A stretch of 64,000 bases of DNA from Crotophaga sulcirostris (taxonomy: Eukaryota > Chordata > Aves > Cuculiformes > Crotophagidae), in contig VYZB01000056.1 of assembly GCA_013397455.1 (NCBI GenBank), positions 439,322 through 503,321 of the forward strand. The letters are read 5' to 3'. The notes below the pieces were generated by a model, which was not told where the DNA came from, ran no database searches, and saw only the letters and a program-made list of their open reading frames with translations. This document shows, piece by piece, positions 1-64,000 of this stretch (its first letter is position 1; each line of letters starts with the position of its first letter). The position numbers and the translations under genes were made by a program.

Positions 1-182
1 CCATGCTGGTGTCCCTTGTACTGTTTTTTTTGGTTCCAGTGTTCCCAGTGTTGGTGTCCCCTGTACCGGTGTCTCCTTTTTTTGTGTCCCCAGTGTTGGT
101 ATGCCCAGTGCCGGTGTCACCAGTACCAGTTTTTTTAGTCCTGGTGTGCCAGTGTCCCCAGTGCCCGTGTCCCTCCCAGGCG
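1..182. repeat. Short-unit minisatellite in a DDX54 intron
   Basis: A degenerate tandem repeat built on a GTGTCCCCAGTGCCG-like unit of about 15 bases runs from the window edge to about 182. It is interrupted by T blocks at 24, 77 and 130. It lies upstream of the first visible DDX54 exon and so is presumably intronic. Confidence 0.7.
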
Positions 183-215
183 GGCCGTGCAGAGCTGCAG
201 TGCCCTGGCACTGTG

Positions 216-426
216 GGACACTGAAAGGGTGATTGGCCACTGGAATGCGCTGCCCAGGGAGGTGGTGGAGTCGCCGACCCTGGATGTGTTTTTTTGAAGA
301 CTGGATGAGGCACTCAGTGCCATGGTTTAGGTGATGGGATGGTGTTAGTGTTGGCTTATAGGTTGGACTTGATGATCTCAGAGGTCTCTTCCAACCTTGT
401 AATACTGTGATACTGTGATACTGTGT
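216..426 (+). mobile_element. CR1 3' fragment
   Basis: This is a truncated CR1 LINE tail in + orientation, ending in repeats of an ATACTGTG-type octamer instead of ATTCTATG. It is closely related to the copy at 18366-18527. Comparing the two shows directly what a T block replaced (289-295 here; 18467-18473 there). Confidence 0.85.
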
Positions 427-467
427 GACACCCATCGCCACAGCCGTGTCCCCGTCGCTGTCCCCAG

Positions 468-3400
468 GTCCCCACGCCCTCGCTGCCCGCCTTCCCCACT
501 GCCGAGGAGGACGATGGGGCTGATGTGGAGCTGGACACGCAGGCCATGGTGCGGGCCCAGAACCAGAAGAAGAAGAAGTCTGGGGGCTTCCAGTCCATGG
601 GTGCGTGCAGGGCAGGGATCAGCTGTCCTGGGATGGGGGCTGTCCCCTCCTGCCCGTGTTTTTTTTCCTGTCCCTGCCCCCGCAGGCCTCAGCTACCCCG
701 TCTTCAAGGGCATTTTTTTGAAGGGCTACAAGGTGCCCACCCCCATCCAGAGGAAGGTGAGTGTGTTTTTTTGTGGGACCCCATCCCAAGGTGGTGGGAC
801 CCCATCCCAGGTGGTGGGTTTTTTTCCCAAGGTGGTGGTGGTGGAGCAGTGACGGTGGGGTGGTGTCTCGCTTTTTTTCCCCCCCATCCTGCGTGGCCGG
901 GACGTGGTGGCGATGGCGCGGACGTTTTTTTGGAAGACGGCCTGCTTCCTCATCCCCATGTTCGAGCGGCTGAAGGCACCCAGCCAGGCCGGGGCGCGCG
1001 CCCTCATCCTCTCGCCCACCCGTGAGCTGGCCCTGCAGACCCTGAAGTTCACCAAGGAGGTACACGGGACAACGGGCAAGACCGCAGGGGCGAGTGGGGA
1101 CAGTGGGGACAAGGAGCTTGGTTTTAACACACCCTGACATGCTCCTTCCTTGCCCCACAGCTGGGCAAGTTCACAGGCCTGAAGACAGCCCTGATCCTGG
1201 GAGGAGACAAGTAAGCTGTCCCCATGTCCCCACTGGTCCCTGCTCCCCTGAAGCCTCCCCAAAGCCTGGCGAGGGGCTGTGCCACCCCGCGCCACTTTTT
1301 TTTGTCCCCGCTCTCGCAGGATGGAGGACCAGTTCGCCGCGCTGCACAAGAACCCCGACATGTGAGTGGGGCTGTGAGGAGGGGACCTGGAGGGAAGTTG
1401 GTTTTTTTGAGCTCCTCGCCGTCTGGGGACATCACTGGGGACATCACTTACAGCCAGTGTGCCCAATGGACGTGACCTGGGGTTCCCTTGGAGCATCTTC
1501 CTGTGCTTTTTTTTGGGGACAAGGAGGTCTCTCTTGGGTCTTCGTTGGGCTGTATTTGGATCCTGCCCTTGGGATGGCGTGGGGTCGCCGTAGTCCTGTC
1601 ACCAGCTCTGTCCCCACAGAATCATTGCCACCCCCGGGCGCCTGGTGCATGTGGCGGTGGAGATGATTTTTTTGCTGCACACCGTGGAGTACGTGGTCTT
1701 CGATGAGGCTGACAGGTCAGCAGGACACGGAGGGGTCCATGGCGCTGGTGGTGCTCCCACGCGGGAGGAACGTTTTTTTCCATGTCCCCTGTCCCCTCCC
1801 CTGCAGGCTCTTTGAGATGGGCTTTTTTTTTTAGCTCCAGGAGATCATCGCCCGGCTCCCAGACTGCCACCAGACTGTCCTCTTCTCGGCCACGCTGCCC
1901 AAGCTGCTCGTCGAGTTTGCCCGGGCTGGTGTTTTTTTTGGGGCAGAGCGCGGCTGGGGGCTGGGCCTGGGGGAGCCTGGGAATTTTTTTTAAGCTGAGC
2001 TGGGTCAGGCTGGGCCAAGCAGGTGTCCCCAAGCTGATTTTTTTGGCTGGCTCCTGGAGTACGTCCCACATGTGACCCACGTATCACCACATCCCACAGG
2101 TCTCACTGAGCCGATGCTGATCCGTCTGGATGTGGAGTCCAAACTCAGTGAGCAGCTCAAGGTCAGAGGGGCTGGAGGAGCTCAAGATGAGCTTTGTTTT
2201 TTTTGCAAGCCACCAGGCTTGCCAGGAGGGGACAGGAGGGGTGGCAGCATTTTTTTGTGGAGGGGCTGAGCTGTGCCCTCCCTTTGCAGCTGGCGTTCTT
2301 CCATGTGCGTGAGGACAACAAACCGGCCGTGCTGCTTCACCTGCTCCGGAGTGTGGTGAAGCCCCAGGACCAGACTGTTGTCTTCGTGGCCACCAAGCAC
2401 CACACGGAGTACCTCAGGGAGGCAAGTGGCATTTGGGATTGCTCAGCATGTACCCCTGTTAGAGGAGAGGCTTTTGGGGGTGGCTTGGACCCCTTTCCAG
2501 ACCCACGTGGGGTCTGCGTCTGTGGGCACGTCCCTCTGCCTCTGTTTTGCTGGGTTGAAGGAGAAACCCCAGCATATGTGATGATGGCTGTGCTACATCC
2601 ACGTACCCCTCAGAGAAAGGGGGAAGCGCAGTGGGATTTGGGGGTTTGAGTGGGCACCCGGGGGTCTCAGAGCCCTGGGAGCTGAGGGGGCTTGCCCTTT
2701 GGCTGAGGTTGCACGTCCAGGTGGGATCTGCTCTCTCTTCCCCCCTCCCCAGCTGCTGACTGCCCAGGGCATCCGCTGCACACACATCTACAGCTCGCTG
2801 GACCAGACTGCCCGCAAGATCAACATTGCCAAGTTTGCCCAGGGCAAGTGCCCGGTGCTGCTGGTTACCGACGTGGCCGCCCGCGGGCTCGACATCCCCA
2901 TGCTGGACAATGTCATCAACTACAGCTTCCCCGCCAAGGGCAAGCTGTTCCTGCATCGTGTTGGTGGGTGCCAGGGGTCCCTCAGGGTGACAGGGAGGGT
3001 GTGAGTGGGCTGTCCCTTGTCCCCTATTTTTCCCATCCCCATGGCCTGCTGGGCTGGCACTGATGCCCCTGACTTGGTGGTGATATCTTTGGGGAAGGAG
3101 GGGACCATGTGGAGAGAGGCTGGGAGCAGGAATGGCCCTGAGCTTCCAGCTGGACTGTGGGGGTTCTTTGGGGCAGGGCTGCTGCCTTCCCTTTTGGATG
3201 GCACCTTAGGATCGTGGAATGGTTTGGAAGGAACCTTAAAGCCCATCCAATTTCAACCCCACTGCTATGGACAGGGACACCTCCCACCAGACCAGAGTGC
3301 TCAAGGCCCATCCAACCTGGCCTTGAACACCTCCAGGGAGGAGGCACCCACAACTTCCTTGGGACTCCGCTTTGCCACCTTCCCCAGTGACCCATAGCCC

Positions 3401-5944
3401 CTTCCCAGTCATGCCCAGCTGGGAAATGTCACGTGTGCGGGCTCCCAGGGACACCCATGGGTCTCCGCCTGGGTAGGGGCATGCTGGCCTGGCACTGGTT
3501 TCACACTCTTGTCCTCCCTGTACCAGGTCGTGTGGCCCGTGCTGGCCGCAGCGGCACTGCCTACTCACTGGTGGCTCCCGATGAGATGCCCTATGTCTTC
3601 GACCTCCACCTTTTCCTGGGACACCCGTTTTTTTTCGCCAGTGCCCAGGAGATGCCCGCGGGTAAGGCAGACCTGGCTGCAGACGTCAGGGTGGCTGCGT
3701 GTCCAAGCTGAGACAGCGGCCATGTGGCTGCTGGTGTTTTATCCTTGGCCAGTGCTGGCCTTTGTGGTCTTGTGGTTGGCATTTGTTTTTTTTGGTGTTG
3801 GTTTAACACCGCCAAGCTCCGTGTGGCTGTTGGTAACTCTTTTTTTTTTAATCATGGGGTGCTGTTGTTCCCACTGCAACAATCCCCGCGAGGTTCCATT
3901 GAGGTGACACAGTGTCCCCTGGGGCTGCAGATACTGGCGGGGTCCTGGGCCATGTGCCCCAGAGCCTGGTGGATGACGAGGAGTGCCTGCTGCTGACAGA
4001 CCACGAGGGCTCGCTGGAGCTGCGGAGCCTGCGCCGCGTCGCCGACAATGCCCACAAGCAGTACCTGCGGTCCCGACCCGGCCCCTCACCAGAGTCCATC
4101 AAGAGGGCAAAGGACCTGGATGTGTCCCAGCTGGGCATCCACCCGCTCTTCAGTGAGTGCCTGGGGAACACCTAGGGAGGAGACCTCATTCACCTCACCA
4201 AAGAGCTGATCTGTGCCCCTCTCCATGCCCACATTCCCCAGGTGCTCGCTTTGAAGACACTGAGCTGGAGAGGCTGAAGTTTGTGGACAGCATTAAAACC
4301 TACAAGTCCAAGGCGGTGAGTTGAGACCCATCCTTGGGCACAACGTGCCTGGTTGGGGTGGGAAGGGAATTTTTTTGCAGCCAGCCCTGCAGCTCACCAG
4401 GGCTCCTGTTCCTGCCTCGGGAACAGACAATCTTCGAGATCAACGCCACGTCCCGCACACTGGCCAGCAGCGTGATGCGGTCGAAGCGGCGCCATGACCA
4501 TGCCCTCATCGAGAAGTACCAGCGCAGGCAGCAGGAGAAGCGGGCAGCGGCACTCAAAGGGCAAGGGTTGTGCCCAGCACCCCCTAGGCCCAAGCAGGGA
4601 GAAGGAGAAGAAGAAGGAGGAGAAGGAGAAGAAGGAGAAGAGGAGAACCTCCAGGTAATGGGGTAGAGATGAATTTGCCAGAACTGCTGCAAGACAGCTT
4701 TGGCTGGGTGGCGGCAGCAGCAGGGCCCCAGGCTGTGCCAGTGACTGGGTGTGGGACACGGCTCCTCCATCCCATCCACCGTCCCCTTCCAGGATGTGTT
4801 CTCCAACGTGATGGGCCAGAAGCGAAAACAGGGCCAAGAGGGAGAAAATGGTGTCAGGAAAAAGCCGCGGCAGCCAGCACAGCAGGACAAGGACTTCTAC
4901 ATCCCATACCGGCCCAAGGACTTCGAGAGCGAGAGGGGGTGAGTCTGGGGGGGCTCCTGCTGCCATCCTGCCCTGCCCTAGTGCCAGGGGCTGCTCTCAT
5001 TGCCCACCCTTTGCAGGCTGAGCGTGGGTGGTGAGGGCAGCGCCTTTGAGCAGCAAGCGGCTGGAGCTGTCCTGGATCTCATGGGTGATGAAAACCACAA
5101 CCTCAACAAGAGCAAGCAGATGCTGAAGTGGTGAGTGGGGTCTGTCCATGGGCTGGGGCTGAAATCAGGGTTGGGATCCCACCATACGGTCCCACCACCC
5201 TCCCCTCTCTCACAGGGACCGCAAGAAGAAGCGGTTCGTGGGGCAGACGGGCCAGGAGGACAAGAAGAAGGTGCGGACGGAGAGCGGGCGCTACATCAGC
5301 AGCTCCTACAAGAACAACCTGTATCCTGCCTGCTGGTGCTGTGGCAAGGGCTGGGGACGAGGGGGAGGGGGAACTGGACCTGCCGGCAACCACACAGCAT
5401 CGTGTCCTGCTCCTGGGGATCCATCCCCTGCTGGAGAGGGATGCTGGTCAGTGTCCACGATAGGGAGTCCAGTGATGGGGAGTCACCACACGATCCCTTA
5501 ACCCACCCTGGCCCAGCTATGAAAAATGGAAGCAGAAATACAAGGTTGATGAGCGGGATGAGGATGAGGAAGGTGAACGAAGGGGGGAGCAGTTCAGAGG
5601 GAAGCACAGGCATGGGCATGGTGAGTACCTGGTGCGAGCCACGCAGCCCCACTTCATCCCCCCCCGCCCCAACCCCTCGCTTTGGCCTCTGAGCTTTTTT
5701 TGGCCATGTCCATCCCGCAGCGCCCACGCAGCCCCCGGCCCGGGGCAAGGTGCGCTCAGAGCTGAAGAACAAGCAGCAGATCCTGAAGCAGCGCAAGAAG
5801 GCAGCCAAGCAGCGGTTCCTGCAGAGCGGGGGGCTGAAGCGCCTCAAGGCCAGGAACCGGCAGCGGGTGCAGGAGCTGCGGCAGATGGCCTTCGGGCGCC
5901 GCGCGGGACCTCTCAAGAAGGGCAAACTGCGGAAAAGGGTGTAG
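468..5944 (+). CDS. DDX54: ATP-dependent RNA helicase DDX54 (DEAD-box), 5'-partial
   Basis: Nucleolar DEAD-box helicase of ribosome biogenesis, also known as a nuclear-receptor corepressor. Nineteen exons: 468-600, 686-756, 874-1059, 1161-1210, 1320-1361, 1620-1715, 1807-1928, 2100-2161, 2290-2421, 2753-2963, 3527-3661, 3931-4152, 4242-4315, 4427-4654, 4793-4938, 5017-5130, 5216-5320, 5517-5620, 5721-5944. All phases join, giving 818 residues; human DDX54 has about 880, so only the N-terminus is outside. Visible motifs: Q motif near 723-750, PTRELA 1015-1032, DEAD 1702-1713, SAT 1886-1894, ARGLDIP near 2879-2899, and HRVGRxxRAGRSG across the 2963/3527 junction. The C-terminus is acidic, then Lys/Arg-rich. 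Walker A (at 925-931) and the acceptor before 874 are overwritten by T, and a false TAG stands at 1832-1834. The intron after 2421 has a GC donor. Family identity is certain; exon edges near T blocks are inferred. Confidence 0.97.
3205..3372 (-). mobile_element. CR1 3' fragment in a DDX54 intron
   Basis: Reverse-oriented CR1 tail in the 2964-3526 intron, recognisable by the GGTTTGGAAGGAACCTTAAA-type end and the CCATCCAACCTGGCCTTGA block. It carries no T block. Confidence 0.85.
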
Positions 5945-6508
5945 GGAAGAGGGCCGTGCCCCAGTGGCTGCCCCCACGCGTGGGTGCCAGGAAGGGGACA
6001 TTAAATATTTGGTTTTTTTTGCATCCTGACTCCTCTTTGTCCTTGTCGTGAGCATCGTGCAGTTCTTTTTTTCCTTGGGTCACCCCCAGGCACAATTCCT
6101 CCACCTTGGGTCACCCCCTTTTTTTATTCCTCCACCTTGGGTCACCCCCAGGGGCAATTTCTCACACCTTGTTTTTTTCCCAGACGCAGTCTTAAAACAA
6201 GCAGATGCTGCAGGTCCACAGCTGTTTTTTTTTTTGACTGGAGATGCCTTTGGAGAGCCCAACAGCCTGAAGAGGGGCAGCAGCTCCCCCTTCCTGCACA
6301 GCAGTAGGTCCTGCTGCCTGAGGGACCAGGTTTTTTTCCCAGTGTGGTTGTGTCCCGGTGCTCCTGTGCCACTGCCATCCGTGTCACCTCTCAGCACAGG
6401 GGTTTCCAGACTTGTTGGGGGCAACCAGGAGGCTGCTGGGGTCCTGTGGCCCCATGCTGGCCATGGCAGCTTCTCCCCAGACCCAGGAGCAGGTGCTTGT
6501 CCCAGGAG
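5945..6508. other. Convergent intergenic interval DDX54 / CFAP73 with a three-copy tandem repeat
   Basis: This holds the short DDX54 3' UTR and then, at about 6073-6170, about three copies of a roughly 33-base unit containing CCTTGGGTCACCCCC. T blocks at 6066, 6119 and 6172 fall inside the repeat and make its copies look more different than they are. The remainder should be CFAP73 3' UTR. I see no reliable CFAP73 poly(A) signal. Confidence 0.6.
6000..6005 (+). promoter_or_regulatory. DDX54 polyadenylation signal (ATTAAA)
   Basis: ATTAAA lies 55 bases after the DDX54 stop codon, followed by a T-rich stretch (partly the block at 6013) and a GT-rich segment. It implies a very short 3' untranslated region. 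Confidence 0.7.
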
Positions 6509-9500
6509 CTATTCCTGGCTCAGAGCTACCCTGGCACCCCTGTGCCTGGTGGCAACGGACAAGCGTGGGGGGGACAGCCCCGGCTGCCCAGGGTATTTTT
6601 TTGCACAGATGGCAGCCAGGTCCTGCATGCAGAGCAGCACCTGCAGAGACAGCGACCTTGTTGCCACTGCCACTGGGGACGTGAATGTCCCCGTGTGCCC
6701 CCCAGCCCCACTGCCCAGGGCAGAGGGCTGTGCTGACCATGTCCAGCTGGGCCTTTTTTTTCTCCAGGGCCACATCCGTGGGGACCTTGAGCCGTGCAGT
6801 GGCAAGCTGGAAGAGGTTCAGCACTGCCAGCTTGATCTGCCCCAGGAACAGGGTCTTCTGGGTGGCCATGCTCTGGATGTGGGCCCAGTGAGACTCCTGG
6901 AGGACAAAGCAACAGAGAGCCCAGCCCCCCCAGCCACTGCCCCATGTCCCCTGCATAGAATCATAGAATCATCTGGTTGGAAAAGACCTTTGAGATCATC
7001 AAGTCCAACCATACCTGTCTAATTACTAAACCATGTCCCTGAGGAACTCATCTACCCATCTTTTAAACACCTCCAGGGATGGTGATTCAATCACCTCCCT
7101 GAGCAGCTGTTCCAGTGCTTGACCATTTTTTTTGTAAAGAAATTTTTCCTAATGTCCAGTCTGAACCTCCCCTGGCACAACTTGCGGCCATATCCCCTCA
7201 TCCTATCATCTGTCACGTGGGAGAAGGGACCAACATCCACCTCGCTACAACCTCCTTTCAGGTAGTTGTAGACAGTGATGAGGTCTCCGCTCAGCCTCTT
7301 CTTCTCTAAGTTAAACAACCACAGTTCCCTCTGTCGCTCCTCATAAGACGTGTTCTCCAGCCCCTTCCCCAGCTCCGTTCCCTTCTCTGGATGCGCTCCA
7401 GCCCCTCAATGTCCTTCTTGGAGTGAGGGGCCCAAAACTGAACACAGTAATCCCACCCACTCCAGGACAGGACCCGGGAATCCTGGCTGTGTGTCCCATG
7501 CATGGTTGCTGATGATGCTTTCTAGGTGTGCAGGACCTCCAGCTCAGGCCAGACAGTGTTGCGTGGCTTCCCACCACCACACGGGGCATCTCCCCTCTGC
7601 AGCACAGTTGGGGCCTGTGCTGTTGCTGAGGGGACCTGGGGCACCCCACATCCCCCCTTACCTCCTGGAGAACGTCGTGATGGGTGGCCTCCAGCTGTGC
7701 ACGCAGCTGGGCCAGCTCATCCTTGGTGCACAGGAGGTCGCTGCCAGCCTCCTCTTGGTACCGCTGGAGCCGTGCCCGGCCCTGGTCCAGCTGCTCGTGC
7801 CTGGCTTCTGCCTGTTGTGCCAGGAGTGCTCGTGCCCCTGCCAGTGCTTTGAAATGGGCCACCATGGCTGGGACATCCTGGAACTGGGAGTGGGATGGTG
7901 CTGAGAGGCTGTGGGAGCTGCTGGGCTGGTTCCACACACGGGGTTTGGGTGGCACCACGGGATGGGGACTGTAAAGACTGACTCTACTTAAACAGCATCT
8001 GACTCTACTTGTATTGTTGTCTTTATCACCACCTTGGGTGCTGTGGCTCCTGATGGGCTGACTGTGCTGCTGCAGAGGAGGGGGAGAAGGTGCAGCAGGT
8101 GCTGCCCCCCCCCCCATAACTGTGCATGGAGACCCAGAGGGTTCAGGCAGAGGTTCTTCTGGCAAGGTTCTGTTGAGCTGCCAGTGACCCTGGAGCCCCC
8201 AGCCCCAATTCCAGAACCTTCCCAAAGGATCTTCTGCATATGCACTGATTTGAGAACCTTCACAGCAAGACCCCCCCTCCCATGCTAACTGGGGGGCCAT
8301 GGACTTGTCCTATAAGAAGAAGCCCTCCAAGAAAGAAGGTGTGTGCCCACCACCCCATGGAACCCGCCTGAAGTTGCTGCAGAAGAACCACAGGACCACG
8401 TGCTCCTGAAGACCACGTTTTCCAGATGCCCATGGAGTGGTGACTATGTTTCTCTCCATCCCCCACTGCTATTCCTCGCTCTCTTTTTTTCCTTCTCTTC
8501 TTCATGGCACTACGGCACATGGGATCAGATCCGAGTTGGGTTGTTCTGTCCCGCTGCCTTGGGGGTATCAGCTTGGGATCTGAACAGATTGGGATCTGGT
8601 TTTGCAACTTTGGGAGGCTCCAGCTTGGAGTGCACCCAAGTATTTGATTTGATATTTTGGCCATGCCCAAAATAAACACTGGTTTGTTATTTTGGCTGTG
8701 CCCAAAATAAATCCCGTTTTGAATTTACCCTGGGAGATTTGTGTGCAATTTGCCGCGCAGACACCAAAAGACCCTTCCCTCTCTGACTGTGCAGGTTGGA
8801 GGGGACACTTGACAGGGACGCCAGTGCTCACCTGTCCCACTCTGGCCAGCACACCCTGCAGGTACTCGCCAAAGCCGCGGAGGTTCCTCAGGCGCTGGGC
8901 CAGGTGCTCCCTGTGCCGCTGCAGCCCTTTTTTTTCCTGAAGCAGGTGGGAAACCTCCGCGTCCTGCTCTGCCGCCTGCATTTTTTTCCTTTCTGCCCGC
9001 CGCAGCGCCCGCTCCTGCCTCGCTGCCAAAGCCTGTGCCGTGGGCATGGGGTCAGCAGGGCCCTGACAGCCAGCCTGGCCCTGGGTCCCCACCTCAGCAC
9101 CTGGAGGAAGGCGTCGAATTTGAGGATGACATCCTGGAGCTGCTCTCTCCGCTGCCCCAGCTGCTGTCGCCGCTGCGCCAGGCGCTCCAACCTTTTTTTA
9201 AACTCCTGTGGGAGCACCAGCTGCTGAGAGCATCGCCCCACACTGGGGTGTACTGGGGGGACAGCACATGGACAACTGGTGGACATCCCAAGCAGCCCTA
9301 GAGAGGACACTTTTCCGAGAAGGAGCTCTGCTCCACAAAATGCTGGAAAGCTTTTTTTGGACTGGGGCTGGGGGGACACTTTTTGTTGGTCTTGGCTCAC
9401 AGTGAGTGATGGCACACAGGTAAAGTGACCTTATTAAACCTGATTTCAGGGTTTTTTTCAGAGGACACCGAGGGTCTTACCAGTGTGGTGATGTCCACCT

Positions 9501-11487
9501 GGCCGTATGACACTGCCTTAAATGCAGTCATGAGTGTTATCTGCATTATCGGTGTCCTTGGGGCAGGCAAGTTGGGAAACCCATCTCCCATGGCACATCC
9601 AGCCCCATGGAGGGGGCACGGAGGGGTTGGGGGCCACCCTCACCTCCCGCTGCCTCTCCAGCGCCTGTGCCAGCTCCGCCACCTCCCGTCTCTTCAGCAG
9701 CAAATGCGTGGTGGGCGGCAGCTTTTTTTTATCCCACGCCGGCACCTTCCTGTGCAGGTGGCATGGAATCATGGATTTTTTTGAGTTGGAAGGGACCTCA
9801 AAGCCCATCCAGTACCAAGCCCCCTGCCTTTTTTTGGGACACCTCCCACTGGATCAGGGTGCTCAAAGCTCCATCCAACCTGGCCTTGAACACCTTCAGG
9901 GATGGGGCAGCCACAAACTCCCTGGACAACCTGTTTTTTTTTCTCACCACCCTCATCATAAAGAATTTCTTCCTAATGTCTAATCTATTTTTTTCCCTTT
10001 CCAGTTTATAGCTGGTTCCTTTTGTCCAGTCACTCCAGGCTTTTTTTAAAAGTCTCTCCTCAGCTTTCTTGGAGCCCCTTTCAGTACTGGGAGGCTGCTC
10101 TAAGGTCTCCCTGGAGCCTTCTCTTCTCCAGGCTGAACAACCCCAATTTTTTTAGCCTGTACTCGTAGCAGAGGTGCTCCAGCCCTTGCATCATCTCTGT
10201 TTTTTTCTTTGGACCTGCTCCAACAATTCCACATCCTTCTCATGTTGGGGATTCCAGAACTGGGCCCAGGACTCCAGGTTGGTCCTCATAGAAGTAGAGC
10301 AGAGGGGCAGAATCCCCTCCCTCAACTCTGGAGTTCATCATGCCCAGGGAGGGGCAGCCACTGCCATGCCATGAGCACGACCCCACAGGGACCATCACTG
10401 CCCACCAGGGCTGCTCCCTCACCCCTGCCCATCCCTCCTGCTTCAGCCTCCCCTGCTCGGAGCCCCCAGGGAAGGACAAGTCAGGGCACAACCCTGGGAT
10501 TCCAGAGGTCCACCTGCCTCTCTGGTTCCCATTGCCAAGGGTGGCAGCTGGAGCTCTGCTCCCAGGGGAAACCTGTCTGACAGCCAGCCAGCAGCGTGGT
10601 GGGCAGCAGGTGGGCACCCAAGTGTCCTGGCACCTCTGGATGGGGTGCAGGTGAAGATGGAGCCCAAATGTTTGCCAGGGGGCCTTCTCCTTCCTGGGTG
10701 CCCCGACGGGGGATGCACTGCAGCACCCTGCCCAGGGACCCAGAACTGATCCAGGGACACCCAACCTGGCATTGGAACCCACCAAGGGACACTCATTGTG
10801 GCACTGGCATCCTGGGTATCCAGCACCCACAGAGGGACACCCACCCAGGGACACCAACCCTGGCACTGGCACCCCGAGGACTTGGCTCTTTTTTTGTGAC
10901 ACCCACCCTGGCACTCTGGGCATCTAGTACCCACCCAGTGATTTTTTTCCTAACACTGGCACCCCAAAGACTCAGCTCCACCCAGTGACACTCATTTTTT
11001 TGCCCCAGGGACCAGGTCCCCACCTAGTGACACCCACCCTGGCACCCTTTTTTTCCAGCACCCACCCAGTGATACCCACCCTGGCACTGGCACCCCAAGG
11101 TTTTTTTTCCCACCTAGTGACACCCACCCTGGCACCCTGGGCATCCAGCACCCTTTTTTTGATACCCACCCTGGCACTGGCACCCCGAGGACTTGGATCC
11201 CACCCATTTTTTTCCACCCTGGCACAATGGGTACCCAGCACCCACCCAGTGACACCCAGCCGGGCAGTGGCACCCTGGGGACCCAGCGATGGGAACATGG
11301 TCCCCGAGCCCCCTTGATGCGGGACACGTTGGCCCCTCTGCCAGCCCTTGCTGGCCCCCAGCAGCACGGGGCCGTGGGGGCTGGGTGGGCATCTGCCCGT
11401 CCCTCAGGGGGGATGGGGTCTCACTCACTGCAGCCACAGCTCCTCCCGGAAAGCCGTGCGCAAATCCTGCTCCAGGTCGAGGGCCAT
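6509..11487 (-). CDS. CFAP73: Cilia- and flagella-associated protein 73 (CCDC42B family)
   Basis: Coiled-coil axonemal protein of the CCDC42/CFAP73 (DUF4200) family; the Chlamydomonas relative belongs to the modifier-of-inner-arms complex. Exons in transcription order: 11487-11429 (ATG at 11487-11485), 9749-9644, 9205-9101, 9032-8832, 7883-7662, 6896-6738, 6640-6509. Sizes 59, 106, 105, 201, 222, 159 and 132 sum to 984, giving 327 residues against about 308 in human. The protein starts [13 protein letters not shown]. Diagnostic stretches are FDAFLQ at the 9101 exon end, [12 protein letters not shown] at the next exon start, [11 protein letters not shown] opening the 222-base exon, and LAVLNLFQL in the sixth exon. 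Most of it is Gln/Arg/Leu-rich heptad sequence. Several Lys runs are T blocks read on the other strand. Joining phases and family matches make the gene certain; the last exon's C-terminal tail is less sure. Confidence 0.92.
6953..7465 (-). mobile_element. CR1 3' fragment in CFAP73
   Basis: About 500 bases of reverse-oriented CR1 with the TAGAATCATAGAATCAT tail at its left end, in the 6897-7661 CFAP73 intron. A T block sits at 7126. Confidence 0.9.
7968..8765 (+). other. Unclassified, possibly LTR-like insert in a CFAP73 intron
   Basis: This intron interior is not CR1. Near its right end it holds two copies of an ATTTTGG...TGCCCAAAATAAA segment 36 bases apart (about 8651-8677 and 8687-8713), each with AATAAA in + orientation, antisense to CFAP73. 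Promoter-like pyrimidine tracts precede them. A solo LTR or an old processed insert would fit, but I found no clean TG...CA ends or target-site duplication. Confidence 0.25.
9760..10290 (-). mobile_element. CR1 3' fragment in CFAP73 intron 1
   Basis: Reverse CR1 starting at the ATGGAATCATGGA tail just left of exon 2's acceptor side and running to the CCAGAACTGGGCCCAGGAC block. It contains T blocks at 9776, 9829, 9935, 9988, 10041, 10147 and 10200. Confidence 0.9.
10757..11275. repeat. Minisatellite in CFAP73 intron 1
   Basis: Tandem, degenerate higher-order repeat built from segments such as CACCCACCCTGGCACTGGCA, CATCCAGCACCCACCCAGTG and GGACACCAACC. Units of roughly 50-60 bases are made of shorter variants. 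Seven T blocks (10889 to 11207) fall inside. No coding potential is claimed. Confidence 0.85.
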
Positions 11488-11544
11488 TTTACCCAACATC
11501 CACTCCTTGCTCACAGGCCACAGTGGAGCTGGGGCAGCCGAGCT

Positions 11545-11577
11545 GGCAGCAACACCGCGTTGTTGCCAAGGGCAGCC
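11545..11577 (-). promoter_or_regulatory. Candidate RFX X-box upstream of CFAP73
   Basis: GGCAGCAAC (11545-11553) and GTTGTTGCC (11559-11567) form an imperfect palindrome, followed by GTTGCCAAGGGCAGC (11562-11576). This resembles the RFX X-box (GTTGCC, short spacer, GGCAAC-like). It lies about 60-90 bases upstream of the CFAP73 start codon, where ciliary genes often carry such sites. The match is imperfect, so this is an inference. Confidence 0.4.
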
Positions 11578-11689
11578 GGAGGCTCCCGCAGCACCCTGGG
11601 ATTTTCCTGCCATGGCTCCTCGCACGGCTGCAAGGGCACAATGCCAGGCACAGGGATGGCGCCAAGGCTCCTCACGGACATCTTTTTTT

Positions 11690-12480
11690 TTGTCCCACTG
11701 GCAGCCTCACAGCACACTCCATCCCCCCGGCCCTCATTTTTTTCTCCAGCTCCTCAGAACCCTCCATCCAGGCTCCACACCCCTCCAGATTTTTTTACGC
11801 ACAACCGGACACCAACCGCTGCTCCGAGCGCTCACCCCCTGCACCTCCTCAGCTCTTCACCAGCTCACGCTCCCTGTATCCAGGGACAGCTCCGGTCCTA
11901 CAGTGCAGGTGCTGCCCCTCTCCGTGTGCCCCAGGGGTGACTCCTTCCCACTCCATGGACCACCAGACCCCTTCGGTCCCTGTGTGCCTGCTGGTGCCCC
12001 CTTTTTTTTCCACACCCCCTCGATCCCCTGTGCCGTCCCGGCTCCATCCCCCTCTTTTTTTTCTCCCGTACCTCCCCACTTTCTGCAGTTTATTTCTCTC
12101 TCTCCCTCTCCTGCAGAGCCCTCCACTCCTCTCCAAGCCTTGTTCCACCCCATCCTGCTCCGTTTGACTGTACCCATGCCTGTGTCCATGCCCTGGATTC
12201 CTCCCTGCTCTCCTCTCCCTTGCCCTTGGTGTGTCTTTCCACTCCCTGTCTTTACCCCTACAGGATTTTTTTTCTCAATCTGTCCCTCCATCCCTTCCTG
12301 TGTGCTCTGGCCCCTGTTTCTCACCCTATGGTCCCCCCCACAGCTGCCCTGATCCTCTCTGTGTGGATCCTGCTCCCCTCATCCCCTCCCTGTGCAAGTT
12401 CCTTCCATGTTTTCCTCTTTTTTTTGAGGCATTCCCTCAAAACCACACCACCAGGAACCGATTCACTCCTGACATAGATA
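11690..12480 (+). repeat. Pyrimidine-rich tract
   Basis: About 800 bases with very strong C+T bias on the + strand, mostly CCTCCC/CTCTCC words without a fixed period. It lies between CFAP73 and VSIG10. T blocks (11684, 11737, 11790, 12002, 12055, 12267) add to the bias but do not cause it. Confidence 0.65.
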
Positions 12481-13134
12481 CAGAGCAACGTTTCTGAAAG
12501 ACTTTGGAAAAAATATTTATAACAAAGAAATCAATTATTCAGCTTCCCTCGAGTCAGCATCACCCATGTCCTGCCCATTCCCCTTCCGTTATTCCAGGAA
12601 CCCCACAGCCCTGTGGTGACTTTCTCCATCACATCCCTCACAACCCCAGCACTGCTTGTGGCGATTCGGCCAGAATCCTACGCTGGTATTTGAGTCCATC
12701 ACAGGCACCGAGATGAGTGGGATATCAGGATCCATCTCCTGAGTTTTTTTTGCGCTGGGCACCGCCTTATTAAAAAGGACACCTGAGACACAGAGGTTTT
12801 TTTAGAGAGGAAGGACCGACAGAGAAACATGGCTGGGGAAGGATGGAGTGAACGCTGGGGAAGGGCCGAGTGGAGAAAGAAGTGGGGATGCGGATGGAAT
12901 CCTTTTTTTGCAGGATGCTGACACCTGTGCTTGGCCTCACGGCAACCAGGAGGTGTTTTTTTCCGGGCGTCCAGCTGGAGCTCTGTGCTTCTGCAGGAAA
13001 GGATGGAATTTTTTTCCCTGGCGTCTCTTCTCCCCTCGTTTCCTGTGGAGAGACCCTGCCGTCCCGCTCGCCATCATCACCTATGCAGGGTACAGAGTAG
13101 CAGCATCTCAGCAATTTTTTTCAAGCCAGCTAAC
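12481..13134. other. CFAP73-VSIG10 interval, no gene recognised
   Basis: Includes an AT-rich patch near 12500-12535 and otherwise ordinary sequence with T blocks at 12744, 12797, 12903, 12956, 13009 and 13115. VSIG10's final coding exon and 3' UTR should lie in or near here, but I could not recognise them. Confidence 0.4.
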
Positions 13135-13879
13135 AGCAATACTTGGGACACAACAACCCCAGGCAGCATTACGACTTGGGGAAGAACAGCTGGAGAGCTG
13201 CCTGGCAGAGAAGGACCTGGTTTTTTTGGTTGACAATGGCTAAATATAAGCCAGCAGTGCCCCAAGCAACTAAGGAGGCCAGTGGCATCTTGGCCTGTAT
13301 CAGAAACAGCATGGCCAACAGGAGCATTTTTTTGATTGTGCCCCTGTACTGAGCACTGGTGAGGTCCCACCTCGAGTGCCACGTGCAGTTTTGGGCCCCT
13401 CACTACAAGAACAACATTGAGGTGCTGGAGTGTGTCCAGAGAAGGGCAACAAGGCTGGTGAAGGGGTTGGAGAACAAGTCTTATGAGGAGCACCTGAGGG
13501 AATTGTGTTTTTTTAGCTTAGAGAAGAGGAGGTTGAGGGGAGACCTCATCAATCTCGACAGCTCCCTGAAAGGAGGTTGTAGCAAGGTGGGTGTTGGTCT
13601 CTTCTCCCACGTGACAGCGACTGGATGAGAGGAAATGGCCCCAAGTTGCGCCAGGGGAGGTTCAGACCAGACATTAGGAAAAATTTCTTCACCGAAAGGG
13701 TGGTCAGGCAGTGGCAGAGGCTCCCCAGGGAGGTGGTGCAGTCACCATCCCTGGAGGTGTTTAAAAGACAGGTAAACGAGTTTCTCAGGGATATGGTTTA
13801 GTAGTTGACAGGTATGGGTGGACTTGCTGATCTCAAAGGTCTTTTCCAATGAAGTGATTCTATGATTCTACGATTCTAA
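13135..13879 (+). mobile_element. CR1 3' fragment, about 745 bp
   Basis: Forward CR1 including the end of its reverse-transcriptase frame (GTGTCCAGAGAAGGGCAACA region at about 13433) and an ATTCTATGATTCTACGATTC tail. It lies directly beyond the last recognised VSIG10 exon. Confidence 0.92.
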
Positions 13880-13982
13880 TCCCTCCCTCCCTGGCAGCTG
13901 CTCCTGGAAGAGCTACAGCTTAGCAGGAGCATGGGCGGCTCCTGCCCCAAAACCAGGCTGGTGGGCAGGCACCGGGGCTCAC

Positions 13983-16900
13983 CTTCCGTAAGGCAGTTGA
14001 GGTAGGCAGCCTGGACGCTGCTCCCATTGACCAGCGCCATCGTTTCCTGCTTGGTGGAGCTGCTCATGGTCTCCTCTTCCCCTTTCCCATCATCATCATC
14101 ATCTTCTGAGTCCACCAGCACTAAGACATCGTCTGAGTCTTGATTCCTGTGAACAGCCGAGTAAGGAGAGGTGGGTTGAGAGGCTGTGGAGAGCCCATCC
14201 TGACCCTTCCCTCCAGCCTGTGCTTCCCCTGCCTGTGACAACTCTCTACATCACAGCAACCAATTCCAATGGATTCCCTCAATCCCACACTAACTGCGCT
14301 CAAAGAACGTTTGGTTTCATACCCTGCTGGCAGCAACACCCACAAACATCCATGTACTAAACTGCACAAGCTCCTCCTCAGTGGAATTAGTCTCCCCTCC
14401 CAAACAGAGAGGGAAACAAAGGCACTTGGAAAAGAGTCTTCCCTTGGCAAAGCACCACAGCTGTGGGAACAGAACCGGCAGGGGAAGGGAGTGGGTTCAG
14501 GAGAGGTGCAAGCAGGAAGCAGAGAGAAATGTGGTGAACCTGAACCCCAAGAAGCTAGCAGACATCCCTCGACACAGGCAAACACACCAAGCAGCAGCAG
14601 ATCACCATTTCTATTTACTCCCCAAGTCTTTGAGCTCACCTGCACCACAGAGCAGCTCTCCTGTCAGCCCCTAAGGGCTGCCTTGCCAGCACCATCCCTG
14701 CCATTTTTTTTTGATGCCACTCCTGCTCTAATCCCAAGTCCTCTCCTTTTGCCTTCTTTTTTTTCTCCCATACCCATGCCAAGGCCCACTCAATCCCACC
14801 ATCCCCTTCAGAGCTCCCACAGAAGAATGGTGTCGCTCTGGGCACAGTTTGTGCCTCTGAAGTGGATTCTCTCAGAGCGGATTAGTAAGGCCACGCAGGA
14901 CCAGGCTGAGGAAAATCTACACTCACCTGAATGCAGCACCTGAACGGGAGAGAAGGGAAAGGACAGTGTTAGAAACCAGCCACAGAGCAGACCCTTGGGC
15001 AGCACGCTGCTCATTTTCCTGTCCAACCCCTGCTAATTCTGCCTGTAGTAGGACATCTCTGGTAGCTACAGCCATTAAGATGACCTGCCCACGCATGCAA
15101 CGAGAGCACCAGAAAGGTCACAAGGAAAGAGGTGAAGGCCCAACGCAGTACAGCTCCCTGGAGAAGGCAAGGGGAAGTGCCTGAAGCACTCAGCTGGGGA
15201 AAGGCCTTGTCTTTCCAAACCATCTGCTTCCAGGGCTGACAGGGTTTTGATCTGGAGTAGGATGAGGCCCAAAGGCTGGGGTGATTGTCACAGCCCACCA
15301 GAAGGGACAAGCTGGTTAGGGATAAAACCAGGCTCCTCTCTTTTTTTACCCGCACCCTGCAGAAGCGAGCTCCTACCTCTCAGGCACAGGAGGTTTTTTT
15401 AATACAAGACGACTCCGGTGACAGTGAGAATAACCAGCAGGGACAGGACCACCACTGCACCTACGACCCCAACAATGTTCACTGGCTCTGCAGAGAGAAT
15501 TTTTTTCACAGGAGGTCAGTTTGCCCCTGGGACATGGATGGGTGGGGAAATTTTTTTTTGCAGGTCCCATTGCTGTCTCAGCTCCCATGTCCCATCATTG
15601 CAACAGTCCCATCAGCACAAAGGGGGAGTTTCAGGCACTCGTGCTTCACTGATACAGAAAGCACCATAGCAAGGTCCCTATTTGTGTGCCCATGTGCATT
15701 TAGTGAAAGCAAATCAACCCCTGCCCATTGCACCTTGAGCAACTTGGCCCTCAGGGGTGCTCCTCTGTGCTCACAACCCCCAGGAGGGACCAAGGACGCA
15801 CCTCTCAGGCCCATTATGCTGTGAGGGGCATCAGGCCTTTTCACCCCAGGGTGAAGGGAGCCAGTCCTTCATCTATGCTTGCCATGAGACGATGGACAGG
15901 CAAAGAAGGCTTTTAGCAGCAAACAGAGCCCTCAGGGGCTCAATGGCCCGCCCTGAGCTGTGTCCCTGACTATTCCGCAATCCCAGACAGCCCCACTCAC
16001 GTTTCACTGTCAGGCAGACAAACAACTCCTTTTTTTCCACGGGGTTTTGTGCCTTGCAGACGTAACAGCCACCATCAGTGCCTTTTTTTCAGTTTTGGAT
16101 GGTGAGTCGGGACACGTTGCCCTCCTGGACAATGCGGTACCTCCCTCCGGGTTGGACCTCCACCTCTGGCTGGTTGATGCCCCGCAGCCAGGTGAGCCGT
16201 GCTGCCGGGGTGCCCTCAGTCACACGGCACAGCAGGGTCACGTTGTCACCCACAAGGCAGGTCCTGGGGGGCTCTGATTCCAGTGAAGGGAGTTCTGAAC
16301 AGCCCAAGGGGAAACAAAAAAGCAAAATACAAGTGTCAAGGAGGGAATTTTTTTTCATAGAATCACTTGGTCGGAAAAGACCTTTGAGATCACTAAGTTC
16401 AACCATACCTGTCCACTACTAAACCAGATCCCTGAGAAACTCATCCACCTGTCTTTCAAATCCCTCCAGAGATAGTGACTTCACCACCTCCCTGGGCAGC
16501 CTCTGCCAGTGCATGACAACCCTTTCAGTGAAGAAATTTCCCCTGATGTCTAATCTGAATTTTTTTTGGCGCAACTTGAGGAGTTGAACATAACGAGCAA
16601 TCAGCCATCTGATTGTTAAATAATCATTAACAGGAGGAAGTCAGACAGGAGTCTGGGACTTGAGCATGGAGGTTTGGCATTCAGCTCACTCGTGAGCTCC
16701 TTCCAAGGAGTGATCCAAGGAACTTTCACGTTGCTCAGTCCTTTCTTTTGACACCTGTCTCTATATGCCCAGGGAAGAACAGCCAGAGGGCAACCAGCAG
16801 GAAGATGGCAGAGAGGAGAAAGGCAGCACAGAGATTTCCCTTCAGATCAGCAGAGCTCTTGTGTAGCCCTGACAACCCTTGGAGGATAAACACAGCTCAG

Positions 16901-19900
16901 GTTTTCCAGAGCCGCTTTACTCCGATCACTTCAATGCTTGAAGGGGACACACATGACCCTTCTGCTATAAACCCAGCCCGGTCAAACTTAATCTCAAGCC
17001 GAGCATGGCACTAAAACCACCTCTTACTTTCACACAGGTGAAAAGCTCAGTGTGGGGAGATCTGTTGGCCCCTGAAGAGGTACCTAAACGACAAGCCACC
17101 TGCAGTTGTGTCGTCACGGATCTCAACTGCAGGACTGCTGCATTTTTTTCACAAGCTCTGCCATGCTGCCTTGGTAGCACCTCCCCCACGGCAAGTTTTT
17201 TTAAGCCTGGCTTGCCTGGCCACTGCCTTAGTGTCCTGGCAATGACCATTTTTTTTGCCTGCCCTGCCCCACCATTAGCAAGCTCATTAATAGTTAATAA
17301 GATAGGCAAGTCAGCTCACTTATCTCCACACTGCACGAAGGTTCCTCCTCCTTGACGACGTGGCTCCCGATGCACTTGAACACTTTGCGGTGGGAGAGGT
17401 GGGAGCTGTTCAGCGTTTCCACGTGGGTGTCCGAGGAGCTTGTGGAGCTGATGACCCAGCTGGAGTTCTCCAGATCGTGCCCCTCTTCCCTCCAGTGCAG
17501 GGTGGGGTGGGGGTACCCCCCAGGCCAGCTGCAAAACAGCTGCAGCATCAGCCCCGACGAGGAACTCTCAGCCCAGCACTTTGGGGATGAGTGTGGAGGA
17601 TCTGTTGGCAAGAACACCATGAGGTTAAAAAGATTTCCAAGTCACAGCTCTTGGCACCACAGGGCTGGAACATTCCCCTTGAAAATCTTCCTGGTTTCCT
17701 TGCTTATCTTCTCCCTGATCACCATTTTTTTTCCCCAGGGGAGCACAGCTCTGAACAGCAGTCCACAGCGACCAAGCAGGAGATTGGCCTGCAAAAGCTT
17801 TGCAGGAACTGCAGCCAAGCCTTGAGGGACTTTTTTTCAGGGAGGAAACAACTTATGGCCACAGTTTTGTCCAATGGAGAGGATTTTTTTACCTAAAACC
17901 ACAGCAGAATAAAATCTTCACACTGCCCTTGGTCCTCAAGGGGTCATGCCAACTGAGAACAAGGCTCTCCCTCTCCCTGTCACCAACACAAACATTCAGA
18001 TTTCCCCAGGGAAGGTGGAAAGCATAAGGGCTCTGGCCCAGGGACAAGTCACCAGCTTCTAGAGCCACCAGCCAAAGCTGGAGCAATTCACTAGGAGGCC
18101 GAGCACATTGCTGAAGGAGGAGGCTGCTCCTAGGGAGGGGAGATTTAGTTTTTTTATTAGGAAGAAATTTTTTACAATGAGGGTGGTGAGGCACTGACAC
18201 AGGTTGCCCAGGGAAGCAGTGGAGGCTCCATCTCTGGAAACATTCAAGGTCAGGCTGGTTGGGGCTCTGGGCAACCTGATCTAGTTAAAGACATCCCTGC
18301 TCCTGCAGGGGGGTTGGACTGGATGATCTGTAAAGGTCCACTCCAACCCAAAGCATTCTATGATTTGCCCAGGGAGGTGGTGGAGTCGCCGACCCTGAAT
18401 GTGTTTAAGGGAAGACTGGATGAGGCACTCAGTGCCATGGTTTAGGTGACGAGTTGGTGTTAGTGTTTTTTTTTAGGTTGGACTTGATGATCTCAGAGGT
18501 CTCTTCCAACCTGGTTATACTGTGATTCCCAGATGCTCTGCCCACAGGGAGTCTGGGTGACTCCAGCTCACAGAGCGAGGGACACAGACATGTGCCACTA
18601 AAGCCAAACCAGATGTGCTCCACTTCTTCCTGGCACCGCTGTCACTGCCGTGTGGGGCCAGAGAGTATTAACCCAGCCACGCACTGCGCTCCACGTCCAC
18701 ACCACACCGCAGCCGTGGGGACAAACTCCAACGAAGAACATTGTCAGGGTAAATCACTGCTGGCTTCACGCCAAGGCCACTCTGTAGCCACCATGACTAT
18801 GTTTGTTACTCAAATAAAAAAACAACAACAGGATGGTAGGAGCAGGTCAGAAGCCAACAGAAAGCCAAGAGCAATTCCCTCAGGCAGAGTTTTTTTTACG
18901 TTTCCCGCAGGTGAGTCCCTGCCTCTCTCTCCTCTCAGCTGGTTTTTTTTACACACCCATGCACAGAGACACACAGGTGTTCATTTAACAGCCACAGGGA
19001 TTCTGGACTCTGATCCAGGCAGAATTAACACATTGTGCCCCTGGAGCCTTTTTTTTTGCTGAACAAGGCCCCACTGAGGGCCAGAGTCATAGAATCATGG
19101 AATTTTTTTGGTTGGAAGGGACCACAAAGCTCACCCATTTCCAACCCCCCTGCCATTTTTTTGGACACCTCCCACTGGATCAGGAGGCTCAAAGCCCCAT
19201 CCGACCTGTTTTTTTACACCTCCAGGGATGGGGCAGCCACCACTTCCCTGGGCAACCTGTGCCAGGGCCTCCCCACCCTCATTGTGAAGAATTTCTTCCT
19301 AATGTCTAATCTAATTTTTTTCCCTTTCAGTTTAAAGCCATTAAGACACTGACAACGCAAGCCACACACAAGAAGTGTCAAAGGGATGCCTGGTCTTTAT
19401 TTTGCAGAGCATTTATTCAAGTGATTTTCAAATAACATGAGTTAAAAAAATATATATCACGGCAAACCCCCTGTGAGCTACAAGAACATACCTTCTCGGG
19501 GCTTGGCTTTCCAGGAACTATATACATTTTTTTCGCGTGATCTTTGAAACCATCCAGCTCTGGCAAGAAAGTTCTCTACAGCACTTCCTCTGTCCCAGCT
19601 CTGGAGAGACATCACAGCCAATCCTGAATCCTGGCTGTGGTTAACAAGAGCAACCTGTCAGCCTGAATCATCAGAAACAGCCCTGTTTTTTTAAGTGGAC
19701 ACAGCCCTTTCAGCCAGGGAGCTGCATTTTTTGTGCTGGCTCCAGGAACCTGCCTCCTGAAGCCATCAGCTTTAGATCCTGGACTCCCAAGCCCTCCCAA
19801 TACAACTCTTCTCTCTAAAATGCTAACAGTTCCCAAAATGTTAATTTTTTTAAACCCAAAACCCCCCACCCACCCCCTCAACCGAAAAAAAAAATCATTT

Positions 19901-22900
19901 TTTTCCACAAAAAGGACCTCATGTTCACAGAGGAGCCAACAGCAGCTTACATCAAACTGCAACCCAAACAACCCAAGGAATCCCTTGGAGGTGTGCGATT
20001 CACACCACGTGCTTCCTATTCAAAACAAATACAGAACAGCAGGTCAAGGCATAGCTCCACCTTTGTCACTCTGTTAAGAATGTTTACTCTACTGCTTGTG
20101 GTTGTTTTATTTTTTTAAAGAGAACTTTTTGGTACAACCCATGAGATGGGTTGGAGGTTGTCAACTGGGAACACCCCCACAAAGCTGACAGGTCACTCTT
20201 TCCCAGCAGTGCCAATTTTTTTTCCAAGAGGTTCACTTCAGCCCAGGCTAAGCTGCTCCAGCAACCCTTTTTTTTAAAAAACATAGCCCATACTTCCAGC
20301 CTGAGGCTGAGAAGCTCCAACTTCTGGCCTTGGCTGATGCTTCTTCTGCTGATCTAAAGTACCACCACAAATACCTCTCTCACCTATTTATGGGCACACC
20401 ACTGTCTCACATCACATTTGTAACCTTTGGAAATTAATCAACACACTAATTCCACACTAATAAATGAACTTCAGAGTGCAGCACCAACACCTGGCACATC
20501 ACAGGTATCTTTTGCTCACAAATGTTTTTCACTGGTGCTCCAGATTTAGGGCTCCCCCCACAAAGCCCCATGCCTACACAGATATTCTCTGAAGCAGCCT
20601 GAGGTTCAATTCCCTCGCTCCAGTCTTCCGTGACCTTCCAAACCTCATCTGCACGTTCCTTGCCCCAGGAAGGGAATTTTTATTCCTGTGAACTTTCAGA
20701 GATTTAACCTCTATGAAACAAGCACAACTTTTACAACACGCGCCCTTCACCAAACAGTGAGGAGGAAGGAACACCCTGAATGCAAACAGAAAACAGGTCT
20801 CACACATGGAATGTGTTGACGGAAAGGCCGGCACAAAAGGTAGGGGCCAACAGAGCACAGAGAGTCACTGAAAATGCAAACTGGCAGCAGTCCTTCCTTC
20901 TTCTTAACCCTATAATATAGGCTTGACTGACATAAAGCACAGTAGGTCACAGCCCAGGTTCAAGGGGCCACAGCCAATGTCGCACCTGATCAGACTTGGT
21001 GAAGGGACCAAGGGTGGCACCCACCACTGGACCTGCGCACCCTGCCCATCCATAGGGGGCTGTTCCCACAGAACAGAGGGGATGTCTGGGCAAGACAATG
21101 CAGAAGCAGGAAGGACGTGCTTTAACAACTTTAAACTGGAAGGAGGAAGATTTAGATTAGATATTAGGATTTTTTTCTTCACTATGAGGGTGCTGAGACA
21201 CTGGAACAGGTTGCTCAGGGAAGCTGTGGATGTCCCCTCCCTGGAGGTGTTCAAGGCTAGGTTGGATGGTGTTTTTTTTTTTCTGGCCTGGCGGGAGATG
21301 TCCCTGCCCATGGCAGGGGATTGGAACTTTTTTTTCTTTAAGGTCCCTTCCAACCCAAACCATTCCACGATACGACAACCTGCATCTGCAGTGTGCAAAG
21401 TCATCGATTTGAATGCTCTCCAGCCTGATCCTCCTTTTTTTCTGTGGAGATCTCTTAGAAAAATGAATGAATGAAATAGAGATGGAATTTTTTTCAAGCA
21501 TGAAAAGAAGCAACAAGAAAAAAAGGCTGAAAGAATGGCCTGTGCTGTAAGAACAGGCACACTACCAGGACAATGCTCCCAGCAATAAACATGGTGTTTC
21601 CATCAAAATCAGAAGGCTGCACTGTTGAACTCAGCATAAACAACTCATCAGCTGAGGACCCTCCATTTTCACACCAACAGGATGGCTACAAGGAATGGCA
21701 CAGCGCAACTATTTCACGCAGGTATTCCAATCAAGGGAAAATAAAGCAGCGGGCAGCAGCCCCTACCCTAAGATTTATGAATGCTCAAATGAGCCAGATC
21801 CTGAGGCAAAGGGCCACCCTGGAACAGCCAGAGGATGTGAAAGACCTGACCAAAAATGACTTTATCATTATCAATGCAGGAGGAAGTGTCATGGTGAGGA
21901 TTGAGCAGCTGGCACCCCATCCTCTGCATCACACACAACTGACCCTTGTCAGACCATCAAGACTCACATCTTTCTCCTTGTGAGTGAATGTGTAACTGAG
22001 TAGTATCACCCTCCTCACAGATTTTGCCCAACAAGGCCACCTTGCTTGTTTTTAACACTATTTTTTCACCAGTGCCAGACAAACCTGGGGACCTGTGGGA
22101 CCTAGGGAAGGAAATCCATAGATGCAGGACAGACTTACTGGCTACCAAGAGCTTGACCCTGTGCTCATGGTCCGTCTTGTTCAGCACTTCCTTGCAAGTG
22201 TAGTTGCCTTCGTCCTGCACACGCAGCCCCGTGATGCGCAGAGAGCTGTTGTCAACCAGGGAGAAACGGGCGTCCGGAGGGAAAGCAACCCTTGAGGAGA
22301 AGAGTGGGGGGAAAGAGTGTGGATCCCCTTGAAACCAGACCACCTCGGTTGCTTCTTTGGAGACATTTCGGCACAAAAGGAGAACGGTTCCTCCAACCTT
22401 CCCAAAGACCACCTCCTCTGTTCCTGCAAAACAGAAGTGACAGCGTTAGGGGTCTAGGGAACCAGCAAAGCCCCCTTGGGTCAGCACAACCTGATACATG
22501 TCAGCCCTCTGGGGTGCTTGTTAGGGGGGCTTCTGTCAAAGGATCACAGAGATGGAGATTTAGAGAGGTGATTCGGCCCCTCTGCTCTGGTGAGACCACA
22601 CCTGTAATACTGTGTCCAGCTCTGCAGCCCTCAGCACAGGAGGGACATGGACCTGTTGGAGCAGGTCCAGAGGAGGGCCACTAAAATTACCAAAAGCCTG
22701 GAACACCTCTCCTATGAAAAGAAGCTGTGAGAGATGGGGTTGTTCAGCTTGGAGAATAGAAAACTCCAAGGAGACCTACTGTGGCCTTAGAGGGGACTCA
22801 TAAGAAAGATGAGGAAAAACTTTTTAGCAGGGCCTGTAGCAATAGGACAAGGGGTGATGGTTTTAAACACAAAGTTAGACTGGATATTAGGAAGAAATTT

Positions 22901-24312
22901 TTTACGCTGAGGGTGGTGAGGCATTGGCACAGGTTAACCTGAGAGGTGGTGGCTGCTCCATCCCTGGAAAAACTCAAGACCAGGTTGGCTGGGGGTCTGA
23001 GCAACCGGATCGAGTTGAAAGTGTTTTTTTTCACTGCAGGGGGGTTGGAACGGGATGACCTTCATGGTCCCTTCCAATTTTTTTCATTCTATGATTCTAT
23101 GATTTGGCAGCTAACAATGTTCAGTGCGGATTTTTTTTCAGGAAAAGAGACACAGCTCAGAAGGCTCAGCAGAAAGGCAAGGACAGGGTTGTTTGTGCCC
23201 AGGAGAGGAGGAAGGGCAACACCTGAAGGAGCTGGCGAAGAGCAGCGTTAGAGCACTGACCACGCTGGGTCACAGCAAGGTTCACACTGACCTAAGGTGT
23301 TGCTGGGCCACCTGACCCACTCAGGGGACCCAAAATGGAGACAAATGCCACCCTGACAGTGACCGCCGTGGAGGAAGGCGACACAACTTTAAATATTTTT
23401 TTACCTTTCCTACTTTCCCCTGTCCCTGCCAGATGGCACCTGGAGCTATTTTTTTCTGGAAGGGCTGCTGGAGCCCCCTCAGTGCCCACAGGAGCACCCT
23501 CTTTTTTTCCAGAAGCCCCCATAGCACCTGCAGGAGCCCCCATAGCTCATTTCCAAAGGGATGCATTGAATCATAGAATGGTTTGGGCTGGAAAGGACCT
23601 CAAAGCCCATCCAGTTCCAAGCCTCCGCCATGGGCAGGGACACCTCCCACTGGATCAGGGGGCTCAAAGCCCCATCCAACCTGCCCTTGAGCTCCTCCAG
23701 GGATGAGGCAGCCACGACTTCCCTGGAAAACCTGTGCCAGTGTCTCACCACCCTCATTGTGAGAAATTTCTCCCTAATCTCTCACCTAAATCTTCCCCCT
23801 TCCAGCTGAAAGTCGTTCGCCCTCCTCCCATCACTCCAGGCCCTTGTAAAAAGCCCCTCCCCAGCTTTCCTGGAGCCCCTTTCTGTACTGGGAGGCTGCT
23901 CTAAGGTCTCCCCGCAGCCTTCTCTTCTCCAGGCTGAACAACCCCAACTCTCCCACCCTGTCCTCATAGCAAAGGTGCTCTAACCCTTACATCATCTTCG
24001 TACAAGCAACTGTATTTTTTGAAATTTAGACAGAACGTCTACTCTAAATCTTCCCCCTTCCAATTCAAAGCCGCTCCCCCTCCTCCTGTCACCACCTGCC
24101 CCTGTCTCTTGACACTCTGAGCACAACAAAAGCTCCGTTTGTACAAGAGCTCCGTGCCGGCCCCGAGGAGCTTCCCGAGCAGCCGAGGGTGGGCTCTGCT
24201 GGTCGCCCCCTCCCTCAGCCCCGCTACCTGCGGCGTCGCAGCGCGGAACCAGCTTCCACACGCAGAGGGCGAGGAAGAAGAGGGCTGGCGGCGTCCCGCC
24301 GGGGAGCCGCAT
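13983..24312 (-). CDS. VSIG10: V-set and immunoglobulin domain-containing protein 10, incomplete
   Basis: Single-pass Ig-superfamily membrane protein of unknown ligand. Exons in transcription order: 24312-24228 (ATG and a hydrophobic signal peptide, [12 protein letters not shown]), 22423-22139 (Ig domain with TVLLLC, WFQG, DEGNYTC), 17601-17320 (Ig, C...W...C), 16294-16001 (Ig, NVTLLC, LTWLRG, CYVC), 15487-15377 (transmembrane helix, [14 protein letters not shown]), 14939-14927 (13-nt micro-exon), 14146-13983 (cytoplasmic, [16 protein letters not shown]). Every Ig junction is phase 1. About 411 codons are seen against about 540 in human. The shortfall equals the second Ig domain plus a short C-terminus, neither found. 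False stops from T blocks: TGA at 16091-16089 and TAA at 15401-15399. Donor and acceptor matches are good elsewhere. Confidence 0.92.
14927..14939 (-). other. VSIG10: 13-nt VSIG10 micro-exon
   Basis: On the minus strand a long pyrimidine tract ends in CCGTTCAG, then 13 bases (GTGCTGCATTCAG), then a consensus GTGAGT donor. The exon before ends in phase 1 and the exon after needs two bases, so only an insert of this size class restores the frame. The joined text aligns with the segment before DDVxVLVDSE in the human protein. Confidence 0.8.
16354..16592 (-). mobile_element. CR1 3' fragment in VSIG10
   Basis: Reverse CR1 tail beginning at CATAGAATCACTTGGTCGG, 60 bases upstream (in transcript sense) of the third recognised Ig exon. 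T blocks at 16348 and 16560 touch both ends. Confidence 0.85.
18120..18367 (+). mobile_element. CR1 3' fragment
   Basis: Forward CR1 tail ending in AAGCATTCTATGATT. It abuts a second CR1 head to tail at 18366. Confidence 0.85.
18366..18527 (+). mobile_element. CR1 3' fragment of the TACTGTGA-tailed type
   Basis: Starts at GCCCAGGGAGGTGGTGGAGT with no spacer after the previous CR1 tail. It is nearly identical to the copy at 216-426 and serves as the internal control for T-block substitution. Confidence 0.85.
19086..19346 (-). mobile_element. CR1 3' fragment
   Basis: Reverse CR1 tail with five T blocks (19103, 19156, 19209, 19315 inside; 19050 adjacent). Confidence 0.85.
19396..19417 (-). promoter_or_regulatory. 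Paired AATAAA signals inside the VSIG10 locus
   Basis: On the minus strand AATAAA occurs at 19417-19412 and 19401-19396, 16 bases apart. It is preceded by T/A-rich text and followed by ordinary sequence. This looks like a genuine transcript 3' end between the first and next recognised Ig exons. It would fit intronic polyadenylation of VSIG10 or a nested transcript. Confidence 0.4.
19418..21104. other. Unique sequence in the VSIG10 large intron, no gene recognised
   Basis: About 1.7 kb without CR1 until the copy at 21105. No frame with domain similarity was seen on either strand. It contains ten or so T blocks. Transcribed leftward it could be 3' UTR to the AATAAA pair at 19396-19417. Confidence 0.4.
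21105..21375 (+). mobile_element. CR1 3' fragment
   Basis: Forward CR1 tail (GATTTAGATTAGATATTAGG through CAACCCAAACCATTCCACGA) with T blocks at 21170, 21276 and 21329. Confidence 0.85.
22555..23102 (+). mobile_element. CR1 3' fragment between VSIG10 exons 1 and 2
   Basis: Forward CR1 of about 550 bases, ending ATTCTATGATTCTATGATT. T blocks at 23025 and 23078 fall near the tail. Confidence 0.9.
23572..23995 (-). mobile_element. CR1 3' fragment
   Basis: Reverse CR1 starting GAATCATAGAATGGTTTGGG, with no T block, inside VSIG10 intron 1. Confidence 0.9.
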
Positions 24313-24530
24313 CGCCGTGTGCCCGCCGCACCCTCCCGCCTCGGGGAGGCGGTGCTGCCCGGCCTCCGCCCCGGAGAGCGGGCGGGCGGGCACGACCGAT
24401 CCTTTTTTTCCCGGGAAGGGGGTCCTGTATCAGGTGTGTTCCCCCCTCCCTCCCCTTTTTTTTGCGCCGCCGCCATCTTGGGCGACCCCGCCATTTTGCC
24501 CCCCCGCCTTTTTTTCAAAGCCATTTTTGT
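24180..24530 (-). promoter_or_regulatory. VSIG10 CpG-island promoter with YY1-type motifs
   Basis: CpG-dense sequence surrounds the VSIG10 start codon. On the minus strand upstream of it are CAAGATGGCGGCGG (from 24480) and CAAAATGGCGGGG (from 24498), which match the YY1 core ATGGCGGC. No TATA box is seen. T blocks at 24403, 24456 and 24509 have removed some promoter bases. Confidence 0.6.
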
Positions 24531-24623
24531 CAACCCCCTCAAGGAAGCCCTGGACCAGTTTTTCTGCCCTCGGGTGCAGCCCAAGGGTTGGGAACGTTTA
24601 AGGCAGGGGAGGACGATGTTTCA

Positions 24624-25005
24624 TAGAATCATTGAATCATCTGGTTGGAAAAGACCTTTGAGATCATTTTTTTTAACCATACCTGTCCACTTACTAAGCC
24701 ATGTCCCTGCTGAACTCCTCTATACGTCTTTTAAACACCTCCAGGGATGGTGACTCAACCACCTCCCTGGGAGTTTTTTTCAGTGCCTGACCACCCTTTC
24801 AGTAAAGAAATTTTTCCTAATGTCTAGTCTGAACCTCCCCTGGCACAACTTCCAGCCATTTTCTCTCGTCCTATCATCTGTCACTTGGGAGAAGAGACCA
24901 ACACCTCCCTACAACCTCCTTTAAGGCAGCTGTAGACAGTGATGAGGTCTCCCCTCAGCCTCCTCTAAGCAAAACAAACCCAAGTCCCTCAGCTGCTCCT
25001 CGGGC
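24624..25005 (-). mobile_element. CR1 3' fragment
   Basis: Reverse CR1 starting CATAGAATCATTGAATCAT just upstream of the VSIG10 promoter. T blocks at 24668 and 24774. Confidence 0.88.
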
Positions 25006-25029
25006 AAAGCAAAGTGAAAGCAGTAAGGG

Positions 25030-25512
25030 ACACCCCACAGGGAATCTTCCAGAGTTCAACCACTTAGAGACACCCCGAAAGCAGAGGGAGTGGGAAAAAC
25101 AGCGATAAATGACTGTGAACTGTGCCACAAAATGTGTGGTTCTGTTTTTTTGACATGATTCTGATAATGCTGACACTAAACTCTCTAAGGCTCGTTTTGG
25201 AGTCTTTGAAAGCAACATCCTTTATTTCAACACTGGGCACATGAGGGAATGATTTCCATCAATCATGTGTAACGAGAAAAGAGCTGGGGACAGAAGGTAT
25301 TTCCCACTTACACGCATGTGTATAAATTCTCCCAGAAATCTTATGCATATTCCTGTTTCCAAGGAGTAATTTTATTATGAACTTCACAACAGCCAAACCT
25401 CTGCTAATTGGAGCTTTGAAGCCAGTTCTCCATCTGACCAAGGGAAACCCCACAGGGGATGTGCCAGAGTTCAATCACCCTGAAAGCAGACAGAGTGGGA
25501 AGAACAACAATA
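25030..25512 (+). repeat. Diverged direct repeat pair, about 415 bases apart
   Basis: The segments at about 25030-25110 and 25445-25512 share CCCCACAGGG, CCAGAGTTCAA and GAAAGCAGA...GAGTGGGAA in the same order, with one indel of about 13 bases. The interval between them is unique. It could be a local duplication or remnants of a terminal-repeat element. Confidence 0.5.
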
Positions 25513-25745
25513 GATTTTTTTTAACCATGCATGAATGGTATGGTTCTTGGGTGTGGGCAACAAAAATAGCAGGCAGCAGCTTAAGACAAAGCTGGGGAGT
25601 CCAGACAGAGGAGAGGCTGAGAGCAGCAGGTGGAAGGGGTGAGGGATGAGATTCTCCACAGCTGGGAGGTCTACAGGAACCAGCACCAGGGGAAGGGAAA
25701 GATACAAATGTGTTCAGTTTCTTTAAAGGTGTTGGTTCAATTAAG

Positions 25746-26100
25746 AGAATCATAGAATGAATCATAGAATGGTTTGGGTTGGAAGGGACCTTAAAGCCCA
25801 TTCAATTTCAACCCCTGTGCCATGGGCAGAGACAACTTCCACTGAATCAGGTTGCTCAAAGCCCCATCCAACCTGGCCTGGAACACTTTTTTTGATGGGG
25901 CAGCCACCACTTCTTTGGGCAAGCTGTGCCAAGGCCTCCCCACCCTCACAGAAAAACCTTTCTCCCTAAGATCTCATCTCAGTCTCCCCTCTTTCAGCTG
26001 AAAACTGTTCCCCCTCGTCCTCTCTCTGATCAAGAGCCCCTCTCCCGCTTTCCTGGAGCCCCTTTCAGTACTGGAAGGCTGCTCTGAGGTCTCCTCGGTT
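25746..26100 (-). mobile_element. CR1 3' fragment
   Basis: Reverse CR1 with a doubled tail motif (AGAATCATAGAATGAATCAT) between VSIG10 and PEBP1. T block at 25887. Confidence 0.88.
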
Positions 26101-26106
26101 TTTTTT

Positions 26107-26529
26107 CTTCTTCTTGCCCTGGGTCAGTATAACAGAACACAGCCATATGCTGTTAAATTTCAGATCTGTTAGGAGAAACTGCCCCAATGGCCCTACATTG
26201 TTCACTACTGCCAACAGCAGGTTCCAGGCAGGTTTGCTGGGTGCAATAACACATGGATTTTTTTTTCACATAACTCCACCGGGAGGGCTGTAAAGCACAT
26301 CTGCATCCTCAGGTTCCTCCGGGACACCTTACTGTTTGGCAACATGGCCAGCTCTACTGTGGCCATCACTCACTGGGCTACGGTGTGCATGGAGCAGAGC
26401 ACAGATATCCACGGGGCAGCCCTAGGCCCCAGCACATCAATTATAACCTAATTAATGAACCATTAAGCATTTTTTTCAGTGCTGTTCTGGGTAACGGCTC
26501 TGCCAGTGCATCCAGCATGGCATTTTTTT
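26107..26529. other. VSIG10-PEBP1 interval between CR1 copies
   Basis: About 420 bases with no CR1 similarity, no convincing frame and no RNA gene seen. T blocks at 26258, 26470 and 26523. Confidence 0.5.
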
Positions 26530-27140
26530 CGGGTCGAGGGAGGGGATTGTTCTGCTCTGCTCTGTGCTGGTGTGGCCCCATCTTGAGTATTGGGTGAGGT
26601 TTTGGGTGCTGCAGTATGAAAGGGACCTTTTTTTTCTGGAGCGTCCAGAGGAGGGCACAAAGCTGGTGAAGGTTTTAGAGGTTTTTTTGCTGAAGTCACT
26701 TGGTCTGTTCATCCTGGAGAAGAGACTGAGGGTAAACCTCATCCTGGTCTGCAGCTTCCTCATATGGGGAGGAGGAGGAGTAGGCACTGATCTCTTCTCT
26801 CAGACTGGAGGGAATGGCAGGAAGATGTGCTCGGGCGGGTGTTAGGTTGGATGTTAGGAGAAGGCTCTTCACCCAGAGGGTGGTGGAGCACTGGAACAGC
26901 TCCCTAGGGAAGCAGCCACAGTGCCAAGCCTGACAGCGTTCAAGAAGCACTTGGCCAACACCCTCAGACCCACAGTGTGAATGTTGGGGGTCCCCTGTGC
27001 AGGGACAGGAGTTGGACTTGATGATCCTTGTGGGTCCCTTCCAACTCAGAACACTCCGTGGCTGCTGGGTCCACTGTGCAGGGACAGGAGCTGGACTTAA
27101 TGGTCCCTGCGGGTCCCTCCCCACCCAGGACACCCCATGG
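26530..27140 (+). mobile_element. CR1 copy with duplicated 3' tail, next to the PEBP1 promoter
   Basis: Forward CR1 of a different subfamily, lacking the ATTCTATG tail. Its last roughly 70 bases (GTGCAGGGACAGGAGTTGGA onward, from about 26996) recur in diverged form at about 27076-27135. It ends at the edge of the PEBP1 CpG island. Confidence 0.8.
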
Positions 27141-27149
27141 CTCTCTGAT

Positions 27150-27350
27150 TCCATTGCGGTGTTCGGCCCCGCCCGCCTGGGGGCGCCCGAACAGAGGCAG
27201 CGGGGGAGAGGGTAGCGGCGCGCCGCGACCAATGGGAGCGCAGCGCGCGAGCACCTCGGCCAGTTTTTTTTCGGGGCGTTGGCGCCTCGGCCAATGGGCA
27301 CGCGGGGGGCGGGCCGGTTAGCTGCGCGGCGCAGTGCGGGAGCAGCAGCC
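27150..27350 (+). promoter_or_regulatory. PEBP1 CpG-island promoter
   Basis: Very G+C- and CpG-rich, with no TATA box. It carries CCAAT at 27229-27233 and 27291-27295, and a GGGCGGG Sp1-type box near 27307-27313. A T block at 27265-27271 has erased seven promoter bases. An AAAATGGCGG YY1-like motif lies just inside intron 1 (27519-27528). Confidence 0.7.
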
Positions 27351-29633
27351 ATGCCGGTGGACCTGGCGCAGTGGGGCGGCCCGCTCAGCCTCACCGAGGT
27401 GGAGCAGAAGCCCGCGCACCCGCTGCGCGTCAAGTACGGCTCCGTGGAGATCGACGAGCTGGGCAAGGTGCTCACGCCCACCCAGGTGGGTCACACGGCG
27501 AGGGGGGTGGAGGGGCGCAAAATGGCGGGAGGCGGCTGTGCCAGGCCTGGCTCCTGCTGCAGGAGAAACCCCGGCGGCTGCGTGCAGGAATGGCCTTGGG
27601 CCGCGAATGATCCGAGGGCTGGGGCACCTCTGCTGTTTTTTTAGGCGGAGAGGGTTGGGCTTGTTCAGCCTGGAGAGGAGAAGGCTGCGGGGAAATCTTA
27701 GAGCAGCCTCCAGTACTGAAAGGGGCTCCAGGAAAGCTGGGGAGGGACTTTTTACAAGGGCATGGAGTGAAAGGACAATGAGGGACGGCTTTAATTTTTT
27801 TGGGGGAAGATTTAGGCGAGATATTAGGGAGAAATTTCTCACAATGAGGGTGGTGAGGCACTGGCACAAGTTGCCCCAGGAAGCTGTGGCTGCCTCATCC
27901 CTGGAGGTGTTGAAGGCCAGGTTGGATGGGGCTTTGAGCCCCCTGATCCAGTGGGAGGTGTCCCTGCCCATGGCAGGGGATTGGTACTGGGTGGGCTTTG
28001 AGGTCCCTTCCAACCCAAACCATTCAATGATTCTGTGACTGCGTTGTCACAGCTTGCACTGGGTACACATGGCAACCATGGGCAGTGCTGCTGGGTGGCA
28101 CAAGCTGCATGGTGCAGGCAGCAGGGTGGGTTGCTCTTCCTAATGCTGTCATCCCTGCAGGTCCAGCATCGCCCCACAAGCATTGAGTGGGATGGCTGCG
28201 ATCCCCAGAAGCTTTACACGCTGGTTCTCACCGACCCAGATGCTCCCAGTAGGAAGGACCCAAAGTTCAGGTAATGGGGGTGGGTGGCTCCCTGTCTTGC
28301 CTGGGGAAAATGGGGCATCCCTTTTGGTCTGAGCAGAGGCTTAGAAGGAGGTCAGGAATGTGCTCTGCCTGAGGTGCAGCAGTGAGCCTGTGGCTTGGGA
28401 TAGAAACAGTGCCCTTGCATCTCTCCTTGAGCCAGGGACAGCATGGGGAGGAGTGGCTGCTTTTGCCAGTGGTGTTGAAGGTCTGTTGGAGCTTGGAGAA
28501 GCACAGCATCTGCTTGTCACTCTAATTGGCACATGTGTGAGTTGGAATTAGGTCTCTCTGTGCTAGCAGTGGCGTCTTAAACTTAGGACCAGCTCACGTT
28601 TCTCAAATCAGGCTCAGAAGCGTGTGGAGTATCCACTCTTACGGGTCAAGCTCAAGGTTTCCCAGAGCCACAGGCAGGATGACAGAGCGGGTTCCAACAG
28701 GCTCTGCTTTTGCAGGAGGCAGAACCTGCTCTAGGACTGGTTTGGCAAACCAGGAGTGGCAGCTGTTGTCTCCAGTTATGTAGTTCCAGTTTCTCTTTAT
28801 TGAAAAGCGGCATCTTGGAGTAATGCAGGGTCTTGACTGGGGTGGTGAAGCAATCTGATTGTCTTTTGCCTTCTCCTTTCAGGGAATGGCATCACTTCCT
28901 GGTGACCAACATGAAAGGCAACGATGTGGGGAGCGGGACCGTGCTCTCGGATTATGTCGGCTCCGGCCCTCCCAAAGGAACAGGTTGGTCCTGGCTGCAG
29001 AAGTTCCATGCTCTTTTTTTAGATCAGACGGGGGTGCACAAGGAGGGGGGAGGCCTGCAGAAACCTGCCTGCCAGCTTGGCATGTGCCGCATGGCTGGGC
29101 AAAGGGTGTGCTGTGCTGTGGAAACGGCCTGTGCAGGCTTGTAGCCATGGCCAGCAGGGACGTGTTCTGCACCGTCCCCTCCTCCAGTCACAGGCTGTGC
29201 CGCGTTTCCTCGAGGGCGAGCACCAGCCCAGGCAGGACACGAGATGGCAGGCATGCCCAGTGCATCTTCTCTGAGCTCCTTCAGCTCCAACAGATTTGCT
29301 GTCTGGTCCTGGAGAGCACAGGCATCTTTCCCTGTGCTCCTGGGGTCGCTCCAGAGCAAACCCTGAACCTGGGAATTGCAGGCGATGGCACTTGTGACGC
29401 TGTCTCCTCCCGCAGGGCTGCACCGCTACGTGTGGCTGGTGTACGAGCAGCCGAAGCAGCTGACCTGCAACGAGCCCATCCTCTCCAACCGGTCTGGTGA
29501 CAAACGAGGGAAGTTCAAGGTGGCAGCTTTCCGCAGCAAATACGAGCTGGGGGTGCCGGTGGCTGGCACTTGCTACCAGGCGGAGTGGGATGACTACGTT
29601 CCGAAGCTCTATGAGCAGCTCTCAGGGAAGTAG
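27351..29633 (+). CDS. PEBP1: Phosphatidylethanolamine-binding protein 1 / Raf kinase inhibitor protein
   Basis: Cytosolic protein that binds phospholipid head groups and Raf-1 and damps MAPK signalling. Four exons: 27351-27485, 28161-28270, 28883-28983, 29416-29633. They total 564 bases, giving 187 residues, the same length as human. It starts [14 protein letters not shown] at an ATG in a good context (GCAGCC before it). The conserved ligand-pocket motifs are present: [14 protein letters not shown] (exon 2), [14 protein letters not shown] (exon 3), and [14 protein letters not shown] across exons 3 and 4. No T block falls in coding sequence, so this gene reads cleanly. Residue 153, a serine phosphorylated by PKC in mammalian RKIP, reads as alanine (codon GCT in KVAAFRSKY). 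It is head-to-head with VSIG10, 3 kb away, and tail to tail with TAOK3. Confidence 0.98.
27645..28038 (+). mobile_element. CR1 3' fragment in PEBP1 intron 1
   Basis: Forward CR1 in the sense orientation of PEBP1, ending AACCATTCAATGATTCTGTG. T block at 27795. Confidence 0.9.
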
Positions 29634-30233
29634 GGTGAGGGGGACCTGGAGGAGCACTGTGCAGCACCGGGCCGCTCGGAGCATCTTGCTGTAGTCTTTG
29701 AGTTGAACCCAACTGCTCCTGCGCTGACTGCTGGAACCGTAACCCTGTCACTGTCCCTGTCCTGAGCCTGCGTCCGTGTGGCCCAGAGCTGTGCTGTAGG
29801 CACGGGCTTTTTTTTACGAGTATCTGATGAGGTGTCCCCTCTGGGCTGTCCCACTCCAGGGAAACCAAAGCCTCTGCCAGTTGGTGTCATGTGAGCGTCT
29901 CTGCTGCACTGAAAGGGAATTTTGCCGAGTGGTGTGGGTGCTGAACCACTGCTGGGGTGGCGCTGGCTGTGTGGCCTCCCCTTTCTGGGAGAGGGGAGGC
30001 GGTGGCAGCAAGGAAACTCATTTTTTTTTTCCTTATTTTCACCCCGGAGTGCTGGCCTGTGCCTCCCGTTCCCTGCAATGAGCCACCAAAGTTGTGAAGG
30101 TGGAGCTGGGGGGAGGCAGGGAAGCTTTTTTTTACTTCCTTCTGTTCTCTGCTGCTACTTAAAGCTGAGACCACTTTGTTTTGTTCCAGTTCTGTTGTGA
30201 CCTGATGTCAATATGCTGTTTGCTCACAGTGCG

Positions 30234-30239
30234 ATTAAA
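30234..30239 (+). promoter_or_regulatory. PEBP1 polyadenylation signal (ATTAAA)
   Basis: ATTAAA lies 600 bases after the PEBP1 stop codon, with a GGATGGTGTGCTTCTC GT-rich element following. An alternative ATTAAAA near 30887 is possible. Confidence 0.6.
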
Positions 30240-31215
30240 AACTTCCCAAGGCGGATGGTGTGCTTCTCTTCCTGGGGGATGAGGGTTTTTTTTTCGGAGC
30301 AGCATGGCCTCATCTGGTTCCTTTCCCCCCTCTGTGTGGGTGGAACAGCCCAGAGCAGTTGTGTCTGTCCAGCAAGCACCTGGTACCAGTTTGGATCTGC
30401 TCTGCTCATGGTGCAGCTTGCCTTCCCAGTAAGAATTCCTGGGATTTTTTTTGCTAGCAGTAGGAATTTGGAGGAGATGCTTTTGTCCCAAGGTGTCTCT
30501 GAAGCCACTGTCACTTGGCAGCAGGGTCACATATTCCCTGAGACCCTCCTGTTGCCATCTCGCTGTTCTTACAGCTGGAGGGGCACCCTGTGCCCACAGG
30601 TGGGTCCTAGGGGAGCAGAGCTGGCTGGGAAGGAGCTCTCCCACCCCCCTCCATCAGCCTCCCTGGGCCTCAGGGCCTTCAGCCTGTGTTTGGCAGCTGA
30701 TTTGTGTCCTGTGGGATCTCCAGGTGCTCCCTGGTGGCTGCCTTCCCACAACCCACAGCTGAACCCCATGGCAGATCTGCTGCAAGAGGAACCCTTGCCT
30801 TTACGATCCTGAAGCCACTTCCCAGCTGAGCTGCAGGGTCCCCCTTGTTCTCCTGGTCCTCCAACGGCAGCTTTTCAACCCAGCCATTAAAACGTGAAAC
30901 CAGGATGGATGGTTTTCCAGGAAAACATCCCCCACTGCTCAAGTCCAAGCTCCACCAGAGTAAAGGGGGCAGATGCGCTCACCTTCACTGTGCTCAGCAA
31001 GGGCTGAGCTGCCTGGGGACTTCTCAGCCTGGAACCAGGACATAAAAAAATGAGCCACAACCCATTAACCTAAAAACCTCCACTGTCAGGAAGGCCAGGG
31101 CTGGAACGGAGCCCGAGGCTCCTCCAGCCCCAGGGCTGAGAAAACATCTCCTATGGAGGAGTGGGTGGGGTGGAAGGGGCAGCTCTTCCCACAATGAGAC
31201 AGCGAGGCGGTGTGA
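30240..31215. other. PEBP1-TAOK3 convergent interval
   Basis: About 1 kb with no recognisable gene, RNA or CR1. T blocks occur at 30286 and 30445. It may hold longer PEBP1 3' UTR forms. Confidence 0.5.
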
Positions 31216-31223
31216 TGAACACT

Positions 31224-31229
31224 TTTATT
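31224..31229 (-). promoter_or_regulatory. Likely TAOK3 polyadenylation signal (AATAAA)
   Basis: On the minus strand TTGTAAATAAAAGTGTTC reads as a strong poly(A) signal. If used by TAOK3, the 3' UTR would span 32565 to about 31205, including the gap. Confidence 0.6.
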
Positions 31230-31332
31230 TACAAATATAATTAAAAGCTCTGACAGTTATTCATGCTCTTCCTTGGAACCTGAAAAATGGGGTTTTTTTC
31301 TGTTGTTTTGTTGGTTTTTTTTGGTTTTTTTT

Positions 31333-32035
31333 NNNNNNNNNNNNNNNNNNNNNNNNNNNNNNNNNNNNNNNNNNNNNNNNNNNNNNNNNNNNNNNNNNNN
31401 NNNNNNNNNNNNNNNNNNNNNNNNNNNNNNNNNNNNNNNNNNNNNNNNNNNNNNNNNNNNNNNNNNNNNNNNNNNNNNNNNNNNNNNNNNNNNNNNNNNN
31501 NNNNNNNNNNNNNNNNNNNNNNNNNNNNNNNNNNNNNNNNNNNNNNNNNNNNNNNNNNNNNNNNNNNNNNNNNNNNNNNNNNNNNNNNNNNNNNNNNNNN
31601 NNNNNNNNNNNNNNNNNNNNNNNNNNNNNNNNNNNNNNNNNNNNNNNNNNNNNNNNNNNNNNNNNNNNNNNNNNNNNNNNNNNNNNNNNNNNNNNNNNNN
31701 NNNNNNNNNNNNNNNNNNNNNNNNNNNNNNNNNNNNNNNNNNNNNNNNNNNNNNNNNNNNNNNNNNNNNNNNNNNNNNNNNNNNNNNNNNNNNNNNNNNN
31801 NNNNNNNNNNNNNNNNNNNNNNNNNNNNNNNNNNNNNNNNNNNNNNNNNNNNNNNNNNNNNNNNNNNNNNNNNNNNNNNNNNNNNNNNNNNNNNNNNNNN
31901 NNNNNNNNNNNNNNNNNNNNNNNNNNNNNNNNNNNNNNNNNNNNNNNNNNNNNNNNNNNNNNNNNNNNNNNNNNNNNNNNNNNNNNNNNNNNNNNNNNNN
32001 NNNNNNNNNNNNNNNNNNNNNNNNNNNNNNNNNNN
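31333..32035. other. Assembly gap, 703 N
   Basis: The gap separates two contigs. It is entered through poly-T on the left (two runs of eight T) and left through poly-A on the right, so simple sequence probably broke the assembly. The seven-T lattice is present to the left and absent to the right. It lies in the probable TAOK3 3' UTR. Confidence 0.99.
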
Positions 32036-32565
32036 AAAAAAATAAACAATAAAATAAAATTATGCAGCAGCTAGTTCAGGTAAGGCTGCGGATTGAGTCT
32101 CTCTCCCCCTGGGTTTGTAGCTATCGATTATTATTGTTATTTTTTGCTTGTACTTTCATCGATTGGTGGTAAAATGAGTGATTGCTCAAAAGCAACGTAC
32201 ATCCACTTGTGGGTTTCTTTTTTTCATTTTCTCCATTAAAATTGTCTCCAAAGTTTTTTTTTTGTTTTTTTGTTTTTTTTTCACTGAAACATTTTTAATC
32301 ATCGCACAGAGACATTGATACTGTGACAAACTATGGAAAAGACCGCCAGGAGCTGTCCTGCACCGGGACTGACACAGGGGGAAAGGGGGCCCCTGATGGT
32401 GTAAGAATATACAGGCACTAGTCCGACACGATGTCAGTAAGAGAGACAGCAAGAGAGAGAGCACGCCCGGTCACATGGGGAATGTTGGGTCTGCAAGTTT
32501 TACCATTAACTCTGCTTTTTTGTCTTGTTTTGTTTTTTTTTTTTAAATGGCAAAGGAACTGAACC

Positions 32566-35500
32566 TCATCTATAGTCCTCCTTGGGATACTCTAATGTGA
32601 CCAAATTCCCAAAGCCCATCCGCAAGCTCTCCATGTCAAACGTTTCGATCTCCCGCTCCTGCCTTTCCAACAGGAACTTGATCCTCTCGCTGCGTTCCTT
32701 CTGGAGGGCGGCCAACTCCTCTTCGATCTGAAAGAAGCACCATCAGCAGCCCCTTCGCAGATGACGACCCCGGGTCTGGCAGCTCCCACTGTGCTGCACC
32801 CCCCGGGATCCTCCCATGGAAGCAGGTGCCCCAACAGCCCACTCGAACTTACCTTCTGTTCCAGATGCGCCCTGCGCAGCGACACCCGTTGCTCCAGCTT
32901 CTGGAGTTCTCTTTCGTGCTGTGCTTCTGTCTGCATCTTTATTTTGCTCTGGTATGCGTTGAGCAGCTCCATCTCCTGCTGGAGTTGCAATCTCAGGGCT
33001 TGGCATTCTGCTTCTTGGGCCTCATCCAGCCGTAGCTGTAAGACCATCAGGAAAACATCATTCAAACCTCCAGCAGTAACTTCCCTGCTCCAACACTGGT
33101 GACATGGGGAGCCTCTGGTGATGGTGGCAGAACAGGAAAGCGGGAAGGGCTTCATAAACAGCTGCTTCCCCACTTACATGGAGGCAGAGCCTCAGGGAAG
33201 ATCCAGTTCTAAAACCCTGGCATGCAAGGGGCAGCAGGGAAAGGATGTGTAATCTGCAGGTACAAGAGGGGAAGTGCCATCCCATACATTTAAAAAGTTG
33301 TTATGACACAGCCCATCTTATGAGAAGCAGCTGAGGGACCTGGGGTTGTCTAGTCTGGAGAAAAGGAGGCTGAGGGGAGACCTCATTGCCCTCTACAGCT
33401 CCCTGAAAGGAGTCTGTAGTGAGGTGGGTGCTGGTCTCTTCTCCCAAGTAACAAGTGACAGGATGGGAGGAAATGGCCTCAAGTTGTGCCAGGGGAGGGC
33501 TAGATTGTATATTAGGAAATGTTTCTTTACTGACAGAGTGGTGAAGCCCTGGAAGATGCTGCGCAGGGCAGTGGTGGAATCTGGAGAGGTTCAAAAACCA
33601 TGTAGATGCGGCACTTGGAGACATGGTTTAGCAGGCGTGGTGTGGCTGGGCTGATGGTTCGACTGGATGAACTTAAGAGGTCTTTTCCAACCTTAGTGAT
33701 TTTGTGATGCTACCGCTCACCACCAGCGTGGGGGCAGGATGGACACAGCGTACTGCATGGCCCAACTGTACTCCACCTCCACCCACCTCGCTCCAGGACT
33801 CCTGTCTGGGGACAGGTGGCCCAGGAGGGCTGGAGGCTGCACCTACCGCTTGTGAGGCCATCATCTCATTGATGCTCTGCTCATACTGCTCTGCCAGGAT
33901 GGCGAGCTTCCTCGTCTGCTCGTCCTTCAGACTCTTCAAAATTGTCTTGTGCTCACTCTTTGGAGTTACTTCCAGCTGGTGATTCTTCAGTGCTTTGTAC
34001 TGCTTAGTTTGCACTTTGCATGTGTCCTGGAACTGCTTTTTGATCTGCATTTCCATAGCCTGCCAAGGAAGGAACGATGTGAAGAGCACGAAGAGCTTTG
34101 GCAATGGAGAGGTTACAGTACATCCAAGTGGGCAGGTGGTGAGAGACAACCGCAGCTCCCCTGTGCCCTGCGCTGCCTCCTGCCCCTGCCAGCAGGGCGA
34201 GCTCTGCACACACAGTGACGAACGAGAAGTGCCGACCGTGGGCCTGTGCCAGGAACAGCACCCACTGAGCTCTTCTCAGCCCAGAGCATCTCCATGTCCC
34301 ACCCTTGGCTTCCTGCAGGTGTCCCAGCCTGTCCCCTATCTCCCAGAAAGCCTTTGCTTTTCCAAGGCCTGTTTTCCTACGTCAGCAAAGCCTCCCCAAG
34401 CTGCCTCCCCCACCTCAAGCACGTGCTTCATGGACACTGCAGACCAGGAACTAGCAAGGGTGTGACAGAGTGAATAAAAGCAATGTTCCTCTTCAGACAT
34501 TCAGAGGAGGAACAGAAATCTCCCACCACAAGCAGCTCAGAGGTTTCTAATCGCCCTTCAGCCAAACCAGGACAGAGCGCAGTGCTCAGCGCACCTGCAT
34601 TCCCTCTCTGCTGGCTTTGAAAGCGAGGGAGCATCACCCAAGCCCTTTACATATCAGGGTTTATCAGGGCCTGAAGAAAGCACAGCTCATCCAAACCTGG
34701 TTCTACCATACTTTGCTAAGGACTCCTATTTCCACCCAGCAGTCTCAATTAGCACAGCAGCTATAAAATCCTCAGTGAGCTCTCTGCTCTAGCAGCCCAC
34801 AGCTTTCTGGTACCAGAGCAGCGCTGCGCAAAGGACAGGGGTGCAAGGGAGAGCACACAGTGCTGGTGGAGGATGGTGGCCCTGCAACACAGATGCTGCA
34901 CAGAGGAGGCAGCAAGTGCACAGCCCAGCCTGCCTGGCAGGACAGGGGTTGGAAGAGGAGGAAGGAAAGCGCCTGGCACCTTCAAGTTCTTTGGTTGCTG
35001 CCGGAGCTCCATGAAATGCTTCCTGTGCAGCTCCCGCTCTCGCCGCTTGTTGTATTCCAGCTGGTTCTCCAGCTCAGTCTGGTGCTGCAGCCGGATCAGG
35101 TCCATTCGCAGCTTCTGCAGCGTGTGCAGCTGCCGGTACTCCAGCTCGCGCGTCGACTCGTCGTGCCGGATCAGCATGGCGTGCTCCATTTCCTTCTGGG
35201 TCCGCTTCTTGTTTAACTCCTGCGTGAGAGGACAGCAAAGCACAAGACAAAGAGCTAAGGAGGGATTCCCTTTGCCCCAAGATGCAGGAGTTGAGTTTGC
35301 GAGGCCAGGTGCCCTGGTCTCTCCTCTAGATGACACCAAGGACTTCCACGTGCCCCAGCGAAACAGACCCAGGAGCACGATGAGATGCTGACAGAGCGGC
35401 CACATAGCATCCCTCCTTCCTCCCTGTAATCTGCTCCTCTGGAGCTCCAGGATCACCCAGGGAGTCTCCAGCAGGTGGCACTGGGCCCACACACCAGTCC

Positions 35501-38500
35501 CCTGCGACTGCTGGGAATTCCACAGGTTTTAAGGAACACATCCCAGGGCCCTTGGAGCCGGGGTCTGGGCTAGGGGGTCTGACAGCACCAGGGGCTCCTC
35601 TCTGTTTTAAATTCCCCTGTGCCCCTGCTAAACCCCAGGAGAGAGGTTTCTTGCACATCACTAACACTAGAATGGCCAAAGTGGAGGTGAACAGCTCTAA
35701 CACATCACAGCAGAGAAGAAAAAGAACTTTTTATCTTCCACTGTGTGCAGGGGTGTTTGGCCCCAGATGCAGCACATTTTGTAACGTGAGGACACAGCCC
35801 AAGCTGTGTTACGTGCACGTAAGAGCTGCACACGGCACCCTGCAGTCTAGGAAAACACTGAGTTACAAACTGAGGAAGAGGAAGATACGGATTCTCTCCC
35901 TGATTACTGCTAACATTTCTGTCTCAAGGTATCAGCCACAACCTGTGGAGCATGGAGAGGAATCCCGCTCAGTCAAACAGCAATTAGAGCTGTACCCCTT
36001 GCTGATTTTTGGTGCCCTTCACAGCTGTTCTGCTGGCACGTCTCATCTCAGCTCTCAGATTTACAAACTCAGTGCTCTGCTTCTTCAGGCTGGACTAAGG
36101 CAGGTGCAGTGGGGCTGCTCGCACTATGCACACCCCATGCCCAGCACAGGGAGGGCCCTGTGTTGGCTCAGTGTAATGAGCTTCTGCAGGAGAAGCAAAA
36201 AAAAAAATAAATCCAATTATTCTGAGTTGTTGTTTGAGTGTTGCAATTCTCAACATCTGGATACAGGCACTTCAGCCCCTGTGGCTGTTACAACTGTGAC
36301 GGATTTCAGCTGAGAGCATGGGGAGGGAAACAGGGCAGAGTCTTGTCTCTGCATTCTTGGCCATAACTGCAAACTTGCACCTTGACAGCCAAGATCACAG
36401 ATGACATCTACTGGTGGGCTGAATCATCTCCCATTTGCGCAGAGGCAGGTAGCGCACTCAGCACATCAGCCTGCACAGGGAGCTGTGCCACCTGTGCCTC
36501 CCTCTTAGGACAGGATAGGACAGCCCCTCTTGTGCCTATTCCACACCTGAGCTCAGCTGACAGCATGGACAGACAGAGGCACTCTGCTTCTCATAAACAC
36601 TTCCCATTTGTACAAAAAGAGAACCTCTGTGGTTATTTAGAACACCAAGAAAAACATTCCTGAAGTGTTATTTCCCTCAGCTGTCTGATCCAGGGAATCT
36701 GAGCTTGTTAGCAGGGACCTTGTTTTCAGGAAATAAACACTTAGGTCATTCTGAAAATTAGGTCTCTTAAGAGCTTAAATGCTGGAGCTCAGAGGAGCAT
36801 TTCCTGGTTAAAATGCCCTGATAGGTAACTGAATTCTGTTCTCATCCCCAACAGAGCTTATGCGCTGCGAGAAGGGTGCCCAAATCTGATTTGTCACAGT
36901 CATTCATCTTCACGGTGTCCAAGCTGAGATATCTAGGTGTGATGTGCAAAAGCAGATGAGCAGCCAAGGTGCATCTGAAGCCAAGGGCAGCAGAGCTCTG
37001 ACCAGGTAAAATACAGGGCAATGTTAAGTGTGACTGAAAACTTAGCAGGCTGAGCGCATGATTATTAGAGACTTTTGACAGCTCACTCACTCTCAGCCTT
37101 TACTAAAATACCTTCTCATCTAACAGTCTTTCTCCAAAAATAACACTCCAAATGAATTCAGACACTATGGTGATGGCTGCAGAAAAATCAACAAGTGGTA
37201 ATTCTTTCTTTAAAGTGGTATTTGCCTACAGGCAGCCTGTAAGGCAAGGGTTAATAACTCTCATGAGGAAAAGCAAGATGCTGAATAGCTTCTCAGGAAC
37301 AAGATAGGGCCCATTCTGTGCACTAATTTGAGCAGAGCCCAGCTGAACAGCTACATCTCATTATTTGAAGATATCCAGAACACAGGCACACAACAGGACC
37401 ACATTTCTGGTATTTCTTACATTTGTAGCATTTCATTCTGCAACCTTAACATCCTTCTTTTAAGGTTATTACTGGCTTATTGCACACATTTCAACTGTGT
37501 GAGTTTTCTTTAGCCAGCGAGCAGAACTCCTCGTGTGATGCTTTCAGCCACCCCGTGGCTCTCCCGCAGGCAGCCCTGGCTCTCCCCATGGCACAAACTG
37601 CCCTGGGCTGTACAGAACCCCCACAGGAACCCCAAAATCTCATGCCCAGGAGCTCAAACGAAGCATCTAACCCTGAGTGGGTGGTCCACATTATGTTTCT
37701 GTCTGCAAGTCAACTATGCCACCCCTCATTTAACAAAAGCAGCCACATCTGTGTGGAAGACTATTTCCCAAAAGACACTTCCTACATTTTTCTCAGTTCC
37801 CTTTAGCGACTGGAAACATGAAGATCTAATGTCAATCAGTCAAACTGGTTTACAGACACAAAGCTAAAACCAATAAAGAACTGCTTGGGAAAGGAAGTGA
37901 AGAGTGCCATACTTCCCGAATGTTCTGCTGCTCCAACTCGTGCCTCTTGATCATCGTTCTTCTCTTGAAGAAACGGCAGTTTTTGTCATAGTAGAGTCTC
38001 TGCTGGCTGAGAAGATGTGCCTCCTCTTCAGCCTGTGTGTGCTGCAGGTTCTCTTTATGTTTCGATATCCGTTCTTGCTTCTCTTTCTTCGGCGTGCTGT
38101 GGTCCTCGTTCATTTCCTGCATGTAGAAGGGTCAAAACCATGACTTCCCTTAGGATCACAGTGACATAGGACTTAGAAGACTTTCGATCCCTGGCTACTC
38201 TGGCCATCAGCTCATGGAAGGACACCAAAATCCCAACTCTGCCCCAGGTACCAGCAGAACCAGGCTCATCACTGGGCCACGCCCAGCTGGGCTGCCTCTA
38301 CACTTGTACCATGACCCACCAAGAGGAGGAGGAAGAAGTGACCATGAAACACAAACATCTTGGGGGGGTAAATAGTGCAGCAACAGTAAGAGTAACACAC
38401 CACCAGAGGAGAGGCTCTGGCTGTCCAGGAAAGGGACTGGACCAAATCCCCTCGGCTCCCTCCCCAGCTTCTGTTTTACAAAGGAGTCCAGCTTAGGCTT

Positions 38501-41500
38501 CACTTTTATTCATCAGGACTCATGCTCGGTTCTCTACTGAACCAGATACCTTACAGGGCTCCTTACTATTCTTCTCCCAAGTAATAAGTGATAGGATGAG
38601 AGGAAATGGCCTCAAGTTGTGCCAGGTCAGGTTCAGATTAGACATTACGAAAAATTCCTTCACCAAAAGGGTTCTCAGGCCCTGACAGAGGCTGCCCAGG
38701 GAGGTGGCGGAGTCCTCATCCCTGGAGGAATTTTAAAGGACAGGTGGATGAGGTGCTCAGGGATCTGGTTTAGTAGGGGACAGGTATGGTTGGACTCCAT
38801 GATCTCAAAGGTCTTTTCCAACCAAATGACTCTGTGATTTCCTCATCTCTACGTTCTTAACAGCAAATGGTTCTGCCCTGCTGTGGGGATGCTGTACTTC
38901 AATAATGCAATGTGGGAGTGATAAGCTATATACTAAGTTACTTCTTTTCCAGATTGATGTAAGTGATCACAGGGCTTTTAGTCAAGTGATACCTAAATGG
39001 TTGCTCCAATTGCTTACAGCTTAAGAAAAAACAAAACAAACAAAAAACCAAAAAACAGATTAGGAAAAAGGGGAAGAAGAATTCTCTGCAAAGTCCCATT
39101 TTCCCTCATCACCCTTGGTTTCAAAGATTCTGCTCTACAGCAAATTGTGAAGGCAACTCTAGCACCGTTACAGATTATTCTAGAAATGCTGCCAGATGTT
39201 CCCAGTTCCTGAAAGTTCACTTGTTGAGAATCTAAATTGGTTTCAAAGCATGACAGTATCCCTTAAAACCCTGGGCTGGCCCCAGTTTATCAAAACGAAA
39301 GTCTAGTTCATGTTCATTCCACACCCCTTCAGCCCTGAAAATGATGGTTTCTTGCCTCCTTAATCTTTTCCTTGCAAAGCTTGTATTGTTTCTTCTGACT
39401 TTCTAAAAAGGTCGCCAGGTCTTTCTTTTGCTGAGCCAAAATCTGTTGCTGGAATTTCTTTTCATCTGCTGCAGCCGCCTTTGCCTGCAAGGCAGAGAGA
39501 GGGAAAAAAACAAAACCAAAGGGTGAGGGAGCAGGTATCGAATCCAGCACAAAATCAGTCTCCTGTTGTGCATTTTTTGGTCTGTCGTTCCCCCATCACT
39601 GTGGTAGACAAAGCCACGAGTGCCCAGCCAAATGAAAGCTGCTTGCATAAAGCCCCCATAACTGCCTACATATGTTTAGGAGTCTCCTCATGCTTCTTCC
39701 TCTCCACCAAAACCACCCCTGAGGGTAAAACCCCACCAGGTTACCGTGTGGATGAACAGATTGACTTTTAAACAGACTGAGTAGCAGCAGAACGCATTGT
39801 CATTCCCTCAGCTATGACACAGAAGACCCAAGGTCTTTGCAGGGTCTGTCAGTAGCTACAGTACTGGTGGACACCAGTGGTGTGTCCATCATCCAGAAGG
39901 GTGATGTGCAGCTGAGCAGCTGTTTCACCGAACTGGCCAGGGCAGCTCCGGACAGTAACCATACAGCACAACTAAGAACGTGAGTTTAAAGCAGTACTTC
40001 CACAGCCTTCTTCCAGAGATGTTGCCTACAGGAAAGCCGAGGAGGGGCTCTTGATCAGGGAGTGCAGGGATAGGATGAGGGGGAATGGCTTGAAGCTGAA
40101 AGAGGGGAGATTGAGATGACATCTTAGGGAGAAATGTTTTCCTGTTAGGGCAGGGAGGCCCTGGCACAGGTTGCCCAGAGGAGTTGTGGCTGCCCCATCC
40201 CTGGAGGTGCTGAAGGCCAGGTTGGATGGGGCTTTGAGCAACCTGACCCAGTGGGAGGTGTCCCTGCCCATGGCAGGGGGGTTGGAACTGGATGGGCTTT
40301 AAGGTCGCTTCCAATTCGAACCATTCTATGATTCTATGATCTGGTGCACACCTCTCCCTCCAATCTTCTTGTACAGCTTGGGGGCCTACAACTCTGCTCA
40401 CCTCCTTCTCCATAACAGCTATTTGCTTCTTGGCCAGCTTCTCCAGCTCAATGGACGAGTTGTTGGCATGTGTCTCCACCTCCTTCTGCAGCTTGAGGCG
40501 GTGCTCGTCCATCTCGGCCTTCAACTTGTTTTCCAGGGCGATCAGCTGCTTCTGGTGCTGGCGCCGCATCCGCTTATATCCTGACATCTGTTCCCGCAAC
40601 TCGTTCTCCTGCTCATGCTCATGGATCTGTCTTGTAACCTGAAGTCAAAAAAAGGGGAAAAAGTGCTACAAGGCCTTCTTCACAGACAAAGTGTTTCCAT
40701 ATTAGAGGCTTACCTGTAAACCAGGCCCTGCTTTGCTGTACCTCTTTGAAACCAGTTTTCAGGGAATGCTGTTCCAGGTTTCAGAGAGTGCTATTGTTTA
40801 ATATCACCAACCAGGTCATAAGGTTTCTCTCTCTTGATTTCCACCTCCCCATCTTTAACAAGAATTTATGTGTGTTTTCAGTAACACAGCAGAAAAAATG
40901 TCATGTTAGGAATAAAGGAAACAGCAGGTTACTAATCAATCCAGGAAACACTGGAGGAGATCTGGAAACAAAGGTGGATGACAGACAACCTTCTTCAGCC
41001 ACAGGACTCAAAACCTGAGGGTGACATGGACTCAGAAGATGGCATCCATCTTGAGAACTCCCCAACTCACCCATAATTTCCTTCCTCCTCAAGTCACTAT
41101 GGTTCTAACTTAGTCCCTCAATACCTATTTTCCTGCAATGAGTAGCCTCCTTCAAAATTTCTTCTTCAATTTCACGAGGATGGCAGACTGAGCTCATTCC
41201 CTACCGGAATTTAAAGTTTTCTAACAAGGGAACACTGTTCTGGAACTGTGTGCTCTTAACAAGATTGATCAGATGGTCTAAACAGATTTTAAACCCTGCT
41301 CAGCTGAAACACGCTCACAAGTTCCACATTTATTTTCATGCCTAAGCGCATCCATGTGAAAGGAGGAAAAAACTCCAGTAAGGTGTGCCAAGAATTTTCA
41401 GAAGAAAATGCAAATGGTAATGCTTCCACTGCAAAAGAAAAGAAGTGTCCAAGAGTGATTTTTTTTTTTAATACAGTTGAGAAATGTCACATATAAAGAT

Positions 41501-44500
41501 CTGCTGAAATATTCTATGATAGTCCTGGGAGTCAAAAGCTGAAGCCCTTAGTGCATGCATGGAGTTGCAGTCCTTGATTCTGTACGAGAGGACCTCTCCC
41601 TTTCACATCTAACAAGTGTGAAGCAAAGTGCTCAGCCCTTTGATGGTGATTCCTGAAGCTTTATGGACCAACAGTCTGCAAGAGCCCAGCTTTACTGATA
41701 AAATTCTCAAGAGTAGCCAAGAACTGGTGCCCAGCACAGCACTGCTGTCATCCGAAGGCTATTTTTCAGAGATGTTCAACGTGAGTTCAGACGTAGGATG
41801 TGATGCACCTACAGACCCAAGAAGGCTTGACTTCAACAGAAGACAAGTAGGTGATTTACTGAGCAGTAAAGCAAACCCACTTGCTGGCAGCCCTGTGCTT
41901 CAGGACTGACAGGCAGCAGGGATCAAGTACGAGCTCCAAAATCAACACGCAAGTTTAATACCACAACTGATGTATCACCCAAGGCAGAGAGCGCGCTGTC
42001 TCAGCTCGAATGAGTACCAACTCTCGGGAGGGCTGTGAAGAGGAGGTTAGGGAGAGCCTTCCAAAGCCATCACCTTGAAATACATTAACAATTCACAGTA
42101 AATAGTTACCAACAAAGAAATTACAGCCAGAGTCCTAGAAGAGAAACAAGACACCAAGGATGAAGCTACTGAAGCTGACAGTCTCTGTCTTCCCCCCATC
42201 CCTTAGACATTGAGGTGCTGGAGTGTGTCCAGAGAAGGGGAACAGAGCTGGGGAAGGGGCTGGAGAACAAGTCCTGTGAGGAGCATTTGAGAGAACTGGG
42301 GCTGTTTAGCCTTGAGGAGGCTGAGAGGAGACCTCATCAATGTCTACAACTGCCTGAAAGGAGGTTGTAGGGAGGTGAATGTTGGTCTCTTCTCCCAAGT
42401 GACAGGTGATAGGATGAGAGGTAAAGGCCACAAGTTGTGCCAGGGCAGGTTCACAGTAGACATGAGGAAAAATTTCTTCACCAAAATTTTTGCACTGACA
42501 GAGGCTGCCCAGGGAGGTGGTTGAGTCCCCATCCCTGGAGGTGTCCAAAAGATGGATAGAGGAGTTTCTCAGGGAGCTGGTCTAGTACTGGACAGGTATG
42601 GTTGGACTTGATGATCTCAAAGGCCTTTTCCAACCAGGCGATTCTATGATTTCAAAGACAACCTCAGAGAGAAAACTAAACATGTAATTTCAAAGAAGAC
42701 AAAGAACGAGCCTGACTACAGTGCTGAGGCAGACTCCATTACAAAGAGATAATGGTGGTGGGTTCACCACATCAGTGAGGTCAAACACCAACCACGAGGT
42801 AAGTGATGATGCATAAATCACATCCTCCTTGTACAAGGAATTTTGGAATGTTATTTTGAAGTTGACTGGATTAAATACCTATTTACACCTCAGCAACTGG
42901 TGTAACAGAGCAGCCTTCAAATGCCTGAGACGAGATAATGAGCACACCCAAGCCAGGTACCTGGAACATGTGAGACTAGAAAAGTCTGTGGAAGCACACA
43001 CACAGTATCAGCCCTGAGTAGTGCAACAGTTCAAAAAGCTGTTGGTTCTTTTTTTGAAGTGCAACAATGACAGACACGCTTTGCAGAAGTTGGTAAGCAT
43101 TTGTAGGAACTTGCACATCTCAGTCAAGTTCTGCAAGAATAAAATCTCTGACAGAACCTTCCAGGTAATGGAAGTTCCTCTGAGAAGGCAGCCAAGTGAA
43201 TTATAAGAGACAGGCAAAACCCCAGCGTTTCACATATGCCATTTACTATCTGAAATGACATATGACTTGCAGAGAAGAGACTTGGTCAGGGACTTGCAGA
43301 GAGATGGTTACCACCACGCAGCAGTGCAAGATCTGCCTGGATGTGCTATTTTTGAGGCCCTGCCTTTTTGTGAGCAGTGGGACGTTCGAAATGGCACACT
43401 GTTCCAAGAAGTTGGCAGAACAAGGCAAACAGCAAGAGCATAAGAAAAAGTGGATCTAAGAACCTACTGGCAACTTTGCCAGTCTCCCCTTTGGTCAAAC
43501 CTCAAACGAGATTTGGAACGTGCATTTCTTTTAATTACAGCAAAAATCATTAAATTTTTATCCATGGTTTTATTGCTGCTCCTGTGCACCCCATTTCCTG
43601 TTTTGCACAGCTTGTCTCTATCAGGACAAGAATTCCATCTTTGAAAGACTTCACGTTAGGTCTGGGGTATTTCTGCTGAACAATAGGATGCGATTCCTAA
43701 CTAGGACATTAGCTGATAAAGCCTTCTGGTCATAGCAGAAGATGAGATATTAAGAAGTCAGAGGAAAACTAAAAGAGCATTTCATTCCTAAAGAAGAGAG
43801 AAGGAGAAGAGTAGACTTGGTGGACATCTTGTAGATTAAATGTCTTCATTCTTCTGCTAAAGATGTAATTTATAACCATAATCTCCAATTGAGACCAACA
43901 CTCTTTAGAACCCCAGCTTCGAAGACAAGGTCTCCAAATGGTGATCTTGGAGCATGGATGAAACTGGAAGAAATTGCCATGAGCTACTGAATACCAGAGA
44001 AGATGCACTTCAGGATAAGCATGTCAACACATGAATGAATGAAGGATTATGGCTTTAAAAATGAAGGCCCTAAATGATTGAACAGCTTGAGCAACCATTT
44101 CAAACAGAGAATCTGGGGAAGTTCCAGCAACCACCTTTCTGGTGTTCTTACACAAAGGCACTTGGAACTTCACAAAGTATTTCACAAATATAATCCCATA
44201 GATTATGATGGGAAAGAAGATGACAAGCAAATCGATAATCGCAAAATTTGTTCTCCACATTCCTGGAGGTGTTCAAGGCCAGGTTGGATGAGGCTTGGAT
44301 CAACCTGATCCAGTGGGAGGTGTCTCTGCCCATGGCAAGGGGGTAGAACTGGGTGACCTTTAAAGCCCCTTCCAACTCAAACCATTCTGTGATTCTGTAA
44401 TAACCTGAAAATGTCAGGATCCTCTAAAGCAGAAAACTGCAGTTCCCTGAAGCTCTACCTGCAGCATGTAATAGTCAACCAGGTCATCAGCAGAACCACA

Positions 44501-47500
44501 AAACCTGCATGAAACAGAGCAGTTTTTATTAAGGTATGACATTTTCTCAGTTTCTTATCTTGCTGTATCTTTGGCACACACAGAACTGAGAAGTGATGCT
44601 TTTTTCCAACCTACTCCCACAGGCAGTTCACTTGCCATAAAAATCCAAACTTTCTCTCTTTCACCCCTCCAAGATTTTTGCCTTACGTAATGAAGTTGGG
44701 CTCACAACTTCTCCAAACAGGCAGCTCTTTAGAGTTCCTTTTTCTATACTGTTTAATCAAGGACAGTCATTCTCGCCTCTCGATAACTGAATGAAATACT
44801 GAGCTCTTCTAGCTGGACGAGGCAGAGTTCTCAGCCAGACACCACCAGCCTCTCACAGGAAGAGAACTTTGAGATGAGGAAGAACAAGTTCAGTATATTT
44901 AGAGCAACGATCTATAAAGGCAGCAGCCAGATGAGCCCATCAGGAGAAACTCAACCATCTGGAATAAAATGTCCTCACTTCAGCGGAAGAGAATCATGTA
45001 AAGCACAGCCATCACATAAATGTACCTGGCTTTGGAGTCAGATTGCCCTGGTGTGATCCCAATGGCCACATCCAGAGAAGCCTGCTCATGCGTACCTGGA
45101 TATTTGGTTTTGCAGACCCAGGAGGTGATCACACAACTCTTTTGTTGGCATTTGGATTTCAAAGAGAATGCCAAGGCCTTTGATAGAGTCCACACTATCC
45201 AATCTTTCAATGAAGTTCTAACTACTAGATAATTTCACTTGGGAACTGTAATCACTGAAAACTGGATCACTGATAAGTCTGCAAAATAACATGGAGATGT
45301 AGTTGGTACCCGATCTCCATTTCAGACACAAACTTCCACTGCGACAGCAGAAATAGGCAGTATCTTTTCCACCGCTGTCCCAAGTGATGATGTTTATTGG
45401 TGTCACAAGAGTGTCATGAAGAAAGAAAAAGGGCAGGGAGGAAGTTGGTCTACACAATGACCAAAGAGAAAGGCGGTCCAGGAAAGAGTAACTATTAGCA
45501 TTGTTGCTTGAATTATGACCAAAGGTAAGAGTCTTCAGCTTTCCTGACCATATCTACTCATTTTTTTCATTTTTTTTTTTAACTTTAGTAAAATCAAAGC
45601 TCCACTGAAAGACTAGAAATCCGTATTCACAACCCGTTTCTTTGTGGTTAGCCCATTTCACTATTTTATCTGGAAGCCTGTCCACTAGATGCTTTTGCAG
45701 AGCAACAGAGCAGGGGGATCACACTTAAAATCCTTGGGACATCTGGTAGAGCTGTCTGATGTAGTTCTCCTGCCCTGTGACCCCTGGGCTCGCTGAAACT
45801 CCTTGAGCTTGTTTGTGGAAAGAGATCCAACTTTCAAGTGGAGAGAATCCTTTCAGAAATGCCAGTCTTTCCTCCACCCGCGATATCCTGATGTAGGGAT
45901 GAACGATGAGAATTTGAGGTCCCAAGACACTGTACTCCCCCCACAGGAAGAACTGTGAAGCAATGTGCACAGCCCAGACTTGGTGCTTTTCTGCTATAAC
46001 ACTGCCCTCCTCTCATGTTGGGGGGTGGTGGTCAGCAAATCCCACAAGTAGAAGTTTTTATACCCAAATATCAGCCCATGTTACTGAATTTGGAGTCAGA
46101 ACCCCCTTTTTCTGATTCTCTGCAATACAGACGACCTGACGCTCTCATCTGCATAACCCTTCTGTGCCCAGATCATGCACCCAGTTGCTGAGAAACCAAC
46201 TGCTGGTCAACAGCAGTGATGTGGGGAACCACCAAAGCATGCTGGTTTGCTCAGTTTTTAACACTGTGGGATCCTGAGCACCCATTCATATAGGATTATT
46301 TTTTTCAAGATGCCGTTGAAAGAGTAAATTAACACGGAGAGATGAGCAAAGTTTGAATTTCTGGTTTTACTACTTTAATAAATTTCAGACACGTTTAGGT
46401 CATTTTCCCCATATCAGCCACATGGCTGACCTTGCCCTGCCCACAGATGTTGAAGCAGTGGACAAGGGGACGGTTTCCCCATGGCCAGAAGAGCAGCGGC
46501 GTTCAGCACTGCTGGCATCATCCACCACTGAGCAGTGACCGAATGCTTAGCGCTAAAAACGTGTGCTGCCAGCCCTGCCGGCACTTCAAACCCCAGCACG
46601 TACGCTGGCGTTCCTCATGTTCTGTGGAACAGGTTGCAACTGAGTAGTCTTTTTTTCCCCCCCCTTAGATTTACATTTTGGAACATGAAGAGGTGGAAGT
46701 GAAAGCTTATTAAAGAGAAAGCCCATCACATGATTAACTGAACTGAAATGAAGTATTTCTGTTGGAAACACAGGGAAAGTTCTCCCCCACCACATAACCT
46801 CAGCATCTAAGGTCACAGTAACACCTCCTGTTGCAGGTTGGTGCTTTGGGAACTTCTCTCTGTACTGGGAAAGGGGTCTGTGTGCATATGGTGGGGACAA
46901 CAAAGCTTTTGCGTGACACATACCACCACGTGCTTTTCCAAAGGCCTGCTGGCTAACAGTGACCTATCTGGTGGGACTTCCTTCTCCTCCAAAAAATACT
47001 GTGTTGTCCATGTGCTGCTCACCCTAAGCCTTGCCAGCATGAGCCCAGACACGCTCTGTATCAGAGCATGCTCCACAGAATAGTTCTCCAAAAAGCCTAG
47101 CATCTTCCCCACCCAGTATTAATTTTATCTTTATCATCATTTGGTCACTGAAGCAGAGAGATTTAGCAAATCCAAGCGATTAAAGAATTAAGGTAGACAT
47201 AGTCCCAGCCCCACAAGAGGCTGCCATGGGATGTAGGAGTGACCTTGGGACATAAGTTGTCTTCCCCAGAGCTTAGAGGTGTGAGAAGACCTCACAAGTC
47301 CATCCCTTCACACCAACATCTTTCATCAGCTCTTTCACCATGGCAAGGGGGCCTTGCCATGCAACACCTTCAGGCCACCCAAGTAGCCCAGGGATGACAT
47401 ATTCAATGAAGATGAGAGTTATGGACTCTGCTGCTGAAGGCAGGACAGAAGGTGCAGCAGCTTTCCATAGGGAGTAAAAGAATATGAATATATTCAACAC

Positions 47501-50500
47501 ACCTACCTCTTCATCAATCACATTGTATGTAAGTTTGGAGTATGATAGCAAGTCATCCATCATTTCTTCCCTTCAGCCAACTTAAATGGATCCTACTTTA
47601 ATTTGCTGAGGGCAGGTGACAGTGTTGGTGCTATACTGGGTGCATGCACATGTGTGCACACATAGAAAAGAGAATTCACAAGGTGGAGGGTCTCCAGGAG
47701 ACCAGAGATCCTGCTTGTGTCAGGTGTGCTGCATGAAGTCCTCTAATGCACGCATTTCTAGGTCACTCTTTACACTGGGGGGAGGAGGGAGGGAAGGGGG
47801 AGGAGGGGACACCAACCTGGGGAGCACTCAGAGTACAGCCACCCAGAAGCACACCTGCAAAAGGTGGAACTGAGATGTCAGCCCCTGAAGCATCTGCCCA
47901 GAAGTCAGAATGCCACAGCATTTAGATTTCAACAGCAGCGGCAGCAGCAACCACACAGAAAAATTCTGACTCCTGGCACTGCTGCTGCTTTTCCCCTCCA
48001 CTCACAACCTTCAGCTGTGGTCACACACGCACACACTCTGTCCTGTGTGTGTAGAAATGGGAAGCGATTCAGGGGGGATCAAGAAATGGTGGTAGAGAAG
48101 ATAAAAAAAAAACCCCATCGTTCAGGCAGGGTAAAACAAGAAGGGGAGGGCTCACTGGTGTAATTTTGGGGCTGGTCTAGGATGATGTCATAGCACTGAG
48201 CAAGTGCTATGGCCAAACTGTGGGTACTCCTAACGCTCCCCGTCCATCTGACCTCTAATACCATCAGGCTGAAATACTGAAGATGACATTTCTTTTAGCT
48301 TTAAAAAGCCATTTTTGAGTCCTTTTCCTCCGAAACGTTGCTAGGGACTGCAGGCTGTGCGGATGCGAGGTGGGGGAGGCGGCACACAACTAACTCTTCC
48401 GGCACACACCCCTTTCCCTACTACAAAGGCATCCACAGCAATCACATTTGCAATAGTACAAATCTTGATGGATTCATCCCATCCCCCTCCTCTTTGTAAG
48501 CCCACAGCCCGCTGTATCCCTCTCCGTTATTGCAACCCAGCAATCCTTCCCCAGGTTCAAGCTGAAAAATGCAGTCACGGTACAGTTGCTCGAAATAAAT
48601 GAATGAATGAAAAAAAAAAAAAACAACCAGCCAGCAGCTCAGCCGGGAAGCAGCAATCTCATTGTTTCAAACCCCATCTGCATTTCCATAGCATTTAGGC
48701 ATATTTCACACGAGCACATATACACACTTTATGCACATGCAAATAAACATATTAATAAGGTGGAAAAAAAAGAGGGGGAATAAAAAAAAATCTGAGATTA
48801 TATTAACTTCACCTTGGAAGGTGGCTGATCTCACACACGCTGGAAACACACACAGAAATTCAATATATTCTACATTTTACATCCCTCACACACAGAGTAA
48901 AAATAGCTTTCAGTGCAATATCTCGTTGCTATGCCAACAACAACAACACAAAATTAATTAGGGAGGGTGGGGGGGCAATAATTGCTGACCCCTTTTGCAG
49001 AGGGAGAGGGGAGATGGGGTGGGGTGGCTGCTTACCAAAGATGCTGATTTGATTGTGGCAAAGCGCTCTCGGTTCCGGTAGTGGAGGGCCTGATTCTGCA
49101 CTGACTGGGTAGGCCGCACCTCAGGCCTGCGATCCCTGTGGCCCACCTCATCCCTTATAAATACATGATCCTGCAGAAATGGATAAAAACAAGGAGAAAG
49201 TCCAGCTGTGCTCTTCCCGCGGCGGCTGCCTCTCTCTCACCCCTCTGTCTGCACAAGCGCCGCTGTTGGAGAGGCATAGTTCAGCTCTCTGCTAGCCCCG
49301 GCAGCTCCCACCGTACAAAATGAATAAGCAACACATTGCAGGCTCGGGTTCGGCGTGTCAGCTGATCGCTAGCGGGATGCCTTCTCAATCCCTCGCTCCG
49401 GGATTTTATTTTTTTTTTTTTTTAAGCCTCCAGTATTACATATGTGCGAAAAAAAAAGAGACTGAAAAGCATAAAGCGATGCAGAGCGATCGGGCTCCTC
49501 GGAAAGGTCGGGTTCAAGCACTGCAAGCGAGCAATCCCATTAAAAATAGGATTTCCATGGCTAGCACAGAAGATGCTGTTCCCTTTTAACACAAGAGCAA
49601 CATTTTGCCTCATTCCCTTTGCCGAGTGCTTCGTCCTTGATAGGGTTTCTTTGTCCCTTGTTTGCTATCTGCTGTGGAGGATGAGCATCCTGCCTAAAAC
49701 CATGGCAGGCAGGAGAGCACCAGGAAAGCCTCCGTGACCACTCAGGGATCCTGCTTTCCAGTCATGATCCTGCACAGTTCTAGCACTTTCTCTCCACAGC
49801 CCACAAAGGATTTTTTTTTTTTTTCCTTTTTAAAGCAACAGCTCCCAGGTTTTAGCACCAACGGTTCCCGGTGCAGCCTCCCTCTCGCTGGCTGGCAAGG
49901 CTTCGCGAGGAGTGGCTGTGCCTCTGCAAACCAGCACATGCAAGGTTTGCAACGGAACCAAGCGTATAGAGGGGAGAGACCCTAACCAGAAGGGCTGGTG
50001 AAAAATGTCACCACAATCTTGCTAATTGGAACGGTGACTGCCCAACTTCAGCGCACCTGGAGGCTGCACCTTCAGGATGGAGCAGCCTTTGGACACCAGG
50101 CGCGTCCCACCGCAGCCTGGGCGATAGTAGGAGCACATGTACCACAGGTTCCTGACTCACATCCTCAAGTTCCAGCTCCTAAAAAACTCAAAGGAAAACC
50201 TGAGCTCCTTCTTGAATTACATCAAATTGCCAGCTGTCAGGGGTGCAAAATAAAGGCTGTGAGTTCCTGTGCTGAGAGGCAAATAAAAGATGCCAAGCCT
50301 GGCAGAGAACGGCTGCCTCCGTGCCCTGGGTGTTTGCAGGTGAGCACAGCCAGCTCTACCACCCTGTCACGCCACAGCAGACACCAGTAAGGCCAGAAGG
50401 CCCTGTGGTGAGAGACCAGCCAATATGGAGTAGCATCTCCACCACGACGCTGCCATCCTCCCAGTGCTGCTTTCCCACACCACAGACATTTGCTTCCCCT

Positions 50501-53500
50501 CTGCTGTCCTCAGTTTGTAGCTGCCTCTAGTCTGGACCCACACACACTCAGCTCCTTTCAATATGACTCTGTAGATGATTTCAAGCAAAAGCCAAACTGG
50601 TATGGAAACGCTGACATCAAGAGCCAAATGGCACTTTGGCTTGAAGTGCTTTAAACCCAGTACCTCTTCTCAGATCCTTTGTTTTGAGCATTTACACTCC
50701 ATGCTCACCTTTCACTTGCCTTCGCATGGAGAGAGCCCAATGGCCAAGGCCACCACAGAGCCAAGCCTGCATGGGCCCCTCTGTACCCACCTGAGGGTGA
50801 CAGAACAAGCTAAACCAGTTAAAAAGGATAGTCCTCCACAGAAGCACTATGGACTGTAATAAAAAGGTGTCGTTTCATTTTATATTGGCTATCCTTACTC
50901 TAGGCCTCATTGCTCTGTCTTAGCAGGGGAAGGCAGCGCTACAGAGGACGATGAGTGGCAATTGGGAGGGAAGTGATTGCACCCCTGTACTGGTGAGGCC
51001 ACACCTCGAATACTGTGTTCAGTTTTGTGGCCCTCACTGCAAGAAGGACATTGAGGGGCTGGAGCATGTCCAGAGAAGGGAACAGAGCTGGGGAAGGGGT
51101 TGGAGAACACATCCTACGAGGAGCAGCTGAGGGACCTGTTTTAGCCTTGAGGAGGCTGAGGGCAGACCTCATCACTGTCTATGTTTACCTGAAAGGAGGC
51201 TGTAGGGAGGTGAATGTTGGTCTCTTCCCCAAGTGACAGTGATAGGATGAGAGGAAATGGCCACAAGTTGTGCCAGGGGAGGTTCACACTAGACATTGGA
51301 AAATTTCTTCACTGAAAGAGTGGTCAGGCACTGGCAGAGGCTGTACGGGGAGGTGGTGGCGTCACCTCCATCCCTGGAGTTGTTTAAAAGATGAGCCGAT
51401 GAGTTTCTTGGGGATATGGTTTAGCAGTGAACAGGTGTGGTTGGACTCACTGATCTCAAAGGTCTTTTCCAACCAGGCAATTCTATGATTCTGTAATTGG
51501 GACAGTCCTAGATCTTCAACTTGTGCATGTTTGTGCAACAGGCAGGACTCTCACACTTGCACGCTTTCCTGAGAAAGGTACATCTTTGACTCTACAACTC
51601 TCATACCAAAAATGTCTTGATTAAACATTTCAAGTTTAACAGTACCACTCAGTGTAACCTGTGGCTTCACTGGGAGAATATCAACCTCTGCAGCACTCTG
51701 GCCTATCCAGGTGATTTAAGAAGGACTCAGCAAAATGCAATTGGGGATACCCCACCTAGTCCAAAGCAGACGGGCTGGCTCCTAACATCACCTTTTAGTT
51801 TGGTATTTCCACTGCCGTGCTTTGCAGCCTTCCGGTGCAACAGTTGCCAAGCCAGGCAAGAGGCAGTGCTAGAAGCAACGCTGAACTTGGCCTCTCACTC
51901 TCCAACAAGCTGCTCTGTGGAGATAAACCTGGCTCTTTGGGGTTTGTACAAACACAGCCTCATTCAAATGTACTGGTATGACTCAAGCTGGAGCAAGGGG
52001 AAGAGAGTGAGCAGCTACCAAAGGGAATTCCTTTGTTACAGGCTGAAACTGGAGCACCTCAAATGAAATAAAGTTGAATAAAAGTGTCCTGTGGTAAAGA
52101 TCTATACAAGACTTTCCCATCTGAACCATGGAGGAGTGAAGAGAAACCAAAGTACACAGGAGCTACTGTTGCTCTACTACTGCTATGAAATTAAGATGGA
52201 GGCATATGACCCATGGCAATGCATAAAGTCTGCAGCAGCACATGTGAACATAAAAGGTTCCTAAGGTCTGCTAGCAATACCCCAGCCCCTGGACTATCTT
52301 CCCTCTCTCCATTACATTAGTAGGCCGGGGTGAATGTGAAATACTAAAACCAGAAAAGCAGCAAATATCTGAGAAAAATACTTTTAAAATAGGCAGATCT
52401 TTCAGAATGCTCGAAAACACCATCTAAAATGGCAACTCGAAATTATAACTACTTTCTTATATAGGAAAACTGATCTGTGGGTTATTTCTGTTATGCAAGA
52501 GGTAGATTCTTAGAGGGCAGAATGTCATCCTGGTCTTGTTTTGTGGGACTTCCTAGTTTTATGGGACTTCAGTGCACAGAAGTAGCTCACAAGAGAAATT
52601 AATTGCCCTTCAGGAATGTGAATTAACGCAGTCTCCAACTCAAATTAAGTTGGGCAAGGAATGGGAAAATTCCTTTGCAAAGGAGCATGCAAAAGGACCA
52701 GTTTCAAGTAGACAGAAAACTCAGCAGCTGGCCTTGGCACCCTTTAATCTGGGATCTGAGGCATCTGTACCAGGCAGGAAACAACTATTAACTCTCAAAT
52801 AAGCTCATGCAACCTTAATAGGCAAAACATTTTTAAGAAAAGCTGTCCCGCTAACAGAAATGAAATAACTTGACAAGAAGAGTTACCAAATCTGAGTTAC
52901 ACTACCCAGAGATCGCTAGTAAACAGAGACCTGTAGGACAAATAAATCTAAGAGTAGCCATATCTCCACCAACCTTTCTCAGACAATGTGACTCATGGCT
53001 ACCATGACAGACACCTACCCAGAAAGTCAGAACACAGATTTTTGCTCTTTTTATTCTATGTTCTTCTCCCAAAAGCTTGCTAAGAGACATGGCAATCGCA
53101 TCTCTTTTTGGGCACAAATCAAGAAATTTTGTTTCAAACTTTTAGCTCCATATTTGTGGGAAACAAAGATCCCAAACTGGCACCTCAGCTCAAGTTACTC
53201 AGTAAGTAAAACCTCATCAAAGCACCCAGAAACTCATCAAGTTTGGGTCAGGGTGTCTCTCAGCCCTAAATGTCCAGTTCAAATACTGCTTCGTTTGTGG
53301 AAGGTGTCCCTGCCCTTGGCAGGGGGGTTGGAACTGGATGTTCTTTAAGGTCCCTTCCAATCCAAACCATCCTATGACTCTATGATTGTTTTCAAAGCAA
53401 GGTATTTTCCGTGTATATTTAACTTCTCATCTGCTTTCTGTGCTTATTGCAATTTGCCTTATGAATTTATATTTGCCTTTAGGCATGCTCAGATCACAAC

Positions 53501-56500
53501 TCACATTAAACCACTGAAATCCTTCTATTTAGGGTCAACAACTGAGAATCTTCAACTTCCTACTAAAGAAATAATTTGTTCTTTTGACTGTATTATCTGC
53601 TACATAAACAGTTTTCAGGCTGATCACAACACATGGGGTATTCATCTGGGTGCTGGCTTTGAGATTGCTGATTGTATTTGCCAGGACAAAAACTCAAACA
53701 TTTTTACGGTATAATACAGACAGAGAGCTGGTGGAGCTTCCAGTTACTTAAGAGACGCTAAAAAGCAAGCCTCTCAAAACCAATGAACAAAACCAAAAGG
53801 CGGGACTCCTACATATTATGGATTAATGACTAACCTAAAAAAAAAAAAGTCCTTGTGGGAGTTAATCTCTGGATAAACAGAAACACGGAGAAGCAGTCAG
53901 AACATCTGCTCAGACACAAGCTGACTCAAGCAGGTTCCAGCTGGATTTGCAGGTTTAGGGCTGAGAGATACCCTGACCCAAACTTGAATGACCCAGACAT
54001 CTGAATGGCTACCACTGGTGTCTCCTCTGAGCATCGTGGGCTCATGGGTTCCTCTCAAACCGACGACTCTCACCTGAGGTCACCCTACAGAGTATGAACC
54101 GGAATTTTGCTCTCTGGAGCCCCATGCCAGCTCTACCAAACACTGTCTTTTCATCCTCCTCACCGAAAAAAAGGGCTTTACCACCCCCTGTCCCCAGCAT
54201 AAGCATAAAGTTTCAGGAATATCTGCTTAACATGCATTTTTAAGAGCAATGCTAACAGCACATTGCTAAAAGAGAGAATGTGTATCCCTAGGTAACATGA
54301 TCGTTGGATGGAAAAGCACAGTTATGTTAACTGTCTTCAAAGGAGTGACACTGGAAAACCAAAACTCTTACACTGATCATACTGCAACTTTCAGAATCAC
54401 AGAATTGTTTCAGATGGAAAAGACCTCTAAGATCATGAAGTCCAACTGTTAACCTAACACTGCCAATGGCACCACTAAACCACATCTAAGCGTTCCTAAG
54501 CGCCACATCTACACATCCTTTAGATTCCTCCAGGGATGGTGACTCCACCACTTCCCTGGGCAGCCTCTCTCAGTGCTTGACAACCCTTTCTATGAGGTAG
54601 CATTTCCTAATATTCAATTTAAACCTCCCCTGGCACAATTTGAGGCCATTTCCTCTTGTCCTATCACTTGTTATTTGGGAGAAGAGATCAGCACCCACCT
54701 TGCTACAAACTCCTTTCAGGGAGCTGTAGAGAGCTGTGAGGTCTCCTCTCAGCCTCCTTTTCTCCAGACTAGACAACCCCAGGTCCCCCAGCTGCTCCCC
54801 ATAACCCCTGCACTCCAGACCCTTCCCCAGCTCCTTTGCCCTTACATGGAGGAGGTCACCAATCTGAAACCTGCAAAGGGGCAAAGAGAAGTTCCTAGCA
54901 GGACAGCTCATCCAAGCTGGATATCTGAATGTCCTCTAAAGAATTTACTGGTGATTAAGGCATCCTCCTGAGGAAGCAGTCTTTTATCCTAAGGATGAAT
55001 TGAGATCCCAGGAAGGGCAGATGCAGGCTTTCTGCCTGAGCAGCAGATATTATTGCATTTTTTTCCTCCCAGGAGTTTAGGACACAGCTATAAATTAAAT
55101 TATATAAAAAGCTATACATTCAATTATGACATTATTATTATTGTCTTCCTTTCCTCCAATAGACATCTTCTACTCCACTGATAGGTGGGAGTCACCTTTG
55201 TTTTAAGGACAAGTTCAGAAACATGGAGCTCTACTGCTGCCCCAAGGCTTTTGCACAGCGCAAGAGGTGAGGTTGTGCCTGTTTTTCATGGAGGATTTAT
55301 CACACATGCTGTTCTCCATCAGTCAAAACCCAAGCAGCAGGGTGATCATGAACTAGCACAGCCAGTGAAAATGATCCAGACCAGAAACAGGTCATTTCGC
55401 TTACCTCATGACCACAAACCACTTTTGGAAGTTGCAGCCAACCAGCAGCTGCTAAACAAAACCCACAGTTGTTTACAAATGCTTTTACTACATCAGCCTG
55501 TTCATTAAACTTTATCTCAGAGTAGCTGGTCACAGTATGAATCGTAGGAGTGCTTGATGGGGATGCTCGAAGCTTCTCCCAGCCTAACGCTACACAGGTG
55601 ATGTAGTGAGAGCCAGAGCTCTGCTCCTGATTTACACCAAGTAAACATCACTCCAGGTTGGCTCTCACACCACACAGCAGGCAGAAACACTGAAGGTTGG
55701 GAACTGTATTTCACACACGACTATAGACTCTTTCATCCTACATTTTACAACTGCACAAGACATTCTGGGGTTTTGGTCCAAAGAAATCCAAAGGCCTCTG
55801 ACACTTAGAAAACACCAACAGTCACCATGGTCACTTTACATAGCCCGGTACATCCGGATGTTGTTAATGAACATGTTTGTGGAATATCATAATTTCACAC
55901 AACACTTTGATTTGATCCATGTCAAAGCAATCTCATGTGACCCTGCACCCACATAATGGAGACAGCTGGGTAATTACATCCATCCACATTTTCTTTTCAG
56001 CATTTAAAGGCTAATTAAATGCAAAAAACCAAAACCTTAAATTAAAGTTGAAGCCTAGGTTCTTTCCATTTTGTTTGTGATGAGGCTCCAGAGTGCTACC
56101 AAACTCAGTGCTCCTTTTTTCTCACCTGCCAGACCAAACCCAAGTTGTGTAGATCCATCCCAGTTTACAGAAACACAGTTAAAGCAAGCATGAAGACAAA
56201 TTAAAGTATTTTCAGAATAAAGAACTTTACCTTGAAAACAGAGTGGGATGTATGTGTATATAAACCCCCCAAAGTGTCCTGTTCAAATTTTTGTCTTTCC
56301 ACATGTATTAATATATACATAAAATAGCCATGAACAAGTTTTCCATTGACAATTGCATTCCCAAAAGTAACAGAGAATTAAAAAATCATGTACTAAAGTA
56401 AAACAATAAATTTTCAGACTGGAATATGTCTAAATTTAGACTACTGAATTTGCCTTACACATAGACACAGCGGAAGGTAACATTTTACAGCTGAGAAGGC

Positions 56501-59500
56501 TTCTACACCACTGCAAGAATCAGCCATCACAGCCAATTGTTAACTATTTTGTAAAGACCATCAGTGCAGATCTGGGTATTGTGCTTCCAAAATTACCTTA
56601 AAACACCTGTGCTAAGTGATCTACAGCCGATTTTTTTTACAATACTTAAGTTACAAGTGTGCAAGAGATCTTGTTTTTTCAAACCAGGTAACAAAAACTT
56701 CCATGTGGTGTCATGTTTATACATTCTACTCAACGTAATGTCTTAATCGCAACAGAATAACAGCTACGCAGAGGTCTAAGAGGACTGAATTCATAACATC
56801 AGAACACTTCCTGTATTTGAACTTTAGAAGAGTCATACAACCACTGTAAAACAAAATACTATCTTAAAACAAGCAGGAACTCTACTTCTTTCACAAATGC
56901 AATTTACTTCTGACGGGAGTGGCTCACATTTTGTTTTCATCAGCTGTAATGACATCGCACAGTCAGTTATATTATAACATATGACCACTGTGTAAATCGG
57001 TCCCTCAAACTCCTGTGTCAATGCATATGTAAATATGACTACTTAACAACATGAAACTGAAGTTAACATACATTCCTGAAGACTACACTTCCAACTGTAA
57101 TCACCCGGAGCCACTTTTTATTTGGGATGGTTCCTTGGGCTAGCATTTTGTACCTAACACTGTTTTTTCCAAAAGGTGAAAATAAAATCTCTAAAGGTGC
57201 TGCTGCAAATGTATTTCAGAAAGATGTAAACCCCTCAAATCTATAGAACTCATCTGCAAGTATCTTTAAATATCTAAAGTACCCTTTTGTTGAAGACAAA
57301 ATTTATTGAGACCTCCCTTTTCTAAGCACTTCAACATTCAATTACACAAACACTGCGTTTAGGAGGAAAAATGGCTTACAAATATTTAGTAAGTTAAAAC
57401 CAGGTTTACTGTAATGTTACAAATGAGAAATTCATACTTTTCATGCTGCTGTAATGTTTTAGTTCTTCTGGCAAAAAGCATACGTACACTTTGAAGCTCT
57501 TTGCAAATGCAATCACATAAACAACCTACATTTTACTGCCCGCTAGCAAGTGACACTGCTAAGGCCAAGCCAGAACTATTTTAGCCAAACAATCTTAAGA
57601 TTAGATGTTGCCTTACAGCTAGACAACTTTAGTTTGATATCCAGCACTAAGAAAACAAAAGGGAACAGATCACAACATGCAGCAAAAGAGAAAAAAAGCA
57701 CTGAGTGGAACTCTACTCAAAACATACCTGGTAGGAAGGGTCCAAAGTTGTGCACACTTCCACTTCTCATGAGGGAAATCCAAGTGTAAGCAGATTTTAA
57801 TCACACACTGTGACTGTAAATGTTAGCTTAGCTGCTACAATCACTTCTCACCGTGCTACGTAACACAGTACAATCATTCACAAGGAAACAAGGACTGATG
57901 TTACAAGCAGAGATGGAGAAGTGCACATGCAGGGGTGGGGAAGGAGCCATGCAGTAAGTCTGTGTGAACCCTGCCTTGACACTGACAGCGCTGCCTTTCA
58001 TGAGCGGCCTCTTTACTTTCAGAGGTTGTTTAAATGTAGTTTAGCTTGTAAAGAAAAAAACACAGAACTGGCAAGCCCGGCACCAGCTCCTGCTCTCAGC
58101 AGATGGCTCAGCACAAGACCACAACACACTGATCATTGGGTCCTGCACGGGTGAGCAATAGCAGGGACTGCGGGAAGCTATGGAGAGCACCAGAGAACAT
58201 ACCTTCTTGTGAACAACGGAGGAAGTGGAATTAATTGTGCTCTCGTCACTATGCATCATGACCAGTTCAGGGCTGCTCTCATCCAGGACCTCCTGCATGC
58301 TGCTCACACTGCTGCTCTGACTGCCTGTGCTCACAGACATACTTGGGATGGAATGGTTGCTGCCCAGACTGTCCATCTTCCTACTCAGGTTTGATCCATG
58401 CTCACTGTCCTATAAAACAAGGGGCATCAGTTACAAGTTCTGCAGGAGATCGCCTGCCCAGTACATGCCTGCAGTGCCCAAAGTTTGTTTTAAAGGCGAC
58501 TCTGCAGAGTTAACAGCTCTTTGCTTGTATTTTGACAACTACATTTCTTAAGGCTGGTTGGGTTATGAAATATTCCATATGGGACAGCCTCTTCCCCTGC
58601 AATCTTCCTGCATCAGGGCCTCAAGCCATTTTCTGCAGATCAGGAAGACTGGGCACGGTTCTTGGCTTGAATAGGAGACAGCCAGGAACACTGGACGGCT
58701 GGTGGAAGGAAACTCATCATTAAAAGGAGTTATCTAGGTTTGTATTAAAACAACGTTCTGATTCAGGATATGCTTCAACACATTTTGTGAATCAGAAAAC
58801 ACGTAAGACAATGCCCCCATTTGATTATTATTTGATAAATATCACAGTGCTTAACAGGTGTCGGGGTTTTAACCTCCCTGTCCCAAGCAGTCAGCAACTA
58901 CATTTTATCAAGCTAAAAATCCTTTTAACCTTGTGTTTTCAGCCAAGATAAATTCCACATTTAAGCAGCTGACTCAGAAGAGCCTGCATTATTACACTGA
59001 TTAAAATGTTGTAATCTACTTAGACATACGTAAATAAATATTCTTCGTATAGGACATTATTTTCAATTCTACAGACATATTAGAGGTTAGCAGCCTTTTT
59101 TTCTCGTTGCATACTCATACAAGCCCAGAAATGCCAGAGTATGCACTTAATCTGGACTGACTTTATGACTTTATGGAGCCCTTTGTAATCAAGTAGTGGC
59201 ACTTAAGAGGCTTGGAAGGAGTTCATAGTGAGGACTGGGAACTCCAAAAATCCTGCAGCTCTGGTCTGACATAGCCTTGCTTCACCAAATTAATGGCTCG
59301 CTACTGCATCCAGTTTGTCCTGGCCTCTAAAGTGAGCTTGAGGGAGAATTACATCACAAATCAGTTAACAGGGTACTCATTTTGTTGGAAACCGAAAGAA
59401 AGATAAAATTGACAGACTTAACAGAATTGTATTTGATTGTTTGATTATTTTTTAAGCAATCAGCAGATCCTTCAGAGAGCAGTTAAAATCCAAAATACAA

Positions 59501-61474
59501 ACCAATACTATTTTGCAGAGAACATTTGCACATGAGAAGGAGAATACTTCCAGGATGCTTATATAAAGTTGTAGAAAAAATGACATCTCAAATGGCATCT
59601 GAGATGAGGATATGGCTATGTAATTAATGAATGCATATGCACAAAGGCTAGAGATGAGATTGCATATGCAGCCTTAACAATGACTTCCTGACTTGAATAC
59701 TTTTCAAATAACCTTAACTTTCTTGCAAGAGCTCCAAGGAAAGCATTAGTAGTATTTCGAGTGATAAAGATTTGTAATGCTCCTTTTCTGCCTTAGAAAG
59801 TGTAAGGTAGATAAAGGAACTGTCTTGTGGCTTTACAGTTGAGCAGCTTCTGTTAACCAGTTAAGTAGTAACTGAAGCAAGTGCTGTGTTTTCTTTCCAC
59901 TGTCAAGTCAGTGATGCAGATGAGCAATGCAACCTCCTTTCGTGGTCCACGAGCTCAGTGGTAAAATGCAGTACAGAGCATGCTGTGCACATGCAGAGAG
60001 TGAGCTTCATTACAGTGTTAATTCCTAGAGATTCCTAGTTAATTCCTATAATTAACTTCTTCTTCTCTTCCCCCTTTCTTAGAGGTGGGGACAGGAGGAA
60101 CAGAAGATACATCCTGGAGTCAACTACAACCGCATATATCCCACTTAGCTGTCCAGCTTGGACCTGCTGAACAGTCAAGTGGGAAACCCATTCCCTTGCG
60201 CTTTCCTACCCTGTCACTCTCCTAACAGTTTTTCACACGGAGGTAGACAAGGCTTTAAGGTTTCAGTGCAAAAATCTGACAAATCCCCCCTCTTAGCACC
60301 CCAACAACTAAGCTCGAGGTTTAGAAGTTGGCTCGCTGGAGGGTTAGAACAGAAGCACTTTGTAACTTTCACCAGCAGTTGCTATTCTTGCTCCTTCTGT
60401 GCACATCCTTCAGCTTGAAGGGCACAGCTAAATGTCATGCCTCTCCACCCTCACACCCAGGCTCACCCATTTCTTAAACCAGAGCTCTAGTTTAGCCTTA
60501 AAGGAAGATCTGACATGCACAAATGTCATAAACCAAGTCCCCAAATCTACACTGAGCTTGGACATCTCACTGCATATTATCTTGCAAAAATGCATACAAA
60601 CACCAATTCACCTGCCTATTTTGTTTGTTGAGAACCAGTCATGGATTTATTTACCCAATGTGCCTGCATCAAATGACATTAACTTCCATCTAATCTCATC
60701 AATTGGAAAATGACTGGTTTCTTTCTCTAAGCCACAGTTAGTGTCAACTACCATACACTGATTAAGCAGGCTTTTTACTGTAAGATTTAAACTGAAGCTG
60801 AATTTTATGTCTTTAATCTTTTTTTCTTTACTATTGAAGAATTTAAGAAATGAATCTTACTAATTTGGTGATTTGCTTTTCAGCTCATGATGGGCCAATT
60901 ACTTTACCAAAAAAGTTACTGTAACTGAAAAAATATTAACATTAATCAAGTGGTCTTGACTCTGCTTCTGAGACTGAAAAGTTTGGGCTGTCAATAGACC
61001 CTTCCACACAGGCTCTAAAGCTACTTTCTCTCATAGAGAATCTCCCACCAAAAGAGTTTCTTCTCTAAAGGCCATCACTTGAAAAAACATGAAGTTTTAA
61101 AGTTGCCAATAAATGCACATCCAACAGCGACAAAAGGCTACTGTCACTCGTTATCTTACGTTGTACCTCTGCTGATTGAGTTGCTATTCCAACAACGTGG
61201 ATTGCACCCTTACCTAGGCTGTACTTGTTCTGCCCCGCTAAGGACAGGAATACCCCACCCTAAAGTTATTTGTAACAGTGCAAACGAGGTAACAAAATAA
61301 AAGTACCTCTTCTTCTTCTTGAGACTCGGTCAGTGGGCCATTCCGTGTCTCTTGGAAAAGGATTTTCTTCATTTTCCGGTACTGCAGGTTATCCAACTCA
61401 CGTACTGCATCTTTTGTCCTTTGTATGAGGTCTATTAGTACCCTTGGTGGTCGGTCTCGGCGAACAAAATCGTG
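32566..61474 (-). CDS. TAOK3: Serine/threonine-protein kinase TAO3, 3' ten coding exons
   Basis: Ste20-family MAP3K-type kinase (JIK/DPK) acting in stress p38/JNK and DNA-damage signalling. Exons in transcription order: 61474-61307, 58409-58203, 49170-49036, 40638-40402, 39484-39356, 38116-37913, 35219-34980, 34059-33847, 33035-32853, 32727-32566 (stop TGA at 32568-32566). Sizes 168, 207, 135, 237, 129, 204, 240, 213, 183 and 162 are all multiples of three and all junctions phase 0. They give 625 residues, the human protein's last 625 of 898. The visible part begins at the kinase-domain edge ([15 protein letters not shown]). It continues through a Ser-rich linker ([18 protein letters not shown]) and long Glu/Lys/Gln coiled coils ([17 protein letters not shown]), and ends [16 protein letters not shown]. 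The intron after 39356 has a GC donor. The kinase domain itself is upstream of the window. Confidence 0.98.
33298..33712 (+). mobile_element. CR1 3' fragment in TAOK3
   Basis: Forward CR1, antisense to TAOK3, in the intron between 33035 and 33847. It ends TTAGTGATTTTGTGATGC. Confidence 0.88.
38572..38840 (+). mobile_element. CR1 3' fragment in TAOK3
   Basis: Forward CR1 tail, about 270 bases, ending CAAATGACTCTGTGATTT. Confidence 0.88.
40030..40342 (+). mobile_element. CR1 3' fragment in TAOK3
   Basis: Forward CR1 tail ending CATTCTATGATTCTATGAT, about 60 bases from the exon at 40402-40638. Confidence 0.9.
42205..42652 (+). mobile_element. CR1 3' fragment in TAOK3
   Basis: Forward CR1 from the GTGTCCAGAGAAGGGGAACA region to the GCGATTCTATGATTT tail. 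Confidence 0.9.
44257..44398 (+). mobile_element. Short CR1 tail in TAOK3
   Basis: About 140 bases of forward CR1 3' end, ending AACCATTCTGTGATTCTGT. Confidence 0.85.
49171..49480 (-). promoter_or_regulatory. CpG-enriched patch immediately upstream of a TAOK3 internal exon
   Basis: The 300 bases on the upstream side of exon 49170-49036 contain CCGCGGCGG, GCGCCGCTG and GCTCCGGG words that contrast with the AT-rich intron around them. An internal promoter giving a kinase-less TAOK3 transcript is conceivable. No initiator or conserved start was identified. Confidence 0.25.
50955..51498 (+). mobile_element. CR1 3' fragment in TAOK3
   Basis: Forward CR1 of about 540 bases from a TACTGGTGAGGCCACACC block to CAATTCTATGATTCTGTAA. 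Confidence 0.9.
53297..53388 (+). mobile_element. Very short CR1 tail in TAOK3
   Basis: About 90 bases of forward CR1 end, GGAAGGTGTCCCTGCCCTTG through CCTATGACTCTATGATT. Confidence 0.8.
54396..54855 (-). mobile_element. CR1 3' fragment in TAOK3
   Basis: Reverse CR1 starting AGAATCACAGAATTGTTTC. It is the only clear CR1 in sense orientation relative to TAOK3 right of the gap. Confidence 0.88.
58410..61306 (-). other. TAOK3 intron, about 2.9 kb
   Basis: AT-rich, without CR1. I see no gene or repeat of note. Confidence 0.6.
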
Positions 61475-64000
61475 CTGAATTAAAGGAAACAAACCACACA
61501 GTTTCAGACATAACCCGAGTATGTTTGATGCAAAAAGAAGGACACGGTGACTCTCCTGAGACACCCGAAATGACAGTTCGTATTCAATAATTGGCATGTT
61601 CAGATTCAATAATTAGTAATACCCATTTGTGAAAGACTCCAGACACACTCGGCACTGAAGACGCCAACGGTGCTCACCCCTGCATCAAATATCCAAACTG
61701 ATCATGCTACGCCCTGTGAGTTTCTAAGCGTAGGCTGTAAAATGTTTTGTTCAGAAGCAGATCTGCTTAAGCACAGAACTCAATCAAATGTAGATTACAG
61801 AGAAGTGAGGCAAAAATACTTTGCCACTTGAAACTGGTGTGCATGTGTACGCCTGCGCACAGGCTCAGCAGCAGCAGGAGAAGCTGGGCAGTGGGTGAAA
61901 AGAGCCTGGCCTGACCCTTCGCAAGCTCTCTTTAGCCCTGATTCACTTCTCTGTCTGAAGTGAAATGGTTTGGGTTAGGGCCAGGTTTTCTGAGCTCTCC
62001 AGGCAACACAACTAATTCATCCCTTCCCGAGCTCATTCACCTGACGTGTACAAGGCACAAGGCAGTGCCACTTCAGACCTTACAGAGGCACAGGGCTTTA
62101 AAATGAAGAAGATGCATAGAAGACAAAGAGGAATCAATCCTGATTATGCACAACTACCTGCCTAAGCTCCATCCCAGGGTTTATCCTGCATCTATCTATT
62201 CTGATTTGTACATAAAACCACTAAGAACACTGCACAGTTTATTTTATACTTAAAGCATTTGTAAACAGAGTTAAAGTAAAATCAGTTTTTTACCTGATTA
62301 CCTTATTCCTGCTAAGGATTAGAAGTGCAGGTTTTAAGTGCAGACTTAATAAATTCTTCAATGGAAATTAAGCACATGATTAAAGGCTCTTCTCTGATTT
62401 ATCAGATACACTCTCCTGAACTGTACAGCAGAGTCTGAAAGCCTTGAACTTTCCCATTCAATCTCTGACTGAAGTAACAGTCTGAGTACATGCTTGCCAA
62501 AATTCTACGTGGTATCACTACACTTGGGTACGTTACTCAATATCAATCATGGGAGATGGCCTGAAGGCACAAGCATCTTCTGCACATTTCTAGAAACATT
62601 AAAAATAAAAGAGAAAGGGGGAAAAGAGTGGTTCTCTGCTCTGCATTACAAATGCCATGATGGCCTTTTGCTAGAGAGCCTCTGCAGCTGGGCCCCACCT
62701 GCAGAGAAGTTCTCAGGAACTTGGCCTCACGGCTCCTTCCACACCTGGTGAGCTCAGGATCCCACAGGACAGGGAAAAGCATCTCTCCCCTGGACATGCT
62801 GCCAATTCCTCAAGGTCAAGAACCAATACATCCAGCTGTAGCTGGAGTAACTGATAGATGAAACCCAGTCCTCCTTCAAACAGGAGTGTTGCATACAAAA
62901 AGTTGACAGGATAAGCTGATCTTCTTTTAATGATTTGTAAATAAACATGGACAGTATCATGCCACAGGCTTATTTCTTGTTTTTAACTGAATTCAAACCG
63001 TTGTGCATTTGAGTTTTGCTAATGGGGACAGCTGGTCACTTCAGTAACAACTTTTTGCTAGTAGTGACTGTGTTTATTTTTGAATTACAGCTAGAAGTTC
63101 CAAACATCATCTCACACAGAAGCAAAACGAATAATTTCTGCTCCTCAATGTAGTTAACTACCATTTATTTCTCTGTAAACAGCAACAAACTGCAGCTCAT
63201 CTGTGATTAGAAAAAAAGGTGACCACTTTTATCTCATTGTAGATAATTTCTAGAAAGCAATGATGTATTTAGAACAATGACCCTGAACTTCAATCCATCC
63301 TCTACGTCCCGTGTCTACTTGTTTATGCATATTCTTTAGCAGTGCAAATATTCATTTCACTGGAAAGTCTATGTGCTTCATATTCAGGCAATACTCAAAT
63401 ATCAGAAAGTGACCACACGGAAACTTTAGGGCAGACGCAAAAGGCTCTTGTATAACAAAAATTCAATTCTAGCCGCTCACTTGTATTATCTAATTGTTTA
63501 AATTGCACATAGAAAACGCAGGCAGCCCTCTGCCAGGTATTCTGCAACTCTAAGAAATGATGGCTGAAAGGACATACTTTGCCTACTTTCTCCAAACTGC
63601 AGGGAAAAAAAAAAACAAGCAAACAACAAAACCAAAATGGACCCGGATGGAAGGAGAGGTTTGTCTAAAGGTATGTTCCATGTCAGCTGGAAGAGTGACC
63701 AACAGAACTCAAGTCTCCTGGGAATGTCATGCAAGCTGAGAAAAATAGAGAAAAAATGTTTAAAACAGATTTTATAATTGCTTTTAATTTTAAAAGTTAA
63801 ATACATTAGATAGTTTTGGTTTTTTTATTATTAATTTTTTAGCTTTTACTTCAACTGCATTTCAATATCACTACAGGCATTTGATTATTTTCATCAGGGA
63901 TGGTGAATGGAAACTGAATTAATTCTCAAATATCTCATTTACAATTCAGTTCTCTAAAAAAATGCGTCCACAAAAAAACTGCTCCATCCGTGTTTACCAA
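61475..64000 (-). other. TAOK3 upstream intron to window edge
   Basis: The exon encoding the preceding kinase-domain residues is not present, so the intron continues beyond the window. No other gene was seen. Confidence 0.6.

Follow-up and report, generated by a model that had tools for sequence, protein, structure and literature searches.

Blocks of seven T at an exact 53-base step in a contig of Crotophaga sulcirostris: a computational artefact in contig coordinates

In our study, a contig of the Crotophaga sulcirostris assembly was found to contain blocks of exactly seven T (T7) placed at an exact step of 53 bases, and the blocks were confirmed to be a computational artefact in contig coordinates and not a product of biology. 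The window, the whole stretch of 64,000 nucleotides that was analysed, corresponds to C1015:439322-503321, and the assembly searched comprised 1.058 Gb in 1548 contigs. A two-stage origin, in which single contigs were overwritten and then partly repaired with the help of reads, is the account that we consider likely.

The lattice of the window

The features of the lattice and of the contig that bears it were as follows.

24..31299, no strand: T7 lattice with a step of 53, 135 of 591 slots filled (T-run positions and slot count)
17256..17831, no strand: stretch that contains a one-base phase shift (T-run positions)
1..31332, no strand: lattice-bearing contig between two N gaps (gap positions)
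31333..32035, no strand: N gap of 703 bases, end of the lattice (gap position)

The slots were located at 24+53k up to 17249 and at 23+53k from 17301 to 31293. The filled slots were exactly T7, and the other 456 slots were empty. These counts agree with the first-pass annotation, which had described about 135 runs on an exact 53-base lattice at these coordinates, with three quarters of the slots untouched. None of the 591 slots contained A7, C7, or G7. The window contained 159 runs of at least seven T, and their starts modulo 53 showed the sharp pile-up that the same annotation had proposed to look for, with peaks at 24 (69 runs), 23 (50 runs), and 22 (14 runs), the last two also counting runs that begin with one additional T. 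The 22 A, 8 C, and 4 G runs of seven letters or more were devoid of such a modulo-53 peak. The edges of the blocks were sharp, T being present in 100% at the seven places and at the background level on either side. The blocks of C1015 started in all four phases modulo 4 (34, 39, 29, and 33 blocks), and their length was always seven.

The phase of the lattice moved by one base between 17256 and 17831, which was the sole shift in 31 kb; an eight-T run at 17725 was compatible with both phases. An Ig-domain-like ORF (17297-17641, - strand) was found intact inside this stretch, so that it did not reveal the position of the missing base. The step in contig coordinates was exact whatever the sequence content, in C1015 as well as in C5, where no shift was found over 33.6 kb.

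The first base of the window was found to be the first base after an N gap (C1015:430147-439321), and together with the gap at 31333-32035 this shows that the lattice fills one whole contig. Beyond position 31320, T7 was found at 0 of the 616 slots of the same lattice, about 13 of which fall inside the N gap at 31333-32035, and no lattice was found in ten nearby C1015 loci of 10 kb each, of which one consisted mostly of N.

Other lattices in the same assembly

The pattern T7-N46-T7-N46-T7 was found to match the genome 19526 times in the forward and 4306 times in the reverse direction. Further lattices were reached from the places of this T7 triple and by later searches at lags of 27, 53, 54, and 52 bases. 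At least five further contigs were found to carry lattices with constants of their own (T7 per 54, T14 per 27, A10 per 27, A8 per 26, and T8 plus T7 per 52), and the resulting number of six affected contigs is a lower bound.

C5:462402-496051, no strand: T7 per 54 bases, 104 of 623 slots filled, no phase shift (slot count)
C81:793613-833286, no strand: T14 per 27 bases, 827 of 827 slots filled in the first 22.4 kb (slot count)
C321, from 2466704 to between 2499001 and 2500000, letter A on the + strand: A10 per 27 bases (slot count)
C680, 3126001-3128500, letter A on the + strand: A8 per 26 bases, 95 of 96 slots filled in the 2.5 kb read (slot count)
C490, from 1719211, no strand: 52-base cell of T8, four bases, and T7 (cell count)

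The lattice of C81 kept its phase in three sampled pieces and over the final 3 kb, and it ended at a single N; about half of the letters of this contig were lost. The slots of C321 were filled in 158 of 158 and 147 of 147 cases in the two pieces read. Among the 43 whole cells of C490, both blocks were filled in 30 and both were empty in 13, and a cell was never split. The first cell of C490, which is cut by the contig start and stands outside the 43, was mixed, with the T7 filled and letters other than T in the six bases that remain of the T8 place. The lattices ended at contig boundaries where these were read, i.e., at both ends for C1015, C5, and C81. The left end of C321 was read and its right end was bracketed to 1 kb, the left end alone was read for C490, and the ends of the C680 lattice lie outside the region read. 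No clear lattice was found in stretches of C43 and C73 with pattern hits or in a sample of C500. A single reverse hit of C680 falls inside its lattice region, and single reverse hits were also present in C720.

C1015, C5, and C81 together account for about 9845 forward matches, with the C81 count extrapolated from 22.4 to 39.7 kb, and C321 accounts for about 3190 reverse matches, extrapolated from 8.3 to 32.8 kb. If the remaining 1,100 or so reverse matches are background, about 8,600 forward matches are left unplaced, and the searches at the four lags did not place them; they could possibly stem from additional lattices or from T runs of great length. The steps 27, 53, and 54 suggested a shared word length of 27, and this idea was weakened once 26 and 52 appeared. 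The A and T contigs may reflect a single process seen on either strand once the contigs had been scaffolded, or there may have been two default letters.

Replacement of bases and the filling of slots

On the evidence of the letters, the blocks of C1015 were shown to be a length-preserving replacement of seven bases. An insertion of T tracts between adjacent bases was ruled out by the reading frames of DDX54, by repeat copies, and by CpG across the blocks. The features concerned were the following.

713..719, + strand: T7 in a DDX54 exon, human GIMKKGY changed to GIFLKGY (alignment to human)
872..878, + strand: T7 over the presumed splice acceptor and the first codons of a DDX54 exon (acceptor inferred)
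925..931, + strand: T7 in motif I of DDX54, human TGSGKT changed to TFFWKT (alignment to human)
1667..1673, + strand: T7 in a DDX54 exon, human EMSLKLQ changed to EMIFLLH (alignment to human)
1826..1832, + strand: T7 in a DDX54 exon that creates a stop, human GFAEQLQ changed to GFFF-stop-LQ (alignment to human)
10889..11213, no strand: seven successive filled slots in or beside a 90-bp tandem repeat (repeat-copy comparison)

The joined exons matched human DDX54 (PDB 8fkt, E 3.1e-210) without a gap at or beside four blocks. The corruption, which hits four DDX54 exons, breaks a conserved gene, and an annotation could read it as substitutions, as a stop, and as the loss of a splice site. Beside DDX54, an ORF at 8571-9197 on the - strand, which may be CFAP73-like, showed a weak DUF4200 match of 29.1 bits (cut-off 29.7).

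In the tandem repeat, ordinary 7-mers stood opposite the blocks at 11048, 11154, and 11207 in the copy at a distance of 90 bp, and 19 to 22 of the 24 flank letters agreed; at the block at 11101, 18 to 20 of 24 flank letters matched the copy. The other three of the seven blocks (10889, 10942, and 10995) were unusable, their flanks being too unlike the copies (5 to 13 of 24). CpG was depleted in the sequence of C1015 and C5 (observed/expected 0.3 and 0.19, respectively) and was not depleted across the bases that flank the blocks (8 versus 6.7 expected in C1015, 4 versus 2.9 expected in C5). A repeat copy in C81 aligned ungapped with the copy in the window, with 91 of 101 letters equal over 200 bp when the T14 blocks were treated as wildcards. 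In the same contig, CpG across the blocks was found 27 times versus 32.9 expected, and at five within-island places 2 to 8 times versus 28 to 35 expected. No repeat match was found in the C321 pieces, which leaves CpG as the one argument for replacement there, with 5 versus 4.7 and 8 versus 5.0 expected across the blocks of the two pieces, and 32 versus 88.5 and 24 versus 84.8 expected inside the islands. In C680, CpG across the blocks was found 6 times versus 3.7 expected.

The first-pass annotation had left open what selects the filled slots. In our study, slot selection was found to be predicted by flank complexity within contigs and by island length between contigs. The share of empty slots grew with the length of intact sequence between the blocks, from 0 of 827 at 13 bases (C81), 0 of 305 at 17 (C321), and 1 of 96 at 18 (C680) to 13 of 43 at 33 (C490), 456 of 591 at 46 (C1015), and 519 of 623 at 47 (C5). 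This series comprises six contigs, in which period and block size vary together with island length.

Within C1015 and C5, the two contigs in which flanks were measured, the filled slots had flanks of lower 4-mer complexity with more local repeats, all slots having been masked alike beforehand. With flanks of 53 bases, the difference in complexity was equalled by none of 590 circular shifts in C1015 and none of 622 in C5; with flanks of 106 bases, it was equalled by 1 of 590 and 0 of 622, respectively. At 212 bases, the effect was gone in C1015 (p 0.13) and persisted in C5. In C1015, 50% of the slots were filled in the tenth of lowest complexity and about 19% in the upper three quarters; the corresponding values in C5 were 44% and about 10%. 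A thresholded test for local repeats was significant in C1015 (12 of 135 filled versus 2 of 456 empty slots) and not significant in C5 (2 of 104 versus 2 of 519). The filled slots of C1015 were clustered, with 57 adjacent pairs versus 30.8 +- 4.2 in shuffles. The mean GC content did not differ significantly in C1015, the lowest p being 0.08 with 46 bases of flank. With flanks of the same length, GC departed modestly more from one half around filled slots (p 0.01 in C1015, p 0.0009 in C5), an effect weaker than that of complexity. The empty slots showed no excess of T over a control phase. A sequence motif as the selector was also considered; among 63 flank places in each contig the lowest p was 0.0037 in C1015 and 0.0011 in C5, which is unconvincing given the number of tests.

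Origin of the blocks and comparison with known systems

In the first stage of the proposed account, seven adjacent bases in every 53 would have been overwritten with one letter when the contig was built or written, its length remaining unchanged. The same would have happened in at least five other contigs with periods of 26, 27, 52, and 54, blocks of 7, 8, 8+7, 10, and 14 bases, and T or A as the letter. In the second stage, read-based correction would have brought back the original letters wherever the intact islands were sufficient for the placement of reads, and would have left damaged the low-complexity and repeated places and the contigs with islands of at most 18 bases. The exact step, the contig bounds, the contig-specific constants, and the survival of blocks tied to island length and flank complexity can be read from the letters of the assembly. 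From there we infer that the lattice was originally complete and that the lost bases were recovered through the alignment of reads.

The operation that produced the lattice must have acted per contig and per letter, on contiguous residues that recur with a step P, because the blocks ignore packing phase, genes, and sequence. As a guess, the contig may have been arranged as a table with P columns, or its positions may have been shared out in turn among P workers, and a contiguous group of columns may have kept a default letter; such a layout would produce the pattern with a P near 26-27 or 52-54. Aligner seeds with a length of about 19 bases would fit the step in the empty share between islands of 18 and 33 bases. 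The one-base shift in C1015 suggests an edit made after the lattice was laid, although C5, which is also partly empty, has no shift. Taken with the contig bounds, the constants of each contig, and the restored-looking empty slots, the shift probably points to a later read-based editing step, and the damage probably preceded the last correction step. The repair account is favoured by C490, in which the two blocks of a cell share the same state, filled or empty, in 43 of 43 whole cells. Against it stand the mixed first cell of C490, the lack of a phase shift in C5, and the loss of the complexity effect at 212 bases in C1015.

Several other explanations have to be weighed against this two-stage account. 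The finished file could have been corrupted after assembly, by zero-filling of packed bases or by lost.2bit N blocks read as T, with the empty slots never touched. Such corruption would yield an exact step in sequence coordinates and a constant block length, and T is the zero code of the.2bit format; the zero-filling had been put forward as a guess in the first-pass annotation. However, 53 equals 1 modulo 4, and blocks that are always seven long and start in all four phases have their edges off the four-base boundaries; whole-byte filling, with four bases packed into each byte, cannot produce them. Also, C321 and C680 carry A and not T on the + strand. The bounds at N gaps, the periods specific to contigs, and the dependence of block survival on flank complexity and island length are likewise at odds with file corruption, which we consider improbable. 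The earlier statement of a computational corruption in contig coordinates, and not of biology or ordinary read error, has held; its timing after assembly is not supported, given the contig bounds, the separate constants, and the restored-looking slots. A rule for masking or low confidence, which placed T solely in cells with some property, for instance low complexity, and involved no repair, would explain the less complex and more repetitive flanks of the filled slots in C1015 and C5. Such a rule is hardly probable, however: all 827 slots of C81 and all 305 slots of C321 that were read are filled though their islands look ordinary, about 19% of slots are still filled in the most complex flanks of C1015, and each contig would require a different step and block.

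The regular constants of each contig would also suit letters altered on purpose, as a watermark or a planted test signal. This is very unlikely, as the dependence on island length and complexity and the one-base shift would require that read-based repair had been imitated. A natural T-tract array in the genome has nothing in its favour beyond the presence of the T runs and is practically inconceivable. The step runs exactly through exons, introns, and repeats, it stops abruptly at N gaps, and other contigs have other steps. The array is also incompatible with working coding exons, as the catalytic motif I of DDX54 is destroyed and one stop is made.

We know of no program that does such overwriting, and a literature search, at the level of titles and the opening parts of abstracts, found no assembler or polisher with such a failure. 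The two-stage account leaves room for a more tentative reading, on balance doubtful, that the lattices belong to an undescribed class of assembly failure, the stride-wise loss of columns in single contigs that is mostly hidden by later read correction and stays visible just where no reads could be aligned. As part of that reading, similar lattices may have gone unnoticed in other public genomes. The biological interest of the blocks is low, and they make an instructive case for quality control. Scanning each contig for homopolymer runs and tabulating their positions modulo P would be a cheap means of detection in any assembly. If the repair account is true, the six contigs provide a natural measure of the intact sequence needed by read correction.

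Among known systems, the surviving blocks are comparable to the consensus errors of draft assemblies that are missed by short-read polishing, which likewise survive in places that reads fail to reach, namely in low complexity, in repeats, and in badly damaged stretches. Ordinary residual consensus errors are scattered and mostly indels, whereas the blocks of the window have a fixed length and an exact step. The storage of N as T in the.2bit format would likewise turn masked bases into T with the length kept. It differs in that true N gaps are kept here and A lattices exist, and it leaves the steps and the partly empty slots unexplained. A data-parallel write, strided or round-robin, from which workers or columns are missing likewise loses contiguous residue classes modulo P throughout the array, and P may vary by job.
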